Source: Lantana camara (taxonomy: Eukaryota > Streptophyta > Magnoliopsida > Lamiales > Verbenaceae). From it: DNA of 64,000 nucleotides. The stretch spans positions 55,843,501 to 55,907,500 of the forward strand of contig CM074863.1 of the NCBI GenBank assembly GCA_037501455.1, written 5' to 3'. A program made the position numbers and the translations under genes. Every line of letters begins with the position of its first letter. The stretch's first letter is position 1. The notes beneath the pieces are model-generated. The model searched no databases. It had not been told where the DNA came from and saw nothing but the letters and a program-made list of their open reading frames with translations. Positions 1-64,000 of this stretch are shown here, in pieces.

Positions 1-80
1 GAAATAGAAGAAAAGTCAAAATTGGAATCCAATTCCAATGAGACTTAGGGTTCGAAACCCTAGCCTATTTATAGGCTAAG
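1..80 (+). other. probable Tat-type element LTR/leader, left of nested insertion
   Basis: This short stretch ends at ctaag, the target duplication of the solo LTR at 81-16759, and resumes at 16765. It holds a TATA-like box (ctatttataggc, 64-75), which would suit an LTR promoter. Its assignment to the Tat-type relic downstream is inferred from continuity; no LTR end, primer site or coding motif is visible in it. Confidence 0.35.
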
Positions 81-560
81 TGTAGCACCCGAGCGCAAGG
101 TACCACAACCCCCGCACCGAGACCCGACCCGACCCGAATATGAAATGGATACTCCATACCCGAGCTTGATCACGGCGAATGAGGAAAATACACACGCTAT
201 GCTAGGCGGGACTAACCCTTAAACCATAAAATTAGACTAAACAATAAAGCGGAAGCATTAATTGATCATGATATAAACAATGAGCATTCAAGCTCCAAAA
301 ATAGATCATATACAATATTCACAAGCCATCACGGCTTAAACATATACGCTCCATATCATGTCATATACATAAACCATAAATATGAGTATGCAAGTGTAAA
401 ATCCAAAAATACTAGAGCTAGAGACAAATGCGAGACACTGGACTCGAATTCCCGCCTAGCTCCCCTGACACCTGCACAAAATAATTGAAAACCAAACAGG
501 TTCAGTCCAAAAGGGATTGGTGGGTATAAAACAGGGCATAAGTATAATATAAGACAATAT

Positions 561-900
561 TTAAACATTCACATGCAAGCTTTAATCCCAAATGAGGTTT
601 TCAAAGAATTTCCCAAGGGGGTGAGTTAAAGAAATCATCAAAAGGGATTATAACAACCAATTTCCATTAGGTCTTTCGTGGCCCGCCGAGTGGGCATGAA
701 TTATCTCCAAGGAACACCTTGTGTAATTCGTTAAACATTCACGTGCAAGCTATAATCCCAAATGAGGTTTTCAAAGAATTTCCCAAGGGGGTGAGTTAAA
801 GAAATCATCAAAAGGGATTATAACAACCAATTTACATTAGGTCTTTCGTGGCCCGGCGAGTGGGCGTGAATTATCTCCAAGGAACACCTTGTGTAATTCG
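561..900. repeat. 170-bp tandem duplication
   Basis: Two adjacent copies of a 170-bp unit, 561-730 and 731-900, differ at only a few positions. Both end in gtgtaattcg and are followed by ttaaac, the start of the unit. Related LTRs (around 23.5 kb and 59.5 kb) show a single copy, so the duplication arose inside this LTR copy. Confidence 0.9.
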
Positions 901-1946
901 TTAAACGTTTATTCTTTCTTTCTTTTCATGCATTACATTCTTTCGTGCACATTCATTATCATTTACACCTTCTTCCTCCGGTTTGGTGGCGGGTTTGCAA
1001 GGCCCAACCACCCATTCATTGACCAAAAGGGGTTACATGACTCCCCTAGTGGCACTCAGCTCCCATTCCTCGCTAATCTCCTGGCGAGGTCCGGTATCAC
1101 CGCAGTTTGGTTGGAACTAGAGTAAGGGATCACCTTCGGCCCTTGCCTCCCCGGATAGCCACTTACACTAAGTTCCTGGGCCCTATTCTGTGCATTCATT
1201 CATTCATTCTCGCCAAAACATTTGGTAGGGTTCATAAAATAAAGTCTTTACGTTGCAATCATTTACTCTTGAAACGACTCTATATACATATAATAAATTT
1301 TGGCCGAAATCTTTTCACATTGAAGGTATATAGGGTCATTTAACTAAATATTAGAGAAACCCACCTTAGAACGACAAAAAGAGAGCAGAAGAGCCTCACG
1401 GACCGGCCTCGTCTCCAACGGGATCAAAATCTGTGCAAGGAAGGTGAAGTGAGACTCAAAATGACCATATAAGACGCTCGGCAATGTAATGATCATGATA
1501 TGAATGCATAAAAGAGGATATTATGTAATGAACACGTTCATGTGCACGATTAATATTTCAAAGACATATAGACATTCATTCTATTCCTTTCATGAAGCAT
1601 TTAAATCTGTTTAAGTTCACAAGGTTCACATTTCATACCAAATCAATCCAAGGATTTCAAATAACGATCATAACACATAATATATCACGTATACCTATCA
1701 TACAACTCATAAGATAAGGAATACATGAGCAATTAGGGTTCAAATTAGGAGCAAAGGTCCATGCATGCACATATTGGAGCAAAGAGGACACATTGAGACA
1801 TAACTCGTAAAATATTCCACGAAAAATCATAAAATTTCATAACACACAAGATAACACATTATATGACATGTTAATGAAGTGTATGAACCAAAAACGAGCC
1901 AAGGAAACCATGCAAATAAGGTTTGAATTTTGAAATTCCATTCAGT

Positions 1947-3571
1947 TGTAACAGCCCTACACAGGGCCAAGTCGAGAGAGATAAGTAAAAGATAACTCAG
2001 GAAACGTTTATATCCTCGATCCTTACTAATTCTCTTCATGCATTGCATATTATGTGACTTATGTGTTCTTTTATATGTTATAGTTCGTAAATTTAATTAT
2101 TTTCTCTATTTAACTCGTACCTTGAAACTCTTCTCATAAAATCCTAGAATTCTAGTATTCATTCCCTTCTAGCACCTAAAACCCTTCCATATGCTTCGAA
2201 ACCCATTCCTACAGTTTTAGGTTGGAAATTACGAAAATACCCCTACAGCTCAAAAATATTCCTGCGTTCCCTGAAACACTTTCACTACCCAATATTGTAA
2301 CCAAAAGAATCCTCACATTATTTCGAGGATCGTGATACCCTCCGTGAACCATAATTCCCATCCTAACTCCCGTAGTATCAAAAACCGGTGAAAACCCTAG
2401 CTTATGATTCGATCATCAATAAATCCCTACTCATCTACTTTTTGATATTCAATATTATAACCAAAACGACCCTTAAATTATTTTATGAATTTTCATGCAT
2501 TTGCCAAAAACTCGATTTCATCATAGCATATTTTATAAATATTTTTCTTTCTAAAAATCACCAATTTATTTTAAACGATTAGCTTTTATTCAATAGTCGA
2601 AATTATACTTAAAACGATCCTTGAATTTTTCTCTACATTATAGTGATTTTTCCCAACTTTAAACTTTATCATGGCTTCGTTTATATAATTTTTCCTATGA
2701 TTTTCATCATCTTTAATATTCATAATTTATAAACGAAAACTCTAAATATTCCACATTTATAATCAAAACGAAGCTCGTTTTTCACCCATTCTTTCATTAA
2801 TTCACTACTTCAATCTTTTACCTCTCGACTCTTGAATAAATTTTATATTATTTTACATTTATTTTTAATCAAAATGACATCATCCATGACCACATGGTCT
2901 TCTAGAAGGATTAAACAAATGAGCATAATTTCTCCACATTTCTTAGTTAATTACCTAGCATTTGTTCAACATATTATTTAACCACATCTCCAAATTTATT
3001 ACCATGCATTTGTTAAAATATTAAGCAACCACATATCCCATAAACTTTCATTCATTGCTTAGAAACCCCTCATGACTACCTATAAATACCCCCCTCAAGC
3101 CTCATTTATACCTCACAAATCAACACACAAAAATCTCTCTCTCTCACCCCCAATTCTCGCGCCATCCCCTCTCCATCTCTCTAAGGCGAACATAGGATCG
3201 AAGAGTGGAATCCTCACAATTCCACTTAAATCTCGGTACCGGAATCTACAACGACGCCTTAGAGGTATCTTGAGGCTTTAAGGTGTCTCATTTCAGTTGT
3301 TTAGAGTGATCACGAGTGCATGTACATCTTTCAATAAACACTCTCCTGTGAAGTTAGACCTATCGTTGTAATTACTTGTCCAACTTAATAATACGCGTTC
3401 CGTTATGTATTGTCCAATTTTATTGCTCAAGTTTATTTTCCGTTGCATTTAAATTTTATACTCTGGTATTGTATAGTCTTGTCCGTTCGCCGGAGTATTT
3501 CTCGAGTGTTAGGTCTCACATCCACTCGGGAAGTACAACGGTGCGGGGTTGTAGTGTTAAGGGGCGCTACA
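1947..3571 (+). repeat. 5' LTR of Tekay-like element
   Basis: A 1625-bp LTR with ends tgtaac and ctaca, nearly identical to 7037-8645. It has a TATA box at 3080-3089 and a poly(A) signal aataaa at 3333-3338. It contains a 16-bp segment near 3405 that is missing from the 3' copy. Confidence 0.92.
3080..3089 (+). promoter_or_regulatory. TATA box in 5' LTR
   Basis: The sequence ctataaatac precedes a pyrimidine-rich, CTCT-containing leader, as expected for an LTR promoter driving the genomic RNA. The matching site in the 3' LTR reads tataagta (8171-8178), a weaker TATA box. Confidence 0.6.
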
Positions 3572-3578
3572 GCTAAGG

Positions 3579-3590
3579 TGGTATCAGAGC
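3579..3590 (+). other. primer binding site, tRNA-iMet
   Basis: tggtatcagagc, seven bases after the 5' LTR, matches the complement of the 3' end of plant initiator tRNA-Met. This is the standard minus-strand primer site of most plant Ty3/Gypsy chromoviruses. Confidence 0.9.
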
Positions 3591-3695
3591 ATCAGGTTTA
3601 GATAGAGAGAACATAACTTGAACATTAGGTAGAGAAAGTATTTCACTGTAATTTCTTTATTCTAATAATTTGTAAAGTGTTTTTCTAGAGTAAAA

Positions 3696-4451
3696 ATGGC
3701 TGGCTACGGTGACTTTCCACATTTTGATAGCATCGAGTGGCTTGATCAGTACAAGCCTCCTAGGACCTTAGTCGTTACTCGTAGTGGGGGTCCTAGATAC
3801 TATCCTCGGCAGAGGATTAGGCAGCATAGTCAGGATTCACATCAGGAGATTTTTCCCGGGTATGCCTACCCGAACAGAGCAGTTCATCTATTAGAGGCTG
3901 AGAGAGATGCCTACTTTTATGAGTATCAGAGGACTGGTGAGTACCGATTGGAGGCTGAGAGGAACCGAGAGATGGCTAGATAGACAACAGTAGATCGTGA
4001 TCATGCTCGGGACCATTTAGCCACATCCCAGATCGCTATTTCTCAATTAGCATCACGAGTAGCTGAGCTCGAGGAGGACATGGTCAGTTTGACTCTGGAC
4101 CGTGAGGCTTCTATTGTGATCCACGATCAGTATCGAGCCCAGATGAGGAGCCGATTGGAGGATGCGCTTCACCTGAATGATACTCAGGTTATGAAGCAGG
4201 TGTTAGAGATGCAGCCCGGACCCGCAGCAGCCCATTCCTGAGACAGTGAGGCTTCCGAGGCTATAGTCCATTCCGATGATGATGATGAGGAGCCCCAGCA
4301 GCATGGTGAGGTCGGCGAGGACACTGATGGATTGCAGGTTGTTCCCGAGGAGGAGGACAGTGTTGAGCCCAGCGAGGAGTGGAGTCCTATTAGGGTTCCG
4401 GATTCAGATGATACAGTTGACCTTGAGGCAGATAGTGCTGGTGGGGATTGA
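3696..4451 (+). pseudogene. leader ORF upstream of gag (unknown function), two stop codons
   Basis: A single reading frame begins at ATG 3696 and runs 251 codons to TGA 4449, broken only by TAG at 3981 and TGA at 4239. The N-terminal part is rich in aromatic and Arg residues. The middle (roughly codons 60-175) is charged and heptad-like, for example ASRVAELEEDMVSL, suggesting a coiled coil. The C-terminal third is strongly acidic with a DDDDEE run. It lies between the primer site and gag, where Tekay-like elements normally have only leader RNA. I do not recognise a domain. The long open frame with biased composition argues against chance; function is unknown. Confidence 0.6.
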
Positions 4452-4927
4452 GTTCAGACCAGGGATATGAGGTACAGTATATATGATAGTTACTCGGGGG
4501 TATGTATATAGCGGCCAGTGGAGATACTCCCCATTTTTGTAGCGGCACATAGTAACAGCAGCGGACAGTAGCAGCCTGACTTACTAGGAGTGACAGTACT
4601 TGTAGGGTGTAACTCGAGGTAGATCGGGTCCACCCCCTCTTTTTGGTTTTACTTTTTGTAGCTCTTGAAGCATACTAACCTTGATGCATATATATATATA
4701 TGACACATTTTGATCATTTTACACTGTTATTTCATGTTACTTGCATCATGAGTCTTAGAGTCGCTTCAAGATACTAGTAGGACCGTGAGTACTAATGTTA
4801 TTTCCTTCTGCACTTTATGTTTGATGACTGATGTTATTTGGTGATTATTGTTCTGTGATGATCTTTGGAACATTCTTTACCCCACATGCATTATATTTCC
4901 TATGTGATTGTGATTTCAGCATTCATT

Positions 4928-5275
4928 ATGCCTCTACGAAGAACACCACGAAACAACTCACCATCGCCACAAGATCCACCAGGACACCCCGAACTCGTAG
5001 AAGCCTTAAGACAGTTCGTTCGAACTTGTACACCTGGAAATAATCCTACCAATGAGCGATCCCTAGAAAGGTTTCTCCGAATGAATCCCCCAAAATTCTT
5101 TGGAGAACCTAACGACCTGAAGGCCGAAAACTAGATAGCCAGTTTGGAAAAGATTTATGAGGCTATGGATATATTTCCCGAGGAACGGGAACGAGTGCAG
5201 TATGCAGCCTTTCTCCTAGAAGGACCTGCTTTGAGTTGGTGGAAGCAAGCCAGATCTGCGATGGGCTTTAGCTTC
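4928..5275 (+). pseudogene. gag, N-terminal capsid fragment
   Basis: The ATG at 4928 starts a protein beginning MPLRRTPRNN. After about 35 residues comes the typical retrotransposon gag stretch FLRMNPPKFFGEP and then EGPALSWWKQA. A TAG at 5132 replaces the Trp expected after AEN. The frame ends near 5270, where the capsid middle has been deleted and the reading frame shifts. Intact, this would be the structural protein forming the virus-like particle. Confidence 0.8.
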
Positions 5276-6371
5276 ATTGGATATTGAAACCTACAACAAG
5301 GCAGTAGATAAAGCTCTGAAAACCGAAGCAGCTCACAAGAATATTCGTCAGGCAGCTAATCACCCTGGTCGCCCTCAAAATAAACCTTCTCAAGCAATGA
5401 AACGTCCCACTGGATCATCTAACCAGAAATTTGGGAAGAAACCCACACCAGCCCAGCAAAAGCCTAAATCAGTCCCGTTTAACTCACAAGAAGAGATCAC
5501 TTGTGAATATTGTCACAAACCGGGACATACTGAACAAGAATGTCGAAAGAAAGCTGGCACGTGTTTATGGTGTGGACACCCTAATCATCAGTTTAATTCA
5601 TGCCCAAAGAGACCAGGACCTAAGGAAAAGGAGAAGGTTATGGGAAAACCGGGAAAGCCACTTGTGAAAGGAAGAGCTTATGCGATGGATGGAAACGAGG
5701 ATCCAGACCCTTCAGATGTTGTCGAAGGTACGGTACACATTCTAAACACGCCAGTTAAGGTCTTATATGACCCTGGTGCCACGCATTCATTCATTGCATC
5801 AAATCTATGTGCGTGTTTAAATTTTCCACTTGAGTGTTCATCATATAATTTTGAAGTAAGTTCCCCTTTGGGAGCTTGTTTAATAACGGATCGAGTATAT
5901 AAACGCTGCCCTATACAAATCGGTGACCACTACTGCCCAATGGACCTTATCGAACTTCCGATAACAAGATATGGAATCATTCTGGGAATGGACTGGCTCT
6001 ACAAATACCATGCTAAGTTGGATTGTTTTAAGAAAGAAATCATCTTAGGACAAGATGAAAGTTGGATTTCTGAAAACAAGAGATCAGTGGCAATGATCTC
6101 TATGACAAAAGCTAAGAAGTTGATTCAGAAGGGAGCTACAGGAATTGTTGCCTATCTTCTAAATAGGCTAAAGGACCAACTTAAGGTTGAGGAGGTCGAA
6201 GTGGTAAATGAGTATCTCGGTGTATTCCCAGAACACTTAAACTCGCTACCTCCAGATCGCGAGTTAGAATTTGTAATAAATACAATTCCTGGGGCAAAGC
6301 CTTTCTCTAAAACCCCTTATCGGATGGCCCCAGCCGAACTTCAGGAATTGAGAAACAACTTGATGATTTGA
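5276..6371 (+). pseudogene. gag nucleocapsid - protease - RT N-terminus
   Basis: About 364 open codons in the third frame with no ATG of their own; they continue gag after the deletion. Two zinc knuckles follow each other: CEYCHKPGHTEQEC (from 5502) and CLWCGHPNHQFNSC (from 5562). The aspartic protease active site is DPGATHSF (Asp codon at 5769), with GIILGMDWL about 70 residues later. The C-terminal end is the RT lead-in (FSKTPYRMAPAEL). A frameshift near 6345-6357 moves the frame, and the ORF ends at TGA 6369. The protein would have bound genomic RNA, processed the polyprotein and begun reverse transcription. Confidence 0.88.
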
Positions 6372-6530
6372 TTGAATCAAGATATATCCATCCCAGTACA
6401 TCACCTTAAGGAGCACCAGTGTTGTTTGAAAAAAAAAAAAAAAAAAAAAGAAAAGAAAGATGGGTCATTACGGATGTGCATTGGCTACCGAGAACTCAAC
6501 CGAATGACCATAAAGAACCAACCAATACCT
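6358..6530 (+). pseudogene. RT fingers fragment with expanded poly-A tract
   Basis: Reading shifted frames gives the RT block with KKDGSLRMCIGYRELN followed by [10 protein letters not shown] run of about 21 A (6429-6449) sits where the conserved short lysine run normally precedes DGSLRMC, so the codon run has expanded. A TAA occurs in the block just upstream. All downstream RT motifs, including the YVDD catalytic loop, are missing; the sequence jumps to integrase near 6533. Confidence 0.8.
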
Positions 6531-6532
6531 GG

Positions 6533-6768
6533 AAGATATGTTAAGGGCTTGTGCCTTAGATTTCCAAGATAATTGGAAAGATTGCTTACCCCTTGTGGAG
6601 TTTGCATACAACAACAGCTATAAGGCTTCTATCCAAGCTGCACCTCATGAGGCCTTATACGGGAAGAAATGTAGATCCCCGTTATACAGGGATATGGATG
6701 AAACCAAAGGAGTTGAAAGGAAACCCCAAGAGAATATTGATAAGAGTTGGATAAAAGAAGCAACATAA
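6533..6768 (+). pseudogene. integrase C-terminal core fragment
   Basis: The frame from about 6533 reads [19 protein letters not shown], then FAYNNSY and [11 protein letters not shown]. This block follows the catalytic Glu in Ty3/Gypsy integrases. The zinc-binding domain and all three catalytic acidic residues are gone. The frame ends at TAA 6766. Confidence 0.85.
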
Positions 6769-6927
6769 AAAGTTGAGATCATCAAGCAAAGAATGAAAAC
6801 TACCCAAGATAAGCAGAAAAGTTATGCTGATAATTGAAGAAGGGACATAGAGTTTACAGTAGGCGAGATGGTGTTCCTAAAAGCATCTCCAAGAAAAAGG
6901 GTTTATACGAATTGGAAAAGGAATGGT

Positions 6928-7008
6928 ACAGAAGAACAGACTTGGGAGACAGAGAAAAAGATGTTGAAACATTATCCAGGACTGTTCAAGAACAGTAATA
7001 GAATCTGA
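6928..7008 (+). pseudogene. chromodomain-like C-terminal tail
   Basis: The frame reads TEEQTWETEKKML and then HYPGLF before TGA at 7006. The TWE...YPxLF pattern is the end of the chromodomain carried by chromovirus integrases, which binds chromatin marks and steers insertion. The rest of the integrase C-terminus appears deleted. This fragment supports the chromovirus assignment. Confidence 0.6.
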
Positions 7009-7022
7009 GGACAGATTCTTTT

Positions 7023-7036
7023 AAAGGGGGGAAGAT
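7023..7036 (+). other. polypurine tract
   Basis: aaaggggggaagat lies immediately before the 3' LTR and is the plus-strand primer of the Tekay-like element. Confidence 0.88.
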
Positions 7037-8645
7037 TGTAACAGCCCTACTCAGGGCCAAGTCGAGAGAGATAAGTAAAAGATAACTCAGGAAACGTTTA
7101 TATCCTCGATCCTTACTAATTCTCTTCATGCATTGCATATTATATGACTTATGTGTTCTTTTATATGTTATAGTTCGTAAATTTAATTATTTTCTCTATT
7201 TAACTCGTACCTTGAAACTCTTCTCATAAAATCCTAAAATTCTAGTATTCATTCCCTTCTAGCACCTAAAACCCTTCCATATGCTTCGAAACTCATTCCT
7301 ACAGTTTTAGGTTGGAAATTACGAAAATACCCCTACAGCTCAAAAATATTCCTGTGTTCCCTGAAACACTTTCACTACCCAATATTGTAACCAAAAGAAT
7401 CCTCACATTATTTCGAGGATCGTGATACCCTCCGTGAACCATAATTCCCATCCTAACTCCCGTAGTATCAAAAACCGGTGAAAACCCTAGCTTATGATTC
7501 GATCATCAATAAATCCCTACTCATCTACCTTTTGATATTCAATATTATAACCAAAACGACCCTTAAATTATTTTATGAATTTTCATGCATTTGCCAAAAA
7601 CTCGATTTCATCATAGCATATTTTATAAATATTTTCCTTTCTAAAAATCACCAATTTATTTTAAACGATTAGCTTTTATTCAATAATCGAAATTATACTT
7701 AAAACGATCCTTGAATTTTTCTCTACATTATAGTGATTTTTCCCAACTTTAAACTTTATCATGGCTTCGTTTATATAATTTTTCCTATGATTTTCATCAT
7801 CTTTAATATTCATAATTTATAAACGAAAACTCTAAATATTCCACATTTATAATCAAAACGAAACTCGTTTTTCACCCATTCTTTCATTAATTCACTACAT
7901 CAATCTTTTACCTCTCGACTCTTGAATAAATTTTATATTATTTTACATTTATTTTTAATCAAAATGACATCATCCATGACCACATGGTCTTCTAGAAGGA
8001 TTAAACAAATGAGCATAATTTCTCCACATTTCTTAGTTAATTACCTAGCATTTGTTCAACATATTATTTAACCACATCTCCAAATTTATTACCAAGCATT
8101 TGTTAAAATATTAAGCAACCACATCCCCCATAAACTTTCATTTATTGCTTAGAAACCCCTCATGACTACCTATAAGTACCCCCCTCAAGCCTCATTTATA
8201 CCTCACAAATCAACACACAAAAATCACTCTCTCTCTCTCCCAATTCTCACGCCATCCCCTCTCCATCTCTCTAAGGCGAACATAGGATCGAAGAGTGGAA
8301 TCCTCACAATTCCACTTAAATCTCAGTACCGGAATCTACAGCGACGCCTTAGAGGTATCTTGAGGCTTTAAGGTGTCTCATTTCAGTTGTTTAGAGTGAT
8401 CACGAGTGCATGTACATCTTTCAATAAACACTCTCCGGTGAAGTTAGACCTATCGTTGTAATTACTTGTCCAACTTAATAATATGCGTTCCTTTTATTGC
8501 TCAAGTTTATTTTCCGTTGCATTTAAATTTCATACTTTGGTATTGTATAGTCTTGTCCGTTCGCCGGAGTATTTCTCGAGTGCTAGGTCTCACATCCACT
8601 CGGGAAGTACAATGGTGCGGGGTTGTAGTGTTAAGGGGCGCTACA
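7037..8645 (+). repeat. 3' LTR of Tekay-like element
   Basis: A 1609-bp copy of the LTR at 1947-3571. It lacks a 16-bp segment present there and has an altered TATA box (tataagta). It is followed by the target duplication cagt. Confidence 0.92.
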
Positions 8646-8655
8646 CAGTCGTGTG

Positions 8656-8900
8656 AAGGGTCGCGGCCGCGACCCATTTTCTTCATAAAATGGTAGCGGC
8701 CGCTACTCTATTTTTGTGCAAATTTTCATCCAATTTTTGAACAACTCGAAACTTGGCCAAAAATGGGTAGTGGGCGCGGCCAAAATTACACATGTTTCAG
8801 GTCGCGGGCGTGACCTGAGAGAGCAACACAGAACATAAACTCACAAGTCGCGGCCGCTACCGTTTTTACACTGATCGCGGTCGCGGCCGCGACCGCCTTG
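8656..8900 (-). repeat. palindrome cluster type 1 (GGTCGCGGCCGCGACC) in LTR
   Basis: At least five GC-rich palindromic units are spread over 245 bp, including gggtcgcggccgcgaccc (from 8658), tagcggccgcta (from 8693), ggtcgcgggcgtgacc (from 8800), tcgcggccgcta (from 8848) and ggtcgcggccgcgacc (from 8879). Several contain a NotI-type octamer. On the minus strand the cluster starts about 440 bp downstream of the candidate splice donor at 9334. Confidence 0.85.
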
Positions 8901-11417
8901 TACCAGTAGCAAAAGTGAACGAAAATAGAGCAGTAACCACGCCAAACCTTAGCCAACATACCCAGGTATGAAATGACACCAAATAAACAACAAAACAACC
9001 CCAAAACAACACTTAAACATGCTCCTAAAGTGATCAAACATGAGGAGAGTGCATATGTGATCATTTCTTCGATTCTCTTCCCAAACTCATTAATGGTAAC
9101 TCATAAATTCTTCAACTACCATATAATTCATGATCATAAATGAAAAACAGGGAGTTAGGGCAACCACTTTCATGCTTTAAACCAACCAAAACCATCAAGG
9201 AATGCATGAGATCAACAAAATGACATAAAACCTAACTATTACATCATCTTCTCCAATCTCCATGAAAGCATGCATAAAAATTGGGGATGCATGGTTCGAC
9301 CCATAATGAATGTATATTACAACCCTAAGCTTACCTTGTGGATTGGATGAAGTTTGGAAGAGATTTGAGCCTTGAATCTCCAAGCTTGGCAAGGGTTATG
9401 GGAATACACTGGAGAGCTGGGGTTTTTGCTGAAATTTCTCTAAGTGTGGAGGGTTGGTTCGGTTTGGGGTGGTTAAGGGCTAATACATGGTTGAGTTAGG
9501 GTTCCAAAGAATTGATAACCATGGTTAATTTGGTTAACACATTTCGGTTGAATTTCGGAAGTTCAAATAATTTTGGAAAAATATAAGGCTAAGTTCATCA
9601 AACCCGAATCTTCGATACGAGTTCGAGTTCCCAAGCTCAAGATATCACATACGGAACCAATGGTACGCTAATTGCTCGTTAGCCCCCGTTTTGGATTCCA
9701 AATTCAAAATAAATTCAAAACTCAATCAAATGAATCCAAAAACATGAAACGAGTACATATCCATATTCATAACACGTATAATTCCAACATATTAAATTTC
9801 CATGAAATTTCAAATTCAATTCACGTAGAAACGACAAGCAAACAAGTCATACAAGCGCAAATCATTCGAAATTTCATATAAATTCAAATTCAAATAATTT
9901 CAAATAATTCAATTATTCAAGAATTGAAATAATAATAAAAGTAAATCATATAATTGCCTATTTAAAAAAATTTAAACGCGCACGTAATTATCACATAAGC
10001 CATGTAGCGCCCCGGTTTTTCAGTCGTATAGTATGACGTATGTGTTTACGTAATTGCGCGTTTAAATTATTTGGTTTGTAATTAATTATTTATTATAATT
10101 ATAATTTTCATTAATTATCATAATTATAGTCATTTCATTTAAATTTTATTATTTTATGAACATTAGTTTTATTTTATTTTATGGAAATTGTTTTATTTTA
10201 TTATTGCATTTATGAATGAAATGATCTTATGCTTATAAAATGCATGCCGATCCTATTCGAATTCAATTCCGATTTCTGTAAAAATTTAATGTCATAGATT
10301 TATGTGTTATGAACATCTTTATATGCTCATTTCATGTTTTCGATCTTGTTTGATTGGGTAAAGAATTTTATTTGTTTGAACGGGACCAAATTGGGGCTAA
10401 AGAGCATTTAGCGCACCTTTGGTTTCGGACGCCATATCTTGAGCTCGGGCACTCGGATTCGAGTTCTGTAACCTCCGCTGAACTTTTATCGAGGATTCGG
10501 GTTTAATGGAACAAGGCTCATATTTTTCTAAATACGTTTGGACCCCCGAAATTCAACCGACAAACGAAACAACCGGAAACTGCCACATTTTACCATTTAA
10601 ACCATAACTCTCACCATACTTAACCAAATTAACCATGGTTTGACTTTTTGGAAACCTAACTTAACCTTCTATCATCCTTAACCCACCCCAAAGAGAACCA
10701 ACCCTCACACAAGGGGAAAAACTCAGCCAAATCCCCTGCTTTCAAGTTCTTCCCGTCACTTTGTAATCCTTGGAGATTTTGGAGCTCAAATCTCTTCCAA
10801 CCTTTATCCAATCCACAAGGTGAGTTTAGGGCTGTGATATACAATCATTTATGATCATTTTGAACTATATATCCCTAATTTTGAGCTAGTTTTCATGGAG
10901 TTGTGAAGATATGATTGAATAGTTAGGTTATAGATGAAATTCTTGGTCCCTTTGATTCCATGGAGTTTTTGTTGGATTGAAAGCATGAAAGTGATCACTT
11001 TAACTCCCTTATTGTATTTATGGACATGTATTTTTTGGTAGTTGAGAATTCGTTGAGAAGCCATTAATGAACCTTGGAGAAATTGGTTGAAACTTGAAGT
11101 CATTTACCTCCTTCACGTTATGAACTACTGCTGCTGTGTTTTGGGACTGAAATTGCTGTCATTTGTTGCTCCTTTTTACCTTGTTTGTTGCATATACATA
11201 CCTAATCGTGTCGGATGAGAATTGGAATGGTTGCTGCCCTGTTTTACTTCCTTTTGTGCACTGTTTTTCGTAATCTGTTGGTGCCTATTTCCTTCCTGAG
11301 TTACGGTTTCTTTTAAGTCAGTATTGTGGTAGTTTATGACCTGATTTGCTGCTGAGTTTATTGTCTTGGTTGCCTACTATCTGCTGTTGTAATTTCTTGC
11401 CTTTTGATCAAGGGAAA

Positions 11418-14400
11418 TGTGACATCCCGTATTCTCGAAGGGCGTCCTGACGATATTAACAAGTAAGTCTCTACACTTGTGTGTGTTTAATTTAAGAGTT
11501 CTTGAATTATGTGATTTAATATAAATCCAATTTAATATGTGATCATTTGGATTATTCTAAAATTAATGGTTAAGTTGATTTTAAATCCATCATGTTACTT
11601 AACTTGTTTAATTTCGGTTTACTTGAATTCCTTGAGATTAATTGTCAATCATGTGTTTACGAAGTGTCGTTAAATTGTACGAAAGGTTTCTAAAATTAAA
11701 TTGAATTAAACTCTAATTTGTAAATCTCTCTCTTTCATTTTAATTTATAAAATTAATTCGGAGCTTGAATGTTTATTCGTAACTTTACCAATTTTATTTA
11801 CGATTATTTGTATGTGCTATTACTCTTTGCTACGCGATAAGGATACCCGGTTGTATATAGCTTGTGCACAAGACACATTTCTCCCAATCTCTTTTCTCTC
11901 TCTCCTCTCCCACTCTCTCCTGCGGGTCACTATGCGCGGCTTCGGTTACGAGCCCATAACTCGTTCGTTTCTCGACGGAATTCAACAAACGAATAGTCCA
12001 TTTCGATTATCTCGACGAGGCGTACGCAAGAGTACCAATTTCACTGTCTAACGATGAACGGTAGTGGAGTTATGGCTGGATTTCAGTAGCAGCGGCGGAG
12101 GTGTCAGACCGCCGCCACTTCACCGGCCTTCACGGCGGTTTCCGGCCATCCCCTCGATGCACGCGCCCCATGCCCAGAAACTACACTTCCTAGCCCACCG
12201 TTTGACGTCGGCGGCGCGGCCATCGGAGCCGCGACGGCGCCGCACGCGCCGCCTGAAGCTCGCAGCGGCGGCGCCCGTTCATGTAGCGGCGTGATTTCGC
12301 CGCTTCCGGCGGTGGTTTTCGACGGGGCTTGATGGTTTCCAAGGTTGTTCGACCTCCTGAGTTCATTTACAGCATCAATTTCACCAGATCTTGGCCGTGG
12401 GTGGTGGTTCCGGCGACATGGGCGGCGGCAGATTATTCAGCGGCCAACGGGGGCCTTTTCCGGCCATCTTTTGGCCTCGGGCTCTTCACGAAAGTTGTTC
12501 GGAACGACGAGAACTAGTAGTCTGTGATCACGCGACTCCAGATTTAGCTAATTGGCGGTGAATCACGGCGGCATAGTGGTGGTGTAACGGCGGCGCTAGC
12601 TCCGAGGATTTTTTCGGTAAGCTACCTTAGGGCTTTCGAAGAGCTCGTCATGGGTAAGACAACGCCTCTTTCGGATCGCATTTTGGTTCACCAGTTTGGA
12701 AGTAATTTGAGTTTGAAGATTTTAGGGTTTTCGTGTTCTTAGATCTGAAATTGGAGGAGATTGACTTGGAATTTTCAGAAATTGATCGAGCATTCGGAAC
12801 GGGCACGAAGACTTCATTCAGGATTGATTTTTCGGGATTTTTCCGGCGACCTTCGGCGGCGGCCCGGCCAAATTCCGGCAGCTACAGTGGTGGCGTTCCG
12901 GCTGCATCTGGTCAGAATGTTCGTCACGTTGTGGTGAGTTCAACGCCACTTTTCGTTCGTTAATCGGACACTCGATCTATTTATTACGAATTATTTTGCG
13001 TAATTATGATTATTTGAATTAATTGTTTTAAGTGCAAATAAATTGGTTATTGTTGGTTTGTTGATCGAGATGTATTCCAATCATATATGAAAACATGTAT
13101 TGAATGGATTGTGATATGCATGAATGTTTCGATTTACAATTTGAATTCCGATGTGATGAATTTACGCTATTTGTTAAGTACGAAGGGGTGTTAGTGTAAT
13201 ATCTAGAAACTAATCTCTTATGTGACTAAATGAACTTGAATGATATTTTAGAAGAACGAACATATTGTGATTTCTCTATATGAATTTGAGACGTTCTCCA
13301 TGTTATGTTTGTTTTAAATTGTGTTTCAAATATAAAATTGATATACATGAAGGATGCTTGAACAACTTGAGACTTGATGCATGATAGGAGTTAGAATTTT
13401 AATATCTTGATTTACTCTTACTACTCGGAAATGGTATATTATGAATTACGATAAATTGATAATTGTCATGCTTGTAAGTAATTAATTCCTAGTTGAATAA
13501 TTGTATAAACAATTTAAATGAACAATTATGTTTAGCAATCGACTAAGGGGATGTATGTGTAATAATTCTAAACTTTTATAAATAACTTAGGGGATGTAAG
13601 TGTAATATTTATGAAACTATGAATGTGACTTGAACTTGTGTACCAAACATGTTGTGAAGTTGTAAAGTATGATCTTAAGTGAATTAAATGCACTCTTTAT
13701 TTATATCAAGCATGCTATCTACGTACAACAACCTTGTATGTTTATATGATCAAGTTGCTCTTACTTATGCACTTTACAACTCGTCATGAACTTGATGCTT
13801 AATTCTAATATTATAATTGAACCCTGTGACATTGGATGATTTAATATGCATTTTGTGAATACATTGACTTCCTAAATTGATCTTGCATCTTTGGATATGG
13901 AATTGCATGATGGTTGCTTACAAATATGACCTTGTTGAGCATTGATATGCCTTGAATGACCACGACACCTTATCAAAGCACAACATGAACACTTATGCAT
14001 AACCACGATCATGTTGAGCAACGTCGTGCGTCTTGTTTGGTTCATATAGAGTCTAAGTCTGGGCTTCTGTATGTCTTGTCACAGAGTTTGGTGGTGCCGG
14101 TGGGCCCGAGGTTTAGAGTGTTTGGCCCTTCACACTCTCAGACTCTACTTTCACGAGGTGAGGTTTAGGATTTTGTATAGTTATGCGACCTATGGCCTTA
14201 ATATGCTGATTTCAACCCTTGCATGCGAGTATATCTATTATAAATACGTATGTGTTGGATATTATATGTTTATGACCTTGTGAATCAGCTCTATTTTGGA
14301 AAATTAGATATGAAATCATATGTAAGTTGTTTTGAAAAGTTATGATTTGTTCTGTAGCGAGTTAGCCATGATATATGGTATCTGTTCTATTCTGTTCTGT

Positions 14401-15510
14401 TCTGTTATGGATCCGAGGAGCTATGGGTAAGGAATCCCTGGGACGGTATAGGGCCGTCAGGGCTCGGCCTGTGCATAGTCTCCATTTGAGATATCATCGC
14501 GCGACTCAGGGAGATAGGGGAGGTGTGATATCTTGAGCCTTCGGTGTACAGCCGGGGAGGACTCTTGTGGGTTCGCTACCCCTTGAGGGTTTGTCTGTTA
14601 TGGATGGTTTGGGGACGGTACATCTCCTCCATGATTGGTGTGACGGTTGGATTGATTTTTGTATTCTATGATTTGATATGTTCTGAGGAGTAACGGTTGG
14701 AAGCTCGTACTCGCCGAGCATGTGATCTATTCTGTGTGGGAATCATGAATCGAGATAGAGTTTCTGAAATGTTTTCTAAAACTTATACTTATAACTATTT
14801 TTTGGGTACTTTTGGAAATGTTTTGGTATGCAACACCTATCTCCGGTTCATGAGTCCACCCTTCTGATATGTGCTATGGTCTATATATATACAGTGGGTG
14901 TGCGTTAGCCCCCTCACTCAGTCAGTTGACTGACACCTCATTTTATCTTTTAGTTGCAGGTTTCCTTTTGGTTTGAGCTAGGCGGATGTGAGTCTTCTGG
15001 GTCACACTTGTCGGTTTAGTTGGTGTTAAGATGCATTTGTCACATACTCTATTTATGTTATATATTCTTATTTCACTTTTGCAGATTATGTTTTATGTTG
15101 TACTTAAACTTAAACCCGTGTGGGGTTAGTATGCTAGCATTTGGATGTAATTAGCTATTCTGTTGATACTTATGTTGGTTTATTATGTTGCAATGATTTG
15201 AGATTCGGGACTAGGTACCTATGCTAGTTGAACTCGTCACTTGTTATGTATGTTGATATTCAGGACTAGGTATCTATGCTAGTTGAACCCGTCACTTATT
15301 TTGTACGTTGATTTAATTGCTTCCGCTATCTGATGATAATTGTTTAAATTGCTTCCGCGCTCTGACTCTGTCGAGTTAGATCCGCCTAGTCTAGTGTGGG
15401 AGTTGGTCTCCCATTCGCTTTGATTCGGATTCGGGTATGGACTTTCCATTTCGTGACCGGGTCTGGGTCTTAGTGCGGGGGATGTGGCATCCTCCGTTTG
15501 GGGTGTTACA
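11418..15510 (+). mobile_element. solo LTR, family B-like
   Basis: Begins tgtgacatcccg and ends ggggtgttaca. The flanks ggaaa (11413-11417) and cgaaa (15511-15515) match at four of five positions, consistent with an aged target duplication. The 3' half (from about 14040) closely resembles the LTR at 39040-41926, including the shared block near 14400-14720. A pyrimidine-rich acceptor TTTTAGTTGCAG lies at 14948-14959 and is followed by gagctaggcgg. A donor-like CG|GTAAG is at 12617. A TATA-like gtatatagc is at about 11849. No credible ORF. Confidence 0.8.
12060..12960. other. GC-rich block inside solo LTR
   Basis: About 900 bp markedly richer in G+C than its surroundings, with many cggcgg, ccggcc and gccgcc motifs. 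The two short open frames here overlap one another on the same strand and show no domain. It lies across the expected donor and cassette region of this LTR and may be its counterpart of the palindrome clusters, but I see no clear repeated palindrome. Confidence 0.4.
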
Positions 15511-15549
15511 CGAAATCTTCATACAGGACTGCTGCTGCTCGACTGTAAT

Positions 15550-15606
15550 GCATCTCCCCGGGTGGGGAGATTTTGTGCGTGAAAGTGCCCGGCCGAGGAG
15601 GCACTA
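15550..15606 (+). repeat. palindrome cluster type 2 (CTCCCCG...GGGGAG) in LTR
   Basis: Contains atctccccgggtggggagat (15551-15570) and agtgcccggccgaggaggcact (about 15584). After removing the nested LTR it lies roughly 630 bp after the candidate donor at 10820. Confidence 0.7.
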
Positions 15607-15679
15607 TGCAGTAGCTGGTTGCAGCTTTTTTTCCTTCTTTGTGCATGCATTATGATTGTGTTGGGAAGTTGTTGAGTGT

Positions 15680-15960
15680 ATATATAAGTATATATATATA
15701 TATTTGTACCATATATTAATGCATGCTTGAATTATTGTTGAATTGTGCATGTGTGTGCACGTAATTATATATATATATATATATTACATGAAACATGCAT
15801 GCATGTATACGCATATATATATATATGTGTGTGTGTGTGTGTATGTGTGTGTGTGTGTGTGTTTTCGTATTTGTGCATGCATGAGTATTATATATATTAT
15901 GTGTATGTACGTATATATATAATATATAATGTATGCATGTAGTTTGTGTACGTAGTATAT
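15680..15960. repeat. AT/GT/ATGC microsatellite block
   Basis: Alternating (AT)n, (GT)n and repeated gcatgcatg segments. The apparent ORFs on both strands are translations of these simple repeats. Confidence 0.85.
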
Positions 15961-16764
15961 ACATTATTTAATGCATGTATGAATTATGAGAATGAAGTAT
16001 GATTTTAATGCATGCATGTAGTGTACGTAAGTATTAAGTATTAATTGTTATTTCTAATTTATATTTATAATGATAGGTCGATGAATTGTTTACCCTATAT
16101 GAAATTATGGAAATTAATTGATACCATTTCATGTTCATGTTTATGTAAATAACTTTGTTTTATCTAATTCCTAATTTAAGCTTAATATGGTATGTGTTTG
16201 AGATTATTACATGGAGTGTATGGCTCGAGTTCAATTGCTTCGTGAAAAATCGTAGAACGATTGAATATGAACCCTTCAAATGTTGAACGTGCTTGAACGT
16301 ATTGAGTGAATTGCTTGATTTCATGACTCCCCAACGTTATTTTACTTCTTATGCATTTCATATCATGTTCATTGCATGTCGTGCGTCATATATGGTTCAT
16401 TTGGAGTCTTGAGTCTCACGAGCACGTTACATTATGCTTTGTACAGTTTTCTCCAGGGTGGAGATGCCGGGTTCATAGGTTACTCCCAAGTCTTCTTTTC
16501 TTCTTGATATCGTTCGGTAAGGTGTAACAGCTTCTTTGTAGGTTTGGAGTGCTAGGCGGGAAGTCAAGTCTGTCAGGTTTATTAGTCTAGTTCCCGCCTA
16601 GCCTTATGAGTGAGTGAGTCCCCGTTCGCTGTGAGCTGGGTTCATGTATGGATTTTCTATTTCATGTGTAGATCGGGCCCATAGTGCGGGGGATGTGGCG
16701 CCTTTCCGGTTGGGGTGCTACAAGCCATACCTGTACGACTGAAAAGTCGGGGCATTACACTAAG

Positions 16765-17480
16765 GGGTTCGAAAATTTGGCTCTCGCGTGACTTGGGATT
16801 CACACCTAATCTAAATGGCTTCAAGAATTTGGGAGAATTCTATTGATCTCTTTCTTCTCGTTTTATGTTTCTTTCTTTACGCATGTTATATCGCTAGCAC
16901 TTTCCCTAACATGATTTGAATCTAGGTTGGTGTGGATTATTACTCTAGAGGAAACATACTTTGGAATCTGAAATAGAAAGAATCTTTCGAGGGACGAGGG
17001 TTGCCATTACCGCATAAAGCGCGTTTGAGGGCAGCACAAAACGTATCAAGAAAGCGGCGATTCTTGTAAGTCCGATCTTGCTTTTTGGGAAAATTTTTAA
17101 ATTCCGTTGCGATTTCTGATCGCATTTTCCGAACACAGGGATGTGCCTGTTCCAAGGAATGTCCCAGTGTTTGACCGCTTGGGGGGCTAGGGTCCATTTC
17201 GACGCCTACTTGCGAGCCAACAAGGGACACTGGGTCGGCCCCAATGACCTCAGGAATCAGCTCCCCAGGGGAGGACAACAATAACAACAACAACAGCAGC
17301 AACAGCCGTATCATCCCGACCCAGGCCATGGGTCGGAATATTTCGCCCCAAAGGAGGAAGTGTCCTCCCACGTTCCCCATGGGCAAGCTCCCAGAGCACG
17401 GATGCCCATGTAACAGGACGATCACCCTCCCCAGCATCAGGGAAGGGTGTGTCGCAGTGAAAGGGAGGCGAAATCCCCCT
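16765..17480 (+). other. Tat-type element leader and gag N-terminal remains
   Basis: This continues 1-80 after the nested LTR. It is mostly uninterpretable, but 17275-17320 encodes a Gln/Asn-rich stretch (repeated aac/cag triplets), as often found in gag N-termini. A minus-strand open frame of 209 codons crossing it has no recognisable feature and is antisense to the gag relic. No primer site is recognised. Confidence 0.4.
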
Positions 17481-17481
17481 T

Positions 17482-18265
17482 TTGCGATGCAATCATTGAT
17501 ACGAAGGTGGTGGATAAGGTCCCCACCAATCTGCCCACTTATCACGGGAACACCGATCCCATGAAACATTGTTCAAAATTTGAGGCTCAGGTCAGCCTCT
17601 ATGGCCACAACAACCTCATCTAGGCCAAGATCTTTGAAACCACGCACGAGGGTCCAGCCCAAGACTGGTTTGATAGACTGGCCCCTCACAACATCCGACA
17701 CTATGCCCACCTAGCCGAGAAGTTTAAGGCCCATTTCTCCTCCATGGCAGGAGTCAACTCCCATCGACCTACCTCTACAACATCATTCAAGAGGAAGGCA
17801 AAACTTTGAGGAGCTTCTTCACTCACTTCCGAGGTCGTTGTCAAGGTGGAGCACCCAGGGATAGACGTTTTGACTCAGACCCTCCACAATGCCATCCGCC
17901 ATGCGGAATGCACCGACAAAATCATCCTCCAGTTATCTCAGAACATGGAGGAAGTCATGGCCATAACCCGCCGTTTCATGTTGCTACTGCAAACTGATTT
18001 TCCAGGTCCGACCCACCTAGGTCGGAACCACCTAAGCTCTCCGACAGGATGGAGCAAAGGCTCAAAAGAGATAGCCTTCAGGAGGCGGGGCCAAGAAAGC
18101 CTACACCTATTGGTCTGCCCCATAGAGGAAATCTATGAGGTCATGGACAGGGGGCTACTCAAAAAGCCCAAGCAGCTGAAGGAGACCAAAAAGGCCAAAG
18201 AGTCTGGCAAACGCTGTGCTTACCACATGTAACCTGGGCATTAGACTTCCAAATGCATCGCCTTG
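17482..18265 (+). pseudogene. Tat-type gag relic
   Basis: Frame-by-frame reading gives LPTYHGNTDPMKH, then QVSLYGHNNLI, FETTHEGPAQDWFDRLAP and LAEKFKAHFSSMAG. This is the order of motifs in Tat/Retand-type gag capsid (a retrotransposon_gag domain). A degraded zinc knuckle CAYH..PGH.TSKC spans 18214-18252 with two stops inside. Several stops and frameshifts make it nonfunctional. It would have formed the particle of the Tat element. Confidence 0.75.
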
Positions 18266-18579
18266 CGTGAGGAGGTTGAGAGGTTGATCCAGGGAGGCCA
18301 TCTAATGGAGTTTGTCAAAAAGCTAGATGAACGAGCCCACCAGGCCTTCGACCTAAGAGACTCGCCACCACCCAGGAGAGGGTGCAAGCCGCCACTCGAG
18401 AAACCTGAAGAGGGGAACCCCCACAACCTGCCTACCAATGAAATATTCATGATCGCAAGGGGCCCGTAGGGGAAGATTCGAAGACCGCTCGCAAGCGGTC
18501 GAGGCGACAGGTGGGTCGAGAGCTCTATGAGCCCAGAGAAGTGATGTAGGTGGAGTCCGGAAGAGAATGACTAGAGCAG

Positions 18580-19032
18580 GAGATTTCCTTTAGTGATAGG
18601 GATTTTGTACCAGTGATGCCACGGGACGGCGGAATGCCGAGTTGTCCGATGGTAGTCACCCTTGATGTTGCCAATTGCGTTGTACACAAAACCTTTGTTG
18701 ATAGTGGAAGCTCAACCAACATTATCGTTTACTCGACCTTGCAAAAAATGAACATTCAAGAGCCCATTAAGACACCATTGACGGTTTTTAATAGATCAGA
18801 AGTCTATTCGAAGGGACGAGTTTAGCTCACCACCTCAATGGGGAGGTTACCGAAGAGAGCCACCCAGCTGATAGAATACCTGGTAGTGGAGGGCCCTTCT
18901 GCCTATAACATCATAATAGGGCGACCAGCCCTTACAAGCTTCCGGGCGGTAATCTCCACGTACCACCAAACCATCAAGCTGCCGACCCCGTATGGGATCG
19001 GGGAACTCAGATGCAACATACCAGAATCCTAG
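18580..19032 (+). pseudogene. Tat-type aspartic protease relic
   Basis: One frame from about 18613 with a stop at 18823. The active-site motif is FVDSGSSTNII (DSGSS variant typical of Tat elements). It is followed by EGPSAYNIIIGRPALTSF and VISTYH, the flap and C-terminal protease signature. It ends at TAG 19030. It would have processed the polyprotein. Confidence in the family is high; the gene is dead. Confidence 0.82.
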
Positions 19033-19088
19033 GAATGTTATTCCATCTCCATGGAGAAGGTGAAGCTCCCCAATAAAACCATTGTCCT

Positions 19089-19895
19089 TTGCTAAACGTG
19101 GACGACTTTCTGGATATAGAGCTCGTCGACCCAGAAGACCCAACAACAAAAATGTGCTCCAAGAAAATGACCTCCACCATCATAAGAAAGAAGAGAAAGC
19201 TGGATGATGGGAAGATAGCGGCAGCGGGTGCCATTGTCCCTGTTCAACTGATCCTTGATGATGAAGAAAAAACTACCAACATTGGAGCGAACCTGAAAGG
19301 TAAGCAGCAATGCATGCTTATTCAATTCCTATAGGAGAATGCAGATGTGTTCGCCTGGAAGTCCTCAGACTTGGTCGGCATAGACCCAAAAGTCGTCGAA
19401 CATCATTTGAATATCGACCCAAGTTTTCGGCCCATCAAGCAGCGATTGAGGATGCAGAGTGACGAACGCAATGAGATAATCGAGCAGGAAGTCAATAAGC
19501 TTCTGGATGCTGGATATATCACGCCAGAAAAGTATGTGGACTGGCTCTGCAACGTGGTTTTAGCCACCAAAACCGGAGGGAAGTGGCGCATGTGCAACGA
19601 TTTCACAGATTTGAACAAAGCCTGCCCCAAGGATCCTTATCCTCTTCCCCGGATTGACCAATTGGTCGATTCAACTGCTGGCTGTGAACTCTTGAGCATG
19701 ATGGATGCCTTCCAAGGCTACTATCAGATATTCATGGCTCAGAAGGACAAGAAGAAGACCATCATGGTCAAGGGCATATACTATTTTGAGGTCATGCCTT
19801 TTGGGTTAAAAAACGCCGGCGCCACTTACCAGAGGCTGGTGAACAAAGTTTTTGAACAAGAGATTGGAAGGCTGAAATCCGGGTCGGACGTTTGA
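19089..19895 (+). pseudogene. Tat-type reverse transcriptase, fingers and palm
   Basis: A frame with one TAG (19332) contains VFAWKSSDLVGIDP, CNDFTDLNKACPKDPYPLP, MMDAFQGYYQI (first catalytic Asp) and VMPFGLKNAGATYQRLV. These are RT blocks in correct order with Tat-type wording. It breaks just before the YVDD box: the sequence jumps from EQEIGR to the connection segment beyond the catalytic loop, so the second metal-binding motif is deleted. Confidence 0.88.
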
Positions 19896-20640
19896 TCTGC
19901 TGCACAAGTATCGGATGAAATTGAACCCAAATAAATGCTCATTTGGAGTTGAAGGAGGGAAATTCCTGGGCTATATTGTTAGTCAAAGGGGAATTGATGC
20001 CAACCCAGAAAAGATCCTAGCGCTGAAAGCATCAACAGGCCCCACATAATCAAAGACGTTCAGCGTCTTGTGGGTCGAAGCATCTAATTAAATAGGTTCA
20101 TCTTTCGTTCTTCCGAGAAAAACCTCTCTTTCTTTAAAATTTTGCGTAATATAAAGAAATTTGAATGGACTGATGAATGTGATGAGGCCTTTGAGAGGCT
20201 CAAAGAATATCTTGCATCCCCCCTCTCCCCTTGTTAGCTAAACTAATTACAGCGGAAACCATGTACGTGTACCTGGCGGTCACTGAGGAGGGGGTCAGCT
20301 CAATGCTGGTCGCCCTGCGTGAAAGGAAACACATGCTGGTGTACTATGTGAGCAAGATATTGCATGGCGCGAAAACATGCTACCTGGAGATTGAAAAGTT
20401 CGCTCTGGCACTTGTACACACGTCCAGGAAGCTGAGGCCCTATTTCTAGTCCCACTCCATTGTGGTCCTCACAGACCAAAGTTTACGCCAAGTCTTAGAG
20501 AAACCTAAGACTGCAAGGAGGATAGTAAAATGGGCTATTGAGCTAAGCCAATTTGACATCAGCTATCAACCTAGAGCTGCCTACTAGGCCCAAATCCTTG
20601 CAGATTTGCTCATCGAGAAAGATGACCCAAACAAGCAGAC
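19896..20640 (+). pseudogene. Tat-type RT thumb and first RNase H relic
   Basis: Shifted frames read RMKLNPNKCSFGVEGGKFLGY and IDANPEKI (RT thumb), then from 20231 a frame with LAKLITAETMYVYLAVTEE, KHMLVYYVSKIL and YLEIEKFALALV, followed after a stop by VVLTDQSLRQVL. This is the retroelement RNase H that degrades the RNA strand of the hybrid. Several stops and frame changes. Confidence 0.82.
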
Positions 20641-21444
20641 CCCACGCTCGGTGCTATAGACCATGTCGGTCGATGGCTCCTCAACCTCTCAGGGGGAGGT
20701 ATGGGGATATCCCTAATAAGCACAGAAGGACAAGAGCTTGGTTTCGCCATCTCTTTAGATTTCCCAGCCACCAATAATGAAGCGGAGTATGAGGCGCTCA
20801 TCGCAGGCCTCAAAATTGCCAAAGAACATGGGATTAAGAGGATCTCGGTGATCACAGATTCGCAATTGGTGTCGAGCCAAGTTGAAGGCTCTTATGAGGC
20901 ACGTGAAGACTCGATGATCAAGTATCTTGCTAAGGTCAAATCATTGGCATCTAAATTTAAAGAGGTCAAGCTGCAACTGGTCCCTGGGGAGGAAAACACG
21001 CGAGCAGATGCATTGTACAAATTCGCAAATGGAATGAGGGGTTATAAAGACCAAAACATCACTTACCTTTCAAGTCAAGGGCGGGTGATTGATGGAGATG
21101 CAGAAATGATATGTTCCATTGACCCAGCTGAGCCTTGCTGGCTTGATGAGTTCAGATTATACCTTAGGGATGGAGTCCTGCCCACTGACAAGAACGCGGC
21201 AGGGCACCTCAAGTACAAAGCAGTGAGTTATTCTCTTGATTCAGAAGGAAGACTATACAAGAGGGCATACATGGGACCAACAAAGAGATGTCTTCGTCCC
21301 TCTCGGGCCTTGGACGTACTGGAGGAAATCCATAACGGGCAGTGTGGAAATCATGCGGGTGGTCGATCCTTGGCAAATAAAGTGTCAAGGAGCAGGTTTT
21401 GTTGGCCTACTCTCAATGAAGACGCTAAGGAATACACCTGCTAA
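20641..21444 (+). pseudogene. second (archaeal-type) RNase H and integrase zinc domain
   Basis: After a start reading VDGSSTSQGEVW with stops, an open frame of 247 codons (20701-21444) contains ATNNEAEYEALIAGLKIAKE, ITDSQLVSSQVEG and ENTRADAL. These carry the acidic residues of an archaeal-like RNase H, the extra domain characteristic of the Tat clade. From about 21320, EIHNGQCGNHAGGR..FCWPTL gives the HHCC zinc-binding N-domain of integrase. TAA at 21442 breaks the frame. Confidence 0.88.
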
Positions 21445-21848
21445 TGTGTGAACGGTCAGAAACATGCCAACATCCTGCACCAGCACCCTGCGGAGATGGT
21501 TCCAGTCGATATTTGCTGGCTTGTTGATCAGTGGGGGATCGACATAGTAGGACCACTTCCGATCACAACCGGTCAGAGACAGTACCTGTTGGTCGCGATT
21601 GAGTATTTCTCCAAATGGGTTGAAGCCCAGCCAGTCGCGAAGATTACAGATAAGGTTATTCAAAACTTCCTCTGGCGAAACATCATCTGCAGATTTGGGA
21701 TCCCATGGGTCCTGATTAGCGATAACGAAACACAATTCCAAATCGCAAGCACCAGATCATATTGGTCAGACATGGGCATTAGTCAGCGTTTTGCATTAGT
21801 TGGCCACCCTCAAGCAAATGGCCAAGTAGAAGTCATCAACCGCATCAT
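21445..21848 (+). pseudogene. Tat-type integrase core, truncated
   Basis: In the same frame as the preceding segment: WGIDIVGPLP (Asp codon 21541), LISDNETQF (Asp codon 21721) and GQVEVINRII (Glu codon 21829). The second Asp and the Glu are separated by 35 residues, the DDX35E spacing of LTR-element integrases. All three catalytic residues are present, but the protein stops being integrase at about 21848, where it runs into the middle of a family A LTR. The open frame continues into that LTR only by chance. Confidence 0.88.
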
Positions 21849-22014
21849 TGTTGCAGTGTGTGTGTGTGTGTGTGGTTTTAGGGTGAGTTGGCTGCTCTTT
21901 TTACATCCTTTTCTTGCCTTAATTGCTGGCTTTGTTGCCTTATTTCGTGCCTCTACTGCTGTTGCTTGCTATGGAGGAAAACAGGGGCTGGAAGCCCTGC
22001 TACGCGACTGCAAC

Positions 22015-22168
22015 ATGCGAGCGGGCACGACCGCAGGAAAGCTGTTTTGGGTCGCGCCCGCGACCCTAAATTGCCCCAGTTTCGACTTGTTACCGTCTGT
22101 GCTGCTGCTACAGACAGAAGTAGCGGCCGCGACCCTTTTGTACTTATTTTGGTCACGGCCGCGACCTT
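22015..22168 (+). repeat. palindrome cluster type 1 in LTR 1
   Basis: Four GC-rich units: around gcgagcgggcacgaccgc, gggtcgcgcccgcgaccc (about 22050), agcggccgcgacc (about 22120) and ggtcacggccgcgacc (about 22151). Same layout as 30175-30328 and 42218-42371. Confidence 0.82.
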
Positions 22169-22280
22169 ATTTTTGAACATTTTCGTACCTTGCTATCTGT
22201 TGCTGCATATTTTGCTTCCTTTTTGTTTGAATCGTGCAACCTTGCTCATATGTTTATTATATTGCCTCAAGTTATGGTAT

Positions 22281-22282
22281 AT

Positions 22283-22317
<35 letters not shown>

Positions 22318-22387
22318 ATGTACTAAGCAGTTTGTGAATGTAATGAATATATATTATACATATAGAATATACATGTAGCTTATGTAC

Positions 22388-22427
<40 letters not shown>

Positions 22428-22430
22428 TGT
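22281..22430. repeat. (AT)n and (GT)n microsatellites
   Basis: tatatata followed by a (GT) run at about 22298-22318 and a long (AT)n tract at 22389-22424, separated by a short unique piece. It is shared in shorter or longer form by the related LTRs. Confidence 0.85.
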
Positions 22431-24145
22431 AATGCATGCATGAATTATATGAATGTTGTGTAATTGTAATGCATGCATGTAGTGTGCGTAGGTGTTAAGT
22501 CTTAAATGTTATTTTTTTAATTTATATTTATTTTATAATAATATATCATAAATTGTTACCCTATGTAAAATTATGGAAATAAATTGATATCATTTCATGC
22601 TCATATTTATGTAAATAACTTGGATGACTTTGTTTTATCTAATTCCCAAATTAAGCTTAGCATGGTATGTGTTTGGGATTATTACGTGGAATGTATGGCT
22701 CGAGTTGAATTGATTCATGAAGATTATAGAACGAATGAATATGGAACCTTCATATGTTGAACGTATTTGAACATATTGATTCAATTGCTTGATTTCATGA
22801 CTTCCCAACATCATTTTACTTCTCATGCATCTCATATCATGTTCATTGCATGTCGAGCGTCTTATATGGTTCATTTGGTGTCTTGAGTCTCACAAGCACG
22901 TTATATTATTTTTGGTACAGTTTCTCCATGGCGGAGACTTGTCGGGTTCATAGGACACTCTCGAGTATCCTTTTCTTCTTGGTATTGTTCGGTAAGAGGT
23001 GTACAGATGGGTTTCTCTACTATTTAGCTAAATGACCCTATATACTTCCAACGTGTAAAGATTTCGGCCAACATTTATTATATGTATATAGAGTCATTTT
23101 AAGAGTAAATGATTGCAACGTAAAACCTTTATTTTATAAACCCTACCCAATGCTTTGGCGAGAAGGAATGAATGAATGCACAGAATGGGGCCCAGGGACT
23201 TGGTGTGAGTGACTATCCGGGGAGGCATGGGCCGACGGTGATCCCTCACGCTAGTTCCAACCAAACTACGGTGATACCGGACCTCGGCAGGAGATTGGCG
23301 AGGAATGGGAGCTGAGTGCCACTAGGGGAGTCATGTAACCCCTTTTAGTCAATGAATGGGTGGTTGGGCCTTGCAAACCCGTGACCAACCAGGAGGACGA
23401 AGGTGTAAATGATCATGAACGTGCACGAAAGAAAGTAATGCATGAAAAGAAAGAAATAATGAATGTTTAATGAACTGCACAAGGTGTTGGTTGGAGATAA
23501 TGCACGCGCACTCGCCGGGCCACGAAAGACCTAATGGAAATTGATTGTTATAATCCCTTTTGATGATTTTTTTATTTCACCCACTTGGCAAATGTTTTAA
23601 AAACCTCATTTGGGATTATAGCTTGCATGTGAATGTTCAAATATTTTCCTATATTATACTTATACGCTGTTTTATACCCACCAGTCTCTTAAAGACTGAA
23701 CCCGGTTTGTTTCAGTTTCTTTGTAGGTTTGGAGTGCTAGGCGGGAAGTCGAGTCTATCAAGTTTATTAGTTAAGTCTGGGTCACTTCATATGCATTTTG
23801 TAATTAGATTTAATTTTCAATAATGGATAAATGTTATGACTATGATTATGATTATGAAATTATGTTTATGTATGAATTTTCGGGACTAGGTATCTATGTT
23901 AATTGAACCCGTTATTTTGCTTGAAGTGGTACTGGATTATATGCTATACTTCCGCATTTGTCATTTATCTTGGTTCTTTATTATTTGGTTGCGAAGGTTT
24001 AGTTCCCGCCTAGCCTATTGATTGAGTGAGTGAGTCCCCGTTCGCTGTGAGCTGCATTCATGTATGGGCTTTCCATTTCATGCATGGATCGGGCTCATAG
24101 TGCGGGGGATGTGGCGCCTTCTGTTTGGGGTGATACATCCTTAAG

Positions 24146-24162
24146 TGGTATCTATCAGAGCC
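24146..24162 (+). other. primer binding site, tRNA-iMet, with 4-bp duplication
   Basis: tggtatctatcagagcc equals the tRNA-iMet complement tggtatcagagcc with the four bases tatc duplicated. The site at 34888-34900 is intact. The bulge should impair priming of this copy. Confidence 0.85.
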
Positions 24163-26380
24163 CGATTGTAAAACCGGTGTTCGCGTGTCATGATTGAGTC
24201 AGTCTAGGTCGTACGGCTTAGGAACTACATGATAATGTGTGTATTGCATTGATTTTGAGCATGAAATTGTCTTTCCTTTTGAATCTTGTTAAATTACCTG
24301 TTGCATTCTTATATTGGATCCATACCTTTCGGGTTAAATATGTGCCACGAGCATGCACTAATCGCATGCATATATCTTTCAAATGAGTTATGAAGATAAT
24401 ATCAAACCACGGCCAAGTTCTACGATAACAACTATCTATTGCAAGTTCTTTCTTAAGCATGGAAGATAGGAAGGATGCACCGGGGAAGAATATAGAGAAT
24501 TCGAGACGTGTGGCCTTCCTAAATAGAGCTAGAGTTCAAGGGTAAGGATCCGGAATGGGAGGTTCGACTTTGGAGATGCAGCGGTAGAGGAATACTTGGT
24601 GAAATAAGGGTTGATCAAGGGATGGTGTTGACTTAGAAGATCGACATATGTGGTTCTACTACATAGGTTGCCTTAATAAGATTCAATGGGATCATTCAAT
24701 CTAAGGAATGGAGTGAAGGCTTCTTGAAGGTAATTTAGTTCAGGGTTTGGATCATTGAAGAGGTACCGAGGATTGAGAGGAGTCAAGGTAAAATAGATTC
24801 GGTGGGAATTGAGCACCAAGGGTTGTCAAAGAAGGGTTTCTAAATAAAACTGGAAATTAGAAATCAAGTTTGTAGAAGTCAAGATCGGGAAGAGTTTAGA
24901 TTCGGGTGCTATGGATTTTGACTAAGATGGAAAACGAGTCGGGAAGGGAGTAGAGGAAGAAAAGTAATGTAGTAAATACAAATTTATGGAAGGTGGCAAT
25001 ATTCAGGACGGGATTTGAGTTTGTTTTTCCAAATCCAAGTTGAATTGTCGTGTTGTGAGGTAGAATTGGAAAATATGGGGCAACAAAGGGAAACGATAAA
25101 GAAAGGCAAAGACTCCTGGGAAGGAAATTACTTAGAAAACAAGTTCAGTTCACCAATTTAAACTCATAAAAGTTAAGCCGGAATCTTAATCTGGGTGACG
25201 ACTAGAAGTAGGGGTTAATTTTGTAAGAGAGTTCGGGCAATGTTGAAGGGTTGAATTCCGAGATGAAATTGGATGCTAATCCCATGGATGTAAAAGATTT
25301 TGGAGATCAAGAAATTTTAATGCCGGACCGTGGAAAATATAAGTTGATGTACGAAGAGGCATAAGAATCTTGAAGACGGTGGGAAAAACAAGAAGGAATC
25401 AGAGTCAAAGGAAGCTCGTGAGTAGAGAAACGAGGATAAGCTATCGAGCTTGTGGCTTGCCATCTTGGTGACAGGTTCTAGACATTCATAGCACGTGCAT
25501 CTTACTTCGCATCAAATTATTTAATTTTCCTTACTTATACTTGTGCGTGCATCCCTATTTGATTTCATTGTCTAAGGTGTTGCATATTAAATTGTTCCAA
25601 GGGTGCCACGTGCATCGTCATTTTAACCCGACATGCATTTTAGTGTTTATTTGATAGGAAGTTCCTTCACCTCATCTATCAAGCATCATTTCAACTTAGC
25701 CACATCTGAATTTAGATGAAAAGAAACAATGGGGTTGCACATTACAAGGGAGATGATGTCGGGGAAATAAAGAACTTCAAGTAATGGATAGGTTGATGGA
25801 AATGGGATTTCAGAAAGAGAAGCGAGACTAGAGTTGGCCTCGGGGTGTTCGGACTAAACAAGAATAGAGAAAGGAGTCCTGTACCTCAAGAGAATTTGAA
25901 AGGATTGATGGAGTTCGGCATATAAAGGCAGAAATTCCAAGGGGGAGAGCACGACCAAGAGGCGAATTTGAAACTTGAGGCCATGGCTGAAGAAATATTT
26001 AGTAGGAGCAACAAAAATATAAACTAAGTTACTAAGTTGGGTTGAAGATTATCAAGAGGCGTAGAGGAGATGATTTGTTGAACATTTCCATGTATGGGAC
26101 TCCGATTTTGGAGATGATGGAATTATGCAGGAGCGTCGGTGAATTCCTAAATCAGTGTTGACAAGAGGAAGCCCAATCAAGTCATCATATAAAAGGGGAT
26201 AGTGTCAATAAAAACTAATTCAATGAGGTACAAAAGGGGTTTGGACAATGCTTAATAAAGACAATATTATTAAGTCATCGGTTGTTTCCGTGGTAATCCA
26301 GAAAGAAACTTAAGAAGAGATAAAACCTAAAAGGATGGTGCTTGGGGAAAATTTTAGATCAAACTTCAAGAATCATCAAG

Positions 26381-26416
26381 AACGTTCTGTCTTCGATTAG
26401 AGAATTTCTGGGGCTG
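26381..26416 (+). pseudogene. possible pol remnant in LARD internal copy 1
   Basis: Twelve codons read NVLSSIREFLGL, similar to the conserved segment between RT and RNase H in Ty3/Gypsy pol. The same codons recur at 37200-37235 in copy 2. The match is short, and the flanking codons are only vaguely similar, so this is suggestive only. Confidence 0.3.
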
Positions 26417-26468
26417 AATACTGAATATAACATTAAAAGTTTAAAGAGAGTGAAGGGATACCCTGGAC

Positions 26469-28219
26469 TGTAGCACCCCGCACGTGAGGCACCACATCCC
26501 CCGCACTATGGCTCAACACGAGTAACGAAATGGAAAGTCCGCACCCGTATCCAACCATAGCGAACGGGAGACAAACAAAATAACCTTCCTAAGCCAGGCA
26601 GAACTTAGACCCTGCAATGATAACCAATCAACAAAATATAATGCAACGGAAAACTAAAGTTCAAACACACAAACCATAAGCAGAATTGGGCTCTTCAGGC
26701 AAAAACAGGGCACCAAATCCCCGAAAAAACAGGGCATAAAAGATCCTCTTCAGCTCAACTTATTCTGATCAATTTAGGCTATCCAAAACGCAGCAAAGCA
26801 ACACAATTTCAACATATAACTCAGTTCCAAAAGAGTTCAAACAAGAAAGAAGGCATACGTGACAAATCATGAAAATTTTCTCAATATGCCATAACTGATA
26901 TCTCAAAAATACCTCAACTACCATGTAATCAATGATCATAAATGAGAAGAGGATGTTAAAACAATCATTTTCAGGCTTGGAATCATCCAAAAAGCTCAAG
27001 AATTGAAAGAGATCAACAAATTTGCCCCAAACCTCTTATTTTCGAACTCAGCCCAAAACCTATGAAACCATGCTCAAATTTGGGGATGAATGAATGAAAA
27101 TGACTCATATTGAATGTACATAATATATCCAAGCTTACCTTGTGGATTAATGGAGGTTTGGAAGGAGATTTGAGCTTGAATCTCTTGGTAAGGCTTGAGC
27201 TACGGGAAAAACTGGGAAGCAGATGATGTTTGGCCAAGTTTCAGAAAGTGGGAAGGGTTATCTCCGTTTGGGGGGCTAATGACTGAATAAAGGGTTGAGT
27301 TAGGGTTCCATAGAGTCTAACCATAGTTAATTTGGTCAAGGTTTGAGCAAGATATGGTCATTTTAGTGCAACAAGGTCAGTTTCGTCGCCGTTTCATTTT
27401 TCGGTTGAATTTCGGAGGTTCAAATGGAATTGGAAAAATATAAGGCTAAGTTCACTAAACTTGAATTTTCGTTACGAGTTCAGTGAAGTTGACGGAACTC
27501 GAATCCGAGTTCCCGAGCTCAAGGTATTAAATACGGAACCAAGGGTGCGCTAAGTGCTCGTTAGCCCCGACTTGGATTCCAAAATTCAAATTAAATCCGA
27601 AACAGATGCAAATGAGTCCGAAAATACAAAACGGACATATATTCATATACAAGACACGTATAAGTTCAACATATTAAATTTGCACGAAATTTTGGTATCA
27701 AATTAAATAGAAACGAAGCACGTAAATGTCACTCATACGCAATGTAACAATAAAATTCATAATATTAACAAATAACATAACAAATTAATACATATATAAT
27801 TATAAATATAAAAATGCATGCATGCACTAATAAAATCAGAAATGCATGCATAATTATTAATTAAAATGGTTTGCATGACTTCATGCAAATACACTAAACA
27901 CACGTGCACATTTAACACACATATATATATATATATGTATATAAATATATTTAATAAATACGTATATAACTTATAGGTAACATGCATGCATAACTTATGA
28001 TTTTAATATCAAATTAACTAATTAGATACAATTGGCGCACTAACATATTAATATTATATAAATTAATATTAATAAAACTTAAAATGTAATAATTAACAAT
28101 ATTAACAGTTAATATAATTAAATTAAAAATTAATATATAAAACATGTATAAATAATTAATTTGCTCAATTTGATAAACACATACGTCATTTTAAAATACT
28201 GTAAAGTTGGGGCGTTACA
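26469..28219 (-). mobile_element. solo LTR, family A-related, shortened (minus strand)
   Basis: Plus-strand ends tgtagcacccc and ggggcgttaca, with perfect duplications tggac at 26464-26468 and 28220-28224. The empty site ccctggacagaagatag is present in internal copy 2 (around 37281), which proves the boundaries. At 1.75 kb it is about half the usual length. It retains a donor-like AAG|GTAAGC (minus strand, 27138), but the palindrome cluster and the acceptor region are deleted. Confidence 0.93.
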
Positions 28220-28974
28220 TGGACAGAAGATAGAAAAGATTCGTGTTGCGATAGACCTAAATGCCAAATAACTCAAGATTAGGGCTGAACTTACAAGGTT
28301 ACCAAGAGTAGTATCTTCGAGGATATGTTAAGACTCCGATATAGGAAAGATAGTAGTTATGGACTTGACATCGGGACGATTGTTCTAAAGGGAATGATGA
28401 GGGATCGAAAAAGAGTAGAATCAGTAAAAGTTCGAAGAAAATCAAGAACAAAATCTTTGAAGAATCTACCACCGCTTCACTGGGGTATACTGAAGAAACT
28501 AAAGATGAGTCAAGCACTGAGCTTGCATTCGGAGAAGATCATACATTAGACAACAAAACTCACAACTTCAAATTTCTCTACTATGGTGAACGGTACATGA
28601 AGCATCCATGACACATGCATAAATGCAATTCTCATTTAAATAATTTTATGTTATGTGCTTTAATCTCTTACCGTGTTGAATCACTTTATATAATTGATGA
28701 TTATTGTGAATGATACCTCATACTTTCCCTTGTGTGATGTACGTGACTTTAATGGTTGTAATTGATGTCAGATACCTTCTTTTGGTATTGTTCTTTAATG
28801 TAACTATTTTATGTTGTATTGCTCGGGAGTATTGGAGATTCCCTTGCATTGTTATTTGAGGACCGGGTTCTCCCATTGTTGCTTGAGAGACGGGGCTCTC
28901 TCCTTGTTGCTTGTGAGTGATGGGGAATCTCTCATTGTTTGTTTGGTCAAGTAGTGAATCCGAGGACGGATCCT

Positions 28975-28993
28975 TTTAAGGGGGGGGGGAGAT
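28975..28993 (+). other. polypurine tract of LARD copy 1
   Basis: An AAG run followed by ten G and agat, immediately before LTR 2. The matching tract before LTR 3 (38038-38054) has a shorter G run. Confidence 0.85.
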
Positions 28994-29992
28994 TGTAACG
29001 CCCCAGTTTTTCGGTCATGTATTATAATGTATGTGCTCCCTAATTGTGCGTTTAAATTATTTAATTGCTTAATTAATTGTTTATCATAATTAAAATTTTT
29101 ATTTTTCAATTGAATTTTGAAATTATATGAATTTTTGAACATATGCATTTACGTGACAAGTTAAACGAATTCGATATTTCGTGGAAATTTAATATGTTGG
29201 AGATATGTATGTCATGAGCATGTATATATGTGCTCGTGTTACATTTTCGGATTCGTTTGATTGCGTTTTAAATTTATTTGGTATGATTGGAACCAAACCG
29301 GGGGCTAATGGGCACTTAGCGCACCCTTGGTTCCGAATGTGATATCTTGAGCTCGGGAACTCGAAATCGAGTTTCGTCAACTTCGTTGAACTCATAAAGA
29401 AAATTCGGGTTCAATGAACTTAGCCTCATATTTTTCTAAGACCATTTGGACCCCTGAAATTTAACCGAAATCCGAAATGGATGGAAAAACTGCCACACTT
29501 TACTAAAATTGCCATAACTCCCACAAACCTTGACCAAATTAACCATAGTTGGATCCTATGGAACCCTAGTTAAGCCCACTAACACCCCATACTCTCTCCC
29601 AACCGAACCAACCCTCACTCAAACAAGAAAAGCTCAGTCAAACCCCTGGTTCTAGTTTCATCCCATCACCCTTCCCAAGCTTGGAGATTCAAAGCTCAAA
29701 TCTCTTCCATCTTCCATCCAATTCACAAGGTGAGCTTAGGGTTGTAAAATATATTCATTAAGTGTCATTTTAAGCTATGCATCCCCAATTTTGAGCTTGT
29801 ATTCATGGAGATTAGAGGGAATGAATGAACCGTTAGGTTAAATGCAATTTTGTTGAGTTCTTGCATATACTTGATCCATCTCTCAGTTTTAAGCTATATA
29901 CTTGATCTAGGTAGCTTAATTATTTCTTTTCTAAGCTTGGAATTCGTGTGTAATCGCTGCTCCTTGATCCTTCGTGGCTGCTATGGAAATAT

Positions 29993-30441
29993 GTGACAGA
30001 TTTCCTTCTTTGCTGTAGCGTGTGTGTGTGTGGTTTTGGGGTGAGTTGGCGTCTCTTTTTACATCCTTTTGTTGCCTTAATTGCTGGCTTTGTTGCCTTG
30101 TTTTGTGCCTCTACTGCTGCTGTTTGCTATGGAGGAAAACAGGGGCTGGAAGCCCTGCTACGCGACTACAACATGCGAGCGGGCGCGACCGCGGGAAGGC
30201 CATTTTGGGTCGCGCCCGCGACCCTAAGTTGCCCCAGTTTTGACTTGTTACCGTTTGTGTTGCTGCTAGAGAGAGAAGTAGCGGCCACGACCCCTTTTGT
30301 ACAGATTTTGGTCGTGGCCGCGACCTTGTTTTTGAGCAGTTCCGTACCTTGCTATCTGTTGCTGCGTATTTTGCTTCCTTTTTCTTTGAATCGTGCAACC
30401 TTGCTCATATGTTTATTATATTGCCTTAAGTTGTGGTATAT

Positions 30442-30486
<45 letters not shown>

Positions 30487-30544
30487 TAAGCAGTTTGTGA
30501 ATGTAATGAATAGATACTATAATGAATATATATTATACATATAG
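29993..30544 (+). other. recurrent open frame in LTR (probably non-coding)
   Basis: A 183-codon frame across the palindrome cluster and into (GT)n. The same frame is open in LTR 3 (42063-42572) and continues the Tat integrase frame in LTR 1. It is hydrophobic and Cys/Leu-rich, ends in repeat-encoded CVCVCV, and other frames on both strands are also open here. I regard it as a by-product of few AT-rich stops in a GC-rich segment, not a gene. Confidence 0.3.
30175..30328 (+). repeat. palindrome cluster type 1 in LTR 2
   Basis: Four units with gcgggcgcgaccgc, gggtcgcgcccgcgaccc (about 30208), agcggccacgacc and ggtcgtggccgcgacc (about 30311). The cluster starts about 445 bp after the donor at 29730. 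Confidence 0.85.
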
Positions 30545-30558
30545 AATATACATGTAGC

Positions 30559-30618
30559 TTGTGTACGTGTATATATATATATTATACATATATTATACAT
30601 ATATATACACGTACACAA
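30559..30618. repeat. 18-bp perfect inverted repeat in AT-rich tract
   Basis: ttgtgtacgtgtatatat (30559-30576) is mirrored as its exact reverse complement at 30601-30618, with an AT-rich 24-nt centre. It could form a hairpin. The other LTRs have only part of it. Confidence 0.8.
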
Positions 30619-31773
30619 TATATATATATATTCTGTAATGCATGCATGAATTATATGAATGTTGTGTAATTGTAATGCATGCATGTAGTGTGCGTAGGTG
30701 TTAAGTCTTAAATGTTATTTTTTTAATTTATATTTATTTTATAATAAAATATCATAAATTGTTACCCTATGTAAAATTATGGAAATAAATTGATATCATT
30801 TCATGCTCATATTTATGTAAATAACTTGGATAACTTTGTTTTATCTAATTCCCAAATTAAGCTTAGCATGGTATGTGTTGGGGATTATTACATGGAATGT
30901 ATGGCTCGAGTTGAATTGATTCATGAAAATTATAGAACGAATGAATATGGAACCTTCATATGTTGAACATACTTGAACATAATGAGTGAATTGCTTGATT
31001 TCATGACTTCCCAACTTCATTTTACTTGTCATGCATCTAATATCATGTTCATTGCATGTCGTGCGTCTTATATGGTTCATTTGGTGTCTTGAGTCTCACA
31101 AGCACGTTATATTATTTTTGGTACAGTTTCTCCATGGCGGAGACTTGTCGGGTTCATAGGACACTCTCGAGTCTCCTTTTCTTCTTGGTATTGTTCGGTA
31201 AGAGGGGTACAGGTGGGTTTCTCTACTATTTAGCTAAATGACCCTATATACTTCCAACGTGTAAAGATTTCGGCCAAAATTTATTATATGTATATAGAGT
31301 CAAATAAGAGTAAATGATTGCAACGTAAAGCCTTTATTTTATAAACCCTACCCAATGTTTTGGCAAGAAGAAATGAATGAATGCACAAAATGGGGCCCAC
31401 GGACTTGGTGTGAGTGGCTATCCGGGGAGGCATGGGCCGACGGTGATCCCACACCCTAGTTCCAACCAAACTACGGTGATACCGGACCTCGACAGGAGAT
31501 TGGCGAGGAATGGGAGCTGAGTGCCACTAGGGGAGTCATGTAACCCCTTTTGGTCAATGAATGGGTGGTCGGGCCTTGAACCCATTATTTTGCTTGAATT
31601 GGTACTAGATTATATGCTACGCTTCCGCATTTGTCATTTATCTTGGTTCTTTATTATTTGGTTAGGAAGGTTTAGTTCCCGCCTAGCCTATTGAGTGAGT
31701 GAGTGAGTCCCCGTTCGCTGTGAGCTGGATTCATGTATGGGCTTTCCATTTCATGCATGGATCGGGCTCATAT

Positions 31774-34700
31774 TGTGACGCCCCGTTTCTTTAATAAGGT
31801 AAGTTTTGGTTACGAGAGTGAACGATTTACCTTTCTTTGCATGAGTTATGTGAATTTATGCCTTAATTCGTTTGTCATGTTCGTGCTTTTGTGAAATATA
31901 TGATTTGCATGCTAATTTGTGGCTGCTTGACCTGATAATTATATGCTCATGTTGTTCTTATTGAGCTTTGATAGCATGCTTCTTGTTTAATCGAAACTAT
32001 GTGCTTACTTGGACATTAAAGTATAACTTAGGGACTAAATGGTAAATTTATTTTGTAAGCATGGAACTGGATAGAACTTAATGAAATTGCGTAGATAATT
32101 CGATTACGAGTTCGTGGGTTCTTGAATCGCTCGATTTGGAGTTCGGACGCAGAAGTTATGGCCATTTTACGAAAGTCAACCTTTTAAGCCTTTAATTGTT
32201 GACCCGCGACCCAATTTCGAAATTAGCCCAATTGGAGACCCAATTTCACTCCTAACGCGCTCCAATTGACCCGGTTCGTGACCCATATAGCTGACCCAAT
32301 TGGCTAATTCAGATTTTAACACCGTAAGTCTCATTTTACATTATTTCACAAGATTCAAATACAAACTCTCTCAAGTCTATTCATCTTCTCTCAAGAACAC
32401 CCAAAAACCTTCAAGCCATTTTCAAGAGACAAGAGTGGAGATTGAAGCTGGGAATTCGAGATTAGAAGACAAGCTATTCCCTTCGATTTTCAGCTCTTAA
32501 GGTAAGGTTTATGTTCTTGAAGCTTTTGAACTTGAATTTGAACTAGGGTTCTTGTGTGTTGGATTGAACTCGAATTTGTTGTTGGAAATGTGATTCTTAT
32601 GATGTTAGGAACGATTTGAAGTAAGTATTTCTTGATTTCATGCTTGTTTGAAGAATCCACCATTGATGACCTTTGAAGCTTTCTTGAGAATTCTTGCATG
32701 TTTATCTTCTTGTGTGTTTCAGCTTGATTTGGTGATTGATTCTTGTTCCTTGAGCACTTTCATGAAGAATGTGATTAATTTCCTTAAGTTTCTTGCATGA
32801 TTGGAGATTTCACCATTTTTGAGTTTGAAGCTTTGAATATGTGAAGAAGATGAAGTTCATGTTTGTAATTTGTTGGAATTTTGATGCATATTCATTTCCT
32901 AAATGTTCATAACGTGATATTTGATGTTTAAATTCGTTTATGCACATTGTATACACTTGGAAGCTTGATTTAAGAGTGTTTAAAGCCTAAACTTCATCAT
33001 TTTCAAGCATATGTTCGTAAATCCGATTTGTTACAGTAGCATGTTAAACGCCCGTGTGAAAATTGCATTAAAACCCTAAACCCCCGTTTGAAAAATTACT
33101 GTTACGTTTTTTCAAGGGCCAAACGCCCGTTTGAACTTTTCGAAGGAACACCAAACGCCCGTTTGGGTGCTCTCGGGTCTAAAATTTGAGTTTTTGTGAT
33201 TTCGTTCATTTTGCTTCGTTTTCACTTCCTATGCACTTCTTACAGCCCTAATATGATATATATGACTTGGAATCATGTTTTCATGCATTGTAATGTCTTA
33301 CATGCCTCGATTATGTGTGAGATTGTGCTAAGTATGGTTCACATGTTGTATTTGCTTACCTTATGACTTGAACGCTTGTTATATGACTTATATGACGTTG
33401 TTGATCATCATTATTGAACTTATGATATACTTGGGCATTCATTAGCATACCATGAGCATGTTAACTCTTTCTTGAAGCCGTGCGTCGTCTTAGTTGGTTT
33501 TGAGTGGTGTCCTACCTTTGTTAGTACGTTTGACTTGTTAGGTGGTGAGTCTCCGGTCGAGTAGCTTGTTGCCCGTGGTTGGCCTTCGAAGTTCTTGGTA
33601 AAGGTGAGGAGCTATTATGTAAAAAATGCTTTCAAAACTGTGGACACCTAAAGCCTTTCATGTTTGATGGTTTTAATCTACGTTTTGAAAATGTATATAT
33701 AGGCTCTATAAGCCAAGTTTGTGAGCTTTGCTCGTAGTATTGATATTTGCTTAAGATAAGCGGTTTACAAGTAAAGTATGAGTTTTGGTATATGGGGTAG
33801 ATACCCAAAATGCATTTGGAACTTTATTGGATATTATGTATACGCGTGTGTAGCGAGATGTTTTGGCTCATGTTATGAAAGTGGCATGGAGATTTGGTAC
33901 CTTGCAGGGACGCTTGCATGGTTGGATTTGGATTTGAGAGCTCGGGGATGGAGTAAGTAGGGATACCGGAAAGGCAAGGGCCGACGGTTACCTCTTACGA
34001 AGTTCCCACTTGGAAGAGATACTTTTGGTTCCAATGGAGTGTTGGGGCTGAGGTACACTCGAGGGTGGAATGTGGAGTTTCATGGACTCACTTCCCAATG
34101 TTTTGGACCGATGTTCGGGGGCTGCATCCCTCGTCATCATGGCGTTAAGGATGGATTTGTTTGATTTGGTTTGGATTTGGAAGTTTGGTTGGAGTGCTCG
34201 TTCTCGCCGAGCCGGGTGTTTTGTAGTTAATGATCCTCCTTTTGGAAAACTTGCATTGTTTTGGAAAGCTCAATTGGGTCATGAACAACCTTTGGTTTAG
34301 CATACATTAACCTTATATATATATTACCGTGTTTCACTTCTTCTCACCGGTTCCTTTTGAACTGATCTCCTTTACCTTTCGTGTCCGCAGATCGCGTTTT
34401 GGAGTCGAGCTAGGCGGGCTCTTTTGAGAGTCTTGTCTTGAGTCTAGCTTGTACTTGTTTACGCTTGTAGCGTACTTTACTTTATGGCTTATGTTATGTT
34501 CTGAGATTTATGGTTTTACTCCGTATGATGATATTATGTTAATTTGGGCCATGTTGGTCATTAGGATGGATTTACATTTCCGCATTTTGAGCATTCCGTG
34601 CTGGACCGTGATGGTCAATACTTGTTGGATACTACTTTTATGATTTTGATCGCAATTTGATTTAAGCTTCCGCATTATTTGTGTTTGTTACTCGCTTTGT

Positions 34701-34837
34701 GAGTCTAGCACCGCCTAGCTGGGATGTCTGTTTGTCACCGCTTGCTTCGTGTTTGGCGGGTATATGGATAGCAATTTTATATATAAGCTAGGCACGTAGC
34801 GCGGGATAGGCGTGGATGCCTTCGACCGGGCGTTACA
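31774..34837 (+). mobile_element. solo LTR, family C
   Basis: Begins tgtgacgccccgttt and ends ccgggcgttaca, 3064 bp. The flank is catat before and catag after; the empty site in sister LTRs reads gggctcatagtgcg, so the duplication was catag with one later change. It carries a donor AAG|GTAAGG (32502), type 3 palindromes (33045-33170), an acceptor CCGCAG (34389-34390) followed by cgagctaggcggg, and gcttccgc. No ORF of note. Confidence 0.88.
33045..33170 (+). repeat. palindrome cluster type 3 (AAACGCCCGTTTG) in LTR C
   Basis: Four spaced near-palindromes: taaacgcccgtgtga, taaacccccgtttga, caaacgcccgtttga and caaacgcccgtttgg. They start about 540 bp after the donor at 32502. Confidence 0.85.
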
Positions 34838-34887
34838 CATAGTGCGGGGGATGTGGCGCCTTCTGTTTGGGGTGTTACATCCTTAAG

Positions 34888-34900
34888 TGGTATCAGAGCC
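34888..34900 (+). other. primer binding site, tRNA-iMet, LARD copy 2
   Basis: tggtatcagagcc, eight bases after LTR 2, is an exact match to the initiator tRNA-Met complement. Confidence 0.92.
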
Positions 34901-37900
34901 CGATTGCAGAACCGGTGTTCGCGTGTCGTGATTGAGTCAGTTTAGGTCGTACGGCTTAGGAACTACATGATAATGTGTGCATTGCATTGATTTTGAGCAT
35001 GGAATTGTCTTTCCTTTTGAATCTTGTTAAATTACCTGTTGCATTGTTTCGGGTTAAATACGTGCCATGAGGATGCACTAATCACATGCATATATCTTTG
35101 AAACGAGTTATGATTTATAGGTTATGAAGATAATATCAAACCACGGCCAAGTTCTACGATAACAACGATCTATTGCAAGTTCTTTCTTAAGCATGGAAGA
35201 TAGGAAGGATGCACCGGGGAAGAATAAAGAGAATTCGAGATGTGTGGCCTTCCTAGATGGAGCTAGAGTTCAAGGGTTAGGATCCGGAATGAGAGGTTTG
35301 ACTTTGGAGATGCAGCGGTAGAGGAATACTTGGTGAAATAAGGGTTGATCAAGGGATGGTGCTGACTTAGAAGATCGACATATGTGGTTCTACTACATAG
35401 GTTGCCTTAATGAGATTCAATGGGATCATTCAATCTAAGGAATGGAGTGAAGGCTTCTTGAAGGTAATTTAGTTTAGGGTTCGGATCATTGAAGAGGTAC
35501 CAAGGATTGAGAGGAGTCAAGGTAAAATAGATCCGGTGGGGATTGAGCACCAAGGGTTGTCAAAGAAGGGTTTCTAAATAAACCTGGAAATTAGAAATCG
35601 AGTTTGTAGAAGTCAAGATCGGGAAAAGTTTATATTCGGGTGCTATGGATTTTGACTAAGATGGAAAACGAGTCGGGAAGGGAGTAGAGGAAGAAAAGTA
35701 ATGTGGTAAATACAAATTTATGGAAGGTGGCAATATTGAGGACGGGATTTGAGTTCGTTTTTCCAAATCCAAGCTGAATTATCGTGTTGTGAGGTAGAAT
35801 TGGAAAATATGGAGCAACAAAGGGAAACGGTAAAGAAAGGTAAAGACCCCTGGGAAGGAAATTACTTAGAAAACATGTTCAGTTCACCAATTTAAACTCA
35901 TAAAAGATAAGCCGGAATCATGATCTGGGTAACGACTAGAAGTAGGGGTTAATTTTGTAAGAGAGTTCGGGCAATGTTGAAGGGTTGAATTCTGAGATGA
36001 AATTGCATGCTAATCCCATGGATGTAAAAGATTTTGGAGATCAAGAAATTTTAATGCCGGACCGTGGAAAATATAAGTTGATGTACGAAGAGGCATAGGA
36101 ATCTTGAAGACGGTGGAAAAAACAAGAAGGAATCAGAGTCAAAGGAAGCCCGTGACTAGAGAAACGAGGATAAGCTACCGAGCTAGTGGCTTGCCATCTT
36201 GGTGACAGGTTCTAGACATTCATAGCAGGTGCATTATACTTTGCATCAAATTATTTAATTTTCCTTACTTATACTTGTGCGTGCATCCTTATTTGATTTC
36301 ATTGCCTAAGTCGTTGCATATCAAATTGTTGCAAGTGCGCCACGTGCATCGTCATTTTAACCCGACATGCATTTTAGTGTTTATTTGATAGGAAGTTCCT
36401 TCACCTCATCTATCAAGTATAATTTCAACCGAGCCACATCCGAATTTAGATGAAAAGAAACAATGGGGTTGCACATTACAAGGGAGATGACGTCGGGGAA
36501 ATAAAGAACTTCAAGTAATGGATAGGTTGATGGAAATGGGATTTCAGAAAGAGAAGCGAGACTAGAGTTGGCCTCGGGGTGTTCGGACTAAACAAGAATA
36601 GAGAAAGGAGTCCTGTACCTCAAGAGAATTTGAAAGGATTGATGGAGTTCGGCATATAAAGGTAGAAATTCCAAGGGGGAGAGCACGACCAAGAGGTGAA
36701 TTTGAAACTTGAGGCCATGGCTGAAGAAATATTTAGTAGGAGCAACAAAAATACAAACTAAGGTAGACCTGGGGGTTTTCTTTTAGGGTGGTGATCGACA
36801 ATAAATAAAACGACCTTAATGGTTAAACCGTCAAAATGAGAGTTAAGTTACTAAGTTGGGTTGAAGATTATCAAGAGGCGTAGAGGAGATGATTTGTTGA
36901 ACATTTCCATGTATGGGACTCCGATTTTGGAGATGATGGAATTATGCAGGAGTGTCGGTGAATTCCTAAATCAGTGTTGACAAGAGGAAGCCCAATCAAG
37001 TCATCATATAAAAGGGGATAGTGTCAATAAAAACTAATTCAATGAGGTACAAAAGGGGTTTGGACAATGCGTAATAAAGAGAATATTATTAAGTCATCGG
37101 TTTTTTCCGTGGTAATCCAGAAAGAAACTTAAGAAGAGATAAAACCTAAAAGGATGGCCCTTGGGGGAAAATTTAGATCAAACTTCAAGAATCATCAAGA
37201 ACGTTCTGTCTTCGATTAGAGAATTTCTGGGGCTGAATACTGAATATAACATTAAAAGTTTAAAGAGAGTGAAGGGATACCCTGGACAGAAGATAGAAAA
37301 GATTCGTGTTGCGATAGACCTAAATGCCAAATAAGTTAAGATTAGGGCTGAACTTACAAGGTTACTAAGAGTAGTATCTTCGAGGATATGTTAAGACTCA
37401 GATATAGGAAAGATAGTAGTTATGGACCTGACATCGGGACGATTGTTCTAAAGGGAATGATGAGGGATCGAAAAAGAGTAGAATCAATAAAAGTTCGAAG
37501 GAAATCAAGAATAAAATCTTTGGAGAATCTACCACCGCTTCACTGGGGTATACTGAAGAAACTAAAGATGAGTCAAGCATTGAGCTTGCTTTCGGAGAAG
37601 ATCATGCATTAGACAACAAAACTCACAACTTCAAATTTCTCTACTGTGGTGAACGATACATGAAGCATCCATGACACATGCATACATGCAATTCTCATTT
37701 AAATAATTTTATGTTATGTGCTTTAATCTCTTACCGTATTGAATCGCTTTATATAATTGATGATTATTGTGAATGATACCTCATACTTGCCCTTGTGTGA
37801 TGTACGTGACTTTAATTGTTGTACTTGATGTCAGATACCTTCTTTTGGTATTGTTCTTTAATGTAACTATTTTATGTTGTGTTGCTCGGGAGTATTCGAG

Positions 37901-38037
37901 ACTCCCTTGCATTGTTATTTGAGAGTCCGGGTTCTCTCATTGTTGCTCGAGAGACGGGGCTCTCTCCTTGTTGCTTGTGAGAGATGGGGAATCTCTCATT
38001 GTTTGTTTGGTCGAGTAGTGAACCCGAGGACGGATCC

Positions 38038-38054
38038 TTTTAAGGGGGGGAGAT
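38038..38054 (+). other. polypurine tract of LARD copy 2
   Basis: A TTTTAAGGGGGGGAGAT-type tract immediately before LTR 3. Confidence 0.87.
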
Positions 38055-39561
38055 TGTAACGCCCCAGTTTTTCGTTCATGTATTATGATGTATGTGCTCC
38101 CTAATTGCGCGTTTAAATTATTTAATTACTTAATTAATTGTTTATCATAATTACAATTTTGAGTTTTTAATTAACCTTTTTAATAATATGTATTTCGTCA
38201 TATTTTATTAAATATTTAAAATGGATTTTTAATTTTCAATTGAATTTTGAAATTATATGAATTCTTGAACTATATGCATTTACGTGACAAGTTTGCCGTT
38301 ACTATATGAAATGAATTCGATATTTCGTGAAATTTTAATATGTTGGAGATATGTGTGTCATGAACATGTATATATGTGCTCGTGTTACATTTTTGGATTC
38401 GTTTGATTGCGTTTTAAATTTATTTGGTATGATTGGAACCAAACCGGGGGCTAATGGGCACATAGCGCACCCTTGGTTCCGAATGTGATATCTTGAGCTC
38501 GGGAACTCAAAATCGAGTTCCGTCAACTTTGTTGAACTCGTAAAGAGAATTTGGGTTCAATGAACTTAGCCTCATATTTTTCTAAGACCATTTGAACCCC
38601 CCGAAATTTAACCGAAACGGATGCAAAAACTACCACACTTTACTAAAATTGCCATAACTCCCACAAACCTTGACCAAATTAACCATGGTTGGATCCTATG
38701 GAACCCTAGTTAAGCCCACTAACACCCCATACTCTCTCCCAACCTAACCAACCCTCACTCAAACAAGAAAAGCTCAGCCAAACCCCTAGTTCAAGTTTCA
38801 TCCCGTCACCCTTGCCAAGCTTGCAGATTCAAGGCTCAAATCTCTTCCATCTTCCATCCAATTCACAAGGTGAGCTTAGGGTTGTAAAATATATTCATTA
38901 AGTGTCATTTTAAACTATGCATCCCCAATTTTGAGCTTGTATTCATGGAGATTAGAGGGCATGAATGAATAGTTAGGTTAAATGCAATTTTGTTGAGTTC
39001 TTGCAAATCGTTGATCCATCTCTCAGTTTTAAGCTATATTGTGATGCCCCGTCCGATAGATCGTACAGGTATGCGCCATGAGAGAGTTTAGCTTACGCAC
39101 TTATGTGATTTAATTTCCTTTCTATGTGTTTAATTCCAACTTTGACTGAAAATGTGACTTAATTAACTAAATTGCAAAATTTTAAAATATGAATTCTTGT
39201 ATGACAACTTAAGACTTGAAACTTGGGTGAATTTAAATTAATTTTTGGAGTTGGATTTAAATAGAACTTGGACCTATTGGTGTGTTTGGGCCTAACTCGA
39301 GTTAGTTGAGTTTGGGTCGTTCGGGACCAATATGAGCTCGGGAATTCGAATTTGAATTCCGACACCACCATTGGACTTCATTTGGTGATTCGGGTCCAAC
39401 GGAATTTACTTTATATTTTTCGGAAACCGTTTAGACCATGAACCTTTTTATTTTGACTTATTGAGCCGAAAGTCATTTATTTGAGCTCAAATCCTATTTA
39501 AGCCTTTAGCCTCATATTATATCTTGGAAACCCTAACCTTGACCTAAAACTATTAGCCACC

Positions 39562-39569
39562 ATATAAAT
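39562..39569 (+). promoter_or_regulatory. TATA box of family B LTR
   Basis: atataaat in catataaatagc lies about 130 bp before the candidate splice donor at 39693, consistent with a short first exon. Confidence 0.55.
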
Positions 39570-40084
39570 AGCTTTATCCCTGTTCATTTCATTTCAAACC
39601 ACACAAGTTAGCCTCGAAGAGAATCATGGAGAAACTTCAAGAGAAGATCAAGACTTGAACCATCTTTCATTCCTCATTCCTTCACAAGACAAGGTCAGCT
39701 TTGGATCTCTTTTGATGAGTATTTCATTTCTATTCTTGGTTTGGAGCATGAAATTGTTAGTATGAACTTGAATGATGAGATCTTGAATTCCTTAAGCAAG
39801 CCTTGATGATTTGAATGCTCCTTATGTGTCTTAGTTGCTAGAAATTCATGTAGGAAGACTAGGAATTCATATCTTCATGTTTAAGCTTGAAATTCATGAA
39901 AATGGGTGTTGGAGATTTTGGGCAAAAACATTCCTAAACTTAAATTAATTGATGTTTTGATGCTAAGCATGATTTATATGATGTTATACCTGAATTTCAT
40001 GATATTTTACGGTGGATTTTGTGTTGGATTGATGATTTTTGGTGTTCCCCTTCTTCTTCCCGAAACTGTCAAGTTTCTGCTCCA

Positions 40085-40330
40085 GATCCATGGCCGAAAC
40101 GGCCGTTCCCGTTTGTGCTTTAAGCCCTGAACGACCCTTCCAGACTAGGGTTTGGTTTTGGCGGCCGAACATGGGAACGACCGTTCCCATGTGTGCTTGG
40201 ACTAGGAACGGCCGTTCCCAGTCTCGCTTGGCCTTGGCGTGGGAAGGACCGTTCCCATGCTATGTTGTGCATGGGAATGGCCGTTCCCATGCTATGTTGT
40301 GCATGGGAATGGCCGTTCTCATGCGTCTGT
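40085..40330 (+). repeat. palindrome cluster type 4 (GGAACGGCCGTTCC) in LTR B
   Basis: About seven units related to gggaacggccgttcccatg, at 40095, 40130 (degenerate), 40172, 40206, 40239, 40274 and 40307. The last copies include a 33-bp tandem duplication containing gctatgttgtgcatgg. The cluster starts about 390 bp after the donor. Confidence 0.88.
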
Positions 40331-42217
40331 GACCCCTTTTACTTGCTTTTTCGTGCGTATTTGATTCCTTTGAGTTGCTACTTCACTTGTGTGCTCCGAT
40401 ATGACTTGGAATGCAATATCTGAACCTTTATACTTCCTTACTTGCATGATTTACTTGAATATTTGAATTATCCCTTGTGACCAATTTGACAAACATCATT
40501 CCATTTCGCATGTCATTCATACTTTGTACACCGTGCGTCTTACTTGGTTCATGTAGAGTCTAAGTTGGGCTTCTGTATGTCTTGTCACAGAGTTTGGTGG
40601 TGCCGGTGAGCCCGAGGTTTAGAGTGTTTGGCCCTTCACACTCTCAGACTCTACTATCACGAGGTGAGGTTTAGGATTTTGTATAGCTATGCGACCTATG
40701 GCCTTTATATGCTGATTACTACCCTTGCATGCGAGTATAGCCTATTATAAATACATATGTGTTGGATATGATATGTTTATGACCTTGTGAATCAACTCTG
40801 TTTTGGAAAATTAGATATAACAGCATATTTAAGCTGTTTTGAAAAGTTAAGTTATGTTATGATCTGTTCTGTAGTGAGTTAGCGATGATATATGGTATCT
40901 GTTCTGTTCTGTTCTGTGTGTGGATCCGAGGAGCTATGGGTAAGGAATCCCTGGGACGGTATAGGGCCGTCAGGGCTCGGCCTGTGCATAGTCTCCATTT
41001 GAGATATCTTCACGCGATCCGTGCTGTAGGAAAGGTGTGGTATCTTGAGCCTTCGGCTAAGGCCCGGGAGGACTCTTGTGGGTTTGCTACCCCTTGAGGG
41101 TTTGTCTGTTCTGGATGGTTCGGGGACGGTACATCTCTTCCCTCATTGGTGTGACGGTTGGATTTGATTTTGTATTCTATATTTTGATATGTTTTGAGGA
41201 GTAAAAGTTGGAAGCTCGTACTCGCCGAGCATGTGATCTGTTCTGTCTGGGAATCATGAATCGAAATAGAGTTTCTGAAATGTTTTCTAAAAACTTACAT
41301 ATCTATATTTTGGGGTACTTTGGAAATGTCTTTGGTATGCAACACCTATCTCCGGTTCATGAGTCCACCCTTCTGATATGTGTTGTGCTCTATATATATA
41401 TTGTGGGTGTGCATTAGCCCCCTCACTAGGTCAAGTTGACTGACCCCTCATTTAACTTTTAGTTGCAGGTCTGTTGGCGTTTGCTAGGCGGGAGTGAGTC
41501 CTTTGAGTTGCACTTAGTCGGTCTAGCATTTCTAGTTGCATTTGTCTTTCGTACACTTTACTTATGTCATGACTTGTAGACTTGAGATTATACTTTACCT
41601 TTCTGTAGCCCTATGTGGCATTCGTATTCGGCCCTATGTGGCACTTGATGATTATTACGTTATGTTGATATGATATTCGGGACTAGGTATCTATGCTAGT
41701 TGAACCCGTCACTTGTTTTGAATGTTGATTTAAATGCTTCCGCTATCTTGTTTTGAATGTTTGAAGTGCTTCCGAACTTTGAGTCTGTCGAGTTAGATCC
41801 GCCTAGCATAGAGTGTGTGTTTGTATCCCGTTCGCTCTAATTCGGATTCGAGCATGGACTTCCATTTCATGACCGGGTCTGGGTCTCAGTGCGGGGGATG
41901 TGGTATCCTCCGTTTGGGGTGTTACATATATACTTGATCTAGGTAGCTTAATTATTTCTTTTCTAAGATTGGAATTCGTGTGTAATCGCTGCTCCTTGAT
42001 CCTCCGTGGCTGCTATGAATTTTGGGGAAATACGTGATAAATTTCCTTCCTTGTTGTAGTGTGTGTGTGTGTGGGGTTTTAGGGTGAGTTGGCTGCTCTT
42101 TTTACATCCTTTTGTTGCCTTAATTGCTGGCTTTGTTGCCTTGTTTTGTGCCTCTACTGCTGCTTCCTGCTATGGAGGAAAACAAGGGCTGGAAGCCCTG
42201 CTACACGACTACAATAT

Positions 42218-42371
42218 ACGAGCGGGTGCGACCACGGGAAGGCCGTTTTGGGTTGCGCCCGCGACACTAAATTGCCCCAGTTTCGACTTGTTACCGTCTA
42301 TGTTGCTGCTAGAGAGAGAAGTAGCGGCCGAGACCCCTTTTGTACTTATTTTGGTCGCAGCTGCAACCTTG
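42218..42371 (+). repeat. palindrome cluster type 1 in LTR 3, decayed
   Basis: Same four-unit layout as in LTRs 1 and 2, but several units carry changes breaking the symmetry (for example ggttgcgcccgcgacac and ggtcgcagctgcaacc), many of them C-to-T or G-to-A type. Net of nested DNA it starts about 455 bp after the donor at 38870. Confidence 0.75.
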
Positions 42372-42484
42372 TTTTTGAACAGTTTTGTACCTTGCTATCT
42401 GTTGCTACGTATTTTGCTTCCTTTTTGTTTGAATCGTGTAACCTTGCTCATATGTTTATTATATTGCCTTAAGTTGTGGTATAT

Positions 42485-42519
<35 letters not shown>

Positions 42520-42711
42520 GTGTGTGTGTGTATATTAAGCAGTTTTTTGAATGTAATGAATATATACTATAATGAATATATATTGTAGCGCCCCAAACGA
42601 AAGGCACCACATCCCCCGCACTATGACCCAAACCTGGTTACGAAATGGAAAGTCCGCACCCGGATCCGAATCATAGCGAACGGGAGACCACTCAGTCACT
42701 AGGCTAGGCGG

Positions 42712-44155
42712 TGATAGTATGCATAAATTACATGAAAAGCTCTTTCTTTTTCCCCTGAATTGAATTAGATTTCTACTTAATTTGCTTTTATTTGGCTTTT
42801 GCAAAAACATGTTGATAAATGAGGGATTTGGCAGAATCATGAAGGAAAAGATGCTAAGTGTTGAAAATGCCTGAGCCATGACCCCAATGTATGATCATCC
42901 CTAAGGCTAATGTACGCATAGCAGACCACGGTCAACAAGTACGACTGATTCCTCTTGTTGGGCAGGTGGCACACATGCAACAGCTTGCTAACATGGCTTA
43001 CATGCAAGAGTTGATCCTGCGTTTTTGAAGTTTCAAGAATCCTAATCATGCTTATTGGGATTTGTAAAAGTCATTTGTCTCCCTTGATCATTATCATTTC
43101 TAGATTTAAGGGTATTATATAAGCTAGTTAAGGGGAAAAAGGGGACAGACTTTTAGACAATTCAGAAAATAGAAAATAGCAGCAGCTAGCAGCAGAGAAC
43201 AGCAGGGGATTTCTTCCTCAAAACTGTGATCATTTTCAGTTTATAAGTTTGAAGCATTTAAGTTTGGTATTTTATTTTGAATTGTTTTAAGTTCAGAATA
43301 TTTACTGTTTATCTTGCATGATGATCCGTGGCTAAACATAATTGTCTTAGTTAGGTTGTATCTTTGTTCCTTGCCAATATTTATGAGATCTAAGTGAATG
43401 AATACGAATTTAATCTATGGTATTTATGCATGCTTTGAACGTATTTATATGAGTTGTTTTCAAATCATCTTTCTGATCAATCGATGCCTAGATAACAACT
43501 TGATGAGGTTATACTGATACCTGATACGTAATAGTCTTGTAAAGGTGTACAAGAACCACACATCATTGAGAGTTTACTACCATGTTTACTCAATAAAATG
43601 GTGAGGCATGCGTAACATGATTTCATAAGTCCAAGCTTCTGGAGATTTTGGATCATGATTAATGTCCTTTTGGTGCTCAATGCTATCATATAGTTAAATC
43701 CTAGATACTTGTTCGCGGGACTGCTATGTGGTAAGAATTTAATTGATGAGCTTCTCTTGATTAAGTTAAAAATAAGAAAGGATGATATGGACAAGCTTCT
43801 TGTCTCTTGTAAGTTAATCTACCATTTGATTAGACTTGACTTTTGCATCGAGGATTAGATATGGGCATGGAATGAAGTAACAACTTAGCTAAGATATTTC
43901 TTTCATAATCAACCTTCACAACTCTCTTTAATTTCAGTATTAGTTAATTGAAGAAATTTGATTTTGTGACTTAAAATAGTTTGTTTGAATTACATAAACA
44001 CCCCCCCCCCCCTCTAAGTCTCTTTTGAATATTCTCTTGGATACATTGAATATAAGTCTATCTAGTCCTGTGGGTTCGACCCTTTACTGCTATGTTACAA
44101 TTTTATATTTTGTGCGGTAAGTAAAGGATTTAATTAGTGGATTTGACAACCATCA
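42712..44155 (+). repeat. 5' LTR of Athila-type element
   Basis: 1444 bp, with a TATA box attatataag at 43114-43123 and a C-rich run near 44000 that reads CA/C mixed in the 3' copy. Matches 53295-54740 throughout. Confidence 0.95.
43114..43123 (+). promoter_or_regulatory. TATA box in Athila 5' LTR
   Basis: attatataag lies about 400 bp into the LTR. The same box is kept in the 3' LTR (around 53699-53708). Confidence 0.6.
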
Positions 44156-44160
44156 AATTT

Positions 44161-44180
44161 TGGCGCCGTTGCCAGGGACT
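44161..44180 (+). other. primer binding site, tRNA-Asp
   Basis: tggcgccgttgccagggact is complementary to the 3' end of plant tRNA-Asp with one mismatch in the first 18 bases. It starts five bases after the LTR. A tRNA-Asp primer is usual for Athila/Calypso-type elements. Confidence 0.88.
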
Positions 44181-44206
44181 AGACTAAACTGTTTTGTATT
44201 CTTTAT

Positions 44207-45493
44207 ATGACTAGGTCAGAACGTTCGAAGAAACTGATCCCATATGACCCAGAGATTGAGAGGACATTAAGACAGATCAGGAAGGAAAAAATATTGAGGA
44301 GGTTGCAGACAGAAAGCAGTGATTTTCTGGAAACAGATTCTTTCCCCTGTGTGGTTAGATTATTTACTGTTACTGACAAAGGAAGCACAAGCGGTGGTCA
44401 TCCTTTAAGCATGGCTGCGCAAGATCAGACACTTAGACAACTAGCTGCACCGCCTGTAGCCCCGGAGCCATTATGCATAACTTTGCCTACTTTAAATACT
44501 GATTTTGAGTTAAAGTCTGGTTTAATCCATTTACTTCCTACTTTCAGAGGCAAAGAAAATTAAGATCCAAATCAACATCTTAAGGAATTTCATGTGGTTT
44601 GTTCTAGCATGAGGCCCAATGGAGTTACAGAAGAGCAGATCAAACTGAGAGCATTTCCGTTCTCTCTAACTGATGGTGCAAAAGAGTGGTTGTATTATTT
44701 ACCACCAGGATCAATTACAACGTGGACAGCCATAGCCTCAGCCTTCCTGGAGAAATTCTTTCCAACGTCCAGAGTTGTATCAACTAGGAGAGAAATAGTT
44801 TCTGTGAAGCAAAAGGAGTCTGAAACTCTCCATGATTATTAGGAAAGATTTAAGAAATTGTTGGCTAGGTGTCCACAGCATGGACATACAGAACAAGCCT
44901 TGATCCAGTATTTTTATGAAGGATTAATTCCAATGGAGAGGAGGATGATGGATGCAGCAAGTGGTGGTGCAATTGTCAATAAAACACCTAATGAGGTCAG
45001 GCAATTAATTTCAACCATGGCTGCTAATTCTCAGCAGTTTGGAAATCATCAAAATGTCCCAAGGAAAGTAAATGAGGTAAACTCTGCTTTAATTGAAAGT
45101 CAATTAAATTAACTAACAACTTTGGTGCAGAATTTAGTTGTGGCAAACTCGACACCATCTTTGGTTTGTGGAATATGTAACAGCCCAGATCATCATACAG
45201 ATTTATGCCCAACACTCCAAGTAGATGGAACTGAAAATGTGAGTGCAATAGGAGGAGGCTTTCAACAAAGAAAGTATGATCCGTATTCAAATACATATAA
45301 TCCGGGATGGAAGGATCATCCTAATTTCAGCTATGCACCAAGGCCTCAATTGTTTCAAGGACAACAAAATTTTCAGCCAAGGCCACCCATATAAAGACCA
45401 CCTCAAAACTTCCAGCCACATCAGAATTTTCAGCCACAACAACCAAATTTTCAACAACCTTCAAGCTCTAATTCAGGTACTTCTTTAGAAGAT
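44207..45493 (+). pseudogene. Athila gag (N-terminal half of gag-pol), four stop codons
   Basis: The ATG at 44207 (MTRSERSKK) begins a frame continuous with protease and pol. Visible parts: a capsid region with LRAFPFSLTDGAKEWLYYLP and FLEKFFPTSR, then a zinc knuckle CGICNSPDHHTDLC (about 45169-45210), then a Pro/Gln/Asn-rich tail. In-frame stops occur at 44561 (TAA), 44840 (TAG), 45110 (TAA) and 45392 (TAA), each one base from a sense codon. There is no frameshift. Gag would assemble the particle and bind the RNA. Confidence 0.9.
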
Positions 45494-47098
45494 ATGTTTA
45501 AAGCTTTTATGACTAACAATCAACAATTTCAGCAAGAAACAAGAGCAAATATGCAGCAGTTCCAGTCCACTATTCAAAATTTAGAAAACCAACTGGGACA
45601 GCTAGCAACTTCAGTCAGCAAGCTTGAAAACAAAGGAAAATTGCCATCTCAAATGATTGATCCAAGGCAAAATGCTAGCGCTATTACCTTGAGGAGTGGA
45701 AAGGAGCTTGAATTGCCTGAAAGAAAGCAAAAAACAGGACAAAGTAATGAAGAAACAGAGCAAAACAGAGCAGATTTGGATATTGATACAGATTCAGTAG
45801 GCAAGGGCGTAAGCCATGATCATGGCTTAGAGACAGAACGAGAAGCAGAACCTACTGCACTGCCTGAACCTATGGTGATCCCACCACCATTTCCTCAAAG
45901 GTTGACATCAGTAAAGAAGGCCAAGGAAGAAAAAGAAATTATGGACACATTTAGAAAGGTTGAGTTGAATATTCCCCTCCTTGATGCCATAAAGCAAATA
46001 CCAAGGTATGCTAAATTTCTTAAAGATCTTTGTACAAATAAAAAGAAACTGCTAGGAAATGAGAAAATTAGCATGGGTGAAAATGTATCAGCTGTACTTC
46101 AGAGGAAACTCCCACCTAAATGCAAGGACCAAGGTATGTTTGCTATTCCATGTAGAATAGGAAACTTAGGCATAAATCATGCTATGTGTGATCTTGGTGC
46201 ATCAATAAATGTTATGCCTTTATCAGTCTATTCTTCATTGAATATAGGTCCTTTAAAAGGAACTGGAATTATTATACAGTTAGCTGACAGATCAATAGTA
46301 CATCTTGAAGGTGTGCTGGAAGATGTACTTGTGCAAATTAATAATTTAGTATTTCCTACAGATTTCTTTGTGGTCAACATGGAGGATGATAAGATATCCA
46401 AATCTTTAGATTTACTGCTTGGAAGACCATTTTTTAGCACAGCAAAAGCAAAGATTGATGTCTATAATGGGACGTTAACACTGGAATTTGATGGAGACCT
46501 GATTAAATTCAATGTTTATGAAGCCATGAAATTTCCATCTGAAAATATTTTAAATGTTTCTTCTATAGATATCATTGATAATTTTGTACAAGCTACTGCA
46601 AAGTTAGATTTTTATTATGAACTTTATTTGGCCTTAGAAGATAGCATTTATATTAATCAACTGAAAGAATTAGAGGCTAAATACGAAGTGAAAGAAGATA
46701 TTAGTGAGGTTGTTTATGCACTGGAATCTCTGGAATCTGCTAAATTAAACATCATTTGTAATCAATTAACTGCTTCTTATACTAAAACACTCCCTTCCGT
46801 TGTGCAGGCTCCAAAATTAGAACTCAAACCTTTGCCATCGCATCTGAAGTATGCATATTTGGGTAGTGGTGAAACCTTACCAGTGATCATCTCTAACAAG
46901 TTATCTGAACTAGAAGAGGACAAACTGATAAGAGTTTTGAGAGAATTCAAGACTGCTTTGGGATGGACAATTGCAGATATAAAAGGTTTGAGTCCATCAA
47001 CTTGCATGCATAAAATAATTCTAGAAGAGGATTGCAAACCAGTCAGACAAGCCCAAAGAAGACTGAATCCCCCAATGATGGAAGTGGTAAAGAAATAA
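45494..47098 (+). pseudogene. Athila gag tail and aspartic protease
   Basis: A 534-codon open stretch in the gag-pol frame. It starts with a Gln/Asn-rich coiled-coil-like region (QSTIQNLENQLGQLATSVSK), then ITLRSGKELE, a conserved Athila gag-end motif. The protease active site is CDLGASINVMPLSVY (Asp at residue 233), followed about 75 residues later by LLGRPFFSTAKAKIDV. The last 130 residues are the linker into RT. The frame is closed by TAA 47096, after which RT continues in the same frame. Confidence 0.9.
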
Positions 47099-47101
47099 GT
47101 C

Positions 47102-49744
47102 TTGAAGCTCTTAGATGCTGGTGTAATCTATCCTATTTCAGACAGTGTGTGGGTAAGTCCAGTGCAGGTAGTTCCTAAAAAGACTGGTATAACAGTAATT
47201 GAAAATGTAACAGGTGAATTGGTCCCAACTAGAGTGCAAAATGGTTGGCGTGTGTGCATGGATTATAGAAAATTTAATTCAGCCACCAAAAAGGATCATT
47301 TTCCCTTGCCATTTATTGATCAAATGTTGGAAAGACTTGCAGGAAAAACACACTACTGTTGTCTTGATGGATATTCTGGATTTTATCAAATTCCAGTGGC
47401 GTCAGAAGATCAAGAGAAGACCACATTCACATGTCCTTTTGGAACGTTTGCATTCAGACGTATGTCTTTTGGACGGTGCAATGTACCAGCCACTTTTCAA
47501 AGATGTATGGTAAGCATCTTCTCTGAATATGTTGAAGATATAATAGAGGTTTTCATGGATGATTTCATTGTATATGGTAATTTCTTTGATGAATGCCTGA
47601 ATAATTTGGCAAAAGTTTTAGAGAAGTGTTTGGAAAATAACCTTGTTTTAAATTATGAAAAATGCCATTTTGTGGTTGATCAAGGTTTAATTTTAGGCCA
47701 TATAGTGTCAGTCAGAGGCATTGAAGTCGATAAATCAAAAATAGATGTTATTGAATCTCTACCTTACCCCTCGACTGTGAGGGAGATTCGTTCTTTTCGT
47801 GGACATGCAGGCTTTTACAGAAGGTTTATAAAAGATTTCTCAAAAATAACTCAACCCTTGTGTAAATTATTGCAAAAAGAGGTAGAGTTTCAGTTTGACC
47901 AAGCCTGCAAGGAGGCATTTGATTTGCTAAAGGTGAAACTGACACCAGCACCCATAATTCAAGCACCTAACTGGAATCATCCCTTTGAATTAATGTGTGA
48001 TGCCAATGATTATGCAGTAGGAGTTGTTTTGGGGCAGAAGATAAATAAATCACCATATGTGATTTATTATGCATCAAGAATGTTGGATGCAGCTCAAATC
48101 AATTATACCACAACTGAGAAAGAACTTTTAGCCATTGTATTTGCTTTAGATAAATTTCGTGCATATCTTCTAGGTACTAAAGTGATTATTTATTCTGATC
48201 ACACAGCCTTGAAGTACCTATTGAAGAAAAATGAAGCGAAACCAAGACTGACACGCTGGATACTACTGATGCAAGAGTTTGATATTGAGATCAGGGACAA
48301 AAGAGGATCAGAGAATTTTGTAGCTGATCATCTAAGTAGACTTTTGGTAAGTAAAAGCTCACACCCAATTAAAGAAGAATTTCCAGATGAGCAATTGTTC
48401 CTGATCACTGAAGGTAAGACAAGGTCATCCCTAACACCTAACCCATGGTATGCAGATATAGTGAATTATTTGGCATCTAATGTCTTTCCGAAAAAATTAT
48501 CCAGAACAGAGAAGGATAAAATCAAAAGTGATGCTAAATATTATGCATGGGATGAACCTTATTTGTGGAAATATTGTGTAGATCAAGTGATTAGAAGATG
48601 TGTGAATGATGAAGAAATCAATTCAGTTTTACAATTTTGTCATTCACATGCCTGTGGAGGTCACTTTGGACCAAAAAGAACTGCTACAAAAGTGTTAGAA
48701 TGTGGTCTTTATTGGCTAACATTGTTTCGAGATGCTTTTGCATTTTGCAAAGCATGTGAAAACTGTCAAAGAACAGGAAATTTGAGCTCAAGAAATCAAA
48801 TGCCAATGTCCCCTATTTTAATTTGTGAAATATTTGATATATGGGGCATAGATTTTATGGGGCCATTTCCTAATTCTTTTGGCAATTTTTACATCCTACT
48901 TGCAGTTGATTATGTTTCTAAATGGATTGAAGCCAAAGCAACACGTACTAATGATGCTAAAACTGTTGTAGGTTTTATGAAATCAAATATTCTTAACAGA
49001 TTTGGGACACCAAGAGCTATTATCAGTGATAGAGGAACCCATTTCTGCAATAAAATTGTAGCAGCTCTGTTGAAGAAATACAATGTTACACACCGTACAT
49101 CAACAGCATATCACCCACAAACTAGCGGACAAGCTGAAGTTTCAAACCGTGAAGTAAAAAGTATTCTGGAGAAAACAGTAAATCCTAATAGAAAGGATTG
49201 GAGTTTAAGGCTTGATGATGCATTATGGGCTTATAGAACAGCCTATAAAACACCCATTGGCATGTCTCCATACAGGTTAGTGTTTGGAAAAGCTTGTCAT
49301 TTACCTGTGGAAATAGAACATAAAGCCTTGTGGGCAATAAGACAGTGTAACATGAAGTTAGATAAGGCTGGAGCTCACAGGAAGTTGCAACTGCAAGAAC
49401 TAGAAGAACTAAGGAATGAGGTATATGAAAGCGCTAGATTATATAAAGAAAGGACTAAGAATTTTCATGATAAAACGATTTCCAGAAAAATATTTCAAAT
49501 TGGACATAAAATGTTATTATTTCATTCTCGATTGAAACTTTTTCTTAGAAAATTGAGATCAAGATGGATAGGGTCATTTGTTGTTACTGATGTTTTCCCT
49601 CATAGTGCAGTATCAATTAAGAGTGTAGAGACAGGAAAAGCATTCAAGGTCAATGGCCATCGCTTAAAACTGCTTTATGAAGGATTCAAAGATCATACCG
49701 TGGAGGAAGTCCCTTTGGACAACCCCATTCCCTTATCTTCATAA
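47102..49744 (+). CDS. Athila pol: reverse transcriptase - RNase H - integrase
   Basis: 880 uninterrupted codons, in frame with gag-protease but separated from it by one TAA, so an ATG is not expected at the start. The RT has [21 protein letters not shown] (catalytic Asp89) and [10 protein letters not shown] (Asp153-Asp154, FMDD instead of YVDD). RNase H begins at [12 protein letters not shown] (Asp300) with [11 protein letters not shown]. The integrase has an HHCC zinc domain (residues about 514-560), then WGIDFMGP (Asp584), IISDRGTHF (Asp643) and [10 protein letters not shown] (Glu679); 35 residues separate the last two, the DDX35E pattern. All catalytic residues are present, although the usual MPFGLCNAP block reads MSFGRCNVP. 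No chromodomain, as expected for Athila. Confidence 0.93.
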
Positions 49745-50183
49745 TAACAGAGTGATTGTCTAGCCTAGGACATTAAACAAGGGTGCTTGATGGGAGGCAA
49801 CCCATTAATTTTAGACTAATCTATTTTGACATTCCAATTTATAACTGTGATTTTTGATAAGGAACCATTTCTTTATTTCAGGTAGTAACAAACAAGCACA
49901 GTCAGGTATATGAATCTTTACTCATGATCATCCCTTAAACTCATCCCATAAGTTTTTTCCTTTGGCGCTAGAAGGAGGAAAAAAAGTGTTATACGCTTTA
50001 TTCCTTAAAAGTCTTATTAATTGGAAAAGCGTTTCTTAAAGATAGAACACACTTTTAAGGAAACGTTTCATCTTCAAACCCTCAGAAATTTCAAACCAAA
50101 AACCTCTCCTTCTTCCTCCTGCCAAGAGAACCCAACCGTCTCATCCTTCCACCATCTTCAACCACTACAACCCTCACCGGAAT
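49745..50183 (+). other. spacer between pol and post-pol ORF
   Basis: About 440 bp without an ORF. It includes an imperfect inverted arrangement around aaaagcgtt / aacgctttt-like sequences near 49990-50070 and pyrimidine-rich stretches (50100-50160) that could serve as a splice acceptor for a subgenomic RNA. No motif is certain. Confidence 0.4.
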
Positions 50184-52144
50184 ATGAAGACAAGGTCTGA
50201 GAGAAACCCCTTCTGCCACCTAAACCGTATAAAAGAAAGGTCACACAGAAGAGGCAGGTTCTGAAAATTACCCCTAAACCAGCAGAACCCGTTCATGCAG
50301 AGGAGGTGGCGCCACCAATCAATACGCCATCACCACCCCCTGAAACTGCGCCGGAAACCTCAATTCCTCAAGAAGAAACAAACCCTACCACCATAAGTCC
50401 TCCTGAACCCCCTGTAATCATTGTGGAAGAGCGCCGACAAGCTACAGACCCTACTTTGGGTTCAATTTTGAAGCAAATCAGACAATCTTATGAGCCAAGA
50501 AAAAGGAAACTTCAACTGAGAGATGAAGAAAATGGAGCAGAGCCCTCTAATCCTCAAGAGTCTGAAAAATCACAACAGAAATCAAAGAAGAAGAGTGCGA
50601 AAAAGAAATCCAAAAAGGGAGAGAAAACTGAGAAGAAAAAGAAACCCTCTCCAACTAACTCTCAAGAGTTGAGGGCAGCAGAAACTCTTATGCAAATTGA
50701 TGAACCAATGGAAGAAGAATTACAAGAGGAAGAAGAACAAGAGAAAATCCAAGAAAAAGTCGATGAGGAGGCTGAAGAGGGACACAAGACTGCAGAGGAG
50801 GGAATTAATGATAAAGAAAAAGATACAAATGCTCATGCAGTGGTAGAACGGGAGACTGATGATACTCCAGAAAATGAAGAGGAAATGCACGAAGCGGATG
50901 CACCAGAAGATGAAGAACAGATAGAAGAGGAAGAGCATGTTGAAGAGGAGCAGATGGAAGTGCCTACGCAGCCTACAGAGAAAACACATCTCCCCAAGAA
51001 GCACAAAAGAAGCAGAGTATCAAAATCTAAGACCCCTGCCCCCGCAAGATTTCAAAATCTTGGAGGACAACTCAAATTCACTGCCAAAACAGAAAAAACG
51101 AGGTACAATCAAGTTAAAGAACTTTCTATTGCTATTGCTAAGAAAATTGATGTGCCTACTCTTGAAAATTTTGAATTGATTGAACCTGTATATACCTTGC
51201 TTAATAACATAGGATGGAAAGAGTTTATGGAAATAGACACAGATATCTATTATGAACTCACAATGGAATTTTATTCAGCTTTTAAATTCCTGAAAAAGCA
51301 AGCCTGTAATTGGGATGAAGATGGTCTTATCACGTTTAGACTGCTAGGCAAAAGAATTAATTATTCAATTAACCAATTCTGTGAAGTTCTGCAATTTGAT
51401 TACTTTCCTATTAGAGGGGAAGCTGATGTAGTGTGCCTAGGGGATTTTCCCCAAGAATTTGATCCTGATGAAGCCTTTAAGCAGTTAACTGATGGCAAAT
51501 ATGATAAGTTTGATGATGCTAAGAGCATTTACTTAAATGATCCTGCTGTAGTTTATGCTCATAGATTGCTGTCAATGTTTTTCTCCCAAAGAACTAAAGG
51601 TTCAAGTACTATAACTAAATCTGAACTATACTTTTTGTGGGCTATGTGGAATAATTGGAAAGTAAATATAGGTTTTTGGGCTGCTGTGCACATTAATGAC
51701 TGCATCAAATGGAATAGGCCACTTAAATTAGGGCACCTAATTACTCATATTGTTGTGCATGAACAACTTCTTGACTTGAATGATCATGATCTTACTCTAC
51801 ATTCTGAAGTTTCTCCATTAGATGAACATGTGCTGCTTAACATGAGAATACTCCAAAGAAAAGATGGACTATTGTGTTTTCCTGGTGCAGGTACAATCCC
51901 TGTTACAAAAAGAAGGAGTGAAGATGCCCAATCTGAGGCCACCACCAGCACTTCTAACACTGCACAGTTGAACAGAATTGAAGCTCTCCTCACAACAGTC
52001 CTAGCTAAAATGGAAAAATATGAAAAATCAGTAGAAAAGCTCCCAGCCATGGAGAATTCAATGGACATCATAGCAACCCACATAGCAGGAGTAGAAACTG
52101 ACATTGAGGCCATCAAGAAAGGCCTCAAAATTAGCACTCACTAA
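50184..52144 (+). CDS. Athila post-pol ORF (no recognisable envelope)
   Basis: The frame is open from about 50201 to TAA 52142, giving over 610 codons after GTG 50306. No ATG lies in that frame near the start. An ATG at 50184 (MKTRSERNPF) in another frame is the likely original start, so a small frameshift probably lies near 50205-50215. The N-terminal 230 residues are Pro-rich and then Lys/Glu-rich with long acidic runs. A folded domain follows (about residues 245-530) with FQNLGGQLKF, LLNNIGWKEFMEI and NYSINQFCEVLQFDYF, resembling the plant transposon-associated/ATHILA ORF1 family from memory. The C-terminal 60 residues look coiled-coil. No signal peptide or membrane segment is evident, so it does not look like an envelope protein. 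Function is unknown. Confidence 0.75.
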
Positions 52145-52207
52145 ACGGCATTCAGGGAAGCCCTCCTGTTTCAATTCTGTTTATCAACATTGAGGACAAT
52201 GTGAAAT

Positions 52208-52225
52208 AAGTATGGGGGTGGGGAG
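52208..52225 (+). other. internal polypurine tract (central PPT-like)
   Basis: aagtatgggggtggggag shares aagtatgggg with the terminal tract at 53280-53294 and lies 1.07 kb upstream of it, just after the post-pol ORF. It could prime plus-strand synthesis internally. Confidence 0.55.
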
Positions 52226-53279
52226 TAGGTGGTTGTGGTTAAAAAAAAAAATTTAGATCTGTCTGTTACTTTTAATGACTGTTGCTTTAATTATTTTTGT
52301 TGGCTATTGATAGTTGATGACAGGCTTGTAGCCTTTTTAGGTTGGTTCCTTTGAGAATTTTGACTGATTTTTGTGGCTATTTGTTAGCCAGTGTTTCTGC
52401 TGTGAGAAACTGTGAACCTGATAACCTCATGTGCAACATGTTTTGGTTTGAGAGCTTTTGAACATGAAGAATAGGTTGAAATAGCATGAATTTCCATGTC
52501 TGATTCTTGGAATTGATCAAATTTATAAGTTCTTTGGCTCTGATAGAGAATGTTTTTGAATTTGGATTAATGGGTAAAATTTAAATTGCATGCTTAAATT
52601 GGACCTTCATGTGTGAAAAAGTGTGTCATTTTTGGACTGTCTAAAGGAATGTTATTGATGCTGAATGTTAATGATAATGTTGATTGAGGGATTATGTTAT
52701 GAATAAGGCTGTAAAGCCATTAGCTTCTGAACAAGGCTTTTATAGCCATTTGTCTCTCAATAAGGCTGTTTCAGCCATTTGCTTGATGCAGTTCGCTCGT
52801 TTTACTCCGCTGGTTACCTAAGGCTAAATACAAATCATAAACTGAAAAATGGGTGACTATGAGTGATGCATTTTTATGCAGTCTAGGGATAGTCATACAT
52901 TACCAAAGCGGTATTATGACACCCGAAATAGACAACGTTTTGAATTTTGGTATAAGTGTTATGTTGGAACCCTCACTTTATCCTTTGTTTTGTTGGAATT
53001 TAGACAGTCCAGAATAGCCACCCTTTGATCATATGTTGTGATTACTATTTGGTAAATGTGCATGATTAAATGAATTCTAAATTCCTCAACATTCTCTAGC
53101 AAGTTAAAAACTTACAATTTGTTCTTTTCCATTTTGATAGACTGTGGAGACTTGTTATCAAACTCATTTTAGTGTTCACATTTTCTCATTAAGAAACTAT
53201 GGGGCTGAGGTGGTTTGATGGGAATCATCTTGCAGTTTGTTAGGATTGGAAGTTGTTGCTTAGGGACAAGCAAAAGTCT
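52226..53279 (+). other. 3' untranslated region of Athila element
   Basis: About 1.05 kb without a gene. It contains a poly-A stretch (about 52239), three hairpin-like repeats at 52705-52779 and otherwise AT-rich sequence. Confidence 0.6.
52705..52779 (+). repeat. three spaced AAGGCT...AGCCATT mini-hairpins
   Basis: Units at 52705-52720, 52733-52750 and 52762-52779, about 29 bp apart, each an aaggct followed by agccatt with a 2-6 nt loop. The stem is conserved while the loop varies, which suggests RNA structure. Confidence 0.75.
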
Positions 53280-53294
53280 AAGTATGGGGGGATT
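53280..53294 (+). other. polypurine tract of Athila element
   Basis: aagtatggggggatt lies directly before the 3' LTR and would prime plus-strand DNA synthesis. Confidence 0.88.
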
Positions 53295-54740
53295 TGATAG
53301 TATGCATAAATTACATGAAAATCTCTTTCTTTTTCCCCTGAATTGAATTAGATTTCTACTTAATTTGCTTTTATTTGGCTTTTGCAGAAACATGTTGATA
53401 AATGAGGGATTTGGCAGAATCATGAAGGAAAAGACGCTAAGTGTTGAAAATACCTGAGCCATGACCCCAATGCATGATCATCCCTAAGGCTAATGTACGC
53501 AGAGCAGACCAAGGTCAACAAGTACGGCTGATTCCTCTTGTTAGGACAGGTGGCACACATGCAACAGCTTGCTAACATGGCTTACATGCAAGAGTTGATC
53601 CTGCGTTTTTGAAGTTTCAAGAATCCTAATCATGCTTATTGGGATTTGTAAAAGTCATTTTATCTCCCTTGATCATTATCATTTCTAGATTTAAGGGTAT
53701 TATATAAGCTAGTTAAGGGGAAAAAGGGGACAGACTTTTAGACAATTCAGAAAATAGAAAATAGCAGCAGCTAGCAGCAGAGAACAGCAGGGGATTTCTT
53801 CCTCAAAACTGTGATCATTTTCAATTTTTATGTTTGAAGCATTTAAGTTTGGTATTTTATTTTGAATTGTTTTAAGTTCAGAATATTTACTGTTTATCTT
53901 GCATATGATGATCCGTGGGTAAACATAATTGTCTTAGTTAGGTTGTATCTTTGTTCCTTGCCAATATTTATGAGATCTAAGTGAATGAATACGAATTTAA
54001 TCTATGGTATTTATGCAAGCTTTGAACGTATTTATATGAGTTGTTTTCAAATCATCTTTCTGATCAATCGATGCCTACATAACAACTTGATGAGGTTATA
54101 CTGATACCTGATACGTAATAGTCTTGTAAAGGTGTACAAGAACCACACATCATTGAGAGTTTACTACCATGTTTACTCAATAAAATGGTGAGCCATGCAT
54201 AATATGATTTCATAAGTCCAAGCTTCTTGAGATTTTGGATCATGATTAATGTCATTTTGGTGCTCAATGCTATCATATAGTTAAATCCTAGATACTTGTT
54301 CGCGGGACTGCTATGTGGTAAGAATTTAATTGATGAGCTTCTCTTGATTAAGTTAAAAATAAGAAAGGATGATATGGACAAGCTTCTTGTCTATTGTAAG
54401 TTAATCTACCATTTGATTAGACTTGATTTTTGCATCGAGGATTAGATATGGGCATGGAATGAAGTAACAACTTGGCTAAGATATTTCTTTCATAATCAAC
54501 CTTCACAACTCTCTTTAATTTCAGTATTAGTTAATTGAAGAAATTTGATTTTGTGACTTAAAATAGTTTGTTTTAATTACATAAACACACACACCCCTCT
54601 AAGTCTCTTTTGAATATTCTCTTAGATACATTGAATATAAGTCTATCTAGTCCTGTGGGTTCGACCCTTTGCTGCTATGTTACAATTTTATATTTTGTGC
54701 GGTAAGTAAAGGATTTAATTGGTGGATTCAACAACCATCA
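53295..54740 (+). repeat. 3' LTR of Athila-type element
   Basis: 1446-bp copy of 42712-44155 ending acaaccatca, followed by the duplication ggcgg. Confidence 0.95.
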
Positions 54741-56479
54741 GGCGGGAACTAAAACTTCAAAACCAAATAAGTGATACAAGAGTTAACAAACGTGCGGAAG
54801 CAAAATATGTAATTAATCACGAATACAAGTAAGACAGGACGAGTTCAACTAGCCTAAATTCCTAATCCCGAAAATTCAACATAAATCATAATCATAGTCA
54901 CGGGTTCAATCTGTCCCTAGAAGCCTGTCCCGAATCAATATCATAACATAATCATAATCGTACAAAGCTCAAAATTGTTCAAGTTTACAAGATGCACGTG
55001 ACATGACTCAACTTATTCAAAAGACTTGACAGACACGACTTCCCGCCTAGCACTCCAAACCTGCAAGAAACGGAAAACAATCTGGGTTCAGTCTATAGGA
55101 GACCGGTGGGTATAAAACAGGGCATAACATAAATAGTATTGCCGAATTTAAACACGCCCACATGCAAGCTATAATCCCGTGTGAGGTTTGTTTAAATATT
55201 TCCCAAGTTGGTGAAAACAAAGTAAAACAACACTCGGGATTACAACCATCAATTTCGTTTATTCATTCAATCATGTGGTCATTACATGAGCCCGGCGAGA
55301 GGACGAATTCTCCAACCTTCTCCTCGTGATCAGCCATTAGTGATCATAACACATTCATTCATTCGTTCATGCATTCGTTCATTAGCATACATTCAATCAT
55401 ATCATTCATAATCAAATCATAAAACAAGTTCCAACCTTCTTCCTCCGGGTGGTGGACGGGTTAGCAAGACCCAGCCCCCTCAATCATTGACCAAAGGGGG
55501 TTCATGAGTTCCCCAAAGGCACTCAGCTCCCATTCCTCGCTAATCTCCTAGCGAGGGCCTGTATCACCGTTAATATTTGTTGGGACTAGTGCACGGGGAT
55601 CACTGTCAGCCCGAGCTTCCCCGGATAGCCACGTACACATAGTCCCGGGCCCCATAAACAATGTGTTCACTGATCTCGCCAAAACATTTGGTAAGGGATT
55701 CATGAAAGGAAAAAGGGCTTTACGTTGAAAATCATAGACTCTTTTGAAAAGACTCGATATATATACATATATATAATATTTTGGCTTAAAACTTCACATA
55801 AGGATATATCGGGGTCATCATAGCTAATAGAAGAGAAACCCACCTGTTACACTTACCGACAGTACCAGAAGAAAGAAAGACTTGAGGTGTCCTATGAACC
55901 CGGCATCTCCGCCCTGGAGAAGACTGTACAAAGACAACATAATGTATACGTGAGACTCAAGACTCTATATGAACCATATACGACGCACGGCATGTTATGC
56001 ACATGATATGAGATGCATACGAGGCATAAATCATGTTAAGAATTCAAACTACCAAGTATTTCATTCAACATGTTCCATACACGAAAGTTTCATATTGAAA
56101 CGTTTCATAATTCATAGCAATTCAAGTCATGAATTTTATATAACAATTAAAACTCAAATATATCAACTTTTAATTATAAAATTAAACAAAACAAAGACAT
56201 TTAAGGCATAAAACCAAGCCATTCGTTCATTCATTCATTCAAGTTCACAAATTCACATTTCATAACAATTTAATCTAAGAATTTCATATTAATTCAATAT
56301 ATATATCATACCACTTTAGTTTCATAAGTTCATTTCAAATTAATATTAGGATTCCACATATTAAATAACTAGACATTAAATTTCCAATAGGCAAACACAC
56401 ACTCACGTTCACCATTCATCAATCAATATATATATATACATCATATGTTATTCATGCACTCTTACATACACACATGCAC

Positions 56480-56641
56480 TATGTATATTATATATATATA
56501 TATATATATATAGTATAGTATGGTATGCAGGTGTGGGTATTTATGTACGTTATATATATATAGTATAGTATGGTATGCAGGTGTGGGTATTTATGTACGT
56601 AATATAACGTACATAAATACCCACACCTGCATACCATACTA

Positions 56642-56692
<51 letters not shown>

Positions 56693-56700
56693 CATATTGC
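56480..56700. repeat. large palindrome with AT microsatellites
   Basis: A 40-bp sequence (56511-56550) is repeated directly at 56561-56600 and then as an exact reverse complement at 56607-56646, with a 6-nt centre (aatata). Adding the flanking (AT) runs gives at least 50-bp perfect arms. Long (AT)n tracts flank both sides. Such a palindrome would extrude a cruciform or give a long RNA hairpin. Confidence 0.92.
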
Positions 56701-56806
56701 ATAGCACATATTACATAGCATGAAACAACAAAATCCCATGCAAAGCTCATGTAAAAGTCATGCATAAAACACAAATTGAGAGCAAATAAATTAAAAGAGT
56801 GCAGCA

Positions 56807-56942
56807 GCCATCTCCCCGCCAGGGGAGATTCTCTTTGCAATTTTCCCCGGTCGGGCAACATGCAAAACGTTCCAGTAGCCTTCAAGGCAAAGTACCCGAC
56901 CGGGTACTTCTTCCATGTAAATCTCCCCGCCCGAGGAGATTC
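56807..56942 (-). repeat. palindrome cluster type 2 (CTCCCCGCCAGGGGAG) in family A LTR
   Basis: Four units: atctccccgccaggggagat (from 56809), ttccccggtcgggcaa (from 56841), agtacccgaccgggtactt (from 56890) and atctccccgcccgaggagat (from 56921). On the LTR sense strand the cluster starts about 458 bp after the donor at 57401, the same offset as the type 1 cluster in LTRs 2 and 3. Confidence 0.88.
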
Positions 56943-58366
56943 ACTCCAGTCACGCAGCAGCTGAAAACCGAAGTTTATCCCCTGTTTAAAAAAGTAAGAA
57001 CAACAGCAGCATGTTGCAGGCAACAATGTCAACAAACTCAACAACAAATCAAGCCATATACTCCAATATTTAAGGCTGAAAACGAACAACAGCTGAAGGG
57101 ACGGAAAAAGAGTACTAAACTCATGCATAACTCCTTCAAATCCTCAAGAATAATAATGGTATCTCACCCATATCACAACTACCATCCAAAACAGGTCTAA
57201 ATAGCAATAAATTGGGTATAAGAGAGCAAGAGTATAGCACCATTTCAGGCAAAACACCAAAAGAAGTCATGGAATTCAAATATGGAGCAAAACCTAACTA
57301 TTCACTTCAAGGATCAAAAACTCAATCAAAAATGGATCAAATACTGAATTTCTTGGATACCAATGACCAATTAATCCTGTAAATATCAAATACAAGCTTA
57401 CCCCTTGAAGATGATGGAAGAAAATGGAGACTGGAGATCAAGATCTCACTAGGGTTCAAGGTGACGGGAATGTACTGGAAAACAGAGGATTTGGCTGAGT
57501 TTTTCTCCTTGTGTGAGGGTTGGTTCGGTTTGGAGAGAGTAGAGGCTGATAGAGGGTTAAGTTAGCTTTCCAAAAAGTTAAACCATGGTTAATTTGGTTA
57601 AGTATGGTGAGAGTTATGATTAAAAATGGTAAAATGTGGCAGTTTCGCGGCCGTTTTGTTTTCCGGTTGAATTTCGGAGGTTCAAATGATTTTGGAAAAA
57701 TATGAGGCTGAGTTCATTAAACCCGAATCTTCGATACGAGTTCAACGAAGTTGACGGAACTCGAATCCGAGTTCCCGAGCTCAAGATACCACATACGGAA
57801 CCAAGGGTGCGCTAATAGCCCGTTAGCCCCCGATTTGGTTCCACAATTCAAAATAAATTCGTTACCACATCAAACGAGACCGAAAACATAAAACGAGCAT
57901 ATAGACGTATTCATAACACATGAATCTACGATATACTAAATTTTCACGAATTTTCGACATCAAATCATATAAGAACGACGCACGATTAAAACACTCATGC
58001 GCAAACGTAACAATTTCATAACATTACAAATTAAATAAACAAATTTAAATTCTATATTTTAAATTAAACTCAAAGTCAACGGAAATTTTAAAATTAATTA
58101 TTATGGTTAAAGATATATTTGGTTAACATTAAACAATTGATTAACAATTTAAAATACTAAAATAACGAATTAAAATAAAATGAAATAAATTAAAAATAAT
58201 ATCCATTTATATTAAAATTTAATATTTAAAACACCCATAAATAATTAATCACCTTAAATAATTTAATTGCGCAATTTATAAACACACACGGCATATTTGT
58301 ACAAATGAAAAATCGGGGCGTTACATATATTATACATATAGAATATACATGTAGCTTGTGTACGTA

Positions 58367-58397
<31 letters not shown>

Positions 58398-60089
58398 TCT
58401 GCAATGCATGCATGAATTATATGAATGTTGTGTAATTGTAATGCATGCATGTAGTGTGCGTAGGTGTTAAGTCTTAAATGTTATTTTTTTAATTTATATT
58501 TATTTTATAATAATATATCATAAATTGTTACCCTATGTAAAATTATGGAAATCAATTGATATCATTTCATGCTCATATTTATGTAAATAACTTGGATGAC
58601 TTTGTTTTATCTAATTCCCAAATTAAGCTTAGCATGGTATGTGTTTGGGATTATTACATGGAATGTATGGCTCGAGTTGAATTGATTCATGAAAATTATA
58701 GAACGAATGAATATGGAACCTTCATATGTTGAACGTACTTGAACATATTAGGAGAATTGCTTGATTTCATGACTTCCCAACGTCATTTTACTTCTCATGC
58801 ATCTCATATCATGTTCATTGCATGTCGTGCGTCTTATATGGTTCATTTGGTGTCTTGAGTCTCACAAGCACGCTATATTGTTTTTGATACAGTTTCTCCA
58901 GGGCGGAGACTTGTCAGGTTCATAGGACACTCTCGAGTCTCCTTTTCTTCTTGGTATTGTTCGGTAAGAGGTATACAGGTGGGTTTCTCTACTATTTAGC
59001 GAAATGACCCTATATACTTCTAAAGTGTAAAGATTTCGGCCAAAATTTATTATATGTATATAGAGTCATTCAAGAGTAAATGATTGCAACGTAAAGCCTT
59101 TATTTTATAAACCCTACCAAATGTTTTGGCGAGAAGGAATGAATGAATGCATAGAATGGGGCCCAGGGACTTGGTGTGAGTGGCTATCCGGGGAGGCATG
59201 GGCCGACAGTGATCCCTCACGCTAGTTCCAACCAAACTACGGTGATATCGGACCTCGCTAGGAAATTGGCGAGGAATGGGAGCTGAGTGCCACTAGGGGA
59301 GTCATGTAACCCCTTTTGGTCAATGAATGGGTGGTCGGGCCCTACAAACCTTCCACCAACCCGGGGAAGAAGGTGTAAATGATCATGAATGTGCACGAAA
59401 GAAAGTAATGCATGAAAAGAAAGAAAGAATGAATCTCCAAGGTGTTGGTTGGAGACAATGCACGCCCACTCGCCGGGCCACGAAAGACCTAATTTGGGAT
59501 TGTTATAATCCCTTTTGATGATTTCTTTATTTCACCCACTTGGGAAATGTTTTAAAAACCTCATTTGGGATTATAGCTAGCATGTGAATGTTCAAATATT
59601 CTCCTATATTATACTTATGCGCTGTTTTATACCCACCAGTCTCTTAAAGACTAAACCCGGTTTGTTTTAGTTTCTTTGCAGGTTTGGAGTGCTAGGCGGG
59701 AAGTCGAGTCTGTCAAGTTTATTAGTTAAGTCTTGGTCACTTCATATGCATTTTGTAATTAGATTGAATTTTAAATAATGGATAAATGCCATCTATGATT
59801 ATGATTATGAAATTATGTTTATGTATGAATTTTCGGGACTAGGTATCTATGTCAATTGAACCCGTTATTTTGCTAGAATTGGTACTGGATTATATGCTAT
59901 GCTTCCGCATTTGTCATTTATCTTTGTTCTTTATTATTTGATTGCGAAGGTTTAGTTCCCGCATAGCCTATTGAGTGAGTGAGTGAGTCCCCGTTCGCTG
60001 TGAGATGGATTCATGTATGGGCTTTCCATTTCATGCGTGGATCAGGCTCATAGTGCGGGGATGTGGCACCTTCCGTTTGGAGTGCTACA

Positions 60090-60820
60090 TTTCTCAACTG
60101 TAAGATCGTGGATGCAAGATCCTCGTTCAAGTACGTTTCTACCCTCATTGGAATATGGGACAATTCCATGATGTTATACATTAGAACATTTTTATGAGGT
60201 GGTACAATTGCTCTTAAGTGGTTGGATAAATGCATTCACTTTAGGTTGATTCTCTTATGACCCCAGGTCGAATTTTCATGTAATTGAAAATCTCGCCTTA
60301 TAGAGAAAGCTTTTCTCTTTTTGGATTCTAGAACGAATTTTAGGATCCAAAACCATTTATAGTTAGTCAGGACTTAGTCAATTTGTTTGACTTAAGGATG
60401 GATACGAATGGGTTTGCATTTCATATTGTAGAGAATCACAGAACTACAACCTGAATGCTAAGCAAAGAACTAAGTGAGCATGTTAAATAATAACGATATA
60501 CATGAGATTAGGTCTTTAATCTATGTAGCTCCCACTGTTTTTAGAAGATCTATAATTCCCAAAGATCTCAGATAATACTTGTTATCCCAATGGATACTAA
60601 GATCCTAAGCACTTAACCTTGAACCCATGACTCGTGGCCATTCTCAATTAAGCCTAAGGTAGGTACAACTTACCAATTCCAATACTGTGGAATTCTTAGT
60701 AATGTTTTTGCATCACCATTCTTTCAATATGGACCCACGACTCGTGTGACATCCATATTTACTTAGGCGTTAAGTTAGACCCATCAATCATAAGATCATG
60801 ATCAAAACTTAGTTCGAACG
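60090..60820. other. unassigned sequence between retrotransposons
   Basis: About 730 bp with no ORF longer than about 75 codons, no LTR-like ends and no recognised coding motif. It contains an imperfect internal repeat (acccatgactcgtgg near 60626 and acccacgactcgtgt near 60733). It could be old LTR or untranslated sequence of another element, or the host sequence flanking the array. Confidence 0.5.
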
Positions 60821-63755
60821 TGTAGTACCCGGAGCGGCGAGCCACCACATCCCTCACACCTAGCCCCGAACCCACATATGAAATAGAAATCCATACATGA
60901 GCCCAAGACTAAGCGAACGGGAACCTACACACACTAGCTAGGCCAGGCGGAGCTAAGACAGAACCAGAGCACGCAAAACAATAACAAAGCAGAAGCATAT
61001 AACAAAATCCAAGAAGATAAATCCACAAAACTGGTTTAACTATCCCTAGGAGCCAGTCCTGAATAAATAAAATCAATTATTCATACATAACTCATTACCA
61101 AATGCATAACATATACATACTTCCAATGATCAAAACTGAATTACATACATAATGAGACCGAATACAAATGTTAATGTAACTCGAGCTAGGAGACTAGAAC
61201 TTGACCGACTCACAACTCCACCTAGCACGACCCGAAACCTGCAAACTAAAAAGTTGAAAGGAGAGGGTCAGTCCACCGACTGAGTGAGGGGGCTAACGCA
61301 CACCCACACGCGTATATATATATAGAGCAAAACACGTAATAAACCAATGACTATGAATCGGGATAGGGTTTTACATACCAAAGCCATTTTCCAAAAAGAG
61401 CTCATATTTATACATATACTCATATCTTCCTAAGTTTGGAAACTCGTAAGGGTTCATATATATTCAAAGAACGTATATGGATTCACATTAAAAACTCATA
61501 AGGATTCTTATATTCAGATCGATTCATAGCTTAGCGTAGAAATCTCATATTGAAAACAAACTCTCCTATCCCATTTCATAATCAATCATAATAAAACAAA
61601 CTTAAATTACCCGGCGAGTACGGGTCAACTTTACCTCTTAATAAAAGAATTCATAAGAAACATAATAAAACATAAATATATAAAATTCATAAGACCAATA
61701 CCTATACGTGGGGTAGCGATCCCGCAACGTACCTTAAGGGGCACGTGCACAGGCTTAACCCGGCAGCCCAACACCGTCTCAGCGTCCTTACCCACGCCTC
61801 CGGGGCCCAGGGATTCATAAGATTCATAAGGAAACATAAGATTCATAAGAAACATACCTAACTCGTGAAACCTAGAAACATACGATTCATACTTAAGAAA
61901 CATACCTTACCGTGCAACTCGGCATATGCTATACATACCTCTTCGTGTCTTCCAAATCCATATGATGCTGAAGGAGATCCGCAGTTCGCTTGACACTACA
62001 CGGTTTGGAGCATAGCCTCGTTGCAAAACCATTTTAAGCTTACATATGCTCGTATATATAGTTCAAAACATTTAACCTTATGATAAGATCATAAACGTAT
62101 CTTATAAGCACGTATCTATTATATAAATATAATAGTATAGTCACATGCGGGCTTGAAAACGAGCACTTTGGGTTGCTGGCCGTATTAACTAAAAAGAAAA
62201 AAACCTACACCTCACCTTTTTACCAAAATACCAACAGATGAGCATTGACGGTCAAGAAGGGGTTAAATGGTGGATCTGACACCTCTCGAACTCGAATCTG
62301 AGACAAACAAACACATACTCACAACTGAGACTCGATCATGAACCAATTGGACGCACGGCGATGCATAAGAATGTATTTGGATGCAATGCACATCATAAAT
62401 ATTCATACTTAGGCGTCTCGATTCACTTAATGAGAAATCATATCAATAATTCAAGAATTAAATTCATAACGAGTTAAATAAATTCTTATATTAATATTTC
62501 ATATGCATTCATAAGATTAAAGTTCAAAAAGAGATCATGAGATGCAAGAAACATTAAACGTGCCATTCAAGCCATTTAAATTCAAAACACGTACGAACCG
62601 TATTGTATAAATTCATAAACGTAATTCATAAAATATAACAAATAATTAAACTACAAAATTACATTTAGAGTATAAATTTCATGCATAAGAATTCAAATAA
62701 GTACACAAGATCACATTCATAATTAAACCATATAATATAAAAGCAAGATTAAATAAATTGTTAAAGGAAAAATCTATACAATTCATGAATATATACACCA
62801 TGTCACATGCACCATCAGCTCCAAACACATTTAAGATCATATAAATCTAATCTAAGTCACAAAATTCAAAAGCACAAAGCATCAAACTTAATCCATTCAA
62901 GCGCCACGTGAATTCCATGCAAAAGGAACAAAATAAACAAGCAAACACTTAAGAAATTAATGAAAGGAGCATATAAATGAAAGTGCATCAGCTGGCCATT
63001 CTCCCCGCCAGGGGAGATTTCCTCTACAACTTTCCCCGGCCAGGGAAAAGGGAAAAAGTTTACAGAAGGTTCAAAGGGAATGTCCCCGGCCGGGGACTTC
63101 CCAAGTTCATTTCTCCCCGCCCGGAGAGAAGCTTTCTTCGTGAAGAAAACGCAGTAACAGATCGCGAATCCCCTGCATCAAACACTCAACAGCACCAGCA
63201 ACTAACAAGGCAACACACAACAGTAATTAAACCACAAAAGCAACAGCCACAAAACTTACAATTGCAGCCACAAACCGGGCACGAAAGGGATCAAAGATAG
63301 CATCAGATTCCATGGAAAAGCTTGCAAGAACTCAAGATTCAAAAATGGTGAAATCACATACACATCTCACACAACCAAATCATAGCCATAATCACATAAT
63401 AGCTGCTAAGAAAATCACATTTCATGCTTCAAATCACACAGAAACAAGCTCAAGACATGGATTCAAGAAAAATGGAGAAAACTTAACTATTCATTTCATG
63501 GATCAAATCTCAATCATATATGGCTCAAATTATGAATTTCTTGGATGTAAATGATCATATAAGCATATACATATCAAATATAGACTTACCTTTTGAAGAA
63601 GATGGAGTAAAGTGAAGATCAAAGCTCAAAAATCCCCAAGGGTTGAGAGTTGCGAAAATGGAACTGCTGCTGCTCCAGAACTCAGCTTCTTTCTCCTCCT
63701 ACATTCATCTCTCTATAAACTTGATTGCAGTTAAAATTGTTATCCCCAAAACTGT
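60821..63755 (-). mobile_element. LTR related to families A/B (minus strand), truncated
   Basis: The plus-strand left end is tgtagtacccgg, followed by the terminal modules ccaccacatccctc and cgaacggg and a GGCGG module, so this is the 3' end of an LTR read in reverse. An acceptor-like TTTGCAG|GT (minus) lies at 61239-61240, type 2 palindromes at 62999-63131 and a consensus donor AAAAG|GTAAGT (minus) at 63589. The other LTR end is missing: at about 63755 it runs into Tekay-like protease sequence. No matching duplication for gaacg was found. Confidence 0.78.
62999..63131 (-). repeat. palindrome cluster type 2 in truncated LTR
   Basis: Four units: tctccccgccaggggaga (from 63001), ttccccggccagggaa (from 63032), gtccccggccggggac (from 63081) and tctccccgcccggagaga (from 63113). 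On the sense strand the cluster starts about 457 bp after the donor at 63589, matching 56807-56942 in order and offset. Confidence 0.88.
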
Positions 63756-63981
63756 TAGAGGTACGCATTCTGAACACGCCAGTTACTGTCTCATAAGACC
63801 CTGGCGCCATGCATTCATTCATTGCATCACAATTATGTGCGCAGTTACATTTTCTACTTGAACCACTATCCTATGTGTTTAAAGTAAGTTCTACTTTGGA
63901 AACTTGCCTTAACATGAATAGAAAATATAAACACTACCTAAAGTTATTACGAAACATGAGTAGAATCTGAGGACAAATTGT
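63756..63981 (+). pseudogene. Tekay-like protease fragment, second copy
   Basis: Nucleotide-level similarity to 5733-5910 of the first Tekay-like element: shared blocks include cattctaaacacgccagt-like sequence and cgcattcattcattgcatca. The aspartic protease core is therefore recognisable but frameshifted (a 5-bp loss near 63762). After about 63930 the sequence jumps to the element's 3' end (gagtagaatctgaggac, as at 6996-7013). It is a deletion derivative lacking gag, RT and integrase. Confidence 0.8.
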
Positions 63982-64000
63982 CTTTAAGGGGGGTGGATTG
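63982..64000 (+). other. polypurine tract and first bases of a 3' LTR
   Basis: ctttaaggggggtggat followed by tg at the last two bases. By analogy with 7021-7038 the 3' LTR of this element begins at 63999 and continues beyond the window. Confidence 0.72.

Follow-up and report, generated by a model that had tools for sequence, protein, structure and literature searches.

Why do LTRs of different lineages carry clusters of GC-rich palindromes at nearly the same place, when the palindromes are spelled differently from one cluster to another? The question is raised by a 64,000-nt window of the Lantana camara genome (GCA_037501455.1, CM074863.1: 55,843,501-55,907,500, forward strand), for which an earlier note proposed a palindrome cassette that is swapped between constant LTR flanks. 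Our analysis covers this one window. What had been observed of the clusters and of their position stands, but the count of LTRs, the supposed loss of a donor site from one of them and the assignment of two palindrome types to the same family had to be corrected. As for the interpretation, a position-conserved region, differing vocabularies and recombination among LTRs are upheld, whereas exchange of the cassette alone is not.

Cassette LTRs in the window

Eight LTR copies had been counted previously; there are nine, which represent seven insertions when a tandem element, E, with three LTRs (cassettes at 22015, 30175 and 42218), is taken as one. The E tandem (21845-60089, plus strand) consists of these three LTRs and two internal regions, neither of which has an ORF longer than 105 aa. 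E1 (21845-24137) is truncated and its 5' part is gone, E2 comprises 28994-31773 and 34838-34879, and E3 comprises 38055-39039, about 41932-42583 and 58326-60089, all on the plus strand. All remaining cassette LTRs lack an internal region here; they are either solo or truncated at the window boundary. S3 (31774-34837) and S4 (39040-41926, with target-site repeat TATAT) are solo LTRs on the plus strand. M1 is a solo LTR on the minus strand that runs from 58325 down to 42584, with an Athila-like element (42712-54740) inserted in it, and Q, also on the minus strand, ends at 60821 and starts outside what was seen. The solo LTR L1 (81-16759, minus strand; pieces 81-1946, about 8650-10002 and 16728-16759) is flanked on both sides by the target-site repeat CTAAG; two insertions split it, namely a chromovirus-like element (1947-8645) and solo LTR P (10003-16722, plus strand; pieces 10003-11417 and 15516-16722). 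P has AGCCA target-site repeats on both sides, contains an inserted LTR, S4b (11418-15510), and lacks much of its right half.

Palindrome clusters

GC-rich palindrome clusters were found at all nine intervals named earlier, which total 1404 bases, or 2.2% of the window. A scan for near-palindromes (arms of at least 6, at most one mismatch, spacer of 0-4 and G+C of at least 50%) detected 65 in the window, 27 of them inside the nine intervals, compared with 1.4 expected if they were uniformly distributed. When each interval, with 20 bases on either side, was subjected to 200 dinucleotide shuffles, no shuffle equalled the palindrome coverage in seven of the nine intervals, while 5 of 200 matched it in P (15550-15605), where one pair is left, and 17 of 200 in the decayed copy E3 (42218-42371); these interval tests are post hoc, because the intervals were picked in the earlier note. 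Based on windows with at most three arm mismatches from four consensus motifs, we counted 37 matches in the 64 kb, one being a shifted overlap of a unit. Cassette units account for 34 of the resulting 36 distinct sites; the other two are a chance type 3 match within the S4 cluster and one site outside the cassettes. The consensus core is CGGCCG in types 1, 2 and 4 and CGCCCG in type 3, and the centre varies among single units.

The number of units per LTR ranges from two to seven. Type 1 is represented by L1 (8650-8900, minus strand), with six units (dyad centres 8886.5, 8853.5, 8807.5, 8773.5, 8699.5 and 8666.5; spacings 33, 46, 34, 74 and 33 bp), and by the plus-strand cassettes of E1 (22015-22168; dyads 22024.5, 22057.5, 22126.5 and 22158.5), E2 (30175-30328; dyads 30182.5, 30215.5, 30284.5 and 30317.5; spacings 33, 69 and 33) and E3 (42218-42371; dyads 42225.5, 42258.5, 42327.5 and 42360.5), the decay of the last being due in part to CpG transitions. 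Type 2 comprises the single surviving pair of P (15550-15605, plus strand; dyads 15561.5 and 15592.5, 31 bp apart) and the minus-strand cassettes of M1 (56807-56942; dyads 56930.5, 56899.5, 56850.5 and 56819.5; spacings 31, 49 and 31) and Q (62999-63131; dyads 63120.5, 63089.5, 63039.5 and 63008.5; spacings 31, 50 and 31). Type 3 is found in S3 (33045-33170, plus strand; dyads 33051.5, 33083.5, 33126.5 and 33158.5; spacings 32, 43 and 32), and type 4 in S4 (40085-40330, plus strand), which has seven dyads from 40102.5 to 40312.5 (spacings 32, 46, 31, 37, 32 and 32).

Position within the LTR

All four vocabularies are palindromic and occupy a similar position within the LTR. The cassette lies in the upper LTR half in six of the seven copies with a known start, and slightly beyond the middle in P. 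The offset from a splice-donor-like site given earlier (390-630, mostly 435-460 bp) agrees to about 15 bp with our measurements, which range from 408 to 644 bp in the eight measurable LTRs; E1, having lost its 5' part, has no measurable offset. From the donor GT to the first dyad centre, the distances are 452.5 bp in E2, 463.5 in E3, 447.5 in L1, 470.5 in M1, 468.5 in Q, 408.5 in S4, 549.5 in S3 and 643.5 in P. L1, reported to be without a donor, has GTAAGC at 9329-9334 (minus strand). The other donor-like sites are GTGAGC in E2 (29730-29735, plus strand) with its E3 counterpart at 38870, GTCAGC in S4 (39694, plus strand), and those of P (10820) and S3 (32502) on the plus strand and of M1 (57401) and Q (63589) on the minus strand. 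Seven of the eight measurable LTRs have the sequence [A/G]GGT[A/G]AG and S4 has GGTCAG; such a site would occur by chance 350-650 bp upstream of a random point in 9% (plus strand) or 5.5% (minus strand) of cases.

Shared descent accounts in part for the agreement of offsets among E, L1, M1 and Q, and positional conservation is more independently attested by S3 and S4; S4 has only a weak stretch of the left part in common with E, M1 and P. Good TATA boxes lie upstream in S4 (around 39561) and S4b, whereas none was found upstream in E and M1, and other TATA-like sites are in the right half. A first-exon-like stretch with its putative donor seems to precede the cassette, whose position relative to the transcription start is likewise presumed.

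Pair spacing and dyad symmetry

In all four vocabularies the palindromes are paired, 31-34 bp from centre to centre, about 32 bases corresponding to three turns of DNA. This pairing distance around a CG-rich core is new here. With one LTR per type (E2, M1, S3 and S4), 10 of 15 spacings are 31-34 bp, against a null mean of 1.67, and none of 20,000 random placements reached this number; the sole null used was uniform placement of units between fixed ends with centres at least 20 bp apart. The proportion is 13 of 20 when L1 is added and 9 of 14 without the S4 tandem duplicate. Restricting the units to those with at most three arm mismatches (E2, Q, S3 and S4) leaves 8 of 13, again reached by none of 20,000 placements, and by 2 of 20,000 if any 4-bp band is allowed.

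By eye, the sequence between the members differs from pair to pair within a cassette, save in the S4 tandem duplicate, a difference that a constraint of DNA helical phase explains better than an RNA loop does. At one dyad position of type 2 unit B, both arms are altered together, with A-T in M1, C-G in Q and, by eye, G-C in P. Such compensated double changes are few (three cells, at two positions, one of which is present in two comparisons), beside seven one-sided changes that break and seven that restore the symmetry and one other double change. Self-complementarity holds at 366 of 448 positions within units and at 173 of 224 between pair partners; the former is slightly above the latter, which leaves room for hairpin pairing.

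Descent and recombination of the cassettes

The proposal that the cassette alone is swapped between constant flanks finds no support in the cassettes themselves: those of type 2 are homologous, with identities of 71.7% (M1-P) and 73.8% (M1-Q), and those of type 1 can be aligned unit by unit between E and L1. As judged from the alignments, type 2 is inherited within a lineage common to M1, Q and P, and type 1 is probably common to E and L1 by descent. Palindrome type also matches the left-core quartet (sites 19:8:6, favouring E3+L1|M1+P), although this agreement is weak for L1, because its left core is about equidistant from those of E, M1, P and N (75-78%). To call type 1 and type 2 LTRs one family was too strong, their left cores being 69-77% identical.

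P, and in part Q, are mosaic. The left core of P is 80.3% identical to M1 versus 69-71% to E, whereas across the full set of aligned columns its right part is 84-85% identical to E versus 65% to M1; the two 150-column windows that align well in both give 83-91% versus 76-79%. Right-hand quartet sites number 41 for E3+P|L1+M1 versus 10 and 7, and the right half of Q is in part S4-like. Furthermore, significant similarity of M1 to Q and to P is lost over a stretch and returns at the cassette. For the seven insertions of this one window, these comparisons indicate that the recombining module is the donor plus the cassette, with breakpoints downstream, and that P, and partly Q, join it to right-hand sequence of another lineage.

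Possible functions

We favour, with roughly even confidence, the reading that the clusters are cis-regulatory cassettes of paired, operator-like palindromic sites for dimeric factors, with lineage-specific arms, in a module exchanged by recombination. A protein dimer would occupy each palindrome, and the two dimers of a pair, separated by three helical turns (31-34 bp), would face the same side of the helix and probably bind cooperatively. The factor would read the CG-rich palindromic core together with the arms, and since the arms differ between LTR lineages, every lineage would have its own address. Because the cassette seems to be 3' of the first-exon-like stretch and the donor, it may, instead of being an upstream promoter element, work as a leader or intron enhancer or as an anti-silencing element, with a presumed effect on transcription or silencing. 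Recombination may have passed the module between lineages, which is what template switching between co-packaged RNAs would produce. In favour of paired operators we count the four palindromic vocabularies at a comparable place, the 31-34 bp pairing, the paired-arm changes in type 2 unit B, the concentration of motif sites in the cassettes, the mosaic structure of P and partly of Q, and the similarity that resumes at the cassette. Against them we count the small number of compensated changes, the near-equal partner complementarity, the RNA structure in several cassettes, and the TATA boxes, which are good in S4 and S4b but not in E and M1, with TATA-like sites in the right half. The pair distance makes a sharp, testable prediction about the putative binding protein, and arms that served as addresses for co-evolving factors would bear on escape from silencing and on the separateness of retrotransposon lineages.

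It is possible, though unlikely, that the palindromes act in RNA, pairing with themselves or with neighbours into hairpins that give rise to small RNAs or influence packaging, as proposed for maize Sireviruses, whose palindromes are small-RNA hotspots according to the passages cited (PMC5311732, PMC10760457). A stem can form between two adjacent copies of the same palindrome, and the mean folding z-score is -2.10 in the cassettes (24 windows, eight LTRs) versus -0.23 elsewhere (372 windows, eleven LTRs), with 29% versus 3.2% of windows below -3 and minima of -7.0 in S4 and -5.0 in E2. However, S3 has no excess structure (-0.15 to 1.05), P has little (-0.74 and -1.05) and L1 is moderate (-0.92 to -2.28), and five LTRs (L1, M1, P, Q and S3) have their most structured window somewhere other than the cassette. 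Self-pairing is better than partner pairing for every palindrome of M1 and Q; the reverse is true of unit B in P, and E is mixed. Moreover, a hairpin needs no fixed distance of 31-34 bp. That distance, shared by four vocabularies, also argues against a mutational origin without function, in which quasi-palindrome template switching and tandem duplication would make or perfect the palindromes. S4 does contain a 32-bp tandem duplication, and the few compensated changes might be templated corrections, but the units are almost restricted to one LTR region, and the sequences between pair members seem unrelated by eye (the S4 duplicate aside), so that duplication would not account for the spacing. 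We consider this origin distinctly unlikely.

A platform of concentrated symmetric CG and CCG sites that attracts or reads DNA methylation, so that the element is silenced, is more doubtful again. CpG reaches 4.4-10.4 per 100 bp in the cassettes versus 2.3-3.2 in the remainder of these nine LTRs, and in the E cassettes 15 of 120 CpG bases have changed versus 12 of 339 others (p = 0.001). Such decay suggests only that the region was methylated after insertion, however; the difference from CpG elsewhere in the LTR is marginal (15/120 versus 10/180, p = 0.053), and in type 2 the observed/expected CpG ratio is not raised (0.81 in M1, 0.73 in P and 0.57 in Q, each below that of its LTR's remainder). 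Methylation would also leave the distinct arms and the pair distance unexplained. That the palindromes are by-products of a small coding region is highly improbable. In seven of nine copies the cassette is spanned by the longest sense open frame of its LTR, at most 197 codons, but GC-rich palindromes hold few stops, P and S3 have just 49 codons open across the cassette, a difference of one base between M1 and Q, in the stretch from unit B to unit C, shifts the frame, and the two cassette-crossing frames scanned (E2 and M1) gave no Pfam match.

Lineage and comparison with known systems

A Sirevirus 5'LTR/PBS junction is defined as CA/ATTGG followed by an initiator-Met PBS. This is absent from E, the only cassette LTR with an internal region here, in which the junction is CA/TCCTTAAG, then TGGTATCAGAGC (34879-34899). 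In E the terminal polypurine tract is followed by an AT/TG attachment site (GGGGGGAGAT/TGTAACG at 28994 and 38055), but this site is not exclusive to Sireviruses, as element C1, with a Ty3-type protease, likewise has GAT/TG at 7037. The LTR ends are of the TGTAACNCCC / GGGNGTTACA kind with an initiator-Met PBS, as is typical of Ty3 chromoviruses (Tekay/Del-like). Only C1, which is palindrome-free and has similar ends, encodes a Ty3-type protease (PF08284, 1.7e-32). In the window no cassette LTR could be linked to a coding region, nor was a chromodomain seen; the ends suggest that the cassette LTRs belong to a putative Ty3 chromovirus lineage.

The nearest known counterparts are the palindromic CGG-CCG motifs of Sireviruses, the present feature being a variant in LTRs that, as judged from E, lack the Sirevirus junction. 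Both have clusters of palindromic units with an element-specific vocabulary and a CGG-CCG core, mostly in the upper LTR half, in a CpG-rich variable region, and the numbers of units overlap (3-14 in the 3'LTR column of Table 3; PMC2829016). The motif does not define Sireviruses, being absent from eight of 21 of them in the data cited. In the sections of that report cited here, the motifs are called Sirevirus-specific relative to other Ty1/copia elements, are placed upstream of the TATA box, and are given neither a 31-34 bp pairing nor a common binding factor (Bousios et al. 2010; PMC2829016). In contrast, the LTRs described here have chromovirus-like ends, and their cassette is seemingly 3' of a first-exon-like stretch. 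A Sirevirus-like design in such LTRs points either to convergence towards a shared host factor or to transfer between superfamilies.

Tnt1, Retrolyc1 and Retrosol, which are Ty1/copia elements, also evolve in modules. Their regulatory region undergoes divergence or replacement in an otherwise constant element, as here, but the variation is in U3, and the word palindrome is absent from the report (PMC1838419). PMC10760457 cites Vernhettes 1998, Araujo 2001 and others for LTR or other cis-regions organised as arrays of repeats that are sometimes palindromic, so that, going by its citations, palindromic arrays outside Sireviruses have already been published. VANDAL elements resemble the cassettes in their short, dense, family-specific motifs in non-coding and intronic sequence with rapid turnover (PMC5735166, PMC10398659); they differ in being DNA transposons with motif arrays of a single orientation, the word palindrome being absent from PMC5735166, and in encoding the binding protein. 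No VANC-like protein is visible here, since no coding sequence accompanies the cassette LTRs. It is rather unlikely, but conceivable by analogy, that these are Ty3-type lineages whose element-specific operator pairs, in a transcribed leader, direct a fast-evolving DNA-binding factor, whether host-encoded or supplied by an autonomous relative, to its own LTRs, in a VANC/VANDAL-like anti-silencing or activation system that would be dimeric and palindromic, its address modules being traded by recombination. The crapaud element of Podospora differs in being fungal; its abstract is silent on palindromes and reports that escape from repeat-induced mutation was tested and not found to be the cause. 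As in the cassette LTRs, its variants diverge in one part of the LTR, being confined to the 5' half (PMC10787394).

Organization of the LTR nest

The window consists of plant LTR retrotransposons nested in one another; long LTRs with the ends TGTAAYRCCCC...GGGGTGTTACA, with variation, are present on both the plus and the minus strands. Discounting nested insertions, clusters of GC-rich palindromes (cassettes) occur in nine LTR copies. E1, E2 and E3 are the LTRs of a tandem element (21845–60089; LTR-internal-LTR-internal-LTR), whose two internal regions are 90–98% alike where alignable and contain no ORF of >105 aa in the stretches searched. L1, P, M1, S3 and S4 are solo LTRs, and Q is an LTR without a visible start. 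Because the target-site repeats are perfect in L1 (CTAAG), P (AGCCA), M1 (TATAT) and S4 (TATAT), and agree at four of five bases in S3, these solo LTRs inserted in their present form. No cassette LTR in the window flanks coding sequence.

Other members of the nest are free of clusters. An element that we take to be of the Athila-like lineage (42712–54740) is nested in M1 and has 1444-bp LTRs that are 97% identical, an Asp-type PBS (44161), a long pol ORF (47099–49744) and a further ORF (50201–52144) with a Transposase_32 match below the cutoff. The palindrome scan found none in this element or in C1, a chromovirus-like element (1947–8645) nested in L1; for the C1 protease ORF, the best named sources among the best 120 of 705 protein matches were Primulina, Sesamum and Coffea (37–42% identity), which points to a plant, perhaps a lamiid, as the source of the DNA. 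One palindrome is present in LTR N, most of the right half of which is missing, and five scattered ones occur in S4b, an LTR nested in P (11418–15510). ORFs for reverse transcriptase, RNase H-like and integrase domains (19335–22176), presumably of the Tat-like lineage, break off near the truncated E1.

Palindrome clusters and their position

The palindrome clusters are a real feature. Of 65 GC-rich near-palindromes in the window, 27 fall within the 1404 of 64 000 bases that make up nine cluster intervals, although these intervals were chosen in the earlier note and the enrichment tests are thus post hoc. In seven of the nine clusters the palindrome coverage was reached by none of 200 dinucleotide shuffles, and in two small or decayed clusters it was equalled in five and 17 of 200, so that the clustering noted before does exceed chance. 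Searching the whole window with four consensus motifs (up to three arm mismatches) gave 36 distinct sites, 34 of which are cassette units; uncollapsed, 36 motif windows lie inside and one outside, a count that includes one overlap and one chance in-cluster match.

Where the LTR start is known (seven copies), the clusters lie 1.0–1.5 kb into the LTR, and the distance from a donor-like GT to the first dyad centre is 408–644 bp in the eight LTRs measured. Such a site lies 350–650 bp upstream of a random point in 5.5–9% of cases. When the left parts of six LTRs are aligned the GT proves conserved, and it is a candidate splice donor. The earlier note took it to be lost from L1, wrongly: it lies at minus-strand position 9334. 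The right half of the E, P and M1 LTRs holds a further GGTAAG with comparable surroundings (22990, 31196, 58962 and 16515 on the plus strand; 55858 on the minus strand).

At LTR position 522 of S4 lies a good TATA box; leader-like sequence and, at 655, a donor-like site follow. In this arrangement the cassette would belong to the transcribed leader or to the first intron. This placement is inferred, since a clear TATA is missing from the corresponding place in E and M1 and TATA-like sequences also turn up in the right halves of E, L1, M1, S3, S4 and S4b. In S4b a good TATA box lies at LTR position 437.

Paired architecture of the cassettes

The units are regularly arranged in pairs, an architecture absent from the earlier note. 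Spacings between dyad centres are 33/69/33 bp in E (32 bp for the second pair of E1, where the cassette alignment has a one-base gap), 33/46/34/74/33 bp in L1, 31/49/31 bp in M1, 31/50/31 bp in Q, 31 bp in P, 32/43/32 bp in S3 and 32/46/31/37/32/32 bp in S4; the building block is therefore a pair of palindromes spaced by about three helical turns. The consensus core is either CGGCCG or CGCCCG, and the arms are GGTCG, CTCCC, CAAA and GGAA; individual units vary. When each vocabulary is represented by a single LTR, 10 of the 15 spacings are 31–34 bp; with units placed uniformly, the ends fixed and centres kept 20 bp or more apart, 1.67 are expected, and 0 of 20 000 such random placements gave as many as 10. 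The proportion is 13/20 with L1 added and 9/14 without the S4 tandem duplicate. The units were chosen by motif match and the weakest, with four or five mismatches, could be chance, so a version with strict units was also computed: 8 of 13 spacings are 31–34 bp, a value reached by none of 20 000 placements, or by two of 20 000 when any 4-bp band is allowed.

Exchange of modules between LTRs

Among the type 2 cassettes, M1 and Q share four units in the same order and P keeps the first two; the cassette forms an island of BLAST similarity (M1-P, 71.7% over 152 columns; M1-Q, 73.8% over 168). For type 1, the BLAST cutoff applied left the cassettes of E and L1 unconnected; they align unit by unit, with a common piece of spacer, and are for this reason likely, though not proven, to be homologous.

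Left-core identities are 80.3% for P-M1, 70.6% for P-E2, 75.1% for P-L1, 77.9% for E2-L1, 73.4% for E2-M1, 76.5% for L1-M1 and 77.7% for L1-N. On the right side P is 84.7% identical to E1 and 65.1% to M1 over all aligned columns, poorly alignable stretches included; in two well-aligned 150-column windows the values are 90.7 versus 76.1% and 83.3 versus 79.3%. Quartet sites on the left favor E3+L1|M1+P (19 versus 8 and 6), and those on the right E3+P|L1+M1 (41 versus 10 and 7) and E3+P|M1+S4 (20 versus 3 and 2). Together, identities and quartet counts show P to be a mosaic LTR, broken downstream of the cassette. Q resembles M1 at the donor and cassette, but part of its right half resembles S4 (79.1% over 163 columns), its whole right-hand alignment being 55% identical to S4 and 47–53% to E, M1, L1 and P. 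S4 and S4b have their right parts in common (80.7% over 1505 columns), with no BLAST similarity between their left parts, and L1 matches E at about 90% identity along one right-half stretch only.

Modules have thus been exchanged among LTRs, the cassette traveling with its left neighbor in the cases seen, on the small basis of one window and seven insertions. The exchange proposed in the earlier note thus holds for modules, as in P and Q, but exchange of the cassette alone is not supported by BLAST, the cassette alignments, or the left and right identities and quartets. The left half of S4b is rich in GC and GGC and has a TATA box in place of the palindrome cluster; it is joined to a right half as in S4, which looks like a full promoter swap.

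Possible functions of the palindrome pairs

Dyad symmetry in four vocabularies, together with the fixed pair distance, speaks for a putative DNA-binding protein that acts as paired dimers. Double changes that compensate each other occur in unit A (A-T/T-A) and unit B (A-T in M1, C-G in Q and, by eye, G-C in P). Of the 61 cells tallied (omitting one changed cell unpaired in both rows and P unit B, which has an indel), 18 are changed, three of them in this way, too few to prove selection on the dyad. The palindromes may instead pair as RNA hairpins, a possibility left by complementarity of 366/448 within units versus 173/224 between pair partners. RNA folding z-scores average –2.10 on cassettes (n = 24) versus –0.23 elsewhere (n = 372), but they range from –7.0 in S4 and –5.0 in E2 to about 0 in S3, and in five of the eight LTRs folded (E3 omitted) the most structured window lies outside the cassette. 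Given this inconsistency, hairpins were rejected as the sole explanation. Dimer binding is the reading that we prefer. A coding role was also rejected, because the reading frame is not kept between M1 and Q. Downstream of the M1 cassette lies a TA-rich fold-back inverted repeat of about 200 bp (56480–56678).

CpG density exceeds that of the rest of the LTR in all nine cassettes; the CpG observed/expected ratio is not raised in those of M1, P and Q. Among E1–E3, cassette changes affect 15/120 CpG cells versus 12/339 non-CpG cells (p = 0.001), and CpG changes outside the cassette affect 10/180 cells (p = 0.053 against the cassette). These CpG changes suggest that the E cassettes were methylated after insertion.

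Relation to known elements

Rfam gave no match in the window at gathering thresholds. In a search for the same LTRs elsewhere, a pattern match to a viral contig (L001) was taken as chance, since BLAST (E 1e-5) did not align it with the window. Two further viral scans and one bacterial/archaeal genome scan found nothing; these collections do not include plants, so that absence of matches says little.

Bousios et al. (2010; PMC2829016) described palindromic repeated motifs from 13 Sireviruses. Located within the LTR on the upstream side of the TATA box, these are element-specific, form CpG islands, have a CGG-CCG core in 12 of the 13 and are termed Sirevirus-specific relative to other Ty1/copia elements. 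The present cassettes are like them in core, symmetry, clustering and change of vocabulary. However, the E junction does not match the Sirevirus 5′LTR/PBS junction as given there, and a Ty3-type protease is encoded by the sole coding element whose LTR ends are similar; Sirevirus membership of the cassette LTRs is thus not supported. Palindromic arrays are already in print beyond Sireviruses, since a passage of PMC10760457 describes the cis-regulatory regions of several element families as arrays of sometimes palindromic repeats. Studies of Tnt1 relatives (PMC1838419) and crapaud (PMC10787394) report modular LTR evolution, and those of VANDAL/VANC (PMC5735166, PMC10398659) dense, rapidly changing target motifs. 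Among the matches listed for open PMC papers (titles and beginnings of abstracts), none concerned palindrome clusters in Ty3/chromovirus LTRs or palindromes paired at a fixed distance. What is new here, in a small sample of one window and seven insertions, is the pair distance and the presence of such clusters in apparently non-Sirevirus LTRs.

LTR retrotransposons are reported to target palindromes often (PMC6911290). The nested elements C1 and S4b each adjoin a cassette: about 20 bp separate the end of C1 from the nearest L1 dyad (8645–8666), and about 50 bp that of S4b from the first P dyad (15510–15561).
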